Assembly: GCF_900106995.1 (NCBI RefSeq) | Contig: NZ_FNOK01000003.1 | Span: 62,001 to 126,000, forward strand | Length of the DNA: 64,000 bases | Direction of reading: 5' to 3' | DNA from: Saccharopolyspora shandongensis | GTDB taxonomy: Bacteria; Actinomycetota; Actinomycetes; Mycobacteriales; Pseudonocardiaceae | In this document: piece after piece, positions 1-64,000 of the stretch | Numbering within the stretch: position 1 is the first letter of the stretch | How the letters are laid out: every line of letters starts with the position of its first letter | Program-made: the position numbers and the translations under genes | The notes under the pieces: model-generated | Seen by the model: the letters and a program-made list of their open reading frames with translations, nothing else | What the model was told of the DNA's origin: nothing | Database searches by the model: none

Positions 1-1487
1 CGCTTGACGTGCTCGACCGAGCGCATCCCGGCGCCGACCGCGCGCCACACGTCGGCGACCGTGGCATCCCGTTGCAGGTCGACGAAGTGCTCCGTCCACC
101 GCGCCGGGTCGCCGGTCTCGGCGGGCACCAGCCACAGCGGGCGCGGCTGCGCGACCGGCCGGTCGCCGGTCACCGGCGGGACGGGCGGCGCGGCGATCCG
201 GAAGCCGCTCTCGGTCGCCGCCTCGGCCCCGGCCGACAGGCCCTGGGCGAGGCAGCCGGCGAGGTCGTAGGTGCCGCGCGCGGCCCCGATCACCTTGGGC
301 AGCCCGGGTTTCTGCTCGGGCACGAACCCGGCCACCAGCTGGTCCCAGCGCACCGCGCCGCCCGCCTGGCTGAACAGGTGCACGGCCGGACTCCAGCCGC
401 CGCACACCGCCAGCAGATCGCACCCGACGTCCACCGGGGTGCCGGCGATCAGTCCCGCGCCGTCGATCTCGGCGATCCGCGCGGACGACACCCGCCGGTC
501 CCCCGTCGTGCCGACGACGGCGGAGCCGGTGAACACTTGAGCGCCGATCGACCGGGCCTGCTCGACGAGCCGCTGCGGCGGTTCGGGCCGGGTGTCGACG
601 ACCGCGCGGACACGCGCGCCCGCGGCGGCCAGGTCGAGCGCCGCGAGGTAAGCGCTGTCGGACGTCGTGACCACGACGGCCTCCCGGCCCGGCAGCACCG
701 CGAAGCGCTTGATGTAGCTGCGCACCGCCGAGGCGAGCATGATGCCCGGCCGGTCGTTGTCGGCGAAGACCATCGGCCGCTCGTGCGCCCCGGTGGCCAG
801 CACCACGCGCTGGGCGCGCACGTGCCACAGACGCTGGCGGTTGCCGCGGTGCTCGGCGATGAGCAGGTAGTTGTGGTCGTAGTGGCCCACGGTGGTGGCG
901 CGGGTCAGCACCCGCACCTCGGGCAGATCGACGAATTCCCGCGCCGCGCGGGAGATCCACTCGACGGCGGGCCGGCCGTCGATGCGCTCGCCGCCGTCCA
1001 GCAACGACCCGCCGAGCTCGCGGCCCTGCTCCACCAGCACCACCCTGGCGCCGCTGCGCCCTGCCGCCAGCGCGGCGGCGATCCCGGCCGGACCGGCGCC
1101 GACCACGACGACGTCGGCGTGCACGTACTTCTTGTCGTAGACGGTGGGATCCGGCGCGTTGCTCAGCCAGCCGATGCCCGAGAGGCTCGCGACCTGCAAG
1201 CCGTCGTAGAGCTCCAGCCGCGTCGCGGGCACCAGCGGCTCCGGGCCGCCGTCGAGCACCTGCACCAGCGCGTTCGGTTCGGTGCAGTCGGCGGTGACGA
1301 TGCCGCGCGGGCGGTCCCGGTAGATCGACGGGCCCACCTCGATCCGGCCGTTCGCGAGCAGCGCCGAGGCGAGCGTGTCGCCGGGATGCCCGGCGAACTC
1401 CATGCCGTCGAAGGTGCAGCGCAGCGTTCGGGTCCGGTCGATGCGACCGCCCTCCGGCAGGCGGGAAGGAGGAGTAGGCCGTGTCAT
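1..1487 (-). CDS. soxA: Sarcosine oxidase alpha subunit, partial (C-terminus beyond the window)
   Basis: This is the alpha subunit of heterotetrameric sarcosine oxidase, which oxidises sarcosine to glycine and passes the methyl carbon to tetrahydrofolate. About 495 codons are visible; the family is usually near 950-1000 residues, so the GcvT-like C-terminal half lies left of the window. I see an N-terminal ferredoxin-fold-like segment (residues 1-90) and then a dinucleotide-binding motif GAGPAG at about 130-135 inside a pyridine nucleotide-disulphide-reductase-like domain with VVVVGAGPAGIAAALAAG and VLATGAHERPMVF. The ATG at 1487 overlaps the soxD stop by four bases (ATGA), which supports this start and shows translational coupling. 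The gene order soxB-soxD-soxA is the usual sox operon order; soxG would be expected next. Confidence 0.93.
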   Translation of the reverse strand, partial: MTRPTPPSRLPEGGRIDRTRTLRCTFDGMEFAGHPGDTLASALLANGRIEVGPSIYRDRPRGIVTADCTEPNALVQVLDGGPEPLVPATRLELYDGLQVASLSGIGWLSNAPDPTVYDKKYVHADVVVVGAGPAGIAAALAAGRSGARVVLVEQGRELGGSLLDGGERIDGRPAVEWISRAAREFVDLPEVRVLTRATTVGHYDHNYLLIAEHRGNRQRLWHVRAQRVVLATGAHERPMVFADNDRPGIMLASAVRSYIKRFAVLPGREAVVVTTSDSAYLAALDLAAAGARVRAVVDTRPEPPQRLVEQARSIGAQVFTGSAVVGTTGDRRVSSARIAEIDGAGLIAGTPVDVGCDLLAVCGGWSPAVHLFSQAGGAVRWDQLVAGFVPEQKPGLPKVIGAARGTYDLAGCLAQGLSAGAEAATESGFRIAAPPVPPVTGDRPVAQPRPLWLVPAETGDPARWTEHFVDLQRDATVADVWRAVGAGMRSVEHVK

Positions 1488-1750
1488 GGCGCCACCTTTC
1501 CGGGCATCTCCGGGTGCATCTCGTTGGTCGCGGTGTCGCGGACGACGTTGAACCAGCGCCGGCAGCCCGCGGAGTGCGTCCAGCGCTCGTGGAACAACCC
1601 GCGCGGGTTGTCGCGCACGAACAGGTACTCGGCCCAGGCGGCGTCGTCGACGTCGGCGGGGCTCTCGGGGTAGTCGACGTGGGCCTGACCGCCGTAGTGG
1701 AACTCGGTCTCGTCCCGATCGCCGCACCAGGGGCAGTGGATCAGAAGCAT
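1484..1750 (-). CDS. soxD: Sarcosine oxidase delta subunit
   Basis: This is the small zinc-binding delta subunit (88 residues) of heterotetrameric sarcosine oxidase. It opens MLLIHCPWCGDRDETEF, giving the Cys6-x2-Cys9 zinc pair, and has a later HSAGCRRWF segment that supplies the remaining His/Cys ligands. An in-frame ATG lies 60 bases upstream at 1810, but family members begin at MLLI or a close match, and the upstream extension would run through the inverted repeat at 1770-1811, so 1750 is preferred. It is placed between soxB and soxA on the minus strand, 64 bases after soxB, and overlaps soxA by four bases. Length and motif are both typical of the family. Confidence 0.93.
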   Translation of the reverse strand: MLLIHCPWCGDRDETEFHYGGQAHVDYPESPADVDDAAWAEYLFVRDNPRGLFHERWTHSAGCRRWFNVVRDTATNEMHPEMPGKVAP

Positions 1751-1769
1751 CAGGGCCTCCAAACGGGGT

Positions 1770-1811
1770 CGTGAGCGTTTTGGATTGCCATGGCGGTCCA
1801 AAACACTCACG
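1770..1811 (-). promoter_or_regulatory. Long hairpin between soxB and soxD
   Basis: The arms CGTGAGCGTTTTGGA (1770-1784) and TCCAAAACACTCACG (1797-1811) are complementary over 15 bases except for one G.T pair, with a 12-base loop. The hairpin fills most of the 64-base soxB-soxD gap. It lacks a clear T-run, so it could be a partial terminator, an mRNA processing or stabilising structure that sets subunit ratios, or a remnant of a repeat. Complementarity is seen directly; function is inferred. Confidence 0.6.
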
Positions 1812-1814
1812 AGC

Positions 1815-3035
1815 TCAGTGGGCGACGGCGGCTGCGCCGTGTTCGTCGATCAGGGCTCCGGTTCGGAACCGGTCGAGGCCGTAGGGCTCGTTGAGCGGGT
1901 GCGGGGAACCGGTGGCGATCGTGTGCGCGTACGCCCAGCCCACCCCGGGCGTGGCCTTGAAACCGCCGGTTCCCCAGCCGCAGTTGAGGAAGAGGTTCTC
2001 GAACGGCGTCGGCCCGATGATCGGCGAGGCGTCCGGCGTGACGTCCACGGTGCCCGCCCAGGTCCGGATCACGTGCGCCCGCGCGAAGATCGGGAACAGC
2101 TCCAGCGCCGCGGCCATCTGGCGCTCGATCACGTGCACCGATCCGCGCTGGCCGTAACCGTTGTAGGAGTCGATGCCCGCGCCCAGCACCAGTTCGCCCT
2201 TGTGCGCCTGGCTGCAGTAGACGTGCACGTGGTTGGACATGACCACGCACGGGTGGATCGGCTCCAGCAGCTCCGACACCAGCGCCTGCAGCGGGTGGCT
2301 CTGCAGCGGCAGGCGCAGCCCGAGCGTGTCGGTCAGCAGCGTCGTCCGGCCGGCCGCCGCGAGCGCCACGCGGCCCGCGCCGATCGGGCCGAGCGACGTC
2401 CGCACGCCGGTCACCCGGTCGCCGTCGGTCTCGAATCCCGTTACCTCGCAACCCTGGATCAGGTCCACGCCCATCTCGTCGGCCTTGCGGGCGAACGCCC
2501 ACGCCACGTGGTCGTGCTTGGCGATCCCGCCGCGCCGCTGCAGCGTCGCGCCCAGCACCGGGTACCGGATGCCGTCGGAGAGGTTCAGGATCGGGCACAG
2601 CTCCGCGATCTCGGCCGGCTCCACCCATTCCGCGTCGACCCCGTTGAGCCGGTTGGCGAACACCCGCCGCCGGGAGTCCCGGACCTCCTGCTCGGTGTGC
2701 GCGAGGTTGAGCACGCCGCGCTGGCTGAGCAGGAAGTCGTACTCCAGCTCGGCGGGCAGCTGCTCCCACAGGTCCAGCGCGTGGTTGTAGAGCGCCGCGC
2801 TGGCGTCGAAGAGGTAGTTGGAGCGGATGATCGTCGTGTTGCGCGCCATGTTGCCGCCGGCCAGCCAGCCGCGTTCGAGCACCGCGACGTCGGTGATGCC
2901 GTGGTTGCGCGCCAGGTAGTAGGCCGTCGCCAGGCCGTGGCCGCCGGAGCCGACGATCACCACCTCGTAGTGCCGCTTGGGTTCCGGGGTGCGCCACAGC
3001 CGCGGCGGCGGCTCGGGCAACAGGGGACGTGACAC
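1815..3035 (-). CDS. soxB: Sarcosine oxidase beta subunit
   Basis: This is the flavoprotein beta subunit (406 residues) of heterotetrameric sarcosine oxidase, the site of amine oxidation and covalent FMN attachment. A DAO-type Rossmann motif [18 protein letters not shown] starts near residue 25. The sequence KHDHVAW places a histidine at residue 174, where this subunit family is known to attach FMN covalently (about His173). The C-terminus carries the typical [17 protein letters not shown]-binding segment. The GTG start at 3035 follows a GGGAGG ribosome binding site five bases upstream. It is the first gene of the soxBDA(G) operon and diverges from the GntR gene at 3132, with a perfect palindrome between them that may control both. 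Confidence 0.95.
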
Positions 3036-3096
3036 CGCAGCCTCCCGCAGAAGCAGGTTCTACCAGGGGAAATGACACGAGTAGAAGTTATCGACA

Positions 3097-3110
3097 ACTG
3101 ATATATCAGT
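3097..3110. promoter_or_regulatory. Perfect 14-bp palindrome, candidate GntR operator
   Basis: ACTGATATATCAGT is fully self-complementary and sits in the 96-base divergent gap between soxB (start 3035) and the GntR/FCD regulator (start 3132), 21 bases before the regulator's start codon. GntR/FCD proteins often bind short AT-rich palindromes in such gaps and repress themselves and the divergent catabolic operon. The palindrome is seen; the binding protein is inferred. Confidence 0.6.
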
Positions 3111-3131
3111 CTTTCGGGTAGGCTACGAGAC

Positions 3132-3788
3132 GTGCCCGCAGCCGTCAATTCCCGATCCGGCGACCCGCTCTCCCAGGCCGAGCGCGCGTACCTGACGCTG
3201 CGCGACCTGATCCTGACCCTGCGGCTGCCGCCCGGCGCTCCGGTGCAGGAGGAGCCGCTGACCACCGAGCTCGGCATCGGCCGCACCCCGTTCCGGGAGG
3301 CAGTCAAGCGGCTGGAGGCCGAGTCGCTGGTGGCGATCTACCCGCGCCGCGGCAGCTTCGTCACCGAGGTCAACATCACCGACCACGCGCTGATCGCCGA
3401 CGTGCGCCGCCGCTTGGAAGGGCACGCCGCCCGCCGCGCCGCCGAGCGCGCGACCGAGGCGGAGCGGTCCGAACTCGACGAGCTGCGGGCGCTGGCCGAT
3501 GACCTCGGCGGCGAGCAGGCGGTGATCATGGACGTCGACTCGCGGGTGCACCGCACGATCTACCGCTGCACCCACAACCGCTACCTCGAAGGCACCCTCG
3601 GCCAGTACTACAACCTGGCGCTGCGGATCTGGCACCTGTTCTTCGACCGGCTGCCGGACGTCTCCGAGCACGTCGAGGAGCACGCGGAACTGCTCAAGGC
3701 GGTGATCGCCGCGGACGCCGACCGCGCGGACCGCATCGCGGTCGCCCACGTCGACCACTTCGAGCAGGCCATCCGCCGGCTGATCTGA
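3132..3788 (+). CDS. GntR family regulator, FCD (FadR) subfamily
   Basis: This is a 218-residue transcription factor. Residues 14-80 form a winged helix of GntR type (RAYLTLRDLILTLRLPPGAPVQ ... GIGRTPFREAVKRLEAESLV ... RRGSFV), and the remainder is an all-helical FCD ligand domain with the metal/ligand residues expected in this class: DVRRRLEGHAARRA, the VHRTIYRCTHN segment and HxEHAELLKAVIAAD. It diverges from soxB and precedes the dimethylglycine dehydrogenase gene, so it probably senses a methylated glycine or its product and controls one or both sides. The GTG start fits the family length. The palindrome at 3097-3110 is its likely operator. Confidence 0.9.
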   Translation: MPAAVNSRSGDPLSQAERAYLTLRDLILTLRLPPGAPVQEEPLTTELGIGRTPFREAVKRLEAESLVAIYPRRGSFVTEVNITDHALIADVRRRLEGHAARRAAERATEAERSELDELRALADDLGGEQAVIMDVDSRVHRTIYRCTHNRYLEGTLGQYYNLALRIWHLFFDRLPDVSEHVEEHAELLKAVIAADADRADRIAVAHVDHFEQAIRRLI

Positions 3789-4030
3789 CCGCGGTTCCAA
3801 CGGAAATCGAAGATCCGGTTTCCATTGATATTGCGGCCCCGCCCGGGGCGCCGAGGCGGATCTCGGGGATTCCCCTGACCCCGCAACGTGATCCGCGTTG
3901 ATCCGTTCCGGTCGGCCGCCACCCGGACGCGCGCGCCGGGGCGCACCGCGCGTGGCCTCCGGCCCTCGACCGGCCGATGCGGAAATTGACTCGCGCGTGT
4001 CCTTGACGCGACCCTTGGTCGAAGCGCACT

Positions 4031-4066
4031 GTTGCGATACACGCGGAGAGTTGTCGTAGACGCAAC
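4031..4066. promoter_or_regulatory. Inverted-repeat region upstream of dimethylglycine dehydrogenase
   Basis: The 290-base stretch 3789-4078 holds no gene that I can support. Close to its right end the arms GTTGCG (4031-4036) and CGCAAC (4061-4066) are complementary, and TTGTCGTAGACGCAA (4051-4065) is itself an imperfect palindrome (TTG-TC...GA-C-CAA). Two TTGAC-type -35-like hexamers lie just upstream, near 3987 and 4002. This is a plausible promoter/operator for the dimethylglycine dehydrogenase operon, perhaps for the neighbouring GntR protein, but I cannot identify the regulator. Confidence 0.35.
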
Positions 4067-4078
4067 AAGGCGGCAGCG

Positions 4079-6550
4079 ATGGATTCGAGCACCCAAGTCC
4101 TCGTCGTCGGGGCCGGCATCGTGGGGTGCAGCACCGCATACCACCTGGCGCGCCTCGGGATCACCGATGTCCTCGTGGTGGAACAGGGACCGCTGTTCGC
4201 CACCGGTGGTTCCAGCTCGCACGCGCCCGGCCTGGTCTTCCAGACCAACCCGTCCGAGACGATGAGCCGCCTGGCCGCCGACACCGTCCGCTGCTACGCC
4301 GGGCTGGAGCTCGACGGGCTGCCGTGCTTCCACCAGGTCGGCGGGATCGAGGTCGCGGCGACGCCGGAGCGCTGGGCGGATCTCCAGCGCAAGCTCGGCT
4401 TGGCCACCGCGTGGGGCATCCGGGGCGAGCTGCTCGACCCGCGGCAGGTGCACGACCGCATCCCGCAGATCGACCCGGCGCGCATCCACGGCGGCCTGCA
4501 CGTGCCCACCGACGGCGTCGCCAAGCCGGTCCGCGCCGCGGAGGCGATGGCGCGCGAGGCGAAGCGGCTCGGCGTGCGGTTCGCCGCGGGCACCGAGGTG
4601 ATCGGCTTCGAGGTGCGCGACGGGCGGATCCGCACCGCGCACACCTCCGGCGGCGACGTGGCAGTGCAGACCGTGTTGTGCTGCGCGGGAATCTGGGGCC
4701 CGCAGGTCGGCCGGCTGGCCGGGGTGTCGATCCCGGTGCAGCCGCTGGCGCACCAGTACGCCGTGACCAGCCCGGTGCCGGGCCTGGAGCCGGCCGACGG
4801 CGAGGTCCGGCAGCCGATCCTGCGGCACCAGGACAGCTCCATGTACTTCCGGCAGATCCACGACCGCTACGGCATCGGCTCCTACCAGCACCGCGCGATC
4901 CCGGTGCGCAGCGACGACCTGCTGCCCACCGCCGCGCCGGGCGCGGGCGCCGAGGCGCCGTCGGAGGGCGGCGGCTGGAAGGGCATGGCGTCGGTGCAGC
5001 CGTTCACGCCCGAGGACTTCGCCGGGCCGTGGGCGGATGCCTGCGAGCTGCTGCCCGCGCTGCGCCACACCGAGATCACCGAGGGCATGAACGGCCTGTT
5101 CCTGTTCACCGCCGACGGCATGCCGGTGCTCGGCCCGAGCAACGAGGTCGGCAACTTCTGGGTCGCCGAGGCCGTCTGGATCACCCACGCCGCCGGGGTC
5201 GGCCGGGCGATGGCGCAGTGGCTGGCCGGCGAGGTGCCCGGCATCGACCTGCGGCAGGCCGATCTCCGCCGCTTCGAGGACTTCGCGCACAGTCCGTCCT
5301 ATGTGGGCGAACGCGGCGCGCAGAGCTTCCGCGAGGTCTACGACATCATCCACCCGCAGCAGCCGCCGGAGCACCCGCGCCCGCTGCGCACCAGCCCGTT
5401 CCACGACCGGCAGCGCGAGCTCGGCGCGGTGTTCCTCGAAGCGAACGGCTGGGAGCGGCCGCACTGGTACGAGAGCAACAAGTCCCTGGTCGACGGCCGC
5501 GACATCGCCCAGCCTGGGCCGTGGGCGGGGCGCTACTGGTCCCCGATCGTCGGCGCCGAACACCAGGCCACCCGTGAGCGAGCAGCGATGTACGACATGA
5601 CTTCCCTCCCCCGCGCGGAAGTCACCGGTCGCGGCGCCCTGGACCTGCTGCAGCGGCTGACCACCAACCAGCTCGACCGGCCGCCCGGCTACGTCACCTA
5701 CACGCTGATGCTGGAGCCCACCGCGGGCATCCGGGCCGACATCACGGTCGCCCGGCTGGCGCGGGACGCCTTCCAGATCGGCTGCAACGGCCCGCGCGAC
5801 ATCGCCTGGCTGCGCCGCCACGCCGACGAGGCGGTCCAGGTCCGCGACATCACCGGCGGCACGTGCTGCATCGGCCTGTGGGGGCCGCGGGCCCGGGACG
5901 TGCTCGCGAAGCTGGCCGACCGGGACGTCTCGCACGAGGCCTTCCGGTTCTTCCGCGCGAAGCGGCTGTTCGTCGGCGAGGTGCCGGTACTCGCGCTGCG
6001 ACTGTCCTATGTGGGCGAACTCGGCTGGGAGCTGTACGCCTCGGCGGAGTTCGGCAGGCGGCTGTGGGACCTGCTGGCCGCCGCCGGCGCCGAGCACGGC
6101 ATCTTCCCCGGCGGTCGCGGCGCGTTCAACGGACTGCGCCTGGAGAAGGGATACCGAGCCTGGGGGGCGGACATGTGGAGCTTGCACGATCCCGATGAAG
6201 CGGGCCTGGCCTTCGCGGTGAAGGCGGACAAGGGCGAGTTCATCGGGCGGGACGCGTTGCTGCGGCGCCGGGAGCAGGCCCCGCGGCGGCGGTTGTGCTG
6301 TCTGCGGATCGACGACGGCACCGTGTTGATGGGATCCGAGCCGGTGTTCGCCGACGACGCCCCCGTCGGCTTCACGACGAGCGCCGGCTATGGGCACAGC
6401 GTCGGAGCGAGCCTCGCCTACGCGTGGCTGCCCGCCGAGCTGTCCGATCCGGGCACCCCCGTGCGGGTGTCCTACTTCGACCAGCGATATCCGGCGACGG
6501 TCGTCGCTGACCCCGTGTTCGACCCCGAGATGACCAGAATGCGCTGCTGA
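4079..6550 (+). CDS. Dimethylglycine/sarcosine dehydrogenase (FAD- and folate-dependent)
   Basis: This 823-residue protein should demethylate N,N-dimethylglycine (or sarcosine), passing the methylene group to tetrahydrofolate. It has an N-terminal DAO domain with GAGIVG at residues 11-16, the GGSSSHAPGLVFQ segment with His48 (dimethylglycine oxidases attach FAD covalently at the equivalent His), a central FAO_M-type region, and a C-terminal GcvT aminomethyltransferase half (about 425-823) with the NGLRLEKGYRAWGADMW signature. Length and architecture match actinobacterial and mitochondrial dimethylglycine dehydrogenases. It sits between the sox regulator and one-carbon genes, so it is the middle step of glycine betaine breakdown. 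Whether the electron acceptor is oxygen or another carrier cannot be told from sequence. Confidence 0.9.
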   Translation: MDSSTQVLVVGAGIVGCSTAYHLARLGITDVLVVEQGPLFATGGSSSHAPGLVFQTNPSETMSRLAADTVRCYAGLELDGLPCFHQVGGIEVAATPERWADLQRKLGLATAWGIRGELLDPRQVHDRIPQIDPARIHGGLHVPTDGVAKPVRAAEAMAREAKRLGVRFAAGTEVIGFEVRDGRIRTAHTSGGDVAVQTVLCCAGIWGPQVGRLAGVSIPVQPLAHQYAVTSPVPGLEPADGEVRQPILRHQDSSMYFRQIHDRYGIGSYQHRAIPVRSDDLLPTAAPGAGAEAPSEGGGWKGMASVQPFTPEDFAGPWADACELLPALRHTEITEGMNGLFLFTADGMPVLGPSNEVGNFWVAEAVWITHAAGVGRAMAQWLAGEVPGIDLRQADLRRFEDFAHSPSYVGERGAQSFREVYDIIHPQQPPEHPRPLRTSPFHDRQRELGAVFLEANGWERPHWYESNKSLVDGRDIAQPGPWAGRYWSPIVGAEHQATRERAAMYDMTSLPRAEVTGRGALDLLQRLTTNQLDRPPGYVTYTLMLEPTAGIRADITVARLARDAFQIGCNGPRDIAWLRRHADEAVQVRDITGGTCCIGLWGPRARDVLAKLADRDVSHEAFRFFRAKRLFVGEVPVLALRLSYVGELGWELYASAEFGRRLWDLLAAAGAEHGIFPGGRGAFNGLRLEKGYRAWGADMWSLHDPDEAGLAFAVKADKGEFIGRDALLRRREQAPRRRLCCLRIDDGTVLMGSEPVFADDAPVGFTTSAGYGHSVGASLAYAWLPAELSDPGTPVRVSYFDQRYPATVVADPVFDPEMTRMRC

Positions 6551-6670
6551 TCGGCGCACTTCCACGCCAGACCTGCAAAGCGCCCGGCCGCGGTGATCGG
6601 CCAGCGGTGCGGGTGCCGTACACCCCGCTGCACCCTCGGATCTGAAGGAGCTTGTCGTTGAAATCGACTT

Positions 6671-6860
6671 GGTTCTTGCTTTTGAAGCGGCGAAGCCGCT
6701 TAGCCCACCCTCGCAGCTCGCGCCGCCGCGGGTTCTCAGGTGGTGTCTCGCGAGGACAGCCCCGGCGTGGTGTATCGGACATACATGAGTCGGGGATCCC
6801 ACAGCGAGACGCCGCCTGAGGTTCCGCCACCCGCACCGCCAAGCAAAACGACCACGAACC
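6671..6860 (+). repeat. Dispersed structured element, copy A (REP-like palindrome plus long nested hairpin)
   Basis: This fills most of the 329-base gap 6551-6879 between two plus-strand genes; the first 120 bases of that gap show nothing I recognise. It starts with GGTTC and the palindrome GAAGCGGCGAAGCCGCTT (6684-6701). The outer hairpin arms are 6735-6751 (CTCAGGTGGTGTCTCGC) and 6804-6820, pairing over 17 bases with two T.G pairs (6741/6814 and 6744/6811). The inner stem 6760-6766 pairs with 6789-6795 with one G.T pair (6765/6790), and the tip is TGTAT/ATACA around loop CGGAC. The same scaffold recurs at 46.84 and 59.65 kb with different but complementary arms, and in shortened form at 39.22 kb. 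The element ends around GAACC at 6856-6860, a rough inverted copy of its start. Confidence 0.85.
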
Positions 6861-6879
6861 AGTCACGGAGGAACCAGTC

Positions 6880-8073
6880 ATGAGCATCAACCCGAACCCC
6901 GGCGTCCTGCTCTACCCGCGCCTGCGCAAGTCGCCGTTCTTCTACGCCTCGCGGCGGCACGGTGTCGGCCTCTACAGCGTGTACAACCACACCTACCACG
7001 CCCGCCACTACGGCGACCCGATCGGCGAGTACTGGGCGCTGCTGGAAGGCGTGACGCTGTGGGACGTCGGCGTCGAGCGGCAGGTGGAGATCACCGGACC
7101 CGACGCGTTCGAGTTCACCAACATGCTCGTGCCGCGAGACCTGACCAAGTGCAAGGTCGGGCAGTGCAAGTACGTGTTCGTCACCGCCGAGGACGGCGGC
7201 ATCATCAACGACCCGGTGCTGCTGCGGCTCGGCGAGAACCACTTCTGGCTGTCGCTGGCCGACAGCGACGTGCTGCTGTGGGCGAAGGGCCTGGCGCACA
7301 ACCTGGGGATGGACGTGCAGATCCGGGAGCCGGACGTCGGGCCGGTGCAGATCCAGGGGCCGAAGTCGCGGGACGTGCTGGTCGACCTGTTCGGCGAGTC
7401 CATCTTGGACGTTCCCTACTACTACGCCGTCGACCGCGAGCTCGACGGCATGCGGGTGGTGGTGTCGCGCACCGGCTACACCGCCGAGCTCGGCTACGAG
7501 ATCTACCTGCACGACGCGAGCCGCGACGGCGTGAAGCTGTGGGACGCAATCTGGGAGGCCGGGAAACCGCACGACCTGAAGGTGATCGGGCCGTGCCACA
7601 TCCGGCGCATCGAGGCCGGCATCCTGTCCTGGGGCTGCGACATCACCTACGACACGAACCCGTTCGAGGTGGGCTACGGCTTCGAGAAGACCTGGATGGT
7701 CGACCTCGACCAGGAGGCCGACTTCATCGGCAAGGCCGCCCTGCGGCGGATCAAGGACGAGGGCATCAGCCGCAAGCTCGTGGGCGTCGAGATCGGCGGC
7801 CCGAGCGTGGGTTCGTTCAACGACGGCGCGATGATCGACACCTTCGACGTGCACGACCCGCACGGCCTGCGCATCGGCGAGGTCACCTCGGCCTGCTACT
7901 CGCCGCGGCTGGAGCGCAACATCGGCTACGCGATGGTGCCGATCGCCTACCACGAGCTGGGCACCGAGCTGGTGGTGGACACCCAGCACGGCCCGCAGGA
8001 AGCGGTGGTGGTGGAGAAGCCGTTCCTGGATCCCACCAAGGACATCCCGAAAAAACTCGTCCGGACGGCGTGA
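6880..8073 (+). CDS. GcvT/DmdA-like tetrahydrofolate-dependent methyl (aminomethyl) transferase
   Basis: This 397-residue protein belongs to the GcvT fold: a folate-binding N-terminal half (about 40-290) and a C-terminal barrel (about 300-390). Stretches such as WDVGVERQVEITGPDA, KCKVGQCKYVF, LADSDVLLWAKGLA, IREPDVGPVQIQGPKS and the SRTGYTAELGYEIYL segment resemble the DmdA-like branch of the family (DMSP demethylase and relatives) more than glycine-cleavage T protein. It probably moves a methyl group from a methylated N or S compound to tetrahydrofolate. It has a clear GGAGGA ribosome binding site at 6868-6873 and is followed 16 bases later by the folate-reductase-like gene. The true substrate is unknown; glycine betaine, DMSP or another onium compound are all possible. 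Confidence 0.8.
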   Translation: MSINPNPGVLLYPRLRKSPFFYASRRHGVGLYSVYNHTYHARHYGDPIGEYWALLEGVTLWDVGVERQVEITGPDAFEFTNMLVPRDLTKCKVGQCKYVFVTAEDGGIINDPVLLRLGENHFWLSLADSDVLLWAKGLAHNLGMDVQIREPDVGPVQIQGPKSRDVLVDLFGESILDVPYYYAVDRELDGMRVVVSRTGYTAELGYEIYLHDASRDGVKLWDAIWEAGKPHDLKVIGPCHIRRIEAGILSWGCDITYDTNPFEVGYGFEKTWMVDLDQEADFIGKAALRRIKDEGISRKLVGVEIGGPSVGSFNDGAMIDTFDVHDPHGLRIGEVTSACYSPRLERNIGYAMVPIAYHELGTELVVDTQHGPQEAVVVEKPFLDPTKDIPKKLVRTA

Positions 8074-8089
8074 CGGGGAGGTGATCGCG

Positions 8090-8932
8090 ATGGACGCCAA
8101 CGCCGAGCTGCTGGAGCAGTACCTGATGAACGCCCGGTTCGAGGTGCTGCCGCTGCGCGGCGCGGTCGAGCAGGCCGAGCTGCTGCCGGCCGGGACGACC
8201 GTGACCGTCACCGCCTCCCCGTCGAAGGGCACCGAGGCGACGCTCGACGTCGCCGCCCAGCTGGTCGGCCGCGGCCTGCGCGCGGTGCCGCACCTGGCCG
8301 CCCGCCTGATCGCCGACACCGCGCACCTGACCGCGCTGCTGGACCGCGCGGACGGGCTCGGGTTGTCCGAGGTGTTCGTGGTGGCCGGTGACTCCCCCGA
8401 GCCGCGCGGCGGCTTCCCGGACGCGTTGGCGCTGCTGCGCGCGATGGACGAGCTGGGCAGGAGGCCCGCGCGAGTGGGCATCACCGGCTACCCCGAGCGG
8501 CACGCGTTCATCTCCGACGCCTCGACGATCCGCGCGATGGCCGAGAAGTCCCGCTACGCCGACTACGTCGTCTCGCAGATCTGCTACGACCCGCACACCG
8601 TGGCGGCCTGGATGACGGCCGTGCGGGCCCGCGGCCTGGCGCTGCCGATCCACATCGGGGTGCCGGGCGTGGTGGACGCGCACCGGCTGCTCCGGATCTC
8701 GCTGAAGATCGGGCTCGGCGAGTCGATGCGCTTCCTGCGCAAGCAGCACGGCGTGGTGTCGAAGCTGCTCACCCGCTACACGCCCGAGGAACTGCTCGGC
8801 GAGCTGTCCCCCTACCTCGCCGACCCGTCCCTCGGCATCGCGGGCTGGCACTTCTTCACGTTCAACGAGATCGCGAAGACCCTGCAATGGCGCCACGACC
8901 TGGTCGCCAGACTACGGGAGGTCCCCGCATGA
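8090..8932 (+). CDS. Methylenetetrahydrofolate reductase-like protein
   Basis: This 280-residue TIM-barrel protein resembles the MetF family. TVTASPSKGTEATLD, GLSEVFVVAGDSPEPRGGFPDALALL, RVGITGYPERH, VVSQICYDPHTVAAWMTAVRARGLALPIHIGVPGV and the final IAGWHFFTFNEIAKTLQW are characteristic. It would interconvert 5,10-methylene- and 5-methyl-THF. An in-frame GTG lies nine bases upstream (8081), but the ATG at 8090 has GGGGAGG correctly spaced (8 bases) and is preferred. The downstream formate-THF ligase overlaps its stop by four bases. Because its neighbours produce methyl- and methylene-THF, it may run in the oxidative direction here. That direction is inferred from context only. Confidence 0.85.
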   Translation: MDANAELLEQYLMNARFEVLPLRGAVEQAELLPAGTTVTVTASPSKGTEATLDVAAQLVGRGLRAVPHLAARLIADTAHLTALLDRADGLGLSEVFVVAGDSPEPRGGFPDALALLRAMDELGRRPARVGITGYPERHAFISDASTIRAMAEKSRYADYVVSQICYDPHTVAAWMTAVRARGLALPIHIGVPGVVDAHRLLRISLKIGLGESMRFLRKQHGVVSKLLTRYTPEELLGELSPYLADPSLGIAGWHFFTFNEIAKTLQWRHDLVARLREVPA

Positions 8933-10626
8933 ACATTCCGTCCGATTTGGACATCTCCCGGGCCACCGCGCTGCTGCCGCTGGAGGAAGTCGCGGCGCAG
9001 CTGGGCATCGGCGCGCACCTGCTCGAACCCTACGGGCACAGCGCGGCGAAGATCTCGCTGGACGCCCTCGACGAGCTGCCCGAGCGGCCGACCGCGCGCT
9101 ACGTCGTGGTCTCGGCCATCACGCCCACCCCGCTGGGCGAGGGCAAGACCACCACGACAGTGGGGCTCGGCCAGGCGCTGCGGCACCTCGGCAAGCGGTC
9201 CGCGGTGGCGATCCGGCAGCCGTCGATGGGCCCGACGTTCGGCATCAAGGGCGGCGCCGCGGGCGGCGGCTACAGCCAGGTGGTGCCGATGGAGGCGCTG
9301 AACCTGCACCTCACCGGCGACATGCACGCGGTCACCGCGGCGCACAACCTGCTGGCCGCGATGCTGGACAACCACCTGGACAAGGGGAATTCGCTGGGCA
9401 TCGACCCGAACCGGATCACCTGGCGGCGGGTGCTGGACGTCAACGACCGGGACCTGCGCAACATCGTCACGGGCCTGGGCGGCCGGCTCGACGGCACGCC
9501 GCGGCAGACCGGCTTCGACATCACGGCGGCCAGCGAGGTGATGGCGGTGCTCGCGCTTTCCACGTCGCTGCAGGACATGCGGCGACGGCTGGGCCGCATC
9601 GTCGTCGGCTACACCCGCGACGGCTCGCCGGTCAGCGCCGAGCAGCTGCGGGCGGCCGGCGCGATGACGGTGATCATGCGCGAGGCGATCAAGCCGAACC
9701 TGATGCAGACCACCGAGAACACGCCGGTGCTGGTGCACGCGGGGCCGTTCGGCAACATCGCGCACGGCAACTCGTCGGTGGTGGCCGACCGGATCGCCAG
9801 CCGCTGCGCGGACTACGTGGTCACCGAAGCGGGATTCGGCGCCGACATGGGCGCGGAGCGGTTCTTCAACATCAAGTGCCGCACGTCGGGCCTGCGCCCG
9901 GACGCGGCGGTGCTGGTGGCGACGGTGCGCGCGCTGAAGGCGCACTCCGGGCGCTACAAGGTGGTTGCGGGCAAGCCGCTGCCCGCGGCGATGCTCGCGG
10001 AGAACCCCGACGACGTGCTGGCCGGGGCGGCGAACCTGCGCAAGCAGATCGACAACATCCGCCTGCACGGGGTGTCGCCGGTGGTGGCGATCAACGCGTT
10101 CCCGACCGATTACCACAGCGAGCACGAGGCGATCCGGCAGGTCGCCGAGGCGGAGGGCGCGCGCGTCGCGATCAGCAACCACTTCCTGGAGGGCGGCAAG
10201 GGAGCGGTGGAGCTGGCCGAAGCGGTGGTCGCGGCGGCCGAGGAGCCGAACGGCTTCCAGCTGCTGTACCCGGATTCGGCGGACCTGCGGGCGAAGATCG
10301 AAACGATCGCGACGAAGGTGTACGGCGCGGACGGCGTGTCGTACCTGCCGGCGGCGGCCCGCGCCCTGGACGGCTACGAGGCGAACGGCTTCGGCGACCT
10401 GCCGGTGTGCATCGCCAAGACGCACCTGTCGCTGAGCTCGGACCCGGCGCTGCTCGGCGCCCCGACGGGCTGGACCCTCCCGGTCCGGGAGGTCAGGGCC
10501 TCTGTGGGTGCGGGCTTCATCTACCCGATCTGCGGCGAGATGCGGACGATGCCGGGTCTGGGCTCCCACCCGGCGGCGGAGGCGATCGACATCGACGACC
10601 ACGGCCAGATCATCGGCCTGAACTGA
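8929..10626 (+). CDS. fhs: Formate-tetrahydrofolate ligase
   Basis: This 565-residue enzyme (10-formyl-THF synthetase) catalyses formate + ATP + THF to 10-formyl-THF or the reverse. The signature PTPLGEGKTTTTVGLGQAL lies at about residue 65, and the second family pattern (RQPSMGPTFGIKGGAAGGGYSQV) and the conserved C-terminal VGAGFIYPICGEMRTMPGLG are present. Length is typical of the family. Start ATG 8929 overlaps the upstream stop (ATGA); a longer reading from 8887 would run deep into the previous gene. As the last gene of the plus-strand one-carbon cluster it could release formate from 10-formyl-THF with ATP gain. The folD step needed between it and its neighbour is not in this window. Confidence 0.95.
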   Translation: MNIPSDLDISRATALLPLEEVAAQLGIGAHLLEPYGHSAAKISLDALDELPERPTARYVVVSAITPTPLGEGKTTTTVGLGQALRHLGKRSAVAIRQPSMGPTFGIKGGAAGGGYSQVVPMEALNLHLTGDMHAVTAAHNLLAAMLDNHLDKGNSLGIDPNRITWRRVLDVNDRDLRNIVTGLGGRLDGTPRQTGFDITAASEVMAVLALSTSLQDMRRRLGRIVVGYTRDGSPVSAEQLRAAGAMTVIMREAIKPNLMQTTENTPVLVHAGPFGNIAHGNSSVVADRIASRCADYVVTEAGFGADMGAERFFNIKCRTSGLRPDAAVLVATVRALKAHSGRYKVVAGKPLPAAMLAENPDDVLAGAANLRKQIDNIRLHGVSPVVAINAFPTDYHSEHEAIRQVAEAEGARVAISNHFLEGGKGAVELAEAVVAAAEEPNGFQLLYPDSADLRAKIETIATKVYGADGVSYLPAAARALDGYEANGFGDLPVCIAKTHLSLSSDPALLGAPTGWTLPVREVRASVGAGFIYPICGEMRTMPGLGSHPAAEAIDIDDHGQIIGLN

Positions 10627-10630
10627 GGTG

Positions 10631-11479
10631 TCAGGCGTGCCGCGGGCCCAGATCGCGGGGAGCGGGGCCGTCGTAGGCGGGCAGCAGGGGGCGCGGCAGC
10701 GGGCCTTTGATGCGGGTGTTCTGGGACTTCTCCTCCCAGGCGTGGGAGAGGATGCCGACGCTGCGGGAGAGGACGAACAGCCCCCTGCCGAGTTCGGGCG
10801 GGAACCCGAGCTCGCGGTAGATGATGGCGGTCGCGCCGTCGATGTTCATCGGGACGGGGCGGCTGCGGCCCTGGGACAACGCGCGTTCCAGGGCTGTTCC
10901 GGCGCGCAGTGCCCGGCCGGGAACTTCCCCGGTCGTCACGGCCTCCTCCACCAGCGCCAGCAGCGGGTCGCGGCGTGGATCGCGCGGGTGGAACCGGTGA
11001 CCGAATCCGGGAACGTGGCGGCGGTCGGCGCGGTAGTCGGCCACGAGTCGTTCGGCCGCCGCGTCCAGATCGGCGCCCTGGGATGCGGCTTGTTCGAGAT
11101 CTGCCAGGACCTGCATGCATTGCTGACCGGCTCCGCCGTGCACGTCGCCGAGCAGGTTCACCCCGGTGGCGACGGCGTTGTTCAGGCCGAGTCCGCAGGT
11201 GGCCGCCATCCGGGCCGCGGCGATGGACGGCGCTTGGGGCCCGTGGTCGACGGCCGCGACCAGCGCGGCCTCCAGCAACCGGCGCTGGGCCGCGGTGGGG
11301 AGTTCGCCGCGCAGCATCAGCCAAATCGTGTCGGCGAAGGACAGCTGGCCGATCAGCTGCTCGACGGGGTAACCGCGGAGCAGGATCTCCCCCGGCCGGA
11401 TGCGGCTGACGCCGGTGCGCCACCAGCCGGTGACCTTGTCCTCGTACTCCTCTGCGGTGTCGAAGGCAGGGGTGTTCAT
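10631..11479 (-). CDS. Short citrate synthase-family protein (citryl-CoA lyase-like)
   Basis: This 282-residue protein has the citrate synthase fold but is much shorter than the usual 370-430 residues. Diagnostic segments include RGYPVEQLIGQLSFADTIWLML, the HGPQAPSIAAARMAATCG region, DVHGGAGQQCMQ, HVPGFGHRFHPRDPR (catalytic His region) and NIDGATAIIYRELGFPPELGRGLFVLSRSVGILSHAWEE. Short stand-alone members are often annotated as citryl-CoA lyase. It overlaps the stop of the CoA-transferase gene by four bases (ATGA 11479-11476), so the two act together. I infer that it cleaves (or forms) a citryl-CoA-like thioester made by that transferase. The two plus-strand and minus-strand genes at 10.63 kb converge with four bases between them. 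Confidence 0.75.
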   Translation of the reverse strand: MNTPAFDTAEEYEDKVTGWWRTGVSRIRPGEILLRGYPVEQLIGQLSFADTIWLMLRGELPTAAQRRLLEAALVAAVDHGPQAPSIAAARMAATCGLGLNNAVATGVNLLGDVHGGAGQQCMQVLADLEQAASQGADLDAAAERLVADYRADRRHVPGFGHRFHPRDPRRDPLLALVEEAVTTGEVPGRALRAGTALERALSQGRSRPVPMNIDGATAIIYRELGFPPELGRGLFVLSRSVGILSHAWEEKSQNTRIKGPLPRPLLPAYDGPAPRDLGPRHA

Positions 11480-12702
11480 ACCGCTCCTCCTTCGCGCAGC
11501 TCGGCGATTTCCTCGACGCCGTAGCCGAGTTCGGCGAGCAGATCGTCGGTGTGTTCGCCGAGCAGCGGTGGTGGGGCCTGCGGCCCGGGCGCAGCGCCCC
11601 GGACGTGGATCGGGCTGCCGAGCACGCGCAGCTCGCGCCCCGGGCTGCCGGGGAAGGGCAGCTCGTGGACGAAGTCCCGGGCGGCGATCTGCTCGTGGGC
11701 CAGCGCTTCCGGGACGGTCAGCACGCATGCCGCTGGAACCCCGGCGGAGGCCAGCAGCCGCTCCCATTCCGGCGCGGTCCGTGCGGCGAGGGCCTTCTCG
11801 AGCTCCGCGGTCAGCTCGTGGCGGTTCGTCTTGCGCGCCGCGCGTTCGGCGAAACGCGGGTCCTCGGCCAGTTCCGGGCGTTCCAGGATCCGGCACAGCG
11901 CGGTGAACTGGCGCTGTTCGTTGGCTGCGATGTTGAGCATGCCATCGGCGGTGGCGAACGTTCCCGACGGCGCCGCGGTGAAGTTGTCGTTGCCCATGGG
12001 GACCGGCTCCTGGCCGGCGATCAGCTGGTTGGAGACGACCCAGCCCATGGCGGTCAGCGCCGCCTCCAGCATGGAAACGTCGAGCCGGACGCCCTCGCCG
12101 GTGCGGTCGCGGTGCACGATCGCCGAGGCGATGGAGAACGCGGCGGCCATGCCGCCGAGGGTGTCGGCGACCGGGTAGCCCGCGCGCAGCGGCCCGGTTT
12201 CGGGCGTGCCGGTCACGCTCATCATCCCGGACAGGCCCTGCACGATCTGGTCGTACGCGGGCCGGTCGCGCAGCGGGCCGTCCTGACCGAAACCGGAGAT
12301 CGAGCAGCACACCAGCCCTCGGTTGGCTTCCCGCAGCACGTCCCAGCCGAGCCCGAGCCGATCCAGGACGCCGGGGCGGAAGTTCTCCACGAGCACGTCG
12401 GCCTGCCGCACGGCGCGAAGCAGGACCTCGCGCCCGCGCGGCGACTTGAGGTTGACCGTCAACGAACGCTTCCCGCTGTTCTGCGCCAGGAAGGAGGCAC
12501 CAAGGCCGTCCTCGTTCAGCGCCGGGTCCGCACCCAGCCGCCTGGCGAGATCGCCGGCACCGGGGATCTCCACCTTGACGACATCCGCTCCCAGCAGCGC
12601 CAGCTGGTACGCCGCGAAGGGCCCGGCCAGCACGTTGGTCAGGTCCAGCACGCGGACGCCGGCGAGCAGGTTGGCGGGACGCGGGGAGAGCTGTTCGCTC
12701 AC
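11476..12702 (-). CDS. CaiB/BaiF (class III) CoA-transferase
   Basis: This 408-residue class III CoA-transferase moves CoA between carboxylic acids. Motifs: RVLDLTNVLAGPFAAYQLALLGADVVKVE at the N-terminus, NSGKRSLTVNLKSPRGREVLLRAVRQADVLVENFRPGVLDRLGLG, then GFGQDGP and RPAYDQIVQGLSGMMSVTG. The catalytic aspartate expected after GFGQDGPLRDRPAYD is present (family knowledge). The GTG start at 12702 overlaps the IclR stop (GTGA) by four bases, so IclR, transferase and lyase-like genes form one unit. The neighbours suggest activation of an imported organic acid, possibly citrate or a methylated dicarboxylate; substrate specificity cannot be read from the sequence. Confidence 0.88.
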   Translation of the reverse strand: MSEQLSPRPANLLAGVRVLDLTNVLAGPFAAYQLALLGADVVKVEIPGAGDLARRLGADPALNEDGLGASFLAQNSGKRSLTVNLKSPRGREVLLRAVRQADVLVENFRPGVLDRLGLGWDVLREANRGLVCCSISGFGQDGPLRDRPAYDQIVQGLSGMMSVTGTPETGPLRAGYPVADTLGGMAAAFSIASAIVHRDRTGEGVRLDVSMLEAALTAMGWVVSNQLIAGQEPVPMGNDNFTAAPSGTFATADGMLNIAANEQRQFTALCRILERPELAEDPRFAERAARKTNRHELTAELEKALAARTAPEWERLLASAGVPAACVLTVPEALAHEQIAARDFVHELPFPGSPGRELRVLGSPIHVRGAAPGPQAPPPLLGEHTDDLLAELGYGVEEIAELREGGAV

Positions 12703-13469
12703 GCGGTACCTCCGATGAATTGCAGATCCGACAGCCGCTCGGCCGCCTTCGTCAGAACGGGCACGAACGCGCTGACGCGTTCCTCGGTGAAGCGGGTGGT
12801 GGGGCCGCCGAGGCCCACCGCGGCGACGACCCGGTCGGCCGCATCGGTGATGGGCGCCGCCACCGCGGACACGCCGTCCTCGCGCTCGCCGTGGCTGACC
12901 GCCCAGCCCTGGTCGCCGGCCCGGCGCACCCGTTCGGCCAGGACCGCTTCGAAATCCGGGCCGCGCCCGGCGGCCAGCGCCGCGCGGTGCAGGTCCTGGG
13001 CCGCGCCTCCGCTGAGCAGCACGTGCCCGGACGCGCCCGCCCACAAGGGCATCGCCGCACCGATGCGCACCACGTGGCGCAGCTGCTGAGTCCCCTCGTG
13101 CTGAGCGACGCACACTCGCGAGATGCCCTGCCGGATGTAGATGCGCGAGGATTCGCCACCCGCCTCGACCGACAGGACGCGCAGGCATTCGACCGCCTCG
13201 GGCGGCAGCTGCCAGGCATCCTGCGCGAGCTGCGCCCAGCGCAGCAGCCCGCCACCCGGGGTGAGACGACCGTCCCCACGAGACCAGAGCAGCCCGCGCT
13301 GCTCCAGCGTGGCGACCAGGCGGACCACTGTGGACTTCGGCAGCCCCGTGGCGTCGATCAGCTCCCGCATGCTGCGCGAACGGTGGGAATCATCGAAAAG
13401 CGCCAGCAGATCCAGTGCGCGCAGCACGCTGCGCACTCCCTCGCCGCCTTCTCCTGCTGAGCTCTGCAT
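12699..13469 (-). CDS. IclR family transcriptional regulator
   Basis: This 256-residue regulator has an N-terminal winged helix (about 12-75: SVLRALDLLALFDDSHRSRSMRELIDATGLPKSTVVRLVATLEQRGLL) and a C-terminal IclR effector domain (about 90-250) with RIYIRQGISRVCVAQHEGTQQLRHVVRIGAAMPLWAGASGHVLLSG. Start ATG at 13469 (MQSSAGEG) matches the family length; upstream extension to 13592 would cover the promoter. It lies 126 bases after the MHS transporter on the same strand and overlaps the CoA-transferase, so it is probably the local regulator of this catabolic cluster. The gap before it has two ATGGT repeats but no palindrome I can defend. Confidence 0.9.
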   Translation of the reverse strand: MQSSAGEGGEGVRSVLRALDLLALFDDSHRSRSMRELIDATGLPKSTVVRLVATLEQRGLLWSRGDGRLTPGGGLLRWAQLAQDAWQLPPEAVECLRVLSVEAGGESSRIYIRQGISRVCVAQHEGTQQLRHVVRIGAAMPLWAGASGHVLLSGGAAQDLHRAALAAGRGPDFEAVLAERVRRAGDQGWAVSHGEREDGVSAVAAPITDAADRVVAAVGLGGPTTRFTEERVSAFVPVLTKAAERLSDLQFIGGTA

Positions 13470-13595
13470 CGGCCGTTCCTTGCCTTCGGATATCACTTTG
13501 GACCATCTAGTAGCACAATCATACCATTCTGCGACACTCGCCTTCCCCGTTGAAACAAGCCGGCAGCAGTGCGGATTCCGCACGGAGACCACGCC

Positions 13596-14960
13596 CTAAC
13601 CGACCTTGTCCTCGGCGTGGGCACGAACGCCTTCGCGTTCTCTCGTCTCGCGTGCAAGCGCGACGGTGACGACGGTGATGCCGCAGGTCAGCAACAGGAA
13701 GATGACAACACCGGCGATGCTGTGGTCGAACCACAGCAGCAGAGCACTGGCGAGCAACGGGGCCATCCCGCCGGTGAGGACCGTGCCGATGTTGTTGGCG
13801 ACGCCCACGGCCGTGAATCGCACCCTGGTGCCGAACAGCTCCGCGAAGAAGGCCGGCTGAGACCCCAGGATGGCCGACTGCCCGATCCCGAGGGTCAGCA
13901 GCAGCGCCAACCAGATCAGCCAGGCCTGCTCGGTGTCGACCATGCGGAAGAAGGGGTAGCAGGCCGCCGCCATCACCAGCGCGCCCAGGATGCTGACCGG
14001 ACGCCTTCCCCAGCGGTCGGAGAGCGCCCCGAACAGGGGCACGGATACGAGCTTCACAACGGAAACGGCCATGATCCCGGTGAGCAGCGGACCGGTGACC
14101 AGGCCGGAATCCGCCGCGTACGCAACGGAAAAGGTGCCGAAGACGTAGTACCCGCAATTCTCCGCGGCCCCGGCGCAGATGACGATGACCATCTCCTTGG
14201 GGTACTTCCGCCACGACTCCACGAACCGGCTCGCCGCCAGCCGCCGCCGCAGCGGCTCCTTCCCGGCACGCTCCGGCCGCTCGGCCGCCAGGCGCTTCAA
14301 CTCCTGCTGGAAATCATCGGTCTCGTCCAGCGACCTGCGGACCCACAACCCGAACAACGTCAGCACCGCGCTGAGCAGGAACGGGATCCGCCAACCCCAG
14401 TCCAGGAACGCCTGCCCGGAAAGCGTCGTCGAGGCCAGCGCCATCGCACCCGTCGACAGCAGCGTTCCCGTACCCGTGCCGATGGCCGGGAGGCTGGAGA
14501 GCAACCCGCGCCAGCGCGGCGGCGCGTTCTCGAACAGCAGGATCAGAGCGCCCGTCTTCTCGCCACCGGCCGCGAAGCCCTGGAGGAATCGCAGGAGCGT
14601 CAGCAAAACCGGGGCCGCGACGCCGATCGCGCCGTAAGTGGGCAGCAGCCCGATCCCGGTGGTGGCGATCCCCATCAGCAGCAGCGTGACGACGAGTACG
14701 TGCTTGCGGCCCTTGCGGTCGCCCAGTTCGCCGAAGTAGGCGCCGCCGAGCGGGCGCCCGAGAAAACCGATGGCGAACGTGCCGAAGGCCGCGATCGTCC
14801 CCACCAGCGGGTCGCCGCCGGGGAAGTACAGCTTGTTGAACACCAGCGATGCGGCTGTCGCGTACAGCGCGAAGTCGTACCACTCCACCGTGGTGCCGAA
14901 GACCGCCGCTGAGATCACCCGAGGCTGAAACAGCGGGCGTTGCCCGGTTGGCGTGCTCAT
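13596..14960 (-). CDS. MHS-type MFS transporter (metabolite:H+ symporter)
   Basis: This 454-residue protein is a 12-helix major facilitator of the metabolite:H+ symporter family (ProP, ShiA, KgtP, CitA relatives). It shows the family features GTTVEWYDFALYATAA, GRPLGGAYFGELGDRKGRKHVL, LLRFLQGFAAGGEKTGALILLFENAP and LSDRWGRRPVSILG. It should import a small carboxylate or related solute. The ATG at 14960 is chosen because upstream sequence turns into an inverted-repeat leader; an alternative at 15053 adds a non-homologous tail. Its gene order with IclR, CoA-transferase and citrate-synthase-like protein suggests that the cluster's substrate enters here. Confidence 0.88.
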   Translation of the reverse strand: MSTPTGQRPLFQPRVISAAVFGTTVEWYDFALYATAASLVFNKLYFPGGDPLVGTIAAFGTFAIGFLGRPLGGAYFGELGDRKGRKHVLVVTLLLMGIATTGIGLLPTYGAIGVAAPVLLTLLRFLQGFAAGGEKTGALILLFENAPPRWRGLLSSLPAIGTGTGTLLSTGAMALASTTLSGQAFLDWGWRIPFLLSAVLTLFGLWVRRSLDETDDFQQELKRLAAERPERAGKEPLRRRLAASRFVESWRKYPKEMVIVICAGAAENCGYYVFGTFSVAYAADSGLVTGPLLTGIMAVSVVKLVSVPLFGALSDRWGRRPVSILGALVMAAACYPFFRMVDTEQAWLIWLALLLTLGIGQSAILGSQPAFFAELFGTRVRFTAVGVANNIGTVLTGGMAPLLASALLLWFDHSIAGVVIFLLLTCGITVVTVALARETREREGVRAHAEDKVG

Positions 14961-14966
14961 GGGACT

Positions 14967-15056
14967 CCCTTGTCGCCTAGTCGTACCGCCTGATGGCACT
15001 AATGTCTCGCCAGGCGGCTTGGCGATAGTACGAGCGAGACTCCCATCCGACAAGGG
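14967..15056 (-). promoter_or_regulatory. Triple nested inverted repeat in the MHS transporter leader
   Basis: Three pairs of perfect arms are nested: CCCTTGTCG (14967-14975) with CGACAAGGG (15048-15056); TCGTAC (14981-14986) with GTACGA (15028-15033); CCGCCTG (14986-14992) with CAGGCGG (15011-15017). GACTCCC also occurs directly repeated near both ends. The structure ends seven bases before the start codon and could be a set of IclR-type operators or a folded mRNA leader covering the ribosome binding site. Confidence 0.55.
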
Positions 15057-15164
15057 TTGGGCGAGACCGCCGGAAAACCCGCGCCCCGACGCCTAGCCGG
15101 CCGGCGGGATCAGCGGGCGAAGCGGATCACGGGTCCGATCTCGTCGACCTGGCGGCCCGACCGG

Positions 15165-15509
15165 TCAGTCCGACAGCCCCAGGCGCAGGTGTTCGATGTG
15201 GTAAACGGCCTCGTCGAGCAGCTGGGCGACGTGGTTGTCGTACAGCGAGTAGACCACGCTTCGGCCGGAGCGGTTCCCGACGACGAGGCCGAGGGAGCGC
15301 AGCAGGCGCAGCTGGTGCGAGACCGCCGACTGCTCCATGCCCACCGCCTCCGCCAGTTCGCCCACCGCCATCGCGCGCTGGCGCAGTTCGCTGAGGATCA
15401 GCAGGCGCGACGGCGCGGCCAGGGCCTGCAGGGTCTCCGCGACCGAGGCGGCCGACGCCGCGTCCAGCCGCGCAGTCGGCGTGACATCGCGCTTGACCAC
15501 ATGCCCCAT
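15165..15509 (-). CDS. nmtR: ArsR/SmtB metal sensor, NmtR type (Ni/Co)
   Basis: This 114-residue winged-helix repressor is close to mycobacterial NmtR, the Ni(II)/Co(II) sensor that derepresses a P1B ATPase. The DNA-reading helix is in VGMEQSAVSHQLRLLRSLGLV. The alpha-5 metal site is intact with Asp91, His93, His104 and His107 at the same numbering as I recall for M. tuberculosis NmtR. I chose ATG 15509 over 15536 because it gives Met-Gly-His, and Gly2/His3 are known Ni ligands in NmtR. Odd point: NmtR's His109 is Arg here and the protein ends at residue 114, so His116 is absent. It is divergent from the ATPase gene at 15608, its likely target. Confidence 0.85.
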   Translation of the reverse strand: MGHVVKRDVTPTARLDAASAASVAETLQALAAPSRLLILSELRQRAMAVGELAEAVGMEQSAVSHQLRLLRSLGLVVGNRSGRSVVYSLYDNHVAQLLDEAVYHIEHLRLGLSD

Positions 15510-15536
15510 GTCCGGGAGTCTAACGTTCTGGCACAT

Positions 15537-15560
15537 ATGAACGATTGATCAGACGTTCAT
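15537..15560. promoter_or_regulatory. Candidate NmtR operator
   Basis: ATGAACG (15537-15543) and CGTTCAT (15554-15560) form a perfect inverted repeat with a 10-base spacer that contains TGATCA, in the 98-base divergent gap between the NmtR-type regulator and the P1B ATPase. ArsR/SmtB operators typically contain TGAA...TTCA-like halves, so this is the probable shared binding site controlling both genes. Confidence 0.65.
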
Positions 15561-15607
15561 GTATTGTGCTCGCCCGGACCGCAACCGACTCCGGAGGGCT
15601 GCTCGCG

Positions 15608-17506
15608 ATGACCGCCGTCACCGACCGCACGACCACGCCGATACCCGAGCCGCCGAGCACCCGGCGCGGCCTGTTCGCGCTCCCGGAAGCGCGGTGGGCC
15701 GCCGCGGCGCTGGCGGCGTTCCTGCTCGGCCTCGCCGTGCAACTCTCCGGCGGCCCCGCCGGGCTTTACTGGACGCTGTACCTGGTCTGCTACGCCACCG
15801 GCGGCTGGGAACCATGCCTCGCCGGGCTGCAGGCGCTGCGCGAGAAGACGCTGGACGTGGACCTGCTGATGATCGTCGCGGCCATCGGCGCCGCCGCGAT
15901 CGGGCAGATCACCGACGGCGCGCTGCTGATCGTCATCTTCGCCACCTCCGGCGCCCTGGAGGCCTACGCCACCGCCCGCACCGAGGACTCCGTGCGCAGC
16001 CTGCTCGACCTCGCGCCGGAGACCGCGGTGCGGGTGCGCGACGGTGCCGAGGAGACCGTCGACACGGCGAAGCTGCAGGTCGGCGACGTGATCGTGGTGC
16101 GACCCGGCGAGCGGATCGGCGCCGACGGCGAGGTGCTCGAAGGCACCAGCGACGTCGACCAGGCGACCATCACCGGCGAGCCGCTGCCGACGGCGAAACG
16201 GCCGGGCGACGAGGTGTTCGCCGGCACCCTCAACGGCACCGGCGCACTGCGGGTGCGCGTCGCGAAGGACGCCTCGGAATCGGTGATCGCGCGCATCGTG
16301 GCGCTGGTCGCCGAGGCCAGCGAGGCGAAGGCGCCGACGCAGCTGTTCATCGAGAAGATCGAGCAGCGGTACTCCATCGGCGTCGTGGCGGCCACGCTCG
16401 CGGTCTTCGGGATTCCGCTGCTGTTCGGCGACGATCTGGAGGGCGCCCTGCTGCGCGCGATGACGTTCATGATCGTCGCCTCGCCGTGCGCCGTGGTGCT
16501 GGCGACGATGCCGCCGCTGCTGTCGGCGATCGCCAACGCCGGACGGCACGGCGTGCTGGTGAAGTCGGCCGTGGCGATGGAACGACTCGGCGAGGTCGAG
16601 CTGGTCGCGCTGGACAAGACCGGCACCCTCACCGAAGGCACGCCGCGCGTGGTGCGGGTCGCCCCGGCCGACGACCACGACGCCGACGAGCTCCTCGCGC
16701 TGGCGGCCGGCGCCGAGCACCTCAGCGAACACCCGCTGGCGCGCGCGATCGTCGCGGCGGCGCACGAAAGGGGCCTTGCCATCCCGGCCGCCGAGGACTT
16801 CCGGGCCACGCCGGGGTTCGGCGTATCGGCCACAGTGGACGGACGCGACGTGACGGTCACCAGCCCGCGCGGCTCGGACATCGCCGCAGATTCGGAAACC
16901 GCGGGCCACACCGCGGTGCTGGTGACCGTCGACGGCTCCCCCGCCGGAGTGCTCGAGATCGCCGATCGGCTGCGCCCGGACGCTGCCGAAGCGGTGCGCG
17001 GGCTGCGGCAACTGACCGGCGCGGAGCCGGTGCTGCTCACCGGCGACAACAAGCACGCGGCCGTCCGGGTCGCGGCCGAAGTCGGCATCGGCGACGTGCG
17101 CGCGGACCTGCTGCCCGCGGACAAGGTTGCGGCCGTGCGGGAATCCGGGCGGCGGACGATGGTGCTGGGCGACGGCGTCAACGACGCGCCCGCGCTGGCC
17201 GCCGCGCACTGCGGGGTGGCCATGGGTCGCACCGGCTCCGATCTCACGCTGCAAACGGCGGACGTGGTGATCGTCCGCGACGAGCTGGGCGCGGTGCCGA
17301 AGGTCGTGGACCTGTCCCGCCGGGCCCGCCGCCTGGTCAAGCAGAACCTCGTCATCGCGGGCACCTTCATCGCGGTGCTGGTGGTGTGGGACCTGGTCGG
17401 GAACCTGCCGCTGCCGCTGGGCGTGGCGGGCCACGAGGGCTCGACGATCATCGTGGGCCTCAACGGCCTGCGCCTGCTCGGCGAACGCGCCTGGCGCCGC
17501 CGCTGA
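15608..17506 (+). CDS. P1B-type heavy metal ATPase (P1B-4 features; Co/Ni/Fe efflux)
   Basis: This 632-residue membrane ATPase pumps transition metals out of the cytoplasm. Core motifs: TGEPLP (actuator), SPC in the metal-binding helix (MIVASPCAVVLATMPPLL), DKTGTLTEGTPRVV (phosphorylated Asp), SEHPLARAI, and GDGVNDAPALAAA. The last helix has HEGSTIIVGLNGLRLL. SPC plus HEGST is the pattern of P1B-4 pumps such as mycobacterial CtpJ. There is no N-terminal Cys-rich metal domain. The ATG at 15608 has GGAGGG in the right place; an upstream start at 15545 would read through the operator. Divergence from the NmtR-type regulator supports Ni/Co as the inducing metal. Confidence 0.9.
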   Translation: MTAVTDRTTTPIPEPPSTRRGLFALPEARWAAAALAAFLLGLAVQLSGGPAGLYWTLYLVCYATGGWEPCLAGLQALREKTLDVDLLMIVAAIGAAAIGQITDGALLIVIFATSGALEAYATARTEDSVRSLLDLAPETAVRVRDGAEETVDTAKLQVGDVIVVRPGERIGADGEVLEGTSDVDQATITGEPLPTAKRPGDEVFAGTLNGTGALRVRVAKDASESVIARIVALVAEASEAKAPTQLFIEKIEQRYSIGVVAATLAVFGIPLLFGDDLEGALLRAMTFMIVASPCAVVLATMPPLLSAIANAGRHGVLVKSAVAMERLGEVELVALDKTGTLTEGTPRVVRVAPADDHDADELLALAAGAEHLSEHPLARAIVAAAHERGLAIPAAEDFRATPGFGVSATVDGRDVTVTSPRGSDIAADSETAGHTAVLVTVDGSPAGVLEIADRLRPDAAEAVRGLRQLTGAEPVLLTGDNKHAAVRVAAEVGIGDVRADLLPADKVAAVRESGRRTMVLGDGVNDAPALAAAHCGVAMGRTGSDLTLQTADVVIVRDELGAVPKVVDLSRRARRLVKQNLVIAGTFIAVLVVWDLVGNLPLPLGVAGHEGSTIIVGLNGLRLLGERAWRRR

Positions 17507-17513
17507 CCGGTTC

Positions 17514-17543
17514 GGCCGCGCCCTGACCTCCGGGGACGCGGCC
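17514..17543. terminator. Weak hairpin between convergent genes
   Basis: GGCCGCG (17514-17520) pairs with CGCGGCC (17537-17543) across a 16-base loop, eight bases after the ATPase stop and 38 bases before the DUF1349 stop. The long loop and absence of a T-run make it a weak terminator call. Confidence 0.35.
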
Positions 17544-17581
17544 TGACGCGCTTCGGCGACTTCCTCACCGCGGAACGCTGA

Positions 17582-18169
17582 TCAGTCCTCCGCCAGGGAC
17601 ACCTCGGTGAAGCGGATCGCGAAGCCCGCGCCGTCCGGCGAGGCGCACATCGGGCCGGCCTCGGCCGGGAGGTCCGGCGGGAAGTACGCCACCCGCAGCA
17701 CGGCCTTCGGCTCGCTGCCGTCGGCGGCGTAGCGGACCGTCACGGTGTCGCCCGCCCGCTCCAGTTCCAGCGTGATCGACTCGACCGGCCCGCACACCGC
17801 CTCCAGCGGCACCACGCTCCAGTCCGAGACGTCGCGGGTCACCACGGCGCTGAGCAGCTGCTCGCCGTCGACCAGCTCGATGCCCGCCTTGATCCAGTTG
17901 CGCTCGTCCAGCCGCAGCAGCAGCCCGGCCTGGTCGTACTGCTCGCGGTAGTCGCCGAACAGGCGGGTCGTCAGCTTGAACCGCGGTCCCACCGGCCGCA
18001 GCAGGGCGTGCCCGCTGTCGCGCACGAATCCGTAGTGCGTCGTCCGCCAGAAGTCCGTGCCGGAGTCGGCGGTCACCGTCAGACCACCGTAGGACAACCA
18101 GTTCACCGGCGGGTTGAGCCACCGCCAACCACTGAGCCCGAACAGCGTGATGTCCTCGGCCTGCTGCAT
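17582..18169 (-). CDS. DUF1349 domain protein
   Basis: This 195-residue protein matches the DUF1349 family, a concanavalin-like beta-sandwich fold found in many bacteria and fungi, of unknown biochemical role. Supporting segments: LSGWRWLNPPVNW, LTVTADSGTDFWRTTHYGF, GDYREQYDQAGLLLRLDERNWIKAGIELVDGEQLLSAVVTRDVSDWSVVPL. No signal peptide or membrane helix is visible, so it is cytoplasmic. The ATG at 18169 is used; an in-frame GTG five bases upstream is also possible. It sits 38 bases before the universal stress protein on the same strand, perhaps co-transcribed with it. I cannot assign a function. Confidence 0.75.
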   Translation of the reverse strand: MQQAEDITLFGLSGWRWLNPPVNWLSYGGLTVTADSGTDFWRTTHYGFVRDSGHALLRPVGPRFKLTTRLFGDYREQYDQAGLLLRLDERNWIKAGIELVDGEQLLSAVVTRDVSDWSVVPLEAVCGPVESITLELERAGDTVTVRYAADGSEPKAVLRVAYFPPDLPAEAGPMCASPDGAGFAIRFTEVSLAED

Positions 18170-18207
18170 GCCCACCCGTCTCCACTTGTCGGCGGGGCCG
18201 GCTGTCG

Positions 18208-18621
18208 TCAGCGGACGACGACCACCGGGCAGGCCGCGTGGTGCACGAGCTTCAACGCCACCGACCCGACCAGCATGCCGGTGAAGGCGCCGTGCCCCTT
18301 GTTGCCCACCACCAGCAGGTCGGCCTGCTTGGACAGCCCGACCAGCTCGTCGACCACGTGCCCGCGGATGAGCCGGGATCGCAGGTCCACGTCGGGGAAA
18401 TCGGCCTGGACCGCCGTCACGGCGGTGTTCAACGCCTTGTTCGCCCGCTCTTCCAGCTCGGTGTCCGGGGTCGGCAGACGATATCCGAATTGGACCGGCT
18501 GGTGCCAGACCATGATCGCGTGGGCGATGCCGCCGACCTCGCGGATCTGGTTGGCGGCCCAGCGCAATGCCCGCACCGACTCGTCCGATCCGTCCACTCC
18601 GACTGCGATGGTCTGCGGCAT
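18208..18621 (-). CDS. Universal stress protein (UspA family)
   Basis: This 137-residue single-domain protein has the UspA fold. It begins MPQTIAVGVDGSDESVRALRWA, and the ATP-binding signature G-x2-G-x9-G-S is present as GNKGHGAFTGMLVGS near residue 110, followed by VALKLVHHAACPVVVVR. Proteins of this group bind ATP and modulate stress survival in actinobacteria. It is the first gene of a two-gene minus-strand group with the DUF1349 protein. The start has good upstream context (AGGGAGCC). Confidence 0.9.
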   Translation of the reverse strand: MPQTIAVGVDGSDESVRALRWAANQIREVGGIAHAIMVWHQPVQFGYRLPTPDTELEERANKALNTAVTAVQADFPDVDLRSRLIRGHVVDELVGLSKQADLLVVGNKGHGAFTGMLVGSVALKLVHHAACPVVVVR

Positions 18622-18713
18622 GCCCGGCTCCCTTCGGCGACGTTCTGGGTGATCCCGCCGGGATGGTAGGGCAGACCGGGGTGCTCCGCGACCGCCGGAA
18701 CGGTCGCATTCCG

Positions 18714-21242
18714 TCAGAGCTGGTTGACGTCGGTGATCCGGATGACCGCGCCGCCGGCCTCGTCGGACGCGGCGAGGTCGACCTCGGCGCTGATGCCCCA
18801 GTCATGGTCCTCGTCCGGGTCGGCGAAGATCTGCCGGACCAGCCAGCGCTCCGGCTCCTCGGTGATCAGCAGCAGCGCCGGGCCGCGCGCGTCCGGACCT
18901 GCGCCGATCTCCTCGTGCTGCTCGAAGTACTCCTCCAGCGCGTCGGCCCACGCGTCGGCGTCCCAGCCGCTGTCGCCGTCGAGCTCGCCGAGCTCGTCGT
19001 AGCGGCGCCGGGCCGCGAGCTCCACGCGGCGGAACAGCGCGTTGCGCACCTGCACCCGGAAGGCCCGCTTGTTCAACGTGATCCGCTCCGGGCCCTCGTC
19101 CACCGCGACGACCGCCGGCTCCGCGCCCGGATGGCGCAGCTTCTCCCACTCGTCGAGCAGGCTGGAGTCGACCTGCCGGACCAGCTCGCCGAGCCACTCG
19201 ATGATGTCGGTGAGCTCCTCGGTCTTGGCGTCGTCGGGCACCGTGTGCCGCAATGCCTTGTAGACGTCGGCCAGGTAGCGCAGCACCAGGCCCTCGGAGC
19301 GGGCCAGCCCGTAGAAGTTGACGAACTCGACGAAGTTCATCGCCCGCTCGAACATGTCGCGGGCCACGGACTTCGGCGACAGCTCGTGCTCGCCGACCCA
19401 CGGATGTCCCTTGCGGTAGGTCTCGTAGGCGGCTTCCAGCAGCTCGGCCAGCGGCTTCGGGTGGGTGATCTCCTCCAGCAGCTCCATCCGCTCGTCGTAC
19501 TCGATGCCATCGGCCTTCATCTGCGACACGGCCTCGCCGCGCGCCTTGAACTGCTGCTGCGAGAGCACCTGCCGCGGATCGTCCAGAGTGGACTCGATCA
19601 CCGACAGCACGTCCAGCGGGTAGCCCGGCGACTCGGTGTCCAGCAGCTCGATCGCGGCCAGCGCGAACGGCGAGAGCGGCTGGTTGAGCGCGAAGTCGAA
19701 CTGCAGGTCCACGGTCAGCCGCACCCGGCGGCCCTGCTCGTCGGGCTCGTCGAGCTGCTCGACCACGCCGGCGGACAGCAGCGCGCGGTAGATCGCGATG
19801 GCCCGCAGGATGTGGCGGCGCTGCGTCGGCCGGTCCTCGTGGTTGTCCGTCAGCAGGTGAGACATAGCAGTGAAGGCATCACTGTGCCGACCGTTGGAGG
19901 GCCGGTTGATGACGTTGAGCAGCATCGCGTGGTTGACGTTGAAGCTGGACCGCAGCGGCTCCGGCTCCGCGGCCACCAGCTTCTCGAAGGTCTTCTCGCT
20001 CCAGGACACGAAGCCCTCGGGCGCCTTCTTGCGCACCAGCTTGCGCTTCTTCTTCGGGTCGTCGCCGGCCTTGGCCATCGCCCGCTCGTTCTCGATCTCG
20101 TGCTCGGGCGCCTGCACCACCACGTAGCCGGCGGTGTCGTATCCGGCGCGGCCGGCGCGACCGGCGATCTGGTGGAACTCACGCGCCTTCAGGTGCCGGG
20201 TGCGGACCCCGTCGTACTTGGTCAGCCCGGTGATCAGCACGGTGCGGATCGGCACGTTGATGCCCACCCCGAGGGTGTCGGTGCCGCAGATGACCTTGAG
20301 CAGCCCGGCCTGCGCGAGCTGCTCGACCAGCCGCCGGTACTTCGGCAGCATCCCGGCGTGGTGCACGCCGATGCCGTGCCGCACCAGCCGGGAGAGGGTC
20401 TTGCCGAACCCGGCGGTGAACCGGAATTCGCCGATCGCCTCGGCGATCCGGTCGCGCTGCTCGCGGGAGGCGACCTTGACGCTCATCAGCGCCTGCGCCT
20501 GCTCCAGCGCGGAGGCCTGGTTGAAGTAGACGACGTACACCGGGGACTGCTGCCCGGCCAGCAGCTCCTCGATCGTCTCGTGCAGCGGCGTCTTGGCGTA
20601 GCGGAAGGACAGCGGGATCGGCCGCTCCGCCGAGGTGACCACGGCGGTCTCCCGGCCGGTGCGCCGGGTCAGGTCCTCCTGGAAGAAGGTGACATCGCCG
20701 AGCGTGGCGGACATCAGCACGAACTGGGTGCGCGGCAGCTCCAGCAGCGGCACCTGCCACGCCCAGCCGCGGTCGGGCTCGGAGTAGAAGTGGAACTCAT
20801 CCATCACGACCTGGTCCACGTCGGCGCGGTCGCCGTCGCGCAGCGCGATGTTGGCCAGGATCTCCGCGGTGCAGCAGATGATCGGGGCGTCGGCGTTGAC
20901 GCTGCTGTCGCCGGTCATCATGCCGACGTTCTCGGCGCCGAAGACGTCCACCAGCGAGAAGAACTTCTCCGACACGAGAGCCTTGATCGGCGCGGTGTAG
21001 AAGCTGCGCTTGCCCGCGGCCAGCGCGGTGAAGTGCGCCCCGGTGGCGACCAGGCTCTTGCCGGAGCCGGTCGGCGTGCTCAGGATCAGGTTCGCCCCGG
21101 TCACGACCTCCATCAGCGCTTCTTCCTGCGCCGGGTAGAGCTCGATGCCCTGGTCGGTGGTCCAGGACACGAACGCGTCGAGCAGCGCGTCGGGGTCCGG
21201 GGTGTCGGTCGTCAGGGCGGGGAGCTGGTCGGTGAGCTTCAT
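18714..21242 (-). CDS. Ski2-like DEAD/DEAH RNA helicase with DUF3516 C-terminus
   Basis: This 842-residue superfamily 2 helicase is found across actinobacteria. Motif I TPTGSGKS lies at 56-63, motif II is DEFH, motif III SATL, and motif VI QIAGRAGRAGYD. The GTDTLGVGINVPI segment and the bulky C-terminal DUF3516 domain (about 430-842), rich in helices (MFERAMNFVEFVNFYGLARSEGLVLRYL), set it apart from mycobacterial HelY. It probably unwinds structured RNA in turnover or ribosome-linked processes. The downstream end comes 93 bases after the neighbouring stress protein's start. The ATG at 21242 is well placed and the length is normal for the family. Confidence 0.9.
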   Translation of the reverse strand: MKLTDQLPALTTDTPDPDALLDAFVSWTTDQGIELYPAQEEALMEVVTGANLILSTPTGSGKSLVATGAHFTALAAGKRSFYTAPIKALVSEKFFSLVDVFGAENVGMMTGDSSVNADAPIICCTAEILANIALRDGDRADVDQVVMDEFHFYSEPDRGWAWQVPLLELPRTQFVLMSATLGDVTFFQEDLTRRTGRETAVVTSAERPIPLSFRYAKTPLHETIEELLAGQQSPVYVVYFNQASALEQAQALMSVKVASREQRDRIAEAIGEFRFTAGFGKTLSRLVRHGIGVHHAGMLPKYRRLVEQLAQAGLLKVICGTDTLGVGINVPIRTVLITGLTKYDGVRTRHLKAREFHQIAGRAGRAGYDTAGYVVVQAPEHEIENERAMAKAGDDPKKKRKLVRKKAPEGFVSWSEKTFEKLVAAEPEPLRSSFNVNHAMLLNVINRPSNGRHSDAFTAMSHLLTDNHEDRPTQRRHILRAIAIYRALLSAGVVEQLDEPDEQGRRVRLTVDLQFDFALNQPLSPFALAAIELLDTESPGYPLDVLSVIESTLDDPRQVLSQQQFKARGEAVSQMKADGIEYDERMELLEEITHPKPLAELLEAAYETYRKGHPWVGEHELSPKSVARDMFERAMNFVEFVNFYGLARSEGLVLRYLADVYKALRHTVPDDAKTEELTDIIEWLGELVRQVDSSLLDEWEKLRHPGAEPAVVAVDEGPERITLNKRAFRVQVRNALFRRVELAARRRYDELGELDGDSGWDADAWADALEEYFEQHEEIGAGPDARGPALLLITEEPERWLVRQIFADPDEDHDWGISAEVDLAASDEAGGAVIRITDVNQL

Positions 21243-21386
21243 CAGTCACCCATCGTCCCTGCTCAGCTCGGGCCGGAGTGACCCGGGGTGGCCGAACCCA
21301 GGCTGTGGGAGGCACGCCGGTTCACGTGCTGGTGTTCGGGACCTGCGATCGGGGACCATTGAGGCACGTGCGGGAGGAGGGGTGTC

Positions 21387-21584
21387 ATGGCGAACCGGAA
21401 CGTGCGCTTCGTCGGCGGGCCGCTGGACGGCCGGATCCAGGACCTGCGCGACTCGGAGGCGGTCGCGGGACGGCTGCTGCGGCACGTCCACCTGCACGAC
21501 GGCCCGAAGATCGAGACCCACTACGAGCTGCACTACACCCCGGAATCCGGCTGGGTCTACCACCTCTGCGGCCGCCGACCGTGA
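21387..21584 (+). CDS. Small conserved actinobacterial protein
   Basis: This 65-residue protein starts MANRNVRFVGGPLDGRIQDL and ends YELHYTPESGWVYHLCGRR. The phrase FVGGPLDGR recurs in small actinobacterial hypothetical proteins. A strong GGGAGGAGGGGTGTC leader sits upstream of the ATG. It is divergent from the helicase and followed by a toxin-antitoxin module with its own promoter. No domain of known function is visible and no membrane segment is present. Confidence 0.6.
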   Translation: MANRNVRFVGGPLDGRIQDLRDSEAVAGRLLRHVHLHDGPKIETHYELHYTPESGWVYHLCGRRP

Positions 21585-21606
21585 CCGAGGGTGATCGATC
21601 AACTAC

Positions 21607-21623
21607 TTGTACCGACTGTACAA
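21607..21623. promoter_or_regulatory. Toxin-antitoxin operator (inverted repeat)
   Basis: TTGTAC (21607-21612) and GTACAA (21618-21623) form a perfect inverted repeat with a 5-base spacer eight bases before the antitoxin start. A third half-site-like GTACA lies just inside the antitoxin gene, near 21646. Phd/YefM antitoxins typically bind such repeats to repress their own operon. Confidence 0.65.
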
Positions 21624-21630
21624 TTCGCGC

Positions 21631-21912
21631 ATGAGCGTCGAAGCTGTACACATGGACGACAGCGCCGCCATCGAAGTCAACGTCTCGTCTGCCCGCGCTC
21701 AGCTGCCGACCTACATCGAGCTGGCGAGCGAGGGGCAGTACGTCTACCTGACCCATCGGGGCAAGCGGGTTGCCGCGCTGGTGGCAGCGGACGTCGCCGA
21801 GCACTGGGAAGCCGAGGAAGACGCGCACTGGGCGCGCCGCGTCGCTGAGGCGGAAGAGTCGGGGACGGTTTCCTGGGAAGCGGCGATCGTCGCCTTGGAG
21901 CGGGATCGGTGA
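21631..21912 (+). CDS. Phd/YefM-type antitoxin
   Basis: This 93-residue protein has the Phd/YefM fold: VNVSSARAQLPTYIELASEGQYVYLTHRGKRVAALVAAD is the typical N-terminal DNA-binding portion (about 14-55), and the C-terminal tail (WAEEDAHWARRVAEAEESG-like acidic helix) would wrap the toxin. ATG 21631 is preferred because the operator lies immediately upstream; a TTG at 21607 would put the operator inside the gene. It overlaps the toxin by four bases (GTGA), the usual arrangement for this class. Confidence 0.88.
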   Translation: MSVEAVHMDDSAAIEVNVSSARAQLPTYIELASEGQYVYLTHRGKRVAALVAADVAEHWEAEEDAHWARRVAEAEESGTVSWEAAIVALERDR

Positions 21913-22169
21913 CCTACCAGATCGAGATCACCCGCGACGCCCTGAAGACCCTGGCCAAGCTGGACAAGCCGATCCGGCGACGGCTGCAGGTCGCGATCGA
22001 TCAGCTCGCCGCAAATCCGCGCCCCGCCGGGGCCATCGCACTCAAGGGCGTTTCCGGTTACCTGCGGATCCGGGTCTCGGATTTCCGGGTGATCTACCGC
22101 GTCGAAGATGGACGCCTCGTTGTCGTGGTGGTCGCGGTCGGCCACCGTCGCGAAATCTACGAGCGCTGA
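21909..22169 (+). CDS. RelE/ParE family toxin
   Basis: This 86-residue protein is a RelE-type toxin: YQIEITRDALKTLAKLDKPIRRRLQVAIDQLAANPRP, then IALKGVSGYLRIRVSDFRVIYRVEDGRLVVVVVAVGHRREIYER. The LRIRV-dfRVIY core and the C-terminal GHRREIYE motif are characteristic of ribosome-dependent mRNA interferases of the RelE type, so mRNA cleavage is more likely than gyrase poisoning. GTG start at 21909 overlaps the antitoxin stop. No sign of degeneration is seen, so the module is probably active. Confidence 0.9.
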   Translation: MTYQIEITRDALKTLAKLDKPIRRRLQVAIDQLAANPRPAGAIALKGVSGYLRIRVSDFRVIYRVEDGRLVVVVVAVGHRREIYER

Positions 22170-22273
22170 CGTCGGTGCACCTCGCGACCCGCGACGTGCC
22201 GCGAGGCACCCCCGGGATCGCCTGGGAATGGGACTGACCGGACCGCCGCCGGACTACCGCACCAAGCCGCTAA

Positions 22274-22310
22274 GTGAATCGCCGCTAGGTTGTCTTGCGA
22301 CCTGATTCAC
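22274..22310. promoter_or_regulatory. Inverted repeat upstream of mutA
   Basis: GTGAATC (22274-22280) and GATTCAC (22304-22310) are perfect arms enclosing AGGT...ACCT. They lie 48 bases before the mutA start and could be an operator for the propionate/methylmalonyl operon. I looked for a cobalamin riboswitch here and saw none. Confidence 0.4.
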
Positions 22311-22344
22311 AGATCAGGGGTATTCCCAGAACCGGGCACTCGGC

Positions 22345-22350
22345 TAATCT
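22345..22350 (+). promoter_or_regulatory. Candidate -10 element for a leaderless mutA transcript
   Basis: TAATCT matches the actinobacterial TANNNT -10 pattern and ends seven bases before the mutA ATG (22358). No Shine-Dalgarno sequence precedes that ATG. Together these suggest that transcription may start at or next to the start codon. Confidence 0.35.
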
Positions 22351-22357
22351 CACCTCC

Positions 22358-24223
22358 ATGGTGGCGCACTCGATGTCGAGCGGCGGCGGGCCGGACCTCT
22401 CCTCCGCCACACCCGTGGACCGCGAGCAGTGGCGGTCTCAGGTCAAGAAGGTGCTGCAGCGATCCGGGCTGATCGGCGAGCAGGCCCCGGCCGGTCCGGT
22501 GGAGGACGTGCTCGCCTCGACGACCTACGACGGCATAGCCGTGCACCCCCTCTACACCGAGGGGCCGCCCGAGGCCGGCTCGCCCGGGCTGGCGCCGTTC
22601 GTGCGCGGCAGCCGCCCGCAGGGCAGCGTCGCCGAGGGCTGGGACGTGCGGCAGCGGCACGAGAACCCGGATGCCGCCGAAACCAACCGGGAAATCCTGG
22701 CCGACCTCTACAACGGCGTGTCGTCGCTGTGGCTCCGGCTCGGTTCCGGCGGGCTGGCCGTCGACGACCTCGCGGACGCGCTGGAAGGCGTCCACCTGGA
22801 CATGATCGGCGTGGCCCTGGACGCGGGCGAGGACTTCGGCGCCGCAGCCGAGGCTTTCCTGGTCGTGGCTGCCGAGCAGGACGTGCGCGGCAGCGCGCTC
22901 AGCGGCAACCTCGGCGCCGACCCGCTGGGCGTGCAGGCCCGGACCGGGCGCCCCGGCGACCGGGACGGCGCGGTGCGGTTGGCGCGCCGCTGCGCGACGG
23001 AGTTCCCGGAGTTGAAGGCGCTGGTCGTGGACGGGTTGCCGTACCACGACGCGGGCGGCTCGGACGCGCAGGAGCTCGGCTGCTCGCTCGCCGCGGGCAC
23101 GACCTACCTGCGGTGGCTGACCGAGGCCGGGCTCGACGTCGACACCGCCGCCGGGCTGCTGGAGTTCCGCTACGCCACCAACGCCGACCAGTTCCTCGGC
23201 ATCGCCAAGCTGCGCGCCGCGCGGCGGCTGTGGGAGCAGGTGACCCGCGCCTGCGGCGCGTCGGAGCCGACGCGGGCGCAGACGCAGCACGCCGTGACGT
23301 CGGCGGCCATGCTGACCAGGCGCGACCCGTGGGTGAACATGCTGCGCACCACGATCGCGACCTTCGCCGCCGGGATGGGCGGCGCGCAGGCGGTCACCGC
23401 GCTGCCGTTCGACGCCGCGATCGGCCTGCCGGACGGCTTCGCCCGCCGCATCGCCCGCAACACGCAGTCCCTGCTGCTGGAGGAATCGCACCTGGCGCAG
23501 GTGATCGACCCGGCGGGCGGCTCCTGGTACGTCGAGTCGCTGACCGACGAGCTGGCGCAGGCCGCCTGGCAGTGGTTCCAGGAGATCGAGGCCGCGGGCG
23601 GGCTGCCCGCCGCGCTGGAATCCGGCCTCGTCGCCGAGCGGCTCTCGGCCACGTGGGAGGAGCGCCGGGCGGCGATCGCGCACCGCGCGGACGCGATCAC
23701 CGGCGTCAGCGAGTTCCCGAACCTGGACGAGGCGCCGCTGGAGCGCGAGCCCGCACCGCAGCAGCCTTCGGGCGGCCTCCCGGTGCACCGCTACGCCGAG
23801 GACTTCGAGCGGCTGCGCGACGCCGCCGACGCGCGGCTCGCCGAGACCGGCAGCCGCCCCGCGGTGTTCCTCGCGACGCTCGGCTCGCTCGCCGCGCACA
23901 ACGCGCGCGCCTCGTTCGCGCGGAACCTTTTCGCCGCGGGCGGCATCGAGAGCACCGACGCCGGAGCAACCGAGTCCACCGATGACGTTCTGGCGGCGTA
24001 CGCCGGCACGCCGGTGGTCTGCCTTTGCTCCAGCGACAAGGTTTACGCCGAGCGCGCCGCGGAAACCGCCGCCGCGCTCAAGCAGGCCGGGGCGAAGCAC
24101 GTGCTGCTGGCCGGAAAGCCGGGCGATCCGCCGCCGGAGGGCGTCGACGGGTTCCTCTTCGCCGGGTGCGATGCGCTGGCCGTCCTCACCGACGTCCACG
24201 AGAAGCTGGGAGTGGGCCGATGA
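22358..24223 (+). CDS. mutA: Methylmalonyl-CoA mutase small (beta) subunit
   Basis: This 621-residue protein is the non-catalytic small subunit of heterodimeric methylmalonyl-CoA mutase. It has the TIM-barrel (about 60-430: [23 protein letters not shown] ... [27 protein letters not shown]) and a C-terminal cobalamin-fold domain (about 500-621) lacking the DxHxxG axial-histidine motif, as expected for MutA. It starts at the ATG preceded by a -10-like TAATCT; another in-frame ATG lies 15 bases later. The stop overlaps the mutB start by four bases. It serves interconversion of methylmalonyl-CoA and succinyl-CoA in propionate and odd-chain metabolism and polyketide precursor supply. Confidence 0.93.
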
Positions 24224-26439
24224 CACAGATCCCGAACTTCGCCGGCATCCCGCTGGATGCCCCGCCCGCCGCCGACCCGGCTCGGTGGCAGGCCGAGATC
24301 CTCGCCGCCACCGGCAAGGCGGCCGACGCGCTGGTCTGGGAGGCGCCAGAGGGCATCGGCATCAAGCCGCTCTACACCTCGGCCGACGTCGAGGGGCTCG
24401 AATTCCCGCACACCTACCCGGGTTTGGCGCCGTTCCTGCGCGGGCCGTACCCGACGATGTACGTCAACCAGCCGTGGACGGTGCGGCAGTACGCCGGGTT
24501 CTCCACCGCCGACGAGTCCAACGCCTTCTACCGCCGCAACCTGGCCGCCGGCCAGAAGGGCCTGTCGGTGGCGTTCGACCTCGCCACCCACCGCGGCTAC
24601 GACTCCGACCACCCGCGCGTCGCGGGCGACGTCGGCATGGCCGGGGTCGCGATCGACTCGATCTTCGACATGCGCCAGCTCTTCGACGGCATCCCGCTGG
24701 ACCGGATGAGCGTGTCGATGACCATGAACGGTGCGGTGCTGCCGGTGATGGCGCTTTACATCGTCGCCGCCGAGGAGCAGGGCGTCGCGCCGGAGAAGCT
24801 GGCCGGGACCATCCAGAACGACATCCTCAAGGAGTTCATGGTCCGCAACACCTACATCTACCCGCCGCAGCCGTCGATGCGGATCATCTCCGACATCTTC
24901 GCCTACACCTCGCAGCGGATGCCGAAGTTCAACTCCATCTCCATCTCCGGCTACCACATCCAGGAAGCCGGGGCGACCGCCGACCTGGAGCTGGCCTACA
25001 CCCTCGCGGACGGCGTCGAATACCTGCGCGCCGGGCGGCAGGCCGGGCTGGACATCGACGCCTTCGCGCCCCGGCTGTCGTTCTTCTGGGGCATCGGGAT
25101 GAACTTCGCGATGGAGGTCGCAAAGCTGCGCGCGGCGCGGCTGCTGTGGTCGAAGCTGGTGCAGACCTTCGAGCCGAAGAACCCGAAATCGCTGTCGCTG
25201 CGCACCCATTCGCAGACCTCCGGCTGGTCGCTGACCGCCCAGGACGTCTACAACAACGTGGCGCGCACCTGCGTCGAGGCGATGGCCGCCACCCAGGGCC
25301 ACACCCAGTCGCTGCACACCAACGCGCTCGACGAGGCGCTGGCGCTGCCCACCGACTTCTCCGCGCGCATCGCCCGCAACACGCAGCTGCTGCTGCAGCA
25401 GGAATCCGGGACCACGCGGGTGATCGACCCGTGGGGCGGCAGCTACTACCTGGAGCGCCTCACCAAGGACCTCGCCGAGCGCGCCTGGGCGCACATCGCC
25501 GAGGTCGAGGACGCGGGCGGCATGGCCCAGGCCATCGACGCCGGCATCCCCAAGCTGCGCATCGAGGAGGCCGCGGCCCGCACCCAGGCCCGCATCGACT
25601 CCGGGCGGCAGCCGCTGATCGGCGTCAACAAGTACCGCTACGACGGCGACGAGCAGATCGACGTGCTCAAAGTGGACAACGCCGGGGTCCGCGCGCAGCA
25701 GCTGGAGAAGCTGCGGCGGCTGCGCGAAGAGCGCGACAGCGCGGCCTGCGAGGACGCGCTGCGCCGGCTCACCGCGGCGGCCGAGGCGTCCCTTTCCGAT
25801 TCGGCGCAGCCGACTGAGCGCCCCAACGACATGGCGCACAACCTGCTGACGCTGGCCGTGGACGCGGCGCGGGAGAAGGCGACCGTCGGCGAGATCTCCG
25901 ATGCGCTGGAGAAGGTCTTCGGCCGCCACTCCGGGCAGATCCGTACGATCACCGGCGTGTACCGGGACGAGTCGGGGCCGTCGGAGCAGCTGGAGGCGGC
26001 CCGCAGGCAGGTGGTGGACTTCGCCGAGGCCGAAGGCCGCCGACCGCGCATCCTGGTCGCGAAGATGGGGCAGGACGGCCACGACCGCGGCCAGAAGGTG
26101 ATCGCGACCGCGTTCGCCGACCTCGGCTTCGACGTCGACGTGGGCCCGCTGTTCCAGACCCCGGCCGAGGTGGCCCGCCAGGCAGCCGAGTCGGACGTGC
26201 ACATCGTCGGCGTCTCCAGCCTCGCCGCCGGGCACCTGACCCTGGTGCCCGCGCTGCGCGACGAGCTGGCCGAGCTGGGCCGGGAGGACATCATGGTCGT
26301 CGTCGGCGGGGTCATCCCGCCCGCCGACTTCGACGCCCTCCGGCAGGCCGGGGCCAGCGCGATCTTCCCGCCCGGCACCGTGATCGCCGACGCCGCGCTG
26401 GGCCTGCTCGAAGAACTCCGCACCCGACTCGACCACTGA
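24220..26439 (+). CDS. mutB: Methylmalonyl-CoA mutase large (alpha) subunit
   Basis: This 739-residue catalytic subunit isomerises (R)-methylmalonyl-CoA and succinyl-CoA using adenosylcobalamin. The substrate-binding barrel (about 40-560) contains [41 protein letters not shown] and [30 protein letters not shown]. The C-terminal B12 domain has [15 protein letters not shown], where the histidine (about residue 621) is the lower axial ligand, plus [14 protein letters not shown] and [15 protein letters not shown] 24220 overlaps mutA by four bases. Length and motifs are complete; no change at key residues is evident. Confidence 0.97.
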
Positions 26440-26441
26440 TC

Positions 26442-27443
26442 ATGCCGCGACAGATCGACGTCCAGGACTACGCCAAGGGCGTGCTCGCCGGTTCCCGCAC
26501 CAAGCTGGCGCAGGCGATCACGCTCGTCGAATCCACCCGCGCCGACCACCGCGCGCTGGCGCAGGAACTGCTCGTCGAGCTGCTCCCGCACAGCGGCGGC
26601 GCGCACCGCGTCGGCATCACCGGCGTGCCCGGGGTGGGCAAGTCGACGTTCATCGAGGCGCTGGGCTCGATGCTGACCGCGGCGGGGCATCGCGTCGCGG
26701 TGCTCGCGGTCGACCCGTCGTCGACCCGCAGCGGCGGCAGCATCCTCGGCGACAAGACCCGGATGGGCCGGCTGGCCAGCGACCCCGCCGCGTTCGTGCG
26801 GCCGTCGCCGTCGGCGGGCACGCTCGGCGGCGTCGCGCGCGCGACGCGCGAGACGATCGTGCTGATGGAGGCGGCCGGATTCGACGTCGTGCTGGTGGAA
26901 ACCGTCGGCGTCGGCCAGTCCGAGGTGACGGTCGCGGGCATGGTGGACTGCTTCCTGCTGCTCACCCTCGCCCGCACCGGCGACCAGCTGCAGGGCATCA
27001 AGAAGGGCGTGCTGGAGCTGGCGGACGTCATCGCGGTCAACAAGGCCGACGGCGACCACGCCGCCGAGGCCCGCAAGGCGGCCCGCGAGCTCCGCGGCGC
27101 GCTGCGCCTGCTCACCCCGGTCAGCGCCGCGTGGACGCCGCCGGTGCTGACCTGCAGCGGCCTGCAGGGGCTCGGGCTGGACACGGTGTGGGAGCAGATC
27201 GAGCAGCACCGGGCGGCGCTGGACGAGGCCGGCGAGCTGGCCGACAAGCGCAGCCGCCAGCAGGTCGAGTGGACCTGGGCCCTGGTGCGCGACCAGCTGA
27301 TGTCGGAACTCACCCGCCACCCGGCGGTGCGCGCGATCGTCGGCGACGTGGAAACCCGGGTGCGGGCGGGCGAACTCACCGCGAGCCTGGCGGCGGAACA
27401 GCTGCTCGACGCCTTCCGGAAACCCGGCCGGGAGTCCACGTAG
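26442..27443 (+). CDS. meaB: Methylmalonyl-CoA mutase GTPase chaperone MeaB
   Basis: This 333-residue G3E-type P-loop GTPase (MeaB/ArgK/MMAA group) guards and reloads the B12 mutase. The P-loop GVPGVGKS is at about 61-68, with [21 protein letters not shown] as switch region, ETVGVGQSE as the Walker-B-like region and NKADGD as base-recognition motif. It lies two bases after mutB, so it is co-transcribed with its partner. The C-terminal helices (about 240-333) are the dimerisation part. Annotation as arginine/ornithine transport kinase for this family is outdated. Confidence 0.95.
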
Positions 27444-27488
27444 GACGAGGGCGGATACTGGCCCGAGCAGACTCGACCCGGGAGAACC

Positions 27489-27845
27489 ATGCGGATCAGC
27501 GTTGACCCCAGCTCGGACGTGCCGCCCTTCGAACAGGTGCGGTCGACGATCGCGGAGCAGATCAACAGCGGCGAACTCCCGGTGGGCACCAAGCTGCCGA
27601 CGGTCCGCGCCCTGGCGGCCGACCTGGGCATCGCGGCCAACACGGCGGCGAAGGCCTACCGGGAACTGGAGCAGGCGGGCCTGCTCGAAACCCGGGGCCG
27701 CGCAGGCACTTTCGTCTCGGACGCGGGAAACCAGGCGGCGGCCCGAGCCGCGGAAGCGGCGGCGACCTACGCCCAGATCACCCACGCCCTGGGCATCCCC
27801 GCCGACGAGGCCCTTGCCATCGTCCGAGCGGCCCTGAAGGCGTGA
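27489..27845 (+). CDS. GntR family regulator, YtrA type
   Basis: This 118-residue protein has only the winged helix (about 8-75: SDVPPFEQVRSTIAEQINSGELPVGTKLPTVRALAADLGIAANTAAKAYRELEQAGLLETRGRAGTFV) and a short helical tail, the layout of the YtrA subfamily, which usually controls transporters or cell-envelope functions. It lies 45 bases after meaB with its own GGGAGAACC ribosome binding site and may be transcribed with the mut genes or alone. No target genes are obvious nearby. The family normally acts as a dimeric repressor. Confidence 0.88.
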   Translation: MRISVDPSSDVPPFEQVRSTIAEQINSGELPVGTKLPTVRALAADLGIAANTAAKAYRELEQAGLLETRGRAGTFVSDAGNQAAARAAEAAATYAQITHALGIPADEALAIVRAALKA

Positions 27846-27851
27846 TCCGGT

Positions 27852-28691
27852 TCAGGCGACTATCGCGAGGAGCGCTGTCGCCGCGTCGATCAGGGCGTGG
27901 TCGCCTTGCGCATCCGCTCGTCGGCGGGCTTCGGCGACGGTGATTCCGCGGGTGGCGAGCCGCCAGAGGTCGTCCGGCCGCATGGTGATCGTGGCCGCTG
28001 TTCCACCCACGGGCTCCGCCTCGTCGCCGGCCATTCGCCAGCGGCCGTCGTCGGACACCGCGTGCCAGGTTCCGCCGGAAGGCCCGGGAACGACGACGCG
28101 GACTGCGGTGCCGTGCGGGCGGGCGACTTCGCGCAGCGCGTGGGGCAGTGCGCGCACGAACGTGTCCAGCACGGGGTGCACCAGTTCGGGTTGGTCGGCA
28201 CCCGGTCGCCCCACCGCGTCCCTGATCTGCTGCTGGTGCACCCAGAATTCGGTGTAGTCCCGAGCGATGTCCAACCAGGCCGGGCTCGGACCGGGGCCGG
28301 CCCAGGACACGTCCAACGCGGCCGGTGCGGTGAGGTCGAAGGTCCCCCAGAGCCTATCCAGCTCCGGACCGAGGTGCGCCAGCAGCCCGATCATGAGCTC
28401 GGGGCTGCACTGCCGCGCGGCTCGGACGAATTCGTCGTTGGTGCGGGCCAAGTAGCCGGGCAGGGTCTCGTCGTTGGCGAAGGTCGCCCCGGCGAAGCCG
28501 TCCCGGCTTCCCGAGATCCGCCGCAGGTAGTCGTTCAGGACGTGCCCGACCACGTCGTGCACGTCCCAACCCGGGCACACCGTTTCCCGCGCCCAGTCCG
28601 CAGCGCTCAGCGACCGGAGCAGCGCGAGCAACTCCTGCCGCTCCTGGCGGAACAGGGGGCGGACGTCCAGCACGGGCCCGAAGATCGTCAT
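27852..28691 (-). CDS. Maleylpyruvate isomerase/DinB-like mycothiol-dependent family protein
   Basis: This 279-residue protein has the actinobacterial DinB/maleylpyruvate isomerase N-terminal fold: VRPLFRQERQELLALLRSLSAADWARETVCPGWDVHDVVGHVLNDYLRRI includes the metal-ligand His of WDVHDVVGHV, and RDYTEFWVHQQQIRDAVG carries a further ligand His near 180. The C-terminal portion (about 190-279) is an SCP-like domain with RMAGDEAEPVGGTAATITMRPDDLWRLATRGI. Members use mycothiol or act as thiol-dependent transferases; the substrate here is unknown. ATG 28691 is chosen from family length. It stands alone and converges with the GntR gene. Confidence 0.75.
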   Translation of the reverse strand: MTIFGPVLDVRPLFRQERQELLALLRSLSAADWARETVCPGWDVHDVVGHVLNDYLRRISGSRDGFAGATFANDETLPGYLARTNDEFVRAARQCSPELMIGLLAHLGPELDRLWGTFDLTAPAALDVSWAGPGPSPAWLDIARDYTEFWVHQQQIRDAVGRPGADQPELVHPVLDTFVRALPHALREVARPHGTAVRVVVPGPSGGTWHAVSDDGRWRMAGDEAEPVGGTAATITMRPDDLWRLATRGITVAEARRRADAQGDHALIDAATALLAIVA

Positions 28692-28752
28692 GCGGGAATG
28701 CTCCCACCACCCGCACCACGCAGCCATCGAATTTGGCCCGCCCGAAGCCAGG

Positions 28753-30909
28753 TCAGCCGGCGGGGACGCTCCACAGCCGCACAACGCCGTCCTCGCCCGC
28801 GGTTGCCAGGGTGCGGCCGTCCGGGCTGAACACCATGTTGTTGACGCGCTCGATCGCGGGGCCGATCTGCTCGGCGGCGGCCACGTTCCACAGCCGCACG
28901 GTGTCGTTGTCCTTGATGGCGAGCACGCTTCCGTCCCGGTTGGGCACTTGCCAGGAGCCGTCGGGAATGGTGCTGGGCTGGCGGATCTGGTTGCGGCTGG
29001 ACAGGTCCCACAACCGCAGCCAGTTGGTCTTGGTGGACGCGCTGGCGGTCTCGTCGTCGGACGTGGTCGCGGTGGCCTTGCCCACGGTCATCAGGACGCG
29101 GCCGTCGGGGCCGAACGCGGTGGTGCTGAGGCTCTCCGCCCGGGGCAGGCTGATCGGGTCGCCGATCTGCCGGCGGCTGGCCAAGTCCCACAGGATCACG
29201 GCGCTGACGTCGTTCTCGGACCCGGACTTGTCGGTCCACTGCACGCTGATCGCGACGGTGCGGCCGTCCGGGCCGAAGGTGATCCCAGGACCGCCATACT
29301 CCTCGTCCCGGACGTTGAGATCGCCGATCTGCTGGCCACCGGCCACGTCCCACACCCGCACGACGTTTTCTTCCACGTCGTCCGCTTCCGAAACATCCTC
29401 GTCGTAGCTGACCGCCAGGTAGCGGGCATCCGGGCTGAACACCAGCCACTCGGACCGCTCGGCCAGTTCGCCGATCCCGGCGATGGGGTGCTGGTCGACC
29501 TGGGCGCCGCTGGCCACGTCCCACTGGCGCACCGAACCGTTGGAGCCGTCGTAGATCGCGGCGAGCAGGGTTCGGCCGTCCGGGCCGAACACGAGGTCGT
29601 TCAGGCCGTCGAGCGGGCCGATGATCTGGCCGACCTGCCGCTGTTCGGCGACGTTCCACAGCTGCACGGTGCTGTCCTGGTGGACGGTCGCCATGGTGCG
29701 GCCGTCCGGGCTGAACAGCAGACGCCGGGCCGGGACGACAGCGGCCATCGAACCGACCTGGGGAACCTGCGGCGGCGGCGAGGAGGAGACCTGCGGCGGC
29801 GGCTGCAGCGCCCAGATCAGGACGCCGACCAGAGCCAGCGCGACGGCGGCGACGCCGAGGCCCAGCAAGTGCCGCCGGGCACCCCCGTCGGCCGTCGGCT
29901 CGGTGCGCGTGGGCGGGGTTTCCTCTGCGGTGGCCTCGCGGGTCGCGTCGACCGGGCCGGTGTCCACCCGGGTGGACACCACCGTCGGCGTGCCGGTGAT
30001 CGCAGTCGGCACCTGCGACGCGTCGAGGAGCCGGGCGATGTCGGCGTTCCGCTGCGCGATCAACCGGTGCACCCCGGCGGGCCACGGCCGCGCTGCCGGA
30101 GCGATCTGGCCGATCGATTCCAGCAGCTCGGCCGGGGTCGGCCGCTCGGCGGGATCCTTGGCCAGGCACGGCTCGGCGATGCGCCGGACCGCGCCGGGAA
30201 TCCCGGAGAGGTCCGGGTCGACCAGCACGACGTTGTTCAGGGTCTGCAGGGTCGCCGTGTCGGCGAACGGGCTGGCACCCGTGCAGGCCGCGACGACGAC
30301 CGAACCGAGGGAGAACACGTCGCTGGCCGAGGTCACCGACTCGCCCTTGGCCTGCTCGGGCGACATGTACTCGGGCGAGCCGACCAGCCAGCCGGCCCGG
30401 GTCAGGTCGCCGGTCCGGTCGCCGTTGACGGCCCGGACGATGCCGAAGTCGATGACCCGGGGACCGTCCTCGGCGAGCAGCACGTTGGACGGTTTCAGGT
30501 CCCGGTGCACCAGCCCGGCCCGGTGGATCTGGACCAGCGCGGTGGTCAGCCCGGCGGCCAGGCGCAGCACCGATTCCTCCGGCAGCGCACCGATGGCCGC
30601 GGCCGTCTCGTGCAGCGAGGGACCGGGCACGAAAACCGATGCCAGCCACGGCGTGGGCGCGTCCGGGTCGGCATCGATGACCGCGGCGGTGTACGCGCCG
30701 GACACCGCGCGAGATGCCTCCACCTCGCGGCGGAACCTCGCCCGGAACCCGTCGTCCTCGGCGAACTGGTCGTGCACCAGCTTCAGCGCGACCAGCCGGC
30801 CGTCCGGGCCGCTGCCCAGCAGCACCCGCCCCATCCCGCCTCGGCCCAGCTCCGCGAGCACCCGGTACTGCCCGACCTCGCGCGGGCCCGACGGACCTAA
30901 CGGCCTCAT
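28753..30909 (-). CDS. Transmembrane Ser/Thr protein kinase with C-terminal WD40 propeller
   Basis: This 718-residue kinase has an N-terminal Hanks-type domain (about 14-275) with GRGGMGRVLLG, the VHRDLKPSNVLLAEDGPRVIDFG catalytic and DFG region and the SPEYMSPEQAKGE activation segment. A juxtamembrane linker leads to one transmembrane helix (about 348-370, LLGLGVAAVALALVGVLIWAL). The remainder (about 385-718) has seven WD-like repeats, each ending LWNV, QWDV, VWDV, LWDL, LWDL, LWNV and LWSV and each opening with a GPDGRT or SPDGRT type turn, predicting a seven-bladed propeller outside the cell. It probably senses an external ligand or surface state. ATG at 30909 fits the kinase N-terminus. 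The gene is monocistronic by spacing. Confidence 0.92.
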   Translation of the reverse strand: MRPLGPSGPREVGQYRVLAELGRGGMGRVLLGSGPDGRLVALKLVHDQFAEDDGFRARFRREVEASRAVSGAYTAAVIDADPDAPTPWLASVFVPGPSLHETAAAIGALPEESVLRLAAGLTTALVQIHRAGLVHRDLKPSNVLLAEDGPRVIDFGIVRAVNGDRTGDLTRAGWLVGSPEYMSPEQAKGESVTSASDVFSLGSVVVAACTGASPFADTATLQTLNNVVLVDPDLSGIPGAVRRIAEPCLAKDPAERPTPAELLESIGQIAPAARPWPAGVHRLIAQRNADIARLLDASQVPTAITGTPTVVSTRVDTGPVDATREATAEETPPTRTEPTADGGARRHLLGLGVAAVALALVGVLIWALQPPPQVSSSPPPQVPQVGSMAAVVPARRLLFSPDGRTMATVHQDSTVQLWNVAEQRQVGQIIGPLDGLNDLVFGPDGRTLLAAIYDGSNGSVRQWDVASGAQVDQHPIAGIGELAERSEWLVFSPDARYLAVSYDEDVSEADDVEENVVRVWDVAGGQQIGDLNVRDEEYGGPGITFGPDGRTVAISVQWTDKSGSENDVSAVILWDLASRRQIGDPISLPRAESLSTTAFGPDGRVLMTVGKATATTSDDETASASTKTNWLRLWDLSSRNQIRQPSTIPDGSWQVPNRDGSVLAIKDNDTVRLWNVAAAEQIGPAIERVNNMVFSPDGRTLATAGEDGVVRLWSVPAG

Positions 30910-31094
30910 GACAACCCCGTTCCAACCAGTGCCGGATCGGTTCCCAGAGCACCGCCGGACGTCACATCGGCCGCCATGATCCCCAGCCGGGATCGCGCGG
31001 ATCCAAAGCACGAATCCTAGTCAGGAAAGCCTCTCGACGTGAAGCGAACCGCACATCGCGGCGACCGCGCCCGCCGCGAACGGAGGAGCGCAGG

Positions 31095-31724
31095 TCAGCC
31101 GACTTCGGCCTGCAGGGCTCGCATGGTGTTGATCTCGTCCTGCTGGGTCACGAGGACGTCCTGGGCCATTTCGTGGACCTGCTCGTCCAGGCCATTGGCC
31201 ATGACGTCGGTGGCCATCGTCAGGGCGCCCTCGTGGTGGGCGATCATCAGCCGGAGGAACAGCCGGTCGAAGTCCGCTCCCCTGGAATTCTCGAGCTGCG
31301 CCAGCTGTTCCGGCGTCGCCATGCCCGGCATGCTCGCGTGGTCGTGGCCGCCGCCGTGGCCACCGTGTCCACTGTGGCCGGTCTGCTCGTCGAGGCCGCG
31401 GGTGGCCAGCCAGCCCTGCATCGCGCCGATCTCCGGGCCCTGCGCGCCGCCGATTCGCTCCGACAGCGCGCGAACCTTGGGATTCTGCACGCGTTCCGGG
31501 GACAGCGCCGTCATCTCCACCGCCTGCTGGTGGTGCACGATCATCATGCGGACGTAGTCCGCCTCGACCTCGACCGGCGTGCTCCGCTCCGGCGCCGCGC
31601 TCGCCACCACCTGCGGCTGATCGCCCGGCGCGCCCGGCAGGACCACCGGCGGCGACGCCTGCTCCGTCGCGCAACCGGCCAGCGCGCCCACCGCCAGAAG
31701 TAACGCGGCTGTTAACCGGCGCAT
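31095..31724 (-). CDS. DUF305 lipoprotein
   Basis: This 209-residue protein has a lipobox (LAGC, Cys18) after a short signal, so it is a membrane-anchored extracellular lipoprotein. The DUF305 domain has the two HH motif halves: RMMIVHHQQAVEMTALSPE (about 60-78) and RLMIAHHEGALTMATDVMA (about 160-178). A Gly/His-rich insert (SGHGGHGGGHDHASM) between them could bind metal; DUF305 proteins are often found with copper-handling genes. It is divergent from the LVIVD protein at 31868, with palindromes in the gap. The function is not established for this family. Confidence 0.85.
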   Translation of the reverse strand: MRRLTAALLLAVGALAGCATEQASPPVVLPGAPGDQPQVVASAAPERSTPVEVEADYVRMMIVHHQQAVEMTALSPERVQNPKVRALSERIGGAQGPEIGAMQGWLATRGLDEQTGHSGHGGHGGGHDHASMPGMATPEQLAQLENSRGADFDRLFLRLMIAHHEGALTMATDVMANGLDEQVHEMAQDVLVTQQDEINTMRALQAEVG

Positions 31725-31752
31725 CGAATCCTCCTTGTGTTGCAGGCAATTG

Positions 31753-31821
31753 CGGCCAATTGGCCGATAGGGCCACGATCCGGGCATAACAATACTGATC
31801 TCCAGCGGTACTCGGTACCGC
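31753..31821. promoter_or_regulatory. Palindromes in the divergent DUF305/LVIVD promoter region
   Basis: CGGCCAATTGGCCG (31753-31766) is a perfect 14-base palindrome, immediately preceded by GCAATTGC (31746-31753). Further right GCGGTAC (31805-31811) and GTACCGC (31815-31821) are perfect arms with a 3-base spacer. Both sites lie in the 143-base gap between the two divergent secreted-protein genes and could be operators coordinating them. Confidence 0.45.
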
Positions 31822-31867
31822 CCATTTCGACTGCCCGAACGCAGGGCAGCGACGAGCATGGGAGTGG

Positions 31868-33313
<1,446 letters not shown>

Positions 33314-33330
33314 GCCGGTAGCGAAGTGAT

Positions 33331-33362
33331 GCGGCCCCCGCCGGAACACCCGGCGGGGGCCG
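33331..33362. terminator. Strong GC-rich terminator hairpin, probably bidirectional
   Basis: GCGGCCCCCGCCGG pairs with CCGGCGGGGGCCGC across a short AACAC loop, 17 bases after the LVIVD stop and 15 bases before the end of the minus-strand signalling gene. It probably ends both transcripts. Confidence 0.85.
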
Positions 33363-33377
33363 CTCCGCGTTTCCGGG

Positions 33378-35534
33378 CTAGCCCTCCGGGCCGAGGAAGT
33401 CGGGGACGTCGAAGGCGAACAGCGGCTCGCCGAAGTGGGCTCCCGCGCCGACCTCGCAGCCCATCTCGTGCCAGGTGGCCGCCTGCTCCGCCGTGTCGAT
33501 CCGGCCCACCCACAGGCGGGCCCCGCAGGCCTCGACCAGCGGCACCAGCGACCGGATCGCCTGAACCTCCGGCACGTCCGCGGACTCCGCCGCGTGCACG
33601 AGGTCGACGAGATCGTCCGACAGGCGCACCGAGTCGACCGGGAGGTCGCGCAGCAGGCGCAGTTCGTCCGCGGAGCCGTGGAAGCCGTGCAGCGAGGTCT
33701 TGATGCCGCGGCTGTTGAGGTAGCGGACGTTGTCCCGGGCTTCCTCGTGGTCGCCGCTGATCGCGGCCATCGGCAGGCACAGCCGCATCCACGTCGCGTC
33801 GATGTCGCAGGAGTCCAGCACCCGGTGGATCACCGCCGCCAGGTCCGGGTCCTGGCCCTGGTTCGGGCTCAGCGACAGCTTCAGCTGCACCTCGTAGCCC
33901 GCCGTACGCCACTCGCACAGCTGCCGCCACGCGGTTTCCAGCATCCAGTCCCGCAGCGACAGGGTGACCCCGGAGCGCTCCGCGAGGCGCTGGCACTCGC
34001 CGTGCTCCAGGGTGCCGTATTCGCTCGTCTCCCAGCGGAGTTCGGCCTCCAGCGCGACCAGCGCGCCGTTGTCCATGCGGGCCAGCGGCCGGTAGAGGAC
34101 CTCGAACTCGCCGTGCTCCAGGCCGCCGGGCATCACCGCGGCCAGCTTCGACTCGATCCGCTCCTCCGGCGCCGTGTCCGGGTCGAACAGCGCCCACTGC
34201 CGCTTGCCCGCGGCCTCCGCGCGGCGCAGCGCGACGTCCGCCGCCCACAGCATGCTCGCCGCGTCCGCGTCGGCCGCCATCCGCTCCACCACGCCGATCC
34301 CGGCCGACGCCGCGATGCCCTGGTCGCCGACGTAGACCGGCTCGGCGAGCAGGTCGTTGATCTGCTGGGTCAACGTTGTCACCGGCGGTGTCTTCTCCTG
34401 CTGCCAGAGCAGGATCGCGAACTCGGTGCCGCCGAACCGGGCGACTATCCCCTCCTCGTTCTCGACCAGCTGCTCCAGCCGCCGGGCCACGGCCTTGATC
34501 ACCCGGTCGCCGACCTCGTAGCCGAGGCCGTCGTTGATCAGCTCGAAGCCGTCCAGGCCCAGCTGGTAGAGCGCCAGCCGGGCGTCGTTCGGCAGGTTCG
34601 CCAGCGCCGCCTCCAGGCGGGTGTGGAAGAACTGCCGGTTCGGCAGCCCGGTCAGCGCGTCGTGCAGGGCCTGGTACTGGAAGCGGTCCTGCAGCAGGTG
34701 CAGCTCGGTGATGTCCTCGACCATCGTGACGAAGTGCCGCGGCGCGCCGTCGGAACCGCGCAGCACTGACACCGCCAGGTAGACCCACGCCTCCTCGCCG
34801 GTGGCGTGCTGCAGGCGCTTGCGGTCGCTGAGCCGCTTCGAGCTGCCGCCCTCGGCGAGCTCGCGGTAGGCCGCCGTCAGGTATTCGGCGTCGTCGGAGT
34901 GGAACAGGTCGTGGATCGTCATGGCCGCCAGGTCGTGCGCCTGGTAGCCCAGGGTGTTCTCGAACGCCGGGTTCACCTGGACGAACTTCCCCTCCAGGTC
35001 GCAGATCGCGACCCCGATGGGCGTCGTCGTGAACACCTCGCCGAACCGCGCCTCGCTGGCCGCGAGCTCCCGGTCGGCCTTCAGCTTCGAGCGCAGCAGC
35101 GCCTTCTTCAGCGTCTCCTGCTGGACGAAGGTGCTCTCCCGGTCGGCGGCGGCGTAGCCGGCCGCGACCGCGGTGACCAGCCCGAGGATCCGGCGCACCG
35201 CGTCGTTCCCGGGCAGCTGGACCAGCTCGTCGCGGAGCAGGTTCAGGCTCAGCGGCAGGCTGTCCTCGCCGGTGGCGTGCATCTCGACCAGCTTGCTGCC
35301 GACGGTGCGACCCACCTCGTCCACAGTGGACGGATCGTCGAGGGCGCCGACGACGCGGTCGACGAGTTCCTGCAGCGTCTGCTCGACGGTCTCGCGGGAC
35401 AGCGGGATGTAGGACGCCGTGCTGAGCTGCGCCGCCCAGCGGCGTGCCACCTCGGCCCGCCAGTCGGCGTCGTACCGCTTCGGGTCCAGCACGTCCGGCA
35501 TTCCGCTCGGGGCGTCCGGAGTTCCCTCGCTCAT
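33378..35534 (-). CDS. PAS-GGDEF-EAL protein with degenerate catalytic motifs
   Basis: This 718-residue cytoplasmic protein has an N-terminal helical region (1-155), a PAS domain (about 160-275: RFGEVFTTTPIGVAICDLEGKFVQVNPAFENTLGY), a GGDEF domain (about 285-445) and an EAL domain (about 455-710). The GGDEF signature reads GGTEF (368-372), so the metal/substrate Asp is Thr. In the EAL part the signature is EAE (about 496-498), the DDFGTG metal motif reads LHGFHG, and the KID Lys is Arg (VDSVRLSDD). Both enzymatic activities are probably lost, and the protein may act as a c-di-GMP or PAS-ligand sensor. No transmembrane helices are visible. It stands alone, so targets are unknown. Confidence 0.88.
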   Translation of the reverse strand: MSEGTPDAPSGMPDVLDPKRYDADWRAEVARRWAAQLSTASYIPLSRETVEQTLQELVDRVVGALDDPSTVDEVGRTVGSKLVEMHATGEDSLPLSLNLLRDELVQLPGNDAVRRILGLVTAVAAGYAAADRESTFVQQETLKKALLRSKLKADRELAASEARFGEVFTTTPIGVAICDLEGKFVQVNPAFENTLGYQAHDLAAMTIHDLFHSDDAEYLTAAYRELAEGGSSKRLSDRKRLQHATGEEAWVYLAVSVLRGSDGAPRHFVTMVEDITELHLLQDRFQYQALHDALTGLPNRQFFHTRLEAALANLPNDARLALYQLGLDGFELINDGLGYEVGDRVIKAVARRLEQLVENEEGIVARFGGTEFAILLWQQEKTPPVTTLTQQINDLLAEPVYVGDQGIAASAGIGVVERMAADADAASMLWAADVALRRAEAAGKRQWALFDPDTAPEERIESKLAAVMPGGLEHGEFEVLYRPLARMDNGALVALEAELRWETSEYGTLEHGECQRLAERSGVTLSLRDWMLETAWRQLCEWRTAGYEVQLKLSLSPNQGQDPDLAAVIHRVLDSCDIDATWMRLCLPMAAISGDHEEARDNVRYLNSRGIKTSLHGFHGSADELRLLRDLPVDSVRLSDDLVDLVHAAESADVPEVQAIRSLVPLVEACGARLWVGRIDTAEQAATWHEMGCEVGAGAHFGEPLFAFDVPDFLGPEG

Positions 35535-35623
35535 CTCACCCGTCCGTCAACGTTCGGCGAATCGCCCTGGTCGCACACCTTCCTAGCATCACCGGAAATC
35601 AGCGCCACGCCCCCCGTGACCCG

Positions 35624-36433
35624 TCATCGCTTGCGTCCCACCCCTGCGTAGATCTGCGAACCGCCGGGCTCGTCGGCGGCCCGTTCCGGCCGGTCCGGCC
35701 GCCACAGCGCGGTGCCGACGACGCCCGGCTCGACCAGATCGAACCCGGTGAACAGCTCGGTGATCTCCGCGTGCGTGCGGGTGTGGATCGAGTCCGAGCT
35801 GCGCCGCATGACTTCCACCACACCGGCCATCTCGTCCGGGCTGATGTCGGCGGTGAAGTGCGACAACGCCAGGTAGCTGCCGGACGTCAGCGCGTCCCGG
35901 TAGCGGGTGATGATCCCCGGGGTGTCCTGCTCGTGCGACACGAAGTGGAACACCCCGGCCATGATCAGGCCGATGGGCTCGTCGAAGTCCAGCAGCCGCC
36001 GGGTCTCCGGGTGCTCCAGGATGGTGCCCGGCTCGGCCAGGTCGGCCTGGATGATGGTGGCGTTGTCGTTGCCCTCCAGCAGCAGCTGGCTGTGCGCGAC
36101 GGCGACCGACTCGTAGTCCACGTACACCACACGCGCCTGCGGGTCGGCGGCCTGGGCGATCTCGTGCACGTTGCCCACGGTCGGGATGCCGGAGCCGACG
36201 TCGAGGAACTGCCGCACGCCGTGCTGCGCCATGCAGACCACGGCGCGCCGCAGGAAGGCCCGGTTGAGCCGCGCCACGTCGCGCGCGCTGGGCAGCGCGG
36301 TCAGGAACTTCTCGGCCAACGCCCGGTCGGCGGCGAAGTTGTGCGCGCCGCCCAGCAGGTAGTCGTAGAGCCGCGCCGCGCTCGGGATCTCCTCGTCGAC
36401 GTCTTGGGGTACCCACGTCGCCTGTTCGGTCAC
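35624..36433 (-). CDS. SAM-dependent methyltransferase (DUF574/Methyltransf_19 family)
   Basis: This 269-residue protein belongs to an actinobacterial S-adenosylmethionine methyltransferase family often present in many copies per genome. It begins WVPQDVDEEIPSAARLYDYLLGGAHNFAADR, has the SAM-binding segment QFLDVGSGIPTVGNVHEIAQAADPQARVVYVDYE (about 75-108) and the FDEPIGLIMAGVFHFVSHEQD region. The substrate of this family is not known. Length is complete; the next gene upstream on this strand starts beyond 37235. There are no close partners in the neighbourhood. Confidence 0.88.
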   Translation of the reverse strand: MTEQATWVPQDVDEEIPSAARLYDYLLGGAHNFAADRALAEKFLTALPSARDVARLNRAFLRRAVVCMAQHGVRQFLDVGSGIPTVGNVHEIAQAADPQARVVYVDYESVAVAHSQLLLEGNDNATIIQADLAEPGTILEHPETRRLLDFDEPIGLIMAGVFHFVSHEQDTPGIITRYRDALTSGSYLALSHFTADISPDEMAGVVEVMRRSSDSIHTRTHAEITELFTGFDLVEPGVVGTALWRPDRPERAADEPGGSQIYAGVGRKR

Positions 36434-36542
36434 GGTTCGCCTCGCTTCTAGCGCCGTTGCGTGTCGGCCAGACTACTGGGTGACACTAAACGGCTTGACG
36501 GACGTGACCGCGCCGCGACCGTCCGTATCGATCGAGATCGGC

Positions 36543-37235
36543 CTACACGTGCCGGACCGTGCCCCGCCGCTCGTACTCCATGGTGGTCTCCACACCCAGC
36601 GCCACGTCGGCGCCGAAATGCCGCTCCACCAACCAAAGCGCCAGGTCGAGCCCCGAGGTGACGCCGCCCGCGGTCACCAGGTCGCCGTCGTCGACGACGC
36701 GGCCGCGCGCGATCCGGCCGCCCTGCGCCGCGAGATCGGCGATGGCCTGGTGGTGCGTGGTGCACGGTCGGCCTTCGGTGATCCCGGCCGCCGACAGCAG
36801 CATCGCGCCGGTGCACACGGCGGCCAGCGTCAGGCCGGGACGCCGGGCGTCGCGCAGGATGGCCGGGAGGTGGCCGCGCCGGATCTCGGCGGGCACCCCG
36901 GGCTGGTCCGCGGGCTTGCCGTAGCCGCCACCGGCCACCACGATCAGGTCCGCGTCCCGCGGCGACCAGCCGGCGGCCTCGAGCTTCGTGCCGAAGGCCG
37001 AGGAGATCGTGCCGGGCTCGCCGCCGGTGACGAATTTCGATTCGATGCGCGCGCCGTGGTGCACGGCATGCTGGAAGACCTCGTTCGGCGCAACGAAGTC
37101 CAGGTCGTCGGCGCCGTCGAACACGAGCACGTGCACGCGCAGCCGGTCGCGCTGCTGGGCGTGCGCGGGAGTTGCCATCACACCGCCGGCCACGGCCACG
37201 GCCGCGCCGGTTCGGAACAGGGATCGTCGGTTCAT
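36543..37235 (-). CDS. Exported DJ-1/PfpI family protein (Tat-type signal)
   Basis: This 230-residue protein has an N-terminal signal with a twin-arginine pattern (MNRRSLFRTGAAVAVAGGVMATPAHA), so it is probably exported folded. The mature part is a DJ-1/PfpI fold: VHVLVFDGADDLDFVAPNEVFQHA, IVVAGGGYGKPADQPGVP, and the nucleophile elbow AVCTGAMLLSAAGI with its Cys near residue 143. HHQAIADLAAQGG and the VTSGLDLALWLVERHFG segment are typical. Family members are chaperones, isonitrile hydratase-like enzymes or glyoxalase-type; the specific role is unknown. It is divergent from an AraC regulator carrying the same DJ-1 domain, and the pair may respond to the same ligand. Confidence 0.85.
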   Translation of the reverse strand: MNRRSLFRTGAAVAVAGGVMATPAHAQQRDRLRVHVLVFDGADDLDFVAPNEVFQHAVHHGARIESKFVTGGEPGTISSAFGTKLEAAGWSPRDADLIVVAGGGYGKPADQPGVPAEIRRGHLPAILRDARRPGLTLAAVCTGAMLLSAAGITEGRPCTTHHQAIADLAAQGGRIARGRVVDDGDLVTAGGVTSGLDLALWLVERHFGADVALGVETTMEYERRGTVRHV

Positions 37236-37306
37236 GCCGTTGATCCTGATCTTGCCCGCCGCCCGGGACCAGCAGCCGGAATGCCGCTTTCCGCTAGATT
37301 CTGGTC

Positions 37307-38260
37307 ATGCACGTTGTCGGTGTGCTGGCCGTGGACGGCGTGGTCGGCTTCGACCTGACCACCGTGTGCCAGGTCTTCGCGTCGGCCTGGTCGCCCGGCG
37401 AGGAAAGCCCTTACGAGGTGCGGGTCTGCAGCGCCGAGGACGCGCTCGTCACCGCCGTGGGCACCGGCAGCTTCCGGCTGTCCGCACCGTTCACCCTCGC
37501 CGATCTCGCCGATGCGGACACGATCGTCGTGCCGGGGCTGCGCGATCACCGGCAGCCACCGGCACCGGAGGCGCTGGACCTGCTGACCACCGCCGCGGCC
37601 CGGGGCGCGCGCATCGCGTCGATCTGCACCGGCGCGTTCCTGCTCGCCGCCGCCGGATTGCTCGACGGGGCGCGGGCGACGACGCACTGGGACGCCGCCG
37701 CGCGACTCGCCGAGACCTATCCACGGGTGCAGGTGGACCCGTCGGTGCTGTTCATCGACAACGGGCAGGTGCTCACCTCTGCCGGGGTGTGCGCCGGCAT
37801 CGACCTGTGCCTGCACCTGATCCGCCGGGATCACGGCGCGGCGCTGGCCGCCCACGCAGCCCGGCGGATCGTGATGCCGCCGTACCGGGACGGCGGCCAG
37901 GCGCAGTTCATCGAGTACGAGCGGCCCGGCGGCAGCCTGCAGCCAACGATGGACTGGATGCGCGACAACCTGCACCGCGACCTCGCCCTGGACGAGATCG
38001 CGGAACGGGCGAGGGTGAGCGTCCGCACGCTGAACCGCCGGTTCCGCGCCCAGACCGGGACTACGCCGCTGCGCTGGCTGGTGCTGGCGCGCGTGCACCG
38101 GGCGCAGGAGCTCCTCGAAACCACCGACCTGCCGGTCGAGGTGATCGCCGACCACGTCGGCTTCGGTTCGGCCGCGGTGCTGCGCCGGCACTTCGGTGAG
38201 CGCGTCGGCAGCAGCCCGATCGCGTACCGCACCGAGTTCCGGCGCAAGCAGTTGCGATGA
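37307..38260 (+). CDS. GlxA-type transcriptional regulator (DJ-1/PfpI domain plus AraC HTH)
   Basis: This 317-residue regulator has an N-terminal DJ-1/PfpI domain (about 1-170) with GVLAVDGVVGFDLTTVCQVF, VVPGLRDHRQPP, and the elbow SICTGAFLLAAAGLLDGARATTHW, followed by an AraC helix-turn-helix pair (about 215-305) with MRDNLHRDLALDEIAERARVSVRTLNRRFRAQTGTTPLRWLVLARVHRAQELLETTDLPVEVIADHVGFGSAAVLRRHFG. Such GlxA/FtrA proteins activate catabolic operons on binding a small ligand. It is divergent from the exported DJ-1 protein and converges with the aldo/keto reductase gene with three bases between stops. ATG 37307 is the natural start. Confidence 0.93.
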   Translation: MHVVGVLAVDGVVGFDLTTVCQVFASAWSPGEESPYEVRVCSAEDALVTAVGTGSFRLSAPFTLADLADADTIVVPGLRDHRQPPAPEALDLLTTAAARGARIASICTGAFLLAAAGLLDGARATTHWDAAARLAETYPRVQVDPSVLFIDNGQVLTSAGVCAGIDLCLHLIRRDHGAALAAHAARRIVMPPYRDGGQAQFIEYERPGGSLQPTMDWMRDNLHRDLALDEIAERARVSVRTLNRRFRAQTGTTPLRWLVLARVHRAQELLETTDLPVEVIADHVGFGSAAVLRRHFGERVGSSPIAYRTEFRRKQLR

Positions 38261-38263
38261 GCG

Positions 38264-39166
38264 TCAGTGCGCCTCTTCGAGGGTTTCCCCGTCCGCGACC
38301 AGGGCATCCAGCTCGGCGACGTCTTCGGCGGTGAGCGCCACGCCCGCGGCCGCGGTGTTCTCCTCGAGGTGGCCGAGGGAGGAGGTGCCCGGGATCAGCA
38401 GGATGTTCGGCGAGCGCTGCAGCAGCCAGGCCAGGGACACCTGGGCCTGGGTCGCGCCGCGGCGCTCGGCGACCGCGCGCAGCACGTCGTCCTGGCGGGC
38501 GCGGCTGTCGGCGAAACCGGAGCCCAACGGGAAGAACGGGACGAACGCGGCGCCGGCCGCCGCGGTCTGCTCGACCAGATCGGCCGACGTCCGGTTCACC
38601 ACGTTGTAGAGGTTCTGCACGGACGCGATCTCGGTGTGCCGCCGCGCCTCCTCGAACTGCGCGGCGGACACATTGGACAGTCCGATGGCGCGCAGCAGGC
38701 CCTGCTCGCGGAGCTCGGCCAGCGCGCCGAGCTGGTCGGCCAGCGCGATGCCCCGGTCGACGGTGTGCCGCAGGTAGACCAGGTCCAGGGTCTCCAGCCC
38801 CAGGCGGCGCAGGTTGTCGTGCACCTGCGCGCGCAGCGCGTCGGGGTGGTTCAGCGGCAGCCACGCCGCCTCGTGGTCGCGGTACGCGCCGATCTTGGTG
38901 GCCAGCACGAGCCCGTCGCGGTAGGGCCGCAGCGCCTCCGCGATCAGCTCGTTGACCACCCACGGCCCGTAGAAGTCGCTGGTGTCGATGTGGTCGATGC
39001 CCAGCTCCACGGCGCGGCGCAGCACTCGGATCGCCTGCTCGCGATCGGCGGGCGGGCCGAACACGCCGGGCCCGGCCAGCTGCATCGCACCGAAACCGAG
39101 CCGGCTCGCGGTCAACTCCGCGGTCAGCGGGAACTTGCCACCCAGGGCGCTCGAAGCACTCGTCAC
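38264..39166 (-). CDS. Aldo/keto reductase
   Basis: This 300-residue NADPH-dependent oxidoreductase has the aldo/keto reductase barrel. The catalytic tetrad is visible: the Asp and Tyr in IDHIDTSDFYGP (about 46-57), the Lys in LATKIG (about 83) and the His in YLRHTVD (about 128). The cofactor segment IPGTSSLGHLEENTAAAGV is near 265. The AVSLAWLLQRSPN-like region is typical. Family members reduce aldehydes or ketones; the substrate is not inferable. It is likely monocistronic, with the short repeat copy B just upstream of its start. Confidence 0.9.
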   Translation of the reverse strand: MTSASSALGGKFPLTAELTASRLGFGAMQLAGPGVFGPPADREQAIRVLRRAVELGIDHIDTSDFYGPWVVNELIAEALRPYRDGLVLATKIGAYRDHEAAWLPLNHPDALRAQVHDNLRRLGLETLDLVYLRHTVDRGIALADQLGALAELREQGLLRAIGLSNVSAAQFEEARRHTEIASVQNLYNVVNRTSADLVEQTAAAGAAFVPFFPLGSGFADSRARQDDVLRAVAERRGATQAQVSLAWLLQRSPNILLIPGTSSLGHLEENTAAAGVALTAEDVAELDALVADGETLEEAH

Positions 39167-39219
39167 GCCGCGATGCTGCTAGAAAACCGCGACCTCGGCA
39201 ACAAGCCGTTGCTCACATC

Positions 39220-39280
39220 GTTGTCTTTGAAGCGGCGCAGCCGCTTAGCCGCACCGCCACGCAAGACGAGCCTGGAAACA
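39220..39280 (+). repeat. Dispersed structured element, short copy B (central hairpin missing)
   Basis: The sequence TTTGAAGCGGCGCAGCCGCTTAG (39226-39248) is followed directly by CCGCACCGCCACGCAAGACG, which are the left and right ends of the full element joined without the long central hairpin. The left palindrome AAGCGGC-GCA-GCCGCTT is complete. It lies in the 119-base gap between the aldo/keto reductase start and the M50-like gene's end. Short CCC/ACCC repeats at the join suggest deletion or alternative mobilisation. Confidence 0.75.
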
Positions 39281-39285
39281 AGAAT

Positions 39286-40002
39286 TCACACCTGCGGCAT
39301 CAGGAGCAGCCAGGTCCCGCCGATCACCACGGCGACGAGTCCGACGAGGAACCAGATCGCGAGCCAGATCCCGGCGGGCAGCCCGGTGAGCCGGGCGAGC
39401 TGGTCGGCATCGGAGTTCGGGGCGCGGCCGCCGGTGCGCTTGCGGCGCAGCTCGGCGATCGGCCGCAGGCCGCCGAAGAGCAGGAACCAGCTGAACAGCG
39501 CGCAGCACAGCGCCTGCCAGGCCGGCGTCGCGAACCAGGACACCGCGAAGATCACGCCGCCGGTGAGCACGATCGACAGCACGCCGTAGGCGTTGCGGAT
39601 GGCGAGCAGCATCACGGCGAGCAGCGCGATGCACACCCACAGCATCACGTGCGCGAGGTCGACGGTGACGAGCCACGCGCCGCCGAGCCCGAGCAGCGAC
39701 ACCGCCGGGTAGCCGGCCAGCAGCGTGAACACCATGCCCGGCCCGGTCGGCTTGCCGGTCGACACGGTCAGCCCCGAGGTGTCGGAGTGCAGCCGGATGC
39801 CGTTCAGCTTGCGCCCGCTGAGCAGCGCGACCACCGCGTGCCCGCCCTCGTGGGCGATGGTCACCACGTTGCGCAGCAGCAGCCAGGTGTTGCGGCTGAG
39901 CACCAGGAGCAGCGAGAGCACGCCCGCGATGAGCGCGGCGACGTTGCCCGAATCCAGCAGTTGCGCGGACCACTCCCGCACTAAATCGTCCACAGTAGAC
40001 AC
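39286..40002 (-). CDS. M50B-like integral membrane metalloprotease
   Basis: This 238-residue membrane protein belongs to the M50B-like family common in actinobacteria. The zinc motif HEGGH is at residues 51-55 inside a membrane segment (NVVTIAHEGGHAVVALLSG). Six or so hydrophobic segments follow (GLGGAWLVTVDLAHVMLWVCIALLAVMLL, VLTGGVIFAVSWFA, ALFSWFLLFGGLRP, IWLAIWFLVGLVAVVIGGTWLLL). It probably cuts membrane-bound substrates or is an S2P relative, though the target is unknown. It shares the minus strand with the LacI gene beyond 40043 but lies 40 bases after its stop. Confidence 0.85.
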   Translation of the reverse strand: MSTVDDLVREWSAQLLDSGNVAALIAGVLSLLLVLSRNTWLLLRNVVTIAHEGGHAVVALLSGRKLNGIRLHSDTSGLTVSTGKPTGPGMVFTLLAGYPAVSLLGLGGAWLVTVDLAHVMLWVCIALLAVMLLAIRNAYGVLSIVLTGGVIFAVSWFATPAWQALCCALFSWFLLFGGLRPIAELRRKRTGGRAPNSDADQLARLTGLPAGIWLAIWFLVGLVAVVIGGTWLLLMPQV

Positions 40003-40042
40003 CCAAGGTCGGCGACAGACCGCGGCCCAGCGTAGCCGTAGT

Positions 40043-41020
40043 TCAGCCGGAGGCGCGGACGACCAGCTCCGGGGCGATGGCGACGCCGCGGGACGCGGCC
40101 TCGTCGCCGGCCAGTTGCGCCCCCAGCCCCCGGACCGCCTCCGCCGCGATCTGCTCCTGCGGCTGCCGCACCGTGGTCAGCGCGGGCTGGGCGAGTTCGG
40201 CGTACGGGATGTCGTCGAAGCCGGTGACCCGGACGTCCTCGGGCACCCGGACGCCGCGCCGCGCCAGCTCGCTCAGCACGCCCAGGGCGATCGTGTCGTT
40301 GCCGCACACGATGCCCTCCGGCAGCGGCCCCTGCGCCAGCAGGCGCTCCGCGGCCTGCTGGCCCCATTCCTTGCTGAAGTCGCCGAGCAGCACGTCGGCA
40401 CCCTCGCCCGCGGCGCGCCGGAAGCCGTCCAGCCGGGCCTGCGCCGACGAGTCGGTCGGCCGCGACCCGACGAACACCAGGCGGTTCGCGCCGAGCCCCA
40501 GCAGGTGGCGCACGACCTGGCTCACCCCGGCCTCGTTGTCGACGCCGACCCAGCTGCCCGCGAAACCGTCCACCCGCAGGTCGAGCTGGATGACGGGAAC
40601 CCGCGCGGCGGCCGCCGCCAGCACCTCGCCGCTGCGTTCGCGGTGGCACGGGATCATGATCAGGGCGTCGACCTGGCGATCGAGCAGCGCGCGGACCTGG
40701 CGCTGTTCGGTTTCCGGCTCGTAGTGCGAGTTCGCGAGCAGCAGGCTGCGCTGCCCGCCCTGCAGCTGCTTCTCCACGGATTCGACGAGCGTGGCGAAGA
40801 AGGGGTTGCCGATGCGCGGCACGACCATGCCTATGGTGTGCGTGGTGCGGCTGCGCAGTGCGGCGGCGACGACGTTGGGCTCGTAGTCGAGCTCGCGCGC
40901 GGCCGCGAGGACCTTCTCCCGGTTCTCCGCTCGCACGCCGCGCTGACCGGACAGGGCGCGCGACGCGGTCGCGACCGACACCCCGGCTCGCGCCGCCACG
41001 TCGTGGATCGTGACGCCCAC
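40043..41020 (-). CDS. LacI family transcriptional regulator
   Basis: This 325-residue repressor has the LacI helix-turn-helix TIHDVAARAGVSVATASRALSGQRGV, hinge LRSRTTHTIGMVVPRIGNPFFATLVES and a periplasmic-binding-protein-like ligand domain with VGVDNEAGVSQVVRHLLGLG and VTGFDDIPYAELAQPALTTVRQP. Start is GTG 41020, not the usual ATG, preceded by AGGAGG. Upstream are several palindromes with ATCGAT-like CG centres (41054-41121), the usual LacI operator arrangement. Being downstream of an M20 hydrolase on the same strand, it may regulate that gene and itself. Confidence 0.92.
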   Translation of the reverse strand: MGVTIHDVAARAGVSVATASRALSGQRGVRAENREKVLAAARELDYEPNVVAAALRSRTTHTIGMVVPRIGNPFFATLVESVEKQLQGGQRSLLLANSHYEPETEQRQVRALLDRQVDALIMIPCHRERSGEVLAAAAARVPVIQLDLRVDGFAGSWVGVDNEAGVSQVVRHLLGLGANRLVFVGSRPTDSSAQARLDGFRRAAGEGADVLLGDFSKEWGQQAAERLLAQGPLPEGIVCGNDTIALGVLSELARRGVRVPEDVRVTGFDDIPYAELAQPALTTVRQPQEQIAAEAVRGLGAQLAGDEAASRGVAIAPELVVRASG

Positions 41021-41053
41021 GCCACCTCCTCGGTCTCGTACCGCCTGGAGCGT

Positions 41054-41121
41054 AATCGATTTCGCGCCGATTTCTCCACAGAATCGGGGACGTCCCGAAC
41101 CGATTCCGCAGATTTGCGGAA
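41054..41121. promoter_or_regulatory. Array of palindromes between the M20 gene and the LacI regulator
   Basis: AATCGATT (41054-41061); GAATCGG (41081-41087) and CCGATTC (41100-41106) around GGGACGTCCC (41087-41096); TTCCGCA (41104-41110) and TGCGGAA (41115-41121). A further ACCGATTC copy follows near 41123. This is consistent with several LacI-type operators controlling the regulator and possibly its promoter. The palindromes are seen; the binding is inferred. Confidence 0.55.
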
Positions 41122-41199
41122 ACCGATTCCACGGGCATTTCCCCAGCTCCGGCGAAAGCCCGGGCATCCAGGTGGTGGCCTCGCGGCGGTCAGAGCGGG

Positions 41200-42513
41200 T
41201 CAGCCGAAGTAGGTGGCGACGTCCAAGGCGCCGCCCGCGGCCTCGAACTCGGCCCGGGCCGCCTGCCGGAGGTCCGCGTCGGCCAGGTAGTCCACTGTGG
41301 TCAGAGCCAGGCCGATCGCGCCGTCGAGCACCGCCCGGTCGCCCGCCGGAGTCGCCGCCGCGGCGGCGAATTCCTCGGTGTGCAGGGCGAGGTTCGGGTC
41401 GCCCAGGCCGATCATCGGGTGGATCGCCGGGAGCCGGTAGCTGAGGTTGCCGAGATCCGTCGAGCCGGTGAGGTACTCCGGGACGACGCCGCGCGGCAGG
41501 GACGTCCGGCCGCGCCGGGCCTGGTGCCGCGCCCAGCGGGCCGCCAACGCGTCGTTGTGCCGGATGGGCAGGTAAGCGGGGTTGTTGTCCCAGTTCAGCT
41601 CGACGCCGCAGCCCGTCATCGAGGCCGCGCCGTGCGCGATCGCCTCGATCCGGGCGGCGAGGTCCTGCAACGAGCCCGGCTCGGCGGACCGGACGTAGAA
41701 CACCGCGGCGGCGCGGTCGGGCACGACGTTGGGCCGCTTGCCGCCGTCGGTGATGATCCCGTGCACCCGGTCCGTGGACGGCATGTGCTGCCGCATCGCC
41801 GCGACGCCCTGGTACGTCGCCACGACCGCGTCGAGCGCGTTGCGGCCCATGAACGGCTGCGCGGCGGCGTGCGCGGCGACACCGTGGAACACCACCTCCA
41901 CCTGGCGCCGCCCGAGGAACGGGTGCGCGGCGATGTCGTGGGAGAACGGGTGCAGCATCACGACCGCGTCGACGTCGTCGAAAAGGCCTGCCCTGGCGAG
42001 GTGTTCCTTGCCGCCGCCGCCCTCCTCGGCCGGCGTGCCGACCAGGCTCACCCGGCCGCCGGTCGCCGCCACCGCGGTGGCGGCGGCGAGGAACCCGCCG
42101 ACGGCCGCCGAGCAGATGATGTTGTGGCCGCAGCCGTGCCCGATGCCCGGCAGCGCGTCGTACTCCGCCAGCACCGCGACGTGCGGGCCGTCGCCGCCCG
42201 CCTCGACGCGCAGCGCGGTGTCCAGCCCGCCGACGCCCACCTCGGCGTCGTGCCCGTGGCGCCGCAGCAGCTCGGCGGCCTGGGCGACGGACCGGTGCTC
42301 GGCGAACGCCTCCTCCGGGTGCGCGTGCAGATCCCGGCTCAGCGCGACGAGATCCTCCGCGTTGTCGTCCACCCACCGCTCGACGTCGGCGCGCAACGCC
42401 TCGCCGGCGCCCGCGAACTCGGAGCGGATCGGCTCTGCCGCGGCGACCGCCCGCTCGGTAGCAGCGGAAACGGCGCGGAGGTAGGAGTCATCGGGCTGCC
42501 TAGGCTGAGTCAC
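41200..42513 (-). CDS. M20 family metallopeptidase/amidohydrolase
   Basis: This 437-residue M20 hydrolase has the di-zinc catalytic residues typical of the family in ALPGIGHGCGHNII and VGTPAEEGGGGKEHL, a dimerisation/lid domain with EVVFHGVAAHAAAQPFMGRNALDAVVATY, and LHTEEFAAAAATPAGDRA near the C-terminus. It resembles amidohydrolases such as AbgB/p-aminobenzoyl-glutamate hydrolase-like proteins more than the two copies at 51-56 kb. It releases an acyl or amino-acid moiety from an amide; the substrate is unknown. It is transcribed toward the LacI regulator, with the operator-like array between them. Confidence 0.85.
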   Translation of the reverse strand: MTQPRQPDDSYLRAVSAATERAVAAAEPIRSEFAGAGEALRADVERWVDDNAEDLVALSRDLHAHPEEAFAEHRSVAQAAELLRRHGHDAEVGVGGLDTALRVEAGGDGPHVAVLAEYDALPGIGHGCGHNIICSAAVGGFLAAATAVAATGGRVSLVGTPAEEGGGGKEHLARAGLFDDVDAVVMLHPFSHDIAAHPFLGRRQVEVVFHGVAAHAAAQPFMGRNALDAVVATYQGVAAMRQHMPSTDRVHGIITDGGKRPNVVPDRAAAVFYVRSAEPGSLQDLAARIEAIAHGAASMTGCGVELNWDNNPAYLPIRHNDALAARWARHQARRGRTSLPRGVVPEYLTGSTDLGNLSYRLPAIHPMIGLGDPNLALHTEEFAAAAATPAGDRAVLDGAIGLALTTVDYLADADLRQAARAEFEAAGGALDVATYFG

Positions 42514-42572
42514 ACCCCGACTCTAAAACCTGTGGACAAACGCGTCTTGCGTGGCGGCGCTGCGAATCATCG

Positions 42573-43334
42573 CCGCGCGACGCCGTCCTGCCGGGGAACC
42601 GGCCCGAGCACCCGGTGCGCCAGGAGCGTGCCGCCGACGACGGCCGACGGGATCACCACGAGCTGTGCGACCGGGATCAGGCACAGCAGGTAGGTCGGCA
42701 GCCCGAAGCCGAAGACCGCCGCCCGGTGCTGCCGCAGGGCCCGGCGCCGGTCGCGGAAGGTCAGGCCGCGCCGCTGGAACACCAGGCCGACCATCTCCAG
42801 GGTGACCAGCCACGCCCCGAAGAGCGCGCCCAGCACCAGCGCCGCGATCTGCCCGACCACCGGGATGAACCCGATGCCGAACAGCACGATCGCGCCGACC
42901 AGCGCGATGCCCACCAGCTTCAGCGAATCCCGCACGCCGCGGCCGAGCTGCCGCGCGAAACCGGCGCCGTCGTCGGAGGCGTCCAGCCCGAGCTGCTGCT
43001 CCGCCTGCTCGGCGATGTGCTCGTAGAACGGTCCGCCGATGAGCAGCGTGACGGCGATGAACGACACCGACGCCAGCAGCCCGCCCGCGCCGACCAGCGC
43101 CACGCCCACCAGGATGCGCAGCCCCTGGCGGGCGGCATCGCCCCAGCTGTCGGCGAACGGCGTCATCCAGCTGACCAGGTCGGGCGTGAAGTAGATCAGC
43201 GTGCCGAGGCCGCCCAGCAGCAGCAGGGCGCTGATCAGCGCCGGCAGCGCGCCGAGGAACAGCAGCTTGGGATTGCGCAGGATGATGCCGAAACCGGTGC
43301 CGAGCGTGCGGACACCGGAGAGGAACGAACTCAT
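42573..43334 (-). CDS. EI24/CysZ-like membrane protein
   Basis: This roughly 253-residue integral membrane protein belongs to the EI24 (CysZ-like) family, with six or so hydrophobic segments: LLFLGALPALISALLLLGGLGTLIYF, LVGVALVGAGGLLASVSFIAVTLLIG, LKLVGIALVGAIVLFGIGFIPVVGQIAALVLGALFGAWLVTLEMVGL and FGLPTYLLCLIPVAQLVVIPSAVVGG. CysZ takes up sulphate in Gram-negative bacteria; actinobacterial members are mostly uncharacterised. The ATG at 43334 has SxLSGVRTLGTGF at the start like other family members. It is separated from the small conserved gene at 43413 by 78 bases and could be monocistronic. Confidence 0.8.
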
Positions 43335-43412
43335 CAGGATTGGTCTCCCGTGCGGTGGCGATCAACGCCCACCGTATCGGCCGCGGCTCGGCCGCCGGGA
43401 GGGAACGGCGGA

Positions 43413-43631
43413 TCAGCGCACCGTGTGGTGCCGGTTGCGCCGCGGATGCGGCACCGACCGGGGCCGCCGGTCGGCGGCCGGCCGGGGATTCCGGCGGTCC
43501 TCCTGGTGGTTCGCGTGCAGCTCCAGCAGCAGGACATCGGGGTTTTCCCCGGCGTGGCTGCGCCAGAGCATCCTCAGCAGCTCGTCCTCGGCTAGCACCC
43601 AGCGACGGCCGAAAACATCATCGTCACTCAT
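43413..43631 (-). CDS. Small conserved actinobacterial protein
   Basis: This 72-residue protein starts MSDDDVFGRRWVLAEDELLRMLWRSHAGENPDVLLLELHANHQEDR and ends in an Arg-rich, basic tail (RRNPRPAADRRPRSVPHPRRNRHH). The N-terminal 45 residues form a conserved helical block (DELLRMLWRxHAGExPDVLLLEL) that I recognise from other actinobacterial small proteins without known function. An in-frame ATG 30 bases upstream (43661) is possible but the conserved part begins at MSDDD. Its reading is clear of neighbouring genes. The basic tail suggests nucleic-acid or membrane contacts, but this is a guess. Confidence 0.55.
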   Translation of the reverse strand: MSDDDVFGRRWVLAEDELLRMLWRSHAGENPDVLLLELHANHQEDRRNPRPAADRRPRSVPHPRRNRHHTVR

Positions 43632-43769
43632 GGCGGCTCCAGCATCCCCGCGGCTGTTCACGCATGGTGCACGTGCGATCTCTCCCCGCTAACCATACCT
43701 CGCCGGCCGCCTGCGGTGATCCGTCTCACCGGACCGCGCCTCGCGGTTGCCCGCGGGGAAGAGGTCAAC

Positions 43770-43788
43770 TTAGGTTAGCCTTTCTTGC
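43770..43788. promoter_or_regulatory. DtxR/IdeR iron box
   Basis: TTAGGTTAGCCTTTCTTGC resembles the DtxR/IdeR consensus (TTAGGTTAGCCTAACCTAA), with the first 12 bases identical. It lies 46 bases before the start of the siderophore-binding lipoprotein gene and should repress it under iron-replete conditions. Confidence 0.8.
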
Positions 43789-43833
43789 CAGAACTTCGGG
43801 CGGTCCGCCCGAACCGGACGACGAAGGACTTCG

Positions 43834-44871
43834 GTGATGACCCCTCCCCCAGGAGCTGGTGACCGCGGCAGGTTCGGCCGTCGGGGCTTCCTGATCGGCA
43901 CGACCGGCGTGCTCGCCGCCGGACTGGCCGCCGGGCTGACGGCCTGCGGCGGCTCCGGCGGACCGGGCGGGACCGGCAACGCCCAGACCGGGCCCGGATT
44001 CCCGGCGAACATCCCGAACCGGTACGGCGCGGCGGAGATCAAAGCCGCGCCGCAGCGCGTCGTCACCCTGGGCATCACCGATCACGACGTGCTGCTGCCG
44101 CTGGGCGTGATCCCGGCCGGGCTGACCAAGTGGGGCCCGTGGGAAAGCGGCGTCGGCCCGTGGGCGGAGCCCTTCCTGAGCGGTCAGCGCCCCAAGGTGT
44201 TCGGCAGCGAGGTCGACGTGGAAGGCGTCATCGCGCTCGCCCCGGACGTCATGATCGCGCTGCAGAGCGCCTTGACGCAGGAGCAGTACAACCGGCTCAG
44301 CACCTTCAACCCGGTGGTGGCGCAGCCGCCGAACTCCATCGACTACGGGGTGAACTGGCGGGTGCAGGCCGAGACGATCGGCCAGGCGCTCGGCAAGCAG
44401 GCCGAGGTCGCCAAGCTGCTCGCCGACACCCAGGCACGCATCGACCAGACCCGCCAGGCGAACCCGCTGTTCGAGGGCAAGACGCACGTGACGGTCCGCA
44501 CCGACTCGGCGGGCACCTACGCCGCCTACACCAAGCAGGACGCCCGCACCGCGCTGCTGGAGCAGCTCGGGCTGCGGCTGTCGCCCGCCATCGAGAACCT
44601 CGACAGCGGCGGCAAGTTCAACGTCAAGGTCAGCAAGGAGCAGGTGTCGCTGCTGGACGCGGATGTCGTGATCGTGACGACCGCCAAGGCCGCCGACGTG
44701 GACGCGGTCCGCAAGGACCCGCTGCTGAACAACCTCCCGGCGGCCAAGCGCGGCGCCCTGGTGCTGCTGGACGACTACGACCTGACCATGGCGCTGGGCT
44801 CGGCCACCGTCTCCAGCATCCCGTTCGCCCTGGAGCGGCTGACGCCGAAGCTGGTCGACGCGCTGAGCTGA
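43834..44871 (+). CDS. Iron-siderophore ABC transporter substrate-binding lipoprotein
   Basis: This 345-residue protein is a FepB/FecB-type periplasmic binding domain. It has a twin-arginine-like signal (FGRRGFLIGTTGVLAAGLAAG) leading to a lipobox LTAC with Cys38 (from the GTG start; Cys37 from the ATG three bases on), so it is a lipid-anchored exported protein. The domain then shows APQRVVTLGITDHDVLLPLGVIPAGLTKWG, EGVIALAPDVMIALQSALTQEQYNRLSTFNPVVAQP and LDADVVIVTTAKAADVDAV. No permease or ATPase gene is adjacent, so it may serve a shared transporter encoded elsewhere. The iron box upstream shows regulation by iron. Confidence 0.9.
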   Translation: MMTPPPGAGDRGRFGRRGFLIGTTGVLAAGLAAGLTACGGSGGPGGTGNAQTGPGFPANIPNRYGAAEIKAAPQRVVTLGITDHDVLLPLGVIPAGLTKWGPWESGVGPWAEPFLSGQRPKVFGSEVDVEGVIALAPDVMIALQSALTQEQYNRLSTFNPVVAQPPNSIDYGVNWRVQAETIGQALGKQAEVAKLLADTQARIDQTRQANPLFEGKTHVTVRTDSAGTYAAYTKQDARTALLEQLGLRLSPAIENLDSGGKFNVKVSKEQVSLLDADVVIVTTAKAADVDAVRKDPLLNNLPAAKRGALVLLDDYDLTMALGSATVSSIPFALERLTPKLVDALS

Positions 44872-44920
44872 CGGACCCCGGGTTTGCACCCGGCTCGCGC
44901 GGCGGCAACGATACGTCGCT

Positions 44921-45415
44921 GTGACACGCAAGCCCCACGAGCAGGACTCGCCGGACGCGAAATCGCCCGTCCACGTGGACGAGTTGTCCAAGCGGATCAT
45001 CGAACAGCTGCAGCAGGACGGCCGACGGTCCTACGCCGCGATCGGCAAGGCCGTCGGCCTGTCCGAGGCAGCGGTGCGCCAGCGCGTCCAGCGGTTGCTG
45101 GACTCGGGGATGGTGCAGATCGTCGCGGTCACCGATCCGCTGCAGCTCGGCTTCCTGCGGCAGGCGATGATCGGCGTGACCGTGTCCGGCGACGTGCAGG
45201 AGGTCGCCGACCGGCTCGCGGAGCTGCCGGAGATCGAGTACGTCGTGATCACGGCGGGCTCGTTCGACCTGCTCGTCGAGGTGGTGTGCCGGGACGACGA
45301 CCAGCTGCTGGAAGTGATCAACCGCCGCATCCGCAGCCTGGAGTCGGTCACCGGCACCGAGACCTTCGTCTACCTCAAGCTCCGCAAGCAGACCTACGCC
45401 TGGGGCACCCGGTAG
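44921..45415 (+). CDS. Lrp/AsnC family transcriptional regulator
   Basis: This 164-residue regulator has the Lrp layout: helix-turn-helix (about 20-70: ELSKRIIEQLQQDGRRSYAAIGKAVGLSEAAVRQRVQRLLDSGMV) and a RAM/AsnC ligand domain (about 80-155: QAMIGVTVSGDVQEVADRLAELPEIEYVVITAGSFDLLVEVVCRDDDQLLEVINRRIRSLESV). The GTG start at 44921 is the only one giving the family's usual length. It is convergent with the pyruvate dehydrogenase operon and separated from it by a terminator. Lrp-type proteins often control amino acid or 2-oxo acid metabolism, so the adjacent PDH genes are plausible targets, unproven. Confidence 0.92.
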   Translation: MTRKPHEQDSPDAKSPVHVDELSKRIIEQLQQDGRRSYAAIGKAVGLSEAAVRQRVQRLLDSGMVQIVAVTDPLQLGFLRQAMIGVTVSGDVQEVADRLAELPEIEYVVITAGSFDLLVEVVCRDDDQLLEVINRRIRSLESVTGTETFVYLKLRKQTYAWGTR

Positions 45416-45476
45416 CGCGATCAAGGCGCCCAACACCAACTTCTACCGCGCGCCGGTCCACGCCGACGGTGAAAAA

Positions 45477-45514
45477 GGCCCCTTCCGCGAGACCGTGTCG
45501 TCGCGGAAGGGGCC
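45477..45514. terminator. Terminator between convergent lrp-type gene and pdhC
   Basis: GGCCCCTTCCGCGA (45477-45490) pairs with TCGCGGAAGGGGCC (45501-45514) over 14 bases around a 10-base loop. An A-run (GAAAAAGG) sits on the left, giving a T-run when read from the minus strand, so it terminates the PDH operon well and may end the Lrp transcript too. Confidence 0.85.
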
Positions 45515-45528
45515 CAAGTCGCCGATCG

Positions 45529-46779
<1,251 letters not shown>

Positions 46780-46839
46780 GGTCTTCCTCAGCAGATACGT
46801 TGGGATCGGAAAGCTCCACGCGCCCAGTCGGGCCGAACG

Positions 46840-47010
46840 TCAGGCAAGCGGCGCCAGCCGCTTTCAACCGCCCTCGCAACCGGCACCGCCGCGGGTTCTC
46901 AGAAGCCTTCTCGCGAGGACAGCCCAGATGCCGCGTATTGGTCATACACAAGTCTGGGATCCCGGAGTCGAGAAGGCTTCTGAGGTTCCGCTACCCGCAC
47001 CGGCACGCAG
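46840..47010 (+). repeat. Dispersed structured element, copy C
   Basis: This lies in the 248-base gap between pdhB and pdhC, on the strand opposite to the operon. After a diverged left palindrome (AAGCGGCGCCAGCCGCTTT, 46846-46864) comes the outer hairpin: CTCAGAAGCCTTCTCG (46898-46913) pairs perfectly with CGAGAAGGCTTCTGAG (46969-46984). The inner stem CCCAGA (46923-46928) pairs with TCTGGG (46953-46958), extended by a T.G pair (46929/46952); the tip is GTAT/ATAC around loop TGGTC. Compared with copies A and D, outer-arm bases and inner-stem pair 4 changed on both sides together, preserving pairing. Confidence 0.85.
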
Positions 47011-47027
47011 AGCACCCGAAACCTCTC

Positions 47028-48023
47028 CTAGCGACGGCGGCCGACGGCGTCCAGCGTTTGGTGGACAGCGGTCGTAAGGGACTCGGCGGACGGCAGCGCG
47101 GCCCGCTCCAGCGGCTTGGCGTAGGGCAGCGGAACCTCCGCCGCGGCGACGCGACGCACCGGGGCGTCCAGGTAGTCGAACGCACCGTCCGAAATGGACG
47201 CGGCGACCTCCGCACCGATGCCGTAGGTCAGCCAGTCGTCCTCGGCGATCACGGCGCAGCCGGTCTTGCGCACCGACTCCACGACGGTGTCGCGGTCCAG
47301 CGGCCGCAGGCTCCGCAGGTCGACGACCTCGGCGTTGATGCCCTCTTCGGCCTGCAGCTTCTCGGCGACCTGCTGGGCGACCATGGCCATCCGCGAGTAG
47401 CCGATGATGGTGATGTCGGTGCCCTGCTTGGTCACCTTCGCCTTGCCGATCTCGGCGGGCTCGACGATGTCCGGGACCTCGCCCTTGGTGTTGTACAGCG
47501 CGAGGTTCTCCAGGAACAGCACCGGGTCGTTGTCCCGGATGGACGCCAGCAGCAGCGCCTTGGCGTCGGCCGGGGTGCTCGGCGCGACGACCTTCAGGCC
47601 CGGCACGAACGCGTAGTACAGCTCGATGTTCTGCGAGTGGGTGGCGCCCAGCTGCTGGCCGCCGCCGCCCGGCGTGCGCAACACCATCGGCACGCTGGTC
47701 TGCCCGCCGAACATGCCGTAGATCTTGGCCGCGTGGTTGACGATCTGGTCCAGCGCGATCAACGAGAAGTTGATCGTCATCAGTTCGACGACCGGCCGCA
47801 GGCCGAGCATGGCGGCGCCGACCGCGGCGCCGACGAAGCCCTCTTCGGCGATCGGGGTGTCGCGCACGCGCTTCTCGCCGAATTCCTTCAGCAGCCCGGC
47901 GGTGATCTTGTAGGAGCCTTCGAAGACCCCGATTTCCTCGCCGATGAGGAAGACGTCCTCATCGCGCAGCATTTCTTCGCGAAGCGTGTCGTGCAACGCT
48001 TGGCGATAGGAGATGACGGCCAA
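47028..48023 (-). CDS. pdhB: Pyruvate dehydrogenase E1 component beta subunit
   Basis: This 331-residue subunit pairs with E1 alpha to decarboxylate pyruvate. Hallmarks: SYRQALHDTLREEMLRDEDVFLIGEEIGVFEGSYKIT, RVRDTPIAEEGFVGAAVGAAMLGLRPVVELMT, GQQLGATHSQNIELYYAFVPGLKVVAPSTPADAKALL, and PLPYAKPLERAALPSAESL. The start is TTG at 48023, with AGGAGA eight bases upstream; no ATG or GTG gives a better-placed reading, though a 48092 ATG is in frame and would add 23 non-homologous residues. It lies 111 bases after pdhA with a strong hairpin in the gap, which may tune subunit stoichiometry. Confidence 0.92.
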   Translation of the reverse strand: MAVISYRQALHDTLREEMLRDEDVFLIGEEIGVFEGSYKITAGLLKEFGEKRVRDTPIAEEGFVGAAVGAAMLGLRPVVELMTINFSLIALDQIVNHAAKIYGMFGGQTSVPMVLRTPGGGGQQLGATHSQNIELYYAFVPGLKVVAPSTPADAKALLLASIRDNDPVLFLENLALYNTKGEVPDIVEPAEIGKAKVTKQGTDITIIGYSRMAMVAQQVAEKLQAEEGINAEVVDLRSLRPLDRDTVVESVRKTGCAVIAEDDWLTYGIGAEVAASISDGAFDYLDAPVRRVAAAEVPLPYAKPLERAALPSAESLTTAVHQTLDAVGRRR

Positions 48024-48056
48024 GGGTTTTTCTCCTGCACAAAAGCATTGGTGAAC

Positions 48057-48095
48057 CCCGTGGATCTCTCCATTGGCGTCAGAGAGATCCACGGG
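48057..48095 (-). promoter_or_regulatory. Perfect 14-bp hairpin between pdhA and pdhB
   Basis: CCCGTGGATCTCTC (48057-48070) and GAGAGATCCACGGG (48082-48095) pair perfectly across an 11-base loop, inside the operon gap upstream of pdhB. Without a T-run it is more likely an mRNA processing, stabilising or translation-control structure than a full terminator. Confidence 0.7.
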
Positions 48096-48134
48096 ATCTG
48101 TGGCGGGGTGTCGCGAATTCGCGGGGCAGAAGCC

Positions 48135-49235
48135 TCAGAAGACCGGGTCGGCCGGCAGGCGCCGCGAGTCGTTGGCCACTGGAGTGGCGTAGGTGTAGTC
48201 GAACAGCGTCGAGGGGTCCGGGTGCGGGCTGTCGTCGGCGAACGCGACCGCCGCGTCGGCCTCGGCCTGCGCCTTGCGCTCGATCTCCACGGCGGCGTCC
48301 TCGTCGAGGATGCCCGCCTCGATCAGCTCGGCCCGGAAGTTCGCCACCGGGTCGGCCTGCTTGGCCTTCTCGATCGAGTCCTCGCTGCGGTACTTGGCCG
48401 GGTCGACCACCGAGTGGCCCTTCAGCCGCTCGCTGACCGCCTCCAGCAGCGCCGGGCGACCGCTCTCGCGGGCCTCCTCGACCAGGCGGCTCGCCGCGTC
48501 GCGGACGGCCAGCACGTCGTTGCCGTCCACCCGCTCGCCGTGCATCCGGTAGGCGGCGGCGCGCTTGAACAGGTCCGGCTCGGCGGAGGACTTGTCGACC
48601 GTGGTGCCCATCCCGAGCTGGTTGTTGATCACCACGAAGACCACCGGCAGGTTCCACAGCGCGGCGATGTTCAGCGCCTCGTGGAAAGCACCGATGTTGG
48701 TGGTGCCGTCGCCCATCTGGCACATCACGACCTGGTCGCCGCCGCGGTAGTCGATGGCCATCGCGGCACCGGTGGCCAGCGGGACCTGCCCGCCGACGAT
48801 GCCGTAGCCGCCGAGCAGCCCGGCCTCGACGTCGAACATGTGCATCGAGCCGCCCCAGCCCTTGGAGGTGCCGGTGGTGCGGCCGTACAGCTCGGCCATC
48901 ACGCGGCCGGGCTCGATGCCCTTGGCGATCGCGTAGCCGTGCTCGCGGTAGTTGGTGAACAGCAGGTCGCTCTTGCGCAGCGCCCGCATCAGGCCGACGA
49001 CGGTGGCTTCCTCACCGAGGTTGAGGTGGCAGTAGCCGCCGATCTTGGCCTGGGTGTAGCCCTGGGCCGCGCGCTCCTCGAAGCGGCGGATCAGGGTCAT
49101 CTCGTAGAAGTAGTCCTTCAGGAGCTCCGGCGACTCACCGGCGAACCGTCCGCCGCCGGAGCCGCGTACCGAACCGGCGCGGCGCGACTTGGTGGCGCGA
49201 GTGGCAGGCTTGGTGCGGGTAGCAGTCTGTGCCAT
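48135..49235 (-). CDS. pdhA: Pyruvate dehydrogenase E1 component alpha subunit
   Basis: This 366-residue thiamine-diphosphate enzyme decarboxylates pyruvate with pdhB. Segments: PELLKDYFYEMTLIRRFEERAAQGYTQAKIGGYCHLNLGEEA, GRTTGTSKGWGGSMHMFD and the ThDP-binding GDGTTNIGAFHEALNIAALWNLPVVFVVINNQLGM. It carries a basic Ala/Thr/Arg/Lys-rich N-terminal tail (residues 1-26) seen in actinobacterial E1 alpha proteins. ATG 49235 is preferred; an adjacent GTG one codon before it (49238) is possible. It follows lpd by 22 bases and leads pdhB in the operon. Confidence 0.92.
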   Translation of the reverse strand: MAQTATRTKPATRATKSRRAGSVRGSGGGRFAGESPELLKDYFYEMTLIRRFEERAAQGYTQAKIGGYCHLNLGEEATVVGLMRALRKSDLLFTNYREHGYAIAKGIEPGRVMAELYGRTTGTSKGWGGSMHMFDVEAGLLGGYGIVGGQVPLATGAAMAIDYRGGDQVVMCQMGDGTTNIGAFHEALNIAALWNLPVVFVVINNQLGMGTTVDKSSAEPDLFKRAAAYRMHGERVDGNDVLAVRDAASRLVEEARESGRPALLEAVSERLKGHSVVDPAKYRSEDSIEKAKQADPVANFRAELIEAGILDEDAAVEIERKAQAEADAAVAFADDSPHPDPSTLFDYTYATPVANDSRRLPADPVF

Positions 49236-49257
49236 CACAGATCCCCTTCTCGTTCGC

Positions 49258-50718
49258 TCAGCGCTTCTTCGGCGGCGCGACGTGGACCGGCAGGCCGAGG
49301 GCGGACATCGCCGCCTCCATGCCGATCTCGCCCAGGGTCGGGTGCGCGTGGATGGTCTCGGCGAGTTCGTCGAGGGTGGCCTCCAGGGCCATGGCGAGGG
49401 CGCCCTCGGTGATCAGGTCGCTGGCGGAGTGCCCGATGATGTGCACGCCCAGCACCTCGCCGTACTTCTTGCCGGCGACGATCTTCATGAAGCCCTCGGT
49501 GTCGCCGTAGCTCTGCGCGCGACCGAGCGCGGCGAACGGGAACTTGGCGGCGACCACCTCGTGGCCGGCCTCGATCGCCTTGGCCTCGGTGAGCCCGACG
49601 CTGGCGATCTCCGGGTGGGTGAAGGTGGCGGCCGGGATGACGTTGTAGTCGATCGCGGCGTGGTGCCCGGCGATCGTCTCGGCGGCGACCACGCCCTGGT
49701 GCGACGCGACGTGCGCGAGCAGCGCCTTGCCGGTCACGTCGCCGATCGCGTAGACGTGCTCGACGTTGGTGCGCAGCTTGTCGTCGACGGTGATGAAGCC
49801 GCGCTCGGTGGTGGCGACGCCGGTCTTCGCCAGGTCCAGGTTGGCGGTGTTGGGCTTGCGGCCGACGCCGACCAGCACCACGTCCGCGTCGATCTGCTGC
49901 GGCTTGGCGCCGTCCACGGTGACCTTCAGGCCGTCGGCGGCCTGGTCGACGCGGGACACGGTCGCCTCGGTGAGCACCTTGATGCCGCGCTTGGTGAACG
50001 AGCGGCCCAGCGCCTTGCCGACCTCGACGTCCTCGGCGGGCACCAGGGTCTTCTGCATCTCGATGATGCTGACCTCGCTGCCGAGGGTGGCGAACAGGGT
50101 CGCCCACTCGGCGCCGACCGCGCTGCCGCCGATGATCGCGATGCGCTTCGGCACCTCGGTGAGCCCGAAGGCGCCGTCGGAGGTGATCACGCCGGGCAGG
50201 TCCGCGCCGGGCAGCGGCAGCTGCACGGGGACCGAGCCGGTGGCGATGATGACGTCGCGGGCCTTGACCTGCTCGATGGGCTGCGCGCCGGCCGGTTCGG
50301 CGGCGTAGCGCGGGCCGTCGGCGCCCAGCGGCGACTCACCGGTGGCGTAGACGTCCACGGTGGTCGGGCCGGTGAACCGGGCGTGGCCGTTGATCACGGT
50401 GACGCCATTGGTCTTGAGCAGGCCGGCGACGCCGTCGGTGAGGCCCTTGACGACGGCGCTCTTGCGACGCGTGATCGCGTCGTAGTCGACGGTGACGTTC
50501 TCGACGTTCACCCCGAAATCGGCCGCGTGCAGCACGGTTTCGTACACCTCGGCCGAGCGCAGCATCGCCTTGGTGGGGATGCAGCCCCAGTTCAGGCAGA
50601 CCCCGCCGGGCCGTTCCTTTTCCACCACGGCGACCGCGAGGCCGCGCTGCGCGGCCCGGATCGCGGCGACGTATCCGCCGGGGCCGCCGCCCACCACGAG
50701 AAGGTCGAACTCCTGCAC
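49258..50718 (-). CDS. lpd: Dihydrolipoamide dehydrogenase (E3)
   Basis: This 486-residue FAD flavoenzyme reoxidises dihydrolipoamide. The FAD motif VVVGGGPGGYVAAIRAA is at the N-terminus, the redox disulphide is in GGVCLNWGCIPTKAML, the NAD motif is IIGGSAVGAEWATLFATLG, and the C-terminal HAHPTLGE supplies the active-site His and Glu. A GTG start at 50718 has AAGGAG nine bases upstream. It is the first gene of the operon and is read in the same direction as pdhA. The 326-base region upstream (50719-51044) holds its promoter, a hairpin, an inverted repeat and the terminator of the next unit, with no gene I can support. Confidence 0.95.
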   Translation of the reverse strand: MQEFDLLVVGGGPGGYVAAIRAAQRGLAVAVVEKERPGGVCLNWGCIPTKAMLRSAEVYETVLHAADFGVNVENVTVDYDAITRRKSAVVKGLTDGVAGLLKTNGVTVINGHARFTGPTTVDVYATGESPLGADGPRYAAEPAGAQPIEQVKARDVIIATGSVPVQLPLPGADLPGVITSDGAFGLTEVPKRIAIIGGSAVGAEWATLFATLGSEVSIIEMQKTLVPAEDVEVGKALGRSFTKRGIKVLTEATVSRVDQAADGLKVTVDGAKPQQIDADVVLVGVGRKPNTANLDLAKTGVATTERGFITVDDKLRTNVEHVYAIGDVTGKALLAHVASHQGVVAAETIAGHHAAIDYNVIPAATFTHPEIASVGLTEAKAIEAGHEVVAAKFPFAALGRAQSYGDTEGFMKIVAGKKYGEVLGVHIIGHSASDLITEGALAMALEATLDELAETIHAHPTLGEIGMEAAMSALGLPVHVAPPKKR

Positions 50719-50766
50719 TTCGCTGTGCTCCTTTGACTGCACGCGCCGGTTACGGAAAGCCCGGAT

Positions 50767-50828
50767 CGAGCGGGCAATTCTCACTGTGAGTGTCGTGAGC
50801 ACGACCACTCCCGCGCTATGCCCGCTCG
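50767..50828 (-). promoter_or_regulatory. Long-range hairpin in the lpd leader
   Basis: CGAGCGGGCA (50767-50776) and TGCCCGCTCG (50819-50828) pair perfectly over 10 bases, enclosing CTCACTGTGAG (50780-50790) and a tight GTCGTG-AG-CACGAC hairpin (50792-50805). All lie about 50-110 bases before the lpd start, so they could fold in the mRNA leader or act as DNA operators. Confidence 0.5.
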
Positions 50829-50847
50829 CCCAGACTTCTCGGACAAC

Positions 50848-50868
50848 GAATGTGCAAAGCGCACATTC
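50848..50868. promoter_or_regulatory. Perfect 8-bp inverted repeat upstream of lpd
   Basis: GAATGTGC (50848-50855) and GCACATTC (50861-50868) form a perfect inverted repeat with spacer AAAGC, about 130 bases before the lpd start. The shape suits a dimeric regulator such as a GntR, CRP-like or Lrp-type protein; which one is unknown. Confidence 0.55.
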
Positions 50869-50965
50869 CTCCGCGTGACACACACAACATGTAACGCGAT
50901 CATCACCGACAGTACTCGAGACGTCGATCACGTGACGCGAGACACACCTAGGCACGAAAAGGCAA

Positions 50966-50999
50966 GCGGCGGCGCCGACTCGAAGTCGACGCCGCCGCC
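50966..50999 (-). terminator. Terminator downstream of M20 copy 1
   Basis: GCGGCGGCGCCGACT pairs with AGTCGACGCCGCCGC with a single mismatch around a CGA loop. It lies 46 bases beyond the end of the minus-strand M20 gene at 51045 and separates this unit from the lpd promoter. Confidence 0.8.
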
Positions 51000-51044
51000 G
51001 GCAGCCAGAAATACGCGCTTTGACCGAATGTCACGCTTGCACAG

Positions 51045-52259
51045 TCAAGCGCCTGACCGCGTGAACGTGCACATCCTCCGGACCGCCAACCCGGCGTACG
51101 CGGCCGCGCCGTCGCCGAGCACCGCGTCGTCGAACCGGGCTCGCGGCGAGTGGTTGTTCGGCGCCTTCTCCGGGGCGAGGTCTTCCGGGCAGGCGCCCAG
51201 GGAGATCATCGCTCCGGGGATCTCGTCGAGCACCCGGGAGAAGTCCTCCGAAGCGCTGAGCGGTTGGGGAGCCGGGGCGAAGCGGTTCTCGCCGTGCAGC
51301 TCCCGCAGGGCGTGCGCGACGAACTCCGCCTCCGCCTCGTCGTTGACCGTCACCGGGTACTGCTCGGCGAATTCCGCCCGGACCTCCGCACCGTGCGCTG
51401 CGGCGATGCCCGCGCAGACCTGGACCGCGCCGTCCTTGACCACCGCCTGGGCGTGCCGGGAGAAGGACCGGACCGTCGCGGCGAAGACGACCTCGTCCGG
51501 GATGACGTTCTCCTGGGTGCCGCCGTGGATCGTGCCGACCGTCAGCACCACCGGGTCGAAGATGTCGAACCGGCGGGTCACGAAGGCCTGCAGCGCCAGG
51601 ACCATCTCGCACGCCACCGGCACCGGGTCCACCGCCCGGAACGGCGCCGAACCGTGCCCACCACTGCCCCGGACGGTCACCTCCAGCCGGCTGGACGCCG
51701 AGAGCATCGGCCCGCCGCGGGTGGTGAAGAGACCCCCGCGCAGGCCGGAGATCACGTGCAGCGCGTAGGCCGCGTCGGGCTTGCGCCCGGAAGCGGACAG
51801 GAGGCCCTCGTCGAGCATCCGCGCCGCGCCGTCGTAGCCCTCCTCCCCCGGCTGGAACATGAACACCACGTCCCCGGCGAGCTGATCCCGGCGCGGCGTG
51901 AGCAGCTTCGCCGCACCCAGCAGCATCGTCGTGTGCAGATCATGACCGCAGGCGTGCATCCGGCCGTTGTCCGCGGCGAAATCCAGCCCGGTCTCCTCGA
52001 CCACCGGCAACGCGTCCATGTCCCCGCGCAGCAGCACCGTCGAGCCCGGTCGCGATCCGCGCAGGACCGCGGTGACCGAGCCGAGCCCGGTCCCCGTCGA
52101 CACGTCCAGCCCCAGTCCGTCCAATTCGGACAACACGCGTTCCTGGGTGCGCGGCAGCCGCAGCCCCAGCTCCGGAACCCGGTGCAGATCATGGCGGATC
52201 CGCACCAGGTCCGGCTGCAGGGCGCGGGCGTCGTCCAACAACGTCGGCAGAGCGATCAT
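51045..52259 (-). CDS. M20 family amidohydrolase (hippurate hydrolase-like), cassette copy 1
   Basis: This 404-residue hydrolase cleaves N-acyl amino acids or similar amides. The zinc ligands are in GDMDALPVVEET, RMHACGHDLHTTMLLGAAKLL, and FQPGEEGYDGAARML; a catalytic Glu is expected in the GEEG segment, and ASEDFSRVLDEIPGAM is near the C-terminus. It is a close relative of the gene at 54776-55981, sharing long identical stretches such as GDVVFMFQPGEEGYDGAARM and the SAPFRAVDPVPVACEMV region. It lies 59 bases after the MFS gene on the same strand, so uptake and hydrolysis are coupled. ATG at 52259. Substrate unknown. Confidence 0.9.
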   Translation of the reverse strand: MIALPTLLDDARALQPDLVRIRHDLHRVPELGLRLPRTQERVLSELDGLGLDVSTGTGLGSVTAVLRGSRPGSTVLLRGDMDALPVVEETGLDFAADNGRMHACGHDLHTTMLLGAAKLLTPRRDQLAGDVVFMFQPGEEGYDGAARMLDEGLLSASGRKPDAAYALHVISGLRGGLFTTRGGPMLSASSRLEVTVRGSGGHGSAPFRAVDPVPVACEMVLALQAFVTRRFDIFDPVVLTVGTIHGGTQENVIPDEVVFAATVRSFSRHAQAVVKDGAVQVCAGIAAAHGAEVRAEFAEQYPVTVNDEAEAEFVAHALRELHGENRFAPAPQPLSASEDFSRVLDEIPGAMISLGACPEDLAPEKAPNNHSPRARFDDAVLGDGAAAYAGLAVRRMCTFTRSGA

Positions 52260-52318
52260 GGGAGTCCGTTCTCATCAGGATGTGCGCACGACTCGTTTCC
52301 GCTTGCGGCAGCGGGAGA

Positions 52319-53599
52319 TCAGCCGCGTCTGAGCACCGCGGTGCCCAACAGCGTGATGACAGCGGTACCGGCGGCGAACCACGGAACCGCGGTCAGGTGC
52401 CCGAGCGCCGCGAGCCCCTCCGCCAGCAGCGGGAAGGTGCCGCCGAACAGCGCCACCGCGAGGGTGAACGGCACGCCCATCGCCACGACCCGCACCGCCA
52501 CCGGGAAGACCTCGCTGTAGAGCACGTTCGCCACGGCCGTCGTCGGCGCGACGCCGAGCACCAGGTAGCAGGTCGCCACCGCCCACATCGGCAACCAGCC
52601 CTGAGCGAGCGCGGTCATCAGCGGCACCGTGCTCAACGCCAGCAGCAGGGCCCCGATGCGGAACACCGCCATGCCGCCGAAGCGATCGGCCAGCAGCCCG
52701 GAAACCACCATCGCGGCGATCAACGCGAGCAGGCTTGGGATCATCGCCAGGTCGGACGCGGCGGAATGGACGACTCCGACCTGCGCGGCGTACTCCGGCA
52801 GGTAGACGGTGCCGAAGTAGACGCCGACCGTCGTGCCGGTGGTCATCAGGAACACCGCGAGCATGTTCCGGGCGTGCTCCAGCAGCTTCGGCCGCGGCGC
52901 CGAGGTTGCCCTACCGGCCTCGAACTCCTCGCTCTCGGCGGCGATGCGTCGCACCCAGAACGCCACGAGCCCGAAGAGCGCCGCCACGACGAATGCGATC
53001 CGCCAGCCGCCGTTGGAGACCCCCTGCGTGCCCTGGAAGAGCACCAGCGCGCCGACCACCGCAAAGCAGAGGATGTTGCCGATGAACGCCCCGGTGTAGG
53101 ACAGGCCGCTGTAGAAGAACTTGCGGCGCGGCGGCGCGGTCTCGGTGATGTAGGCCGCGACGCTCGGGTTCTCCCCGCCCATCGCGATCCCCTGCAAGGC
53201 GCGCAGCAGCACCAGAAGCACCGGAGCCGCGACCCCGATCGTCGCCGCGGTGGGCAGCGCCGCGATCAGCAGGCTGCCGAGGCAGATCGTGGCCATGCTG
53301 ACGATCAATGCGAACCGCCGGCCCCGCGCGTCGGCGATCCGGCCGAGCAGGTAACTGCCGAACGGCCGGACCACGAAGCCCACCGCGAATCCCGCGTACG
53401 CCGAGAGCAGCTTGGTCAGCTCGTCGTTCCCGGCGAACATCTGCGATGCGAAAAACGGCGCCAGAATCGCGTAGATCGTCCAGTCGAACGATTCGACGAT
53501 CCCGCCGACCGTCCCGGCGATCAGCTCGCGACGTCCCTTCGGCGAAACCGCCGCTCGCCCTGGCCGCGCTGCCAGGGCCTCATCCACCTGCGCCACCAC
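52319..53599 (-). CDS. MFS transporter, cassette copy 1
   Basis: This 426-residue major facilitator resembles the metabolite:H+ symporter/ProP group, with GGIVESFDWTIYAILAPFFASQMF, RPFGSYLLGRIADARGRRFALIVSMATICLGSLLIA, LLRALQGIAMGGENPSVAAYITETAP and FGGMAVFRIGALLLALSTV. Twelve hydrophobic segments fit. It is preceded by a palindrome CACCTCCGAGGTG that overlaps its ribosome binding site (53601-53613), and the GTG start at 53599 is followed directly by a second GTG. It is homologous to the MFS gene at 56000. It is divergent from the Lrp-1 regulator and probably imports the substrate of the M20 enzyme. Confidence 0.88.
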   Translation of the reverse strand: MVAQVDEALAARPGRAAVSPKGRRELIAGTVGGIVESFDWTIYAILAPFFASQMFAGNDELTKLLSAYAGFAVGFVVRPFGSYLLGRIADARGRRFALIVSMATICLGSLLIAALPTAATIGVAAPVLLVLLRALQGIAMGGENPSVAAYITETAPPRRKFFYSGLSYTGAFIGNILCFAVVGALVLFQGTQGVSNGGWRIAFVVAALFGLVAFWVRRIAAESEEFEAGRATSAPRPKLLEHARNMLAVFLMTTGTTVGVYFGTVYLPEYAAQVGVVHSAASDLAMIPSLLALIAAMVVSGLLADRFGGMAVFRIGALLLALSTVPLMTALAQGWLPMWAVATCYLVLGVAPTTAVANVLYSEVFPVAVRVVAMGVPFTLAVALFGGTFPLLAEGLAALGHLTAVPWFAAGTAVITLLGTAVLRRG

Positions 53600-53600
53600 T

Positions 53601-53613
53601 CACCTCCGAGGTG
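53601..53613. promoter_or_regulatory. Palindromic operator over the MFS ribosome binding site, copy 1
   Basis: CACCTC-C-GAGGTG is a perfect 6-1-6 palindrome, and its minus-strand half is the GGAGGTG ribosome binding site for the MFS gene. The same sequence recurs at 57278-57290 in the second cassette, together with CGGAGCAG and CGCGAGAATGCA motifs at similar spacing. It is probably a site for the divergent Lrp protein, or it fixes both the operator and translation signal. Confidence 0.6.
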
Positions 53614-53702
53614 TGTTCGTGCGGAGCAGAGTGCGAGCCGGTGTAGCTACCGGAAAGGAACCTGCGCGAGAATGCAGGAAAAAGCGCGAGGGCTGGAGGG
53701 CG

Positions 53703-54743
53703 ATGCAGGAAAAGGAGCGAACGCTGGACGAGCTGGACCGCTCGATCCTGCACGCGCTGCAGATCTCGCCCCGCGCCTCGTGGACCGAGGTGGGCCGCGT
53801 GCTCGACGTGGACGCGGTCACCGCGGCGCGGCGCTGGGATCGGCTGCGCAGCACCGGCCAGGCCTGGACGACCTGCTACCCGGGGGTCCGGCTGATCGAC
53901 GCGATCTTCACGGCTTACGTCGAGGTCGACGTGCAGTCCGGTCGGGCGATGGAGGTGGCCCGGACGCTGGCGACCTACCCGCAGGTGGCCACCGTCGAAC
54001 ACCTGGCGGGCGGCCGGGACCTGCTGGTCATGGTGCTGATCCAGGATCTCGGCGCGCTGTCGGAGCTGGTGTCCGAACGAATCTCGGCACTGCCCGGGGT
54101 CGCACGCACCCGCGCCGCGCTGGGTACCCGGGTGTTCACCGAAGGCTCCCGGTGGCGACTGCGCAGCCTCACCACCGCCCAGCAGCGGCAGCTGGCCCGA
54201 CCGGCCGCCGACCAGCCGCGCGCCAACCTCGACGAGCACGACCACCGGCTGATCACCGCCCTGTCCCGGGACGCCCGGGCACCTGCGGTCGAGCTGGCCC
54301 GGGAGACCGGGCTGAGCGCGCCGAACGTCCGCCGCCGCATCGCCGGCCTTACGCACCACGGAGACGCCGTGCTGCGGTGCGAGGTCGCCCGCAACCTCAC
54401 GGAATGGCCGATCGCCGCCACCCTCTGGGCCAGCGTCCCGCCCGGCGAGCTCGACAAGGTCGTGCAGGGCATGGGCGCCCTGCCCGAACTGCGGATGTGC
54501 TCGTCGGTCACGGGCCCGCACAACCTGCTGTTCACGCTGTGGCTGAAATCCGTGGCCGACTTGGCGCGCCTGGAAGCGCTGCTGGCCGACCGCCTGCCCC
54601 AACTCCACCTCGTGGACCGGGCGGTGACGCTGCGCATGGTGAAGCTGATGGGCAGGCTGCTCGACGAGGACGGCCACGAGTCCGGCTGCGTCCCGATCAA
54701 CCCGTGGTCCCCGCCGAAGCAGCTGCCGGATCCCCGCCGGTAG
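53703..54743 (+). CDS. Double-domain Lrp/AsnC regulator, cassette copy 1
   Basis: This 346-residue protein contains two Lrp units in tandem. Unit one: DELDRSILHALQISPRASWTEVGRVLDVDAVTAARRWDRL plus a RAM domain (VEVDVQSGRAMEVARTLATYPQVATVEHLAGGRDLLVMVL). Unit two: DEHDHRLITALSRDARAPAVELARETGLSAPNVRRRIAGL plus a second RAM domain (LWASVPPGELDKVVQGMGALPELRMCSSVTGPHNLLFTLWLKSVADLARLEALL). ATG 53703 is chosen by comparison with copy 2 and the family length. It diverges from the MFS-M20 genes, which it probably controls in response to an imported amide or amino acid. It is a single-chain pseudo-dimer, unlike the usual one-domain Lrp. Confidence 0.9.
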   Translation: MQEKERTLDELDRSILHALQISPRASWTEVGRVLDVDAVTAARRWDRLRSTGQAWTTCYPGVRLIDAIFTAYVEVDVQSGRAMEVARTLATYPQVATVEHLAGGRDLLVMVLIQDLGALSELVSERISALPGVARTRAALGTRVFTEGSRWRLRSLTTAQQRQLARPAADQPRANLDEHDHRLITALSRDARAPAVELARETGLSAPNVRRRIAGLTHHGDAVLRCEVARNLTEWPIAATLWASVPPGELDKVVQGMGALPELRMCSSVTGPHNLLFTLWLKSVADLARLEALLADRLPQLHLVDRAVTLRMVKLMGRLLDEDGHESGCVPINPWSPPKQLPDPRR

Positions 54744-54770
54744 GGGCGGCACCGAATCGGCACCGCCCCT
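54742..54770. terminator. Bidirectional terminator between Lrp copy 1 and M20 copy 2
   Basis: AGGGGCGG (54742-54749) pairs with CCGCCCCT (54763-54770), with CCGA/TCGG inside, in the 32-base convergent gap. It separates the two duplicated cassettes. Confidence 0.7.
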
Positions 54771-54775
54771 GCGGG

Positions 54776-55981
54776 TCAGCCGCCCGACTGCTGGCGTTGC
54801 ACCGCCAGCGCCGCGTATGCGACGGCTCCGTCGCCGAGGACCGCGTCGTCGAATTGGGCGCGGGGCGAGTGGTTGTTCGGCGCGTTCGCCACATCGAGGT
54901 CGGCCGGGCAGGCGCCGAGGGCGATCATCGCGCCCGGCACCTCGTCGAGGACTCGGGAGAAGTCCTCGGAACCGGCGACCGGGTTGGGCGCCGGGGCGAA
55001 GCGCTCCTCGCCGTGCAACTCGCGCAAGGTGTCGGTCACGAACGACGTCTCGGCCACGTCGTTGACCGTCACCGGGTACAACTCGACGAACTCCGCGTCC
55101 AGCTCGGCTCCGTGCGCGGCCGCGATGCCCTCGCACACCCGGATCGAGCCGTCCTTGACCACCGCCTGGGCCTCCGGCGAGAACGACCGGACCGTCGCGG
55201 CGAAGGTGACCTCGTCGGGGATGACGTTCTCCTGGGTGCCGCCGTGGATCATGCCCACCGTCAGCACGACCGGGTCGAAGATGTCGAACCGGCGGGTGAC
55301 GAACGACTGGAGCGCGGTGACCATTTCGCACGCCACCGGCACCGGGTCCACCGCCCGGAACGGCGCCGAACCGTGGCCGCCGCGCCCGCGGACGGTCACC
55401 CGCAACCGGTTCGACGCCGAGAGCATCGGCCCGCCGCGAGTCGTGAACACCCCGCGCTTGATCCACGACGACATCACGTGCAGGGCGTAGGCCGCGTCGG
55501 GCTTGCGGCCGCTGGCCTCGAGCAGCCCCTCCTCGATCATCCGCGCCGCGCCGTCGTAGCCCTCTTCCCCGGGCTGGAACATGAACACCACATCGCCTGC
55601 GAGCTGATCCCGGCGCGGGGCCAGCAGTTTCGCCGCACCCAGCAGCATCGTGGTGTGCAGGTCGTGCCCGCAGGCGTGCATCCGCCCGTCGCCGGCGGCG
55701 AAGTCCAGCCCGGTCTCCTCCGCGACGGGCAACGCGTCCATGTCCCCGCGCAGCAGCACCGTCGGGCCGGGCCGGGCCCCGCGCAGCACTGCCGTGACGG
55801 AGCTGACCGATTCCCCGGTGGACACCTCCAGCCCAAGACCATCCAATTCGGACAGAACACGCTCCTGGGTGCGCGGCAGCTGCAACCCCAGCTCCGGAAT
55901 CTGGTGCAGGTCGTGGCGGATCTGCACCAGATCCGGGTGCAGCGCACGGGCATCGTCTAGCAAGGTCGACAAGGAAGTCAT
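54776..55981 (-). CDS. M20 family amidohydrolase (hippurate hydrolase-like), cassette copy 2
   Basis: This 401-residue hydrolase is a paralog of copy 1 (51045-52259), with the same metal-binding segments GDMDALPVAEET, RMHACGHDLHTTMLLGAAKLLAPRR, FQPGEEGYDGAARM and AGSEDFSRVLDEVPGAMIALGAC. Differences cluster in the middle lid domain and near the N-terminus, for example LHVMSSWIKRGVFTT against LHVISGLRGGLFTT, hinting at changed substrate size or selectivity. It lies 18 bases after its MFS partner on the same strand. The start ATG 55981 is sound. Substrate unknown. Confidence 0.9.
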   Translation of the reverse strand: MTSLSTLLDDARALHPDLVQIRHDLHQIPELGLQLPRTQERVLSELDGLGLEVSTGESVSSVTAVLRGARPGPTVLLRGDMDALPVAEETGLDFAAGDGRMHACGHDLHTTMLLGAAKLLAPRRDQLAGDVVFMFQPGEEGYDGAARMIEEGLLEASGRKPDAAYALHVMSSWIKRGVFTTRGGPMLSASNRLRVTVRGRGGHGSAPFRAVDPVPVACEMVTALQSFVTRRFDIFDPVVLTVGMIHGGTQENVIPDEVTFAATVRSFSPEAQAVVKDGSIRVCEGIAAAHGAELDAEFVELYPVTVNDVAETSFVTDTLRELHGEERFAPAPNPVAGSEDFSRVLDEVPGAMIALGACPADLDVANAPNNHSPRAQFDDAVLGDGAVAYAALAVQRQQSGG

Positions 55982-55999
55982 GGCAATCCTTCTCCGAAT

Positions 56000-57274
56000 T
56001 CAGTCCTGTTTGAACAGCGCGGTGCCCACCAGCGCGATGGCGGCGACGGTGGCGGCCACCCAGGGCACCGCGGCGAGGTACCCGGCCGCGCCGAGGCCTT
56101 GCGCCAGCAGCGGGAAGGTGCCGCCGAACAACGCGATCGAGAGGGTGGACGGCACACCCATGCACACCACCCGCACCTCGACCGGGAATCCGCGCGCGGA
56201 CAGCACGTTGGCCAGCGCGATGGTCGGCGCGACACCGAGCACCAGGTAGAGGGTCGTCACCGCCCACACCGGCAACCAGCCCTGCGCGAGCGCCGTCATC
56301 AGCGGCACCGTGCACAACGCCAGCAGCACCAACCCGATCCGGAACACCCGCATGCCGCCGAAGCGGTCCGCCAGGATCCCGAACACCGCCATCGCGGCGA
56401 TCAGCAGCAGCAGGCTGGGGATCATGCTCAGGTTCGAGCTCGCGGCCGGCGCCGCACCGACCTGCGCCGCGTATTCCGGCATGTAGGTCGTGCCCAGGTA
56501 GTAGCCGACCGTCACCCCGGTGGTCATCAGGAACACCGCGATCATGTTCCGCATGTGCCCGGCCAGCTTCGGCCGCTGCACTTCGCGCTTGCCGCTCTCG
56601 AACTCGCCGCTCTCCGCCGCGATGCTGCGCACCCAGAACGCCAGCACACCGAACACCGCCGCGATGACGAACCCGATCCGCCAGCCGCCGTCCACGACGC
56701 CGGGCTTGCCCATCACGAGCAGCAGCACGCCCACGACGGCGAAGCACAGGACGTTGCCGATGATCACGCCGCTGTAGGACAGTGCGCTGAACAAGAACTT
56801 GCGGTTCGACGGTGCCGTCTCGCTGATGTACGCGGCCACGCTGGGCGCTTCCCCGCCCATCGCGACGCCCTGCAGCGCCCGCAGCAGCACCAGCAGCGCC
56901 GGAGCCGCGACCCCGATCGACGCCGCAGTGGGCAGCAGCGCGATCAGCAGGCTGCCGAGGCAAATGGCGATCATGCTGACCATCAGCGCGAACCGGCGGC
57001 CTCGCGCGTCGGCGAGCCGCCCCAGCAGGTAGCTGCCGAAGGGCCGGACCACGAAGCTCACCGCGAAGCCCGCGTAGGCGGCCAGCAGCTTGGTCAGCTC
57101 GTTGTTCCCGGCGAACATCTGCGACGCGAAGTACGGCGCCAGCACCGCGTAGATCGTCCAGTCGAAAGACTCGACGACGCCGCCCACCGTCCCGGCGAGC
57201 AGCTCCCGGCGCCCCTTCACCGAGACCGCTGATCTCCCTGGTCGCGTTGCCAGGGTGTCGTCCACCTGCGTCAC
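56000..57274 (-). CDS. MFS transporter, cassette copy 2
   Basis: This 424-residue major facilitator is a paralog of copy 1: GGVVESFDWTIYAVLAPYFASQMFAGNNELTKLLAAYAGFAV, RPFGSYLLGRLADARGRRFALMVSM, LLRALQGVAMGGEAPSVAAYISETAP. The GTG start at 57274 is spaced five bases from GGAGG in the palindrome CACCTCCGAGGTG (57278-57290); an alternative GTG two codons upstream at 57280 would leave no room for a binding site. It is divergent from the second double Lrp gene. The last of the transport and hydrolysis gene pair, it probably feeds the adjacent M20 enzyme. Confidence 0.88.
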   Translation of the reverse strand: MTQVDDTLATRPGRSAVSVKGRRELLAGTVGGVVESFDWTIYAVLAPYFASQMFAGNNELTKLLAAYAGFAVSFVVRPFGSYLLGRLADARGRRFALMVSMIAICLGSLLIALLPTAASIGVAAPALLVLLRALQGVAMGGEAPSVAAYISETAPSNRKFLFSALSYSGVIIGNVLCFAVVGVLLLVMGKPGVVDGGWRIGFVIAAVFGVLAFWVRSIAAESGEFESGKREVQRPKLAGHMRNMIAVFLMTTGVTVGYYLGTTYMPEYAAQVGAAPAASSNLSMIPSLLLLIAAMAVFGILADRFGGMRVFRIGLVLLALCTVPLMTALAQGWLPVWAVTTLYLVLGVAPTIALANVLSARGFPVEVRVVCMGVPSTLSIALFGGTFPLLAQGLGAAGYLAAVPWVAATVAAIALVGTALFKQD

Positions 57275-57277
57275 GTT

Positions 57278-57290
57278 CACCTCCGAGGTG
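57278..57290. promoter_or_regulatory. Palindromic operator over the MFS ribosome binding site, copy 2
   Basis: The same CACCTC-C-GAGGTG palindrome as at 53601-53613 is placed over the GGAGG ribosome binding site of the second MFS gene, with the same neighbouring CGGAGCAG and CGCGAGAATGCA segments. Retention in both copies while surrounding bases differ suggests selection. Confidence 0.6.
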
Positions 57291-57379
57291 CTTTCATTCG
57301 GAGCAGCGTGCGACCCGGCGGCAAAAGTCGATAGAAACCCGCGCGAGAATGCATGGAAAAGCTCGAAGGGCAGGTCCGG

Positions 57380-58414
57380 ATGCACGAAACTTCACTCGAC
57401 GAGCTGGACCGCTCGATCCTGCACGCGCTGCAGATCTCGCCGCGCGCCACCTGGACCGAGATCGGTGGCGTGCTCGGCGTGGATTCGGCCACCGTCGGGC
57501 GGCGCTGGGAACGGCTGCACGCGGCGGGTCTCGCCTGGACGACCTGCTACCCCGGGATGCGGCTGGCCGGCTCGATCTGCATGGCCTTCATCGAGATCGA
57601 CGTGCAGTCCGGGCAGCAGGTGGCGGTCGGCCGCGAGCTCGCGACCTACCCGCAGGTGATCACCGTCGAGCACATGGCGGGCGGCCGGGACCTGCTGATC
57701 ACCGTGATGATCCGGGATCTCGGCGCGCTCTCCGAACTGCTGTCCGACCGCATCTCACCGCTGCCGGGCGTCATGCGCACCCGCGCCGCGCTGGGCACCA
57801 AGGTCTTCACCGAGGGATCCAGCTGGCGGCTCCGCGCGCTGACGCCATCCCAGCAGCGCCGACTGACCCACCCGACCGCGACGGACCTGCCGCCCGCGAC
57901 CGACCTCGAAGAACGCGACCGCAGGCTGATCACCGCGCTGTCCCGGAACGGCCGGGTGACCGCGGTCGAGCTCGCCCAGGAGACCGGTCTGAACCCGCCC
58001 AGCGTGCGCCGGCGGCTGGCCGGGATGACGCACAACGGCGGCCTGTCGCTGCGCTGCGAGATCGCGCGCGACCTGACCGACTGGCCGGTCTCGGCGAGCC
58101 TGTGGGCGAGCGTGCCGCCGGGACAGCTGGACAAGGTGGTGCAAGGCCTGCGGGCGCTGCCCGAGCTCCGGCTGTGCGCATCCGTCACGGGCCCGCAGAA
58201 CCTGCTGTTCACGGTGTGGCTGAAATCGGTGGCGGACTTGGGCCGCCTGGAAGCGCTGCTCGGCGAGCGCCTCCCCCAACTGCAGCTGGTCGACCGAGCG
58301 GTGGCGCTCCGGCAGGTCAAGCTGATGGGCAGGCTCCTGGACGACAACGGCCACGCCGAGGGCTGCGTCCCGATCGACCCCTGGCTACCCCCGAAGTCCC
58401 TACCGGCCGCCTAG
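57380..58414 (+). CDS. Double-domain Lrp/AsnC regulator, cassette copy 2
   Basis: This 344-residue paralog of the regulator at 53703 has the same two-unit layout: DELDRSILHALQISPRATWTEIGGVLGVDSATVGRRWERL with RAM domain one, and EERDRRLITALSRNGRVTAVELAQETGLNPPSVRRRLAGM with RAM domain two (LWASVPPGQLDKVVQGLRALPELRLCASVTGPQNLLFTVWLKSVADL). ATG 57380 (MHETSLDELD) corresponds to the start used in copy 1; an in-frame ATG 27 bases upstream is also possible. Its stop shares bases with the stop of the converging PucR-type gene. It probably controls the second MFS-M20 pair. Confidence 0.9.
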   Translation: MHETSLDELDRSILHALQISPRATWTEIGGVLGVDSATVGRRWERLHAAGLAWTTCYPGMRLAGSICMAFIEIDVQSGQQVAVGRELATYPQVITVEHMAGGRDLLITVMIRDLGALSELLSDRISPLPGVMRTRAALGTKVFTEGSSWRLRALTPSQQRRLTHPTATDLPPATDLEERDRRLITALSRNGRVTAVELAQETGLNPPSVRRRLAGMTHNGGLSLRCEIARDLTDWPVSASLWASVPPGQLDKVVQGLRALPELRLCASVTGPQNLLFTVWLKSVADLGRLEALLGERLPQLQLVDRAVALRQVKLMGRLLDDNGHAEGCVPIDPWLPPKSLPAA

Positions 58415-59619
58415 TCCCGGAGGCCGTCGCGGAGGCGCAGCGCGGACAGCGCCAGCGACAGCGACACGTACGCCGAGCGGCCGTAGAGGGGTTGGCCGAT
58501 CAGCGACGTGATGCGGTGCAGGCGGTTGAGGACCGTGTTGCGGTGGCAGTGGAGGCGGACCGCCGCGTTGGCCGTCGAGCAGTTCTCCTCCAGCCACGCC
58601 GCCAGGGTGTCCAGCAGCATGTCGCGTTCCTTGACCGGCAGCTCCAGGATCGGACCGAGCTGGGACTCCAGCATCCGCTGCGCCAGGTCCGGCGACTGCA
58701 CCAGCAGCGCCTCCGGATACCGCTCCTCCAGGGTCACCAGCTCCGCGGCGCCGTACGACGAGGTGCCCAGCGTGGTGAGCGCGAGCTGGTGGGCGAGCCC
58801 CACCTCCGCGAGACCGCGCACCGGCGGCGACACCGCGACCCGGCCGCGCGCCAGCGGTCGCAGCGCGTCCAGCGCGAGGTCCTTGCTCCGCTGCTCCAGC
58901 GCCACCAGGCCCACCAGCGAATCGGCGCGCACCTGCCACACGGAGCGGAAGTGCAGGGCGCTCAAGGCGTCCTGGTGCCCGCGCAGCGCGAAGCCGCCGT
59001 CGCTGGTCAGGTCGGCGACGATCACCAGGTACCGCCCGCCGGTGGGCAGGTCGAGCTCCTTCGCGGTGCGCTGCGCGAAGGCGATGTCGCGCGCGCGACC
59101 CGCGAGCAGGTCCTCGACCATGGCGTGGCGCCGCTGGTCGTCGCGGCGCAGCCGCTCGAGCTCGGTGTTGCGGTAGGACGTCGACAGCGTCGAGGACAGC
59201 CCGTCGATGACCGTCCAGATCGACGTCGCGACGCCCAGCACCGAGTCGGGGTCGGCGCCGTCCTGGTGCGCCTGGTCGACCAGCGCCTCCCAGGCGATCC
59301 GGCCGCCCAGCCGGAACGTCCGCAGCATCACCTCCAGCGGCACGCCCTGTTCGGCGCGGCGGCGGCCGATCGCGGCCGCCACGTCGTCGCCGTCCGGCCC
59401 GGGCACCTCGCCGCTGAGGATCTGCAGGATGCGTTCGAGGTACTGCCGGCAGCCCTCCCAGAGGTCCTCCTTGGGAACGGGGCTGTAGTCGGTCCACTCC
59501 GGGTTGTCGGTGAAGATCGCGGCCATCAACCGCTCGGTGAGAGCGGGCACGTCGGCCAGGCGGGCCCGGGCCAGCGCGTGGGTGACTTCGGCGGCGGAGT
59601 CGGCAGGATCAGCTACCAC
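58411..59619 (-). CDS. PucR/CdaR-type transcriptional regulator
   Basis: This 402-residue regulator has a C-terminal PucR helix-turn-helix (about 345-400: DMLLDTLAAWLEENCSTANAAVRLHCHRNTVLNRLHRITSLIGQPLYGRSAYVSLSLALSALRL), which is the family's hallmark, and a central GGDEF-like sensory region (about 170-300) with YLVIVADLTSDGGFALRGHQD. The N-terminal 150 residues are helical with RRRAEQGVPLEVMLRTFRLGGRIAWEALVDQA. The GTG start at 59619 (VADPADSAAE) is chosen because upstream sequence is the repeat element; no good ribosome binding site is seen, so the start is uncertain by a few codons. It may regulate neighbouring amide or purine catabolism. Confidence 0.85.
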   Translation of the reverse strand: MVADPADSAAEVTHALARARLADVPALTERLMAAIFTDNPEWTDYSPVPKEDLWEGCRQYLERILQILSGEVPGPDGDDVAAAIGRRRAEQGVPLEVMLRTFRLGGRIAWEALVDQAHQDGADPDSVLGVATSIWTVIDGLSSTLSTSYRNTELERLRRDDQRRHAMVEDLLAGRARDIAFAQRTAKELDLPTGGRYLVIVADLTSDGGFALRGHQDALSALHFRSVWQVRADSLVGLVALEQRSKDLALDALRPLARGRVAVSPPVRGLAEVGLAHQLALTTLGTSSYGAAELVTLEERYPEALLVQSPDLAQRMLESQLGPILELPVKERDMLLDTLAAWLEENCSTANAAVRLHCHRNTVLNRLHRITSLIGQPLYGRSAYVSLSLALSALRLRDGLRD

Positions 59620-59647
59620 ACCCAGGAACGATACCGGCCACCCGCTG

Positions 59648-59836
59648 TTCTTCTTTGAAGCGGCGCAGCCGCTTAGCCCACCCCCACAACCGGCACCGCC
59701 GCGGGTTCTCAGGCGTCTTCTCGCGAGGACAGCCCCGACGTGGTGAATTGGCCATTCATGATGTCGGGGATCCCACAGCGAGAAGACGCCTGAGGTTCCG
59801 CCACCCGCACCGCCACGCAAAACGAGCCTGGAACAC
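59648..59836 (+). repeat. Dispersed structured element, copy D
   Basis: This occupies most of the 224-base gap between the PucR-type gene and tesB. It begins TTCTTCTTTGAAGCGGCGCAGCCGCTTAG with palindrome AAGCGGC-GCA-GCCGCTT (59658-59674). Outer arms CTCAGGCGTCTTCTCGC (59708-59724) and GCGAGAAGACGCCTGAG (59778-59794) pair perfectly over 17 bases. The inner stem CCCCGAC/GTCGGGG (59733-59739 with 59763-59769) is perfect, extended by a G.T (59740/59762) and a T-A pair; the tip is TGAAT/ATTCA around loop TGGCC. The right end GCCACGCAAAACGAGCCTGGAAC matches copies A and B closely. Confidence 0.88.
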
Positions 59837-59843
59837 CTTTTGT

Positions 59844-60692
59844 TCATCGCTCGATTCGCAGCAGTCCCTCCTGCGCGACCGTCGCCACGTGGCGGCCGGA
59901 ACGGTCGAAGACGTTGCCGCGTCCAAGTACCCGACCGCCCGCCGCAACCGGGCAGTCCTGGTCGTAGAGCAGCCACTCGTCGGCGCGGAGGTCTTCGTGG
60001 AACCACATCGCGTGATCCAGACTGGCCAGCTGCAGCCCCTTGGCGTGCCGGTCGACGCCGTGCAGCAGGAACACCGGCTCCAGCAAGGTCATGTCCGAGG
60101 CGTAGGCCAGCGCGCAGGCGTGCAGCAACGGATCGTCCGGCAGCTTCTCCGGGGCGCGCATCCACACCAGGTGCCGGGAGGCGTCGCTCGGCTCGACCGG
60201 CGGCGGGTACGGCGGGTCGTCGACGTGGCGGAGCTCGATCGCGCGCGGCTTGCGCCACCAGTCCGGCACCGGCACGTCGGAGTCGGCGAAGCGCTCGTGC
60301 AGCGGCAGCAGCTCCTCGGGCTCGGTGGTCCGCGGGAACTCCGCCTGGTGCCGCACGCCGTCACGGCCGCGCTGGAAGGAGACCAGCGCGGTGAACACCT
60401 CCACCCCGCCCTGGCGGGCGATCACCCGCCGCGCCGAGGTGGCCCCGCCGTCCCGAATTCTGTCCACTGTGTACTCGACGAGGTCCGTCGGGTCCGCGGG
60501 CCGGACGAACAGCGCGTGCATCGAGTGCACCGGCCGGTCGCCGGCGACCGTGCGCCCCGCCGCGGCGATCGACTGGGCGAGCAGCAGCCCGCCGAACAGG
60601 CGGAGCTTCGGCATCGGCTGGGTGCGGCCCAGGAACCGGTCGGTGTCCGGCTCGGCCAGGTCGAGCAGATCCTGCAGGCGGGGAACGTCCAT
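59844..60692 (-). CDS. tesB: Acyl-CoA thioesterase II
   Basis: This 282-residue protein is a double hot-dog thioesterase that hydrolyses acyl-CoA. Supporting segments: FGGLLLAQSIAAAGRTVAGDRPVHSMHALFVRPADPTDLVEYTVDRIRDGGATSARRVIARQGGVEVFTALVSFQ, then LAYASDMTLLEPVFLLHGVDRHAKGLQLASLDHAMWFHEDLRADEWLLYDQ, which contains the conserved catalytic Asp/Gln/Thr-type region of the family. Start ATG 60692 is used; a TTG four codons upstream (60704) is possible. It is divergent from the GntR gene at 60776, and the pair may be co-regulated. Confidence 0.9.
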   Translation of the reverse strand: MDVPRLQDLLDLAEPDTDRFLGRTQPMPKLRLFGGLLLAQSIAAAGRTVAGDRPVHSMHALFVRPADPTDLVEYTVDRIRDGGATSARRVIARQGGVEVFTALVSFQRGRDGVRHQAEFPRTTEPEELLPLHERFADSDVPVPDWWRKPRAIELRHVDDPPYPPPVEPSDASRHLVWMRAPEKLPDDPLLHACALAYASDMTLLEPVFLLHGVDRHAKGLQLASLDHAMWFHEDLRADEWLLYDQDCPVAAGGRVLGRGNVFDRSGRHVATVAQEGLLRIER

Positions 60693-60775
60693 TACCTGAA
60701 TCAACTACGCACAACAGGTGGTATCAAGTTGCACGTGACAGGCGACACAACCGGCGGATCTGGGGCGGCCGAGCG

Positions 60776-61510
60776 GTGATCGAGGCTGCGATGCGCGCAC
60801 GCTCCCCCCGGCTTCCCGACGAGCTGGCCGGCCGGCTGCGGGAAGGGATCATGACGGGCCGGCTGCGGCAGGGCGATCACCTGCACCTGGAGCGACTCGC
60901 CGAGCAGCTCGGCGTCAGCGTCACGCCGGTCCGGGAGGCGCTGCTGGCCCTGCGCGGGGAGGGCTTCGTCGACCTCGAACCGCGCCGCGGGTTCACGGTG
61001 GCGCCGCTGAGCCGGCAGGACTTCGAGGACGCGCACCGGCTGCAGGCCACCATCGCCGGCGAGCTCGCGGCCCGCGCGGCGCGCCAGATCGACACCGAGC
61101 GGCTCGCCGAACTCGGTGCCCTGCTTGAGGAAATCCAGATGGCGAGCCAGTTCGCACTGCTCGACATGGGCGAGCCGGTGGCCCGCTTCCACACCGTGAT
61201 CTGCCGGGCCGCCGAGTCACCGAAGCTGTCCTGGTTCCTCGGCATCGCGGTGCGCTACACGCCGCGCAACGCCACCGCCGACGTGCCGGGCTGGCGGGAG
61301 ATCGCGGTGGCCGACCACCAGAACCTGCTCACCGCGCTGCGCCACCGGGACCCAACGGCCGCGCGCGCCGCGATGCACCAGCACATCACCCATACCGGAC
61401 AGTTACTGATCCATCACCTGCAGCAACTCGGCTTGTGGTCCGAGACTCCCGAAAACCCACCCCCGCCAGGGAGTTCCGCATCACACCTGGAACATGGCGA
61501 CGGTCGCTAA
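60776..61510 (+). CDS. GntR family regulator, FCD (FadR) subfamily
   Basis: This 244-residue regulator has a GntR winged helix (about 12-75: LPDELAGRLREGIMTGRLRQGDHLHLERLAEQLGVSVTPVREALLALRGEGFVDLEPRRGFTVAPL) and an FCD domain (about 85-225) with EDAHRLQATIAGELAARAARQ, ARFHTVICRAAESP, and the metal-ligand-like VADHQNLLTALRHRDPTAARAAMHQHITHT. A GTG start at 60776 is the only reasonable one. It is divergent from tesB across 83 bases containing CAACT...AGTTG; it may respond to a fatty acyl or related ligand. Confidence 0.9.
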   Translation: MIEAAMRARSPRLPDELAGRLREGIMTGRLRQGDHLHLERLAEQLGVSVTPVREALLALRGEGFVDLEPRRGFTVAPLSRQDFEDAHRLQATIAGELAARAARQIDTERLAELGALLEEIQMASQFALLDMGEPVARFHTVICRAAESPKLSWFLGIAVRYTPRNATADVPGWREIAVADHQNLLTALRHRDPTAARAAMHQHITHTGQLLIHHLQQLGLWSETPENPPPPGSSASHLEHGDGR

Positions 61511-61611
61511 CGTTGTTCCCCCTCGTGGCGACACCCCAGGTGAGACGCCCGATGTGGCGTTCGCCGCAATCGCCTTTTCTGTTCCTACGCGAGAATCCGG
61601 GGGCACCAGCC

Positions 61612-61761
61612 ATGCAGAGCAACAGCCGCACCTTCGTGTCGGTTGTCGGAACGGTGATGATGGTCGTGACGACCGTTCTGCTCGCAACGTGGAGCCCCGC
61701 TCAATCGGATACACCGGTACAACCGGCGGCGAACGAGGCCGCGATCGTCGTGGACCACTAG
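61612..61761 (+). CDS. Possible small membrane or secreted peptide
   Basis: This 49-residue reading starts ATG 61612 with a purine-rich GGGGG leader and encodes MQSNSRTFVSVVGTVMMVVTTVLLATWS followed by a polar tail (PAQSDTPVQPAANEAAIVVDH). It has a single hydrophobic segment (about 8-27), so it could be a small membrane protein or cleaved export product. Its stop overlaps the stop of the converging DNA ligase by four bases. I do not recognise the family; it could also be chance coding. Confidence 0.4.
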   Translation: MQSNSRTFVSVVGTVMMVVTTVLLATWSPAQSDTPVQPAANEAAIVVDH

Positions 61762-62753
61762 GTCTCCCGGACCACGTCCCGCGGGCGCTTGTCGTTGCGC
61801 AGCCCCGAAAAGCGCGGGTGCCGCAGCTTCCCGTCACCGGTCCACTCGGTGAACCCGACCTGCGCGACCAGCTCCGGCGCCACCCAGTGCGCGCCGGGCT
61901 CGGTCACCGGGTCGGCGAACGGCGAGCGCTCGCGGGCCAGCTCGTCGAGCCTGCCGCGCAGGTCCCGCAGCGTGCGCTCGTCGTAGCCGGTGCCGACCTT
62001 GCCCGCGTAGCGCAGCCGCGATTCCTGGTAGTAGCCGACCAGCAACGCTCCGAAGCCGAACCGGGATCCCTTGGGGTCGGTGTAGCCGCCGATGACGAAT
62101 TCCTGGTCGGCGACGCACTTGAACTTCAGCCAGTCGCGGCTGCGCCCGCCGTGGTAGGGCCGGTCGGCACGCTTGGCGATCAGGCCCTCCCAGCCGCGGC
62201 GGCACGCTTCGCGGAAGAACGCCTCGCCGTCGCCCGCGCGGTGCGCGCTGAACCGCAGCGGGTCGGCGAAGTCGAAGCACTCGCGCAGCAGGCGCTTCCG
62301 GGAGCGCAGCGACAGCCTCGTCAGGTCGACGCCGCCGAAGGCGATCAGGTCGAACACGTAGTAGTGGACCGCGACGCCGGTGCGGCGGGCCGCCCGCGGA
62401 TCGGTGAGGTTGAGGCGCTTCTGCAGCCGCGCGAAGCTCGTCCGGTCGCCCTCGAAGGCGACCATCTCGCCGTCCAGCACGAACCGGTCGGCGCCCTGCG
62501 CGGCGAGCGCGTCGATGATCTCCGGGTAGGAGGCGTCGACGCGCTTGTGGTTGCGCGACCACAGCACCGGGCGGTCGCCGTCGCATCCGGCGATCACCCG
62601 CGCCCCGTCGAGCTTGCGCTCGAAGATCCAGTCCGGGCCGGAGAACCGGTGGTGGGTCAGCGTCGCCAGGGCCGGCTCGTGCCAGGTCCCGCCGGGCCAG
62701 GACCTCAGCAGACCGCTTTCGGCATCGTCCAGAAGGCGCAACGGGTCGTTCAT
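61758..62753 (-). CDS. ATP-dependent DNA ligase (LigC/LigD ligase-domain type)
   Basis: This 331-residue protein holds the ligase catalytic core. The adenylation motif with the nucleophilic Lys is FERKLDGARVIA (about 44-55), followed by DGEMVAF, HYYVFDLIAFGG, WEGLIAKRADRPYHGGRSRDWLKFKC (motif IV/V) and the OB-fold end GTGYDERTLRDLRGRL and FTEWTGDGKLRHPRFSGLRNDKRP. It lacks polymerase and nuclease domains of full LigD, so it is a stand-alone ligase. No ku gene is adjacent. It probably works in single-strand or double-strand break repair outside replication. ATG 62753 is preceded by AAAGGATG context. Confidence 0.88.
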   Translation of the reverse strand: MNDPLRLLDDAESGLLRSWPGGTWHEPALATLTHHRFSGPDWIFERKLDGARVIAGCDGDRPVLWSRNHKRVDASYPEIIDALAAQGADRFVLDGEMVAFEGDRTSFARLQKRLNLTDPRAARRTGVAVHYYVFDLIAFGGVDLTRLSLRSRKRLLRECFDFADPLRFSAHRAGDGEAFFREACRRGWEGLIAKRADRPYHGGRSRDWLKFKCVADQEFVIGGYTDPKGSRFGFGALLVGYYQESRLRYAGKVGTGYDERTLRDLRGRLDELARERSPFADPVTEPGAHWVAPELVAQVGFTEWTGDGKLRHPRFSGLRNDKRPRDVVRET

Positions 62754-62767
62754 CCTTTGCGGAATAC

Positions 62768-62783
62768 CCGCCGAATTCGGCGG
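62768..62783. promoter_or_regulatory. Perfect 16-bp palindrome in the ligase/DsbA divergent gap
   Basis: CCGCCGAATTCGGCGG is fully self-complementary, 15 bases before the ligase start. About 10 bases further, GTTCAGCTG (62793-62801) and CAGCTGTGAAC (62807-62817) form a second imperfect inverted repeat. Either could be an operator in the 177-base divergent region. Confidence 0.4.
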
Positions 62784-62930
62784 TGCAAACCGGTTCAGCT
62801 GAGAGCCAGCTGTGAACGACCTGTGATTTGGACCCCGCGAGAGTTCCCAATCGGGTTAATGCGAGAAACTGGATGAGCCGTCCTCACCCGCAATACCAGC
62901 GGGCCCGACCGCCGAAGGTGAAAGCACGCG

Positions 62931-63677
62931 ATGTCGAAGAACAAGAATCCCGTGACCGAGAAGAGCGGGCTGTCCACGAACGTCATCCTCACCATCGTGG
63001 TGGTTGTCGTCGCCATCGTGGTGATCGGGGGCGTGCTGCTGTTCAACCGCAGCGGTTCGGAGAACAACGCGTCCAGCGGTCCCGCGGTGGCGGCCGAGAT
63101 CCTGCGCAAGCCCGACAGCCACGTGCTGACCTCCGCGCCGGACGACAAGGTCACCGTGGTCGAGTTCCTCGACTACCAGTGCCCGGGCTGCCACTCGTAC
63201 TACTCGGGGCTGACCAAGCAGGTCGAGAAGGACTACGCGGGCAAGATCACCTTCATCACCCGCAACTTCCCGCTCGACATGCACCCGCTGGCGAGGCCGG
63301 CCGCGCAGGCCTCCGAGGCCGCGGCGGTGCAGGGCAAGTACAAGGAGATGTACCACGCCCTCTACGACAACTACGAGGCGTGGGCGCTGGCGCCCGACGG
63401 CCAGAACGTCAGCACCGACGAGGCCAAGGCGCGCGGGCTGTTCGACCAGTACGCCCAGCAGCTCGGCCTCGACGTGGACAAGTTCCGCCAGGACATGAAC
63501 TCGCCGCAGGTGAACGCCAAGATCGACGCCGACGTCGCCGACGGCGAGAAGGCCGGAGTGCAGGGCACGCCGACGATCTTCATCAACGGCAAGGAGTTCG
63601 ACGCGGGCAACGTCCAGACCTTCCAGCAGCTCAACGACGCCTTCCGCGGCGAGGTCGAGAAGGAGCTCACGAAGTGA
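62931..63677 (+). CDS. Membrane-anchored DsbA-like thiol oxidoreductase
   Basis: This 248-residue protein has one N-terminal transmembrane helix (about 17-39) and a thioredoxin-like DsbA domain outside the membrane. The redox motif CPGC is at residues 84-87 (LDYQCPGCHSYYSG), and the cis-Pro loop is GVQGTPTIFINGKEF. An inserted helical region (about 110-200) with FPLDMHPLARPAAQASEAA and KYKEMYHALYDNYEAW is standard for DsbA-like proteins. It introduces disulphides into exported proteins. Its stop overlaps the next gene's start by four bases, coupling it with VKOR, the expected reoxidant. Confidence 0.92.
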   Translation: MSKNKNPVTEKSGLSTNVILTIVVVVVAIVVIGGVLLFNRSGSENNASSGPAVAAEILRKPDSHVLTSAPDDKVTVVEFLDYQCPGCHSYYSGLTKQVEKDYAGKITFITRNFPLDMHPLARPAAQASEAAAVQGKYKEMYHALYDNYEAWALAPDGQNVSTDEAKARGLFDQYAQQLGLDVDKFRQDMNSPQVNAKIDADVADGEKAGVQGTPTIFINGKEFDAGNVQTFQQLNDAFRGEVEKELTK

Positions 63678-64000
63678 CCGACGCCCACGCCGTCGAGCCG
63701 GCCGCCGCCGAGCGATCGCACCCGGCCGGCGCGCCGCGCGGCCTGGGCTGGCTGTACGTCGTGGGCGGCGTCATCGGCTTCGCCGGATCGTTCGCGCTGA
63801 TCCTGGAGAAGCTGCAGAAGCTGGCCAACCCCGGCTACGTGCCGACCTGCAGCATCAACCCGATCATCTCGTGCGGTTCGGTGATGGAGAGCGCCCAGGC
63901 GGCGGTGCTCGGCTTCCCGAACCCGCTGATCGGGGTGGCGTCGTTCCCGGTGGTGGTCACCGCCGGGGTCGCGGTGCTGGCCGGGTTCCGGCCGCCGCGC
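63674..64000 (+). CDS. Vitamin K epoxide reductase (VKOR) family protein, partial
   Basis: About 109 codons of the N-terminal half are visible, starting at GTG 63674. The polar start (VTDAHAVEPAAAERSHPAG) is followed by a membrane helix (GWLYVVGGVIGFAGSFALILEKL), then YVPTCSINPIISCGSVMESAQAAVLGFPNPLIGVASF with the paired loop cysteines (TCSINP and ISCGSV) that VKOR proteins use in electron relay, and a second helix (VVVTAGVAVLAGF). The CxxC active site expected in the later half lies outside the window. The VKOR reoxidises the DsbA-like partner and passes electrons to quinone. Confidence 0.92.
   Translation, partial: MTDAHAVEPAAAERSHPAGAPRGLGWLYVVGGVIGFAGSFALILEKLQKLANPGYVPTCSINPIISCGSVMESAQAAVLGFPNPLIGVASFPVVVTAGVAVLAGFRPPR

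Follow-up and report, generated by a model that had tools for sequence, protein, structure and literature searches.

A dispersed, stop-codon-adjacent family of nested hairpin elements in the Pseudonocardiaceae

We analyzed a stretch of 64,000 nucleotides (here called the window) from the genome of Saccharopolyspora shandongensis (G000; 10.15 Mb in 134 contigs). A search of the window with a covariance model, R1, found three full-length sites of an intergenic hairpin element, copies A, C, and D (Table 1). A reading made earlier from the sequence alone had described these three copies, and we confirmed their positions and sequences as well as its details of the fold, namely the middles of the outer arm (GGTGGTG in A, GAAGCCT in C, and GGCGTCT in D), the replacement of an inner C-G pair by A-T, and the tips TGTAT/ATACA in A and TGAAT/ATTCA in D. 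Copy C lies antisense between the E1-beta-like gene and an E2-like gene that starts at position 46779. The next best R1 matches in the window were the reverse strands of A, C, and D (28 to 49 bits); beyond these, nothing fell below E = 0.08, and no fourth full copy was found in the window. Since A, C, and D were among the 119 copies from which R1 was built, this search shows that there is no fourth copy, not that the three are kin.

Table 1. Features of copies A, C, and D and of the adjoining genes (positions in the window; bit scores from the search of the window with R1)
Feature	Position	Strand	Basis or remark
Copy A, left REP-like hairpin AAGCGGCGAAGCCGCTT	6685..6701	+	Sequence; most copies of G000 have it in this position
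Copy A, core (outer stem, internal loop, inner stem, tip)	6722..6850	+	R1, 148.4 bits; fold
Copy A, right end	6850..6865	+	Sequence; boundary placed from other copies
TGA adjoining the right end of copy A	plus-strand TCA 6863-6865	minus	Sequence; upstream of a GcvT-domain gene (6880-8073)
Copy C, left REP-like hairpin AAGCGGCGCCAGCCGCTT	46846..46863	+	Sequence
Copy C, core	46885..47014	+	R1, 144 bits; fold
Copy C, right end	47015..47027	+	Abuts plus-strand CTA 47028-47030, the stop codon of the E1-beta-like gene
E1-beta-like gene, right of copy C	47028-48092	minus	Gene and domain calls
Copy D, left REP-like hairpin AAGCGGCGCAGCCGCTT	59658..59674	+	Sequence
Copy D, core	59695..59824	+	R1, 153.2 bits; fold
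Copy D, right end	59825..59843	+	Abuts plus-strand TCA 59844-59846, the stop codon of the acyl-CoA thioesterase-like gene
Acyl-CoA thioesterase-like gene, right of copy D	59844-60704	minus	Gene and domain calls

The element measures roughly 190 to 310 bp and is composed, from left to right, of a left hairpin (AAGCGGC..GCCGCTT), a GC-rich stretch, the long nested hairpin, a second GC-rich stretch, and the right end. The internal loops of the nested hairpin are nearly constant, with GCGAGGACAG on the left and GATCCC, two more bases, and then AG on the right, and the word at the right end is often CGAGCCTGGAAACA. Derivatives that lack the hairpin or carry a shortened one exist. We found no autonomous form, with a gene between the left and right modules, among the orphan modules (302 loci).

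We then looked into the number and spread of the copies. A BLAST search of G000 with copy D returned 381 candidates, 40 of which were scored, and all 40 matched. The 17-base core word TCTCGCGAGGACAGCCC occurs in this genome at 215 sites when up to 3 mismatches are allowed (57 of them exact), versus 39 for the reversed word. R1 matches were present in 56 of 200 Pseudonocardiaceae genomes, covering 13 of 46 genera; this survey scored 17 candidates per genome, so that its per-genome counts are lower bounds. In eight genomes, an exact pattern made of the two loops occurred 5, 21, 24, 30, 67, 91, 146, and 210 times, with 0 or 1 per strand for the reversed control; four of the matches listed, two of them in G098 and one each in G001 and G018, look unrelated. 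A separate pattern scan of named genomes gave matches in at least 101 stretches, and all but three of the 80 matches listed came from eight Saccharopolyspora species (S. soli, S. hirsuta, S. elongata, S. indica, S. oryzae, S. spinosa, S. rosea, and S. kobensis). The other three were from Halopolyspora, Amycolatopsis, and a Desulfocurvus MAG; R1 confirmed the first two (113 and 119 bits), and the Desulfocurvus hit (L155), which had no R1 match, was taken as chance.

No match reached the Rfam gathering score in the window or in five loci of other genomes, the best weak hit being DUF3800-IV (20.6 bits versus a gathering score of 60.7). Plasmid and phage collections contained no match to the element, and a literature search that covered mostly journals outside subscription returned no paper on it. 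These results agree with the earlier claim of an undescribed dispersed element and support its description as a dispersed, previously undescribed family of the Pseudonocardiaceae.

We assessed covariation in two alignments, judged against shuffles and against controls in which the pairing partners were slid. Alignment A1 contains 119 copies, of which G000 supplied 54 and other species 65, and has 32 pairs; 98.1% of its cells were paired, 14 pairs had changed on both sides in a total of 283 cells, and no shuffle out of 500 equaled the alignment on any of five measures. It took 119 of 172 eligible copies, 31 being left out, nearly all with a longer variant arm, and 22 others not being included; most of its 65 rows from named genomes came from a pattern search in which the loops and the first inner pairs were fixed, and constancy at these positions is therefore partly by construction. 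Alignment A3 joins the three window copies with 27 from other genomes, covers 8 genera and 39 pairs, and has rows found with R1, which leans towards structure. Here 97.7% of cells were paired and 20 pairs had changed on both sides (175 cells), while 0 of 500 shuffles reached four of the measures and 1 of 500 reached the fifth. When the partners were shifted by 1 to 3 columns, pairing fell to 35 to 56% of cells in A1 and A3. As the rows in both alignments are related, the cells are not independent events, and the statistics ignore kinship (they are not tree-aware). The outer arm was also considered separately: in the 116 of 216 copies that have both anchors, the six variable bases pair with the copy's own partner arm in 95.8% of cases (G-T counted) versus 72.7% after permutation, the highest of 5,000 permutations giving 76.7%. 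Aligning more copies had been proposed as a check on the sequence-only reading; covariation holds with the larger sets and the arms differ between copies, so neither uniform arms nor a loss of covariation was seen.

The two strands were distinguished by their wobble pairs. With two nearly invariant G-T pairs set aside, A1 contains 169 G-T cells versus 31 A-C cells, counts to which one further pair contributes 75 of the G-T and one pair, probably misaligned, 14 of the A-C. A3 has 44 G-T versus 8 A-C outside three constant G-T pairs, as counted from the pair table. Neutral transitions should yield G-T and A-C alike, and the excess of G-T therefore argues that it is folding of the + strand that is kept. 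RNA folding z scores were -5.3, -5.6, and -7.6 for the + strands of A, C, and D and -2.3, -7.3, and -6.3 for their reverse strands; copy C, whose reverse strand has the better score, speaks against the + strand. Taken together, the alignments support a folded + strand, as either RNA or single-stranded DNA, as the object of conservation, and the proposal that the folded single strand is what is kept is sustained by covariation over 8 genera and by the bias of G-T over A-C on one strand.

We next analyzed the genes around the copies. On the minus strand, a TAA, TAG, or TGA adjoins the right end of the element, and in very many cases this trinucleotide is a gene's stop codon. Among 91 rows from G000, a set that includes a few partial or overlapping ones, the gene to the right is directed towards the element in 60 and away from it in 28, and in 3 no such gene was called. 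The 60 convergent cases have a median of 18 nt from stop codon to core end (quartiles 17 and 20), and in 52 of them the stop codon (TGA in 33, TAG in 13, and TAA in 6) lies within 40 nt. The left end has no stop-codon spacing of that kind in G000. Antisense placement between tandem genes is the largest class in this genome (39 versus 17 sense); genes were called by a simple GC3-based script, and single assignments may be wrong. Among loci from the R1 family survey, the stop codon was 4 to 24 nt from the core end in 19 of 29, a count that leaves out L326 and includes some orthologous pairs and one locus from G000. Of 56 copies without an adjacent gene stop, 32 still had TAA, TAG, or TGA immediately beyond the right end, versus 7.75 in farther windows. 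The reverse complements of these trinucleotides were likewise more frequent there (19 of 56), so that part of this signal may come from A+T content. For stop-adjacent copies the figures were 70 of 90 versus 10.0 farther out, with 26 for the reverse complements; these trinucleotide counts leave out 153 copies without a recognizable right-end word.

The orientation of the copies relative to replication was evaluated with reference to dnaA, which was located in six genomes. In G001, a complete Saccharopolyspora genome, the + strand runs towards dnaA in 54 of 70 copies (P = 6e-6). The stop-adjacent copies of G001 abut a leading-strand gene in 36 of 40 cases, versus 153 leading genes out of 295 in 20 sampled regions (P = 5e-7), and the 30 copies that are not stop-adjacent are split 18 versus 12. 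Among the exact-pattern matches listed, with the unrelated ones excluded, the bias was 52 of 66 in G001 and 19 of 22 in G098, a genome of another genus, so that it is strong in one genome of each. Orientation among the R1 matches listed agreed in 6 of 7 copies in G072 and in 6 of 6 in G033, which is suggestive of a bias in a third genus. In the first 2 Mb of G137, the orientation agrees in 26 of 44 copies of an amplified subfamily and in 7 of the 10 remaining copies, which is not significant. Adjacency to stop codons and orientation to replication are both additions to what the sequence-only reading contained.

Element copies come and go at orthologous sites, which in relatives were filled, empty, or scarred. 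One of 11 empty-site comparisons was clean: a 251-bp copy of S. indica is absent at the matching site of S. kobensis, with a 7-bp repeat (one mismatch) in which the stop codon is contained. The ten remaining comparisons show 26 to 201 nt of other sequence in place of the element. Of the 21 relatives compared at the site of copy C, G008 carries the element and G018 a form that has lost its hairpin; the remaining 19, among them the closest relative, G004 (97% identical there), have a gap of 26 to 30 nt. The stop codon at this site is TGA (plus-strand TCA) in all 19 empty relatives and TAG in G000 and G008. As the filled state is common to more distant relatives, the history of copy C requires recombination, parallel joining, or loss. 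At the site of copy D, where 9 of the 21 loci gave no alignment spanning the element, G004 (98% identical) has 8 nt in place of the 197 of the query, and G007 and G020 retain a right-end piece that we read as a deletion scar. Comparison of the right-hand genes of the copies of G000 and G001 (89 and 69, respectively) gave ten related pairs (>50% identity). Target-site duplications showed no excess over permutation among 126 and 182 copies. General terminal inverted repeats were rejected as a feature of the family: their excess is weak (mean of 8.08 versus 7.26 permuted in 133 copies) and is carried largely by a few copies that lie in target palindromes or have clear terminal repeats.

Two types of gene were considered as movers. 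Y1_Tnp matches occur at four places in G000, three intact and one broken; no element copy was detected within 1.5 kb on each side of these four loci, and no related hairpin was seen in them. The sequence-only reading had suggested looking for a Y1 (TnpA_REP) gene; Y1 genes do occur in G000, but none linked to the element was found there. The second candidate is an IS5-like insertion sequence, complete in G001, with both ends matching in inverted orientation, and only partly seen in G000; its transposase has DUF4096 and DDE_Tnp_1 domains. Three element copies carry a long left end that is 83 to 84% identical to its end over 42 to 44 nt. The copies L010 and L024 resemble the insertion sequence at both ends, and CTATAG palindromes host some long copies and the insertion sequence alike. 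The long left end has 23 matches in G000 (up to 3 mismatches, ends of the insertion sequence included) and belongs to a minority of copies. We regard the IS5-like transposase and the Y1 genes as candidates only.

We propose that these copies probably constitute a family of short, nonautonomous mobile hairpins of the Pseudonocardiaceae, REPIN/MITE-like, with stop-like joining sites and a replication-tied orientation. A putative enzyme supplied in trans would recognize the folded strand, and joining would favor stop-like trinucleotides; copies at real stop codons may survive because the gene stays intact, and the fork-linked orientation could reflect joining, or loss, acting on one strand at the replication fork. 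Of the three options offered before (a structured RNA, a mobile REP/MITE-like element, or a processing site), the mobile element fits best, although no linked Y1 helper was found in G000, the one genome searched for it. Several observations speak against mobile hairpins: there is no linked helper gene and no excess of duplications, 10 of the 11 empty sites are unclean, the orientation bias is not significant in G137, and A+T content may account for part of the stop-like trinucleotide signal. Moreover, the minus strand, and not the strand whose fold is conserved, would be present on the lagging-strand template, so that movement of the IS200/IS605 type is no simple fit. A more specific version, in which the hairpin is recognized by its structure, joins one strand of the fork by stop-like trinucleotides, and is moved by an enzyme class new to such repeats, with stop codons serving as safe harbors throughout the family, is a possibility that we advance tentatively.

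The orientation bias of G001 is confined to stop-adjacent copies, which counts against mobile hairpins and makes selection at well-expressed leading-strand genes a serious rival. The element would then be a domesticated 3'-end element whose transcribed hairpins are selected at the stops of such genes, where they would stop, stabilize, or regulate transcripts or translation. The preference for leading-strand genes only at stop-adjacent copies and the regular stop-codon spacing are in its favor, and one study describes ribosome stalling by Escherichia coli REPs located within 15 nt of stop codons (PMC12306157). We nevertheless consider this explanation rather unlikely, since it is the + strand whose folding is conserved and this strand is antisense to the stop-adjacent gene, copy C is absent from 19 of 21 relatives, and just 10 pairs of right-hand genes are common to G000 and G001.

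The element might also be a MITE of the IS5-like insertion sequence, with a DDE transposase moving double-stranded copies by their ends and the hairpin being a passenger or regulatory. The resemblance of long-left copies to the ends of the insertion sequence, at both ends in two loci, and the CTATAG palindromes shared by some of them point that way, but the IS-like left end is restricted to a minority of copies, terminal repeats are weak overall and duplications show no excess, and a mover of double-stranded DNA leaves the covariation of the core and the strand bias unexplained; we judge it improbable as an account of the family. Quasipalindrome template switching, which would correct the hairpin and keep the arms matched without selection, is very improbable: near-perfect arms are common and the derivatives with a lost or shortened hairpin imply that replication does act on the palindrome, yet such correction is blind to G-T versus A-C, where G-T is about five times commoner, and the internal loops remain unpaired and nearly constant.

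How REP-like repeats spread, and their frequent placement by stop codons, are unsettled questions. The present family supplies natural copies by the hundred across related genomes, together with covariation that records which strand is folded and an orientation bias linked to the replication fork. With these copies one can test directly whether repeats come to stop codons through target choice and survival or through a function at mRNA ends, and the strong covariance model can be used to search a bacterial group that produces many antibiotics.

We compared the element with known systems. Like the REPIN/RAYT system, it consists of short, palindromic, extragenic units present in many copies between genes. 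REPs and REPINs form hairpins in single-stranded DNA or mRNA, with compensatory changes in the spacer arms (PMC3116915), and REPs occur near stop codons (PMC12306157). Unlike REPINs, the present element has no linked Y1 gene in G000; its conserved words lie at the stem base and in the internal loops, while its ends vary and two inverted terminal REP words are lacking; and its arms covary along the whole outer stem and it is recognizable across genera. The ends of IS200/IS605 and other elements that use single-stranded DNA of the lagging strand share with it subterminal hairpins and a coupling to the replication fork (PMC6006769), and an orientation bias of that type is seen in G001 and G098 and is not significant in G137; the present element differs in that it contains no transposase and that the strand with the conserved fold is not the lagging-strand template. 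With IS5-family MITEs, it shares the absence of an internal gene and, in some long-left copies, an end in common with an IS5-like insertion sequence, whereas most copies do not have that end, duplications are not in excess, and the core structure is conserved across genera.

ERIC, BOX, and Correia-type intergenic repeats resemble the element in size class, dispersal, and palindromic, modular make-up; they belong to other lineages and have other sequences, and are set apart here by description only. Integron attC sites, which follow a stop codon and are recognized through the folded strand opposite to the gene, offer an analogy only, as the present element lies outside cassette arrays and no attC core was seen by eye. 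Although we do not file it as a REPIN or a MITE, because a linked RAYT (sought in G000 only), inverted REP words, and target duplications were looked for and not found, the element works like a REPIN or MITE.

The element is modular: in a right-arm variant CAACTCCCGCAGGGGGGCCGC replaces CTGAGGTTCCGC, and left-arm variants carry an additional small hairpin. Derivatives that lack the long hairpin and retain the left and right modules were found at four loci. GCACCGC direct repeats flank the long hairpin, and the junction of the derivative at locus L261 falls there.

Positions of derivatives, variants and other features
Feature	Location	Remark
Hairpin-less derivative	L119:3364-3465	left and right modules
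Hairpin-less derivative	L164:5489-5550	left and right modules
Hairpin-less derivative	L173:307-401	left and right modules
Hairpin-less derivative	L261:1432-1500	left and right modules
Right- and left-arm variants	L016, L024, L027, L030 and others; L120, L160, L210	
Other palindrome	flanks of L010, L024, L025, L201-L206, L251, L252	centre CTATAG or CTAG
Copy C region	window 46777-47030	compared with L254, L261
GAACCAGTCA	window 6856-6865, 6871-6880	15 nt apart
tRNA-Gly (TCC), ARAGORN	window 52980-53072	93 nt

In one genome (G137, genus g46), we counted 210 matches to the exact two-loop core, 105 per strand. Among the matches listed, the inner stems are near-identical in most (CTTTTTCCC..GGGAAAAAG) and a clear orientation bias was not seen. 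These sites represent a recent amplification.

Copy C, located between the E2-like and E1-beta-like genes, is common to two more distant species and absent from the closest ones; this distribution could have arisen by recombination, by parallel joining or by loss. Elsewhere in the window, both occurrences of GAACCAGTCA fall in the stretch that separates copy A from the start codon at 6880, and the predicted tRNA-Gly is unusually long for such a tRNA.

Some long-left copies, whose longer left end resembles that of an IS5-like insertion sequence, and the IS5-like IS itself are positioned at the centre of another palindrome, approximately GTGnGynCTTTG..GCTATAGC..CAAAG... This palindrome has the look of either a second repeat or a terminator used as a landing site.
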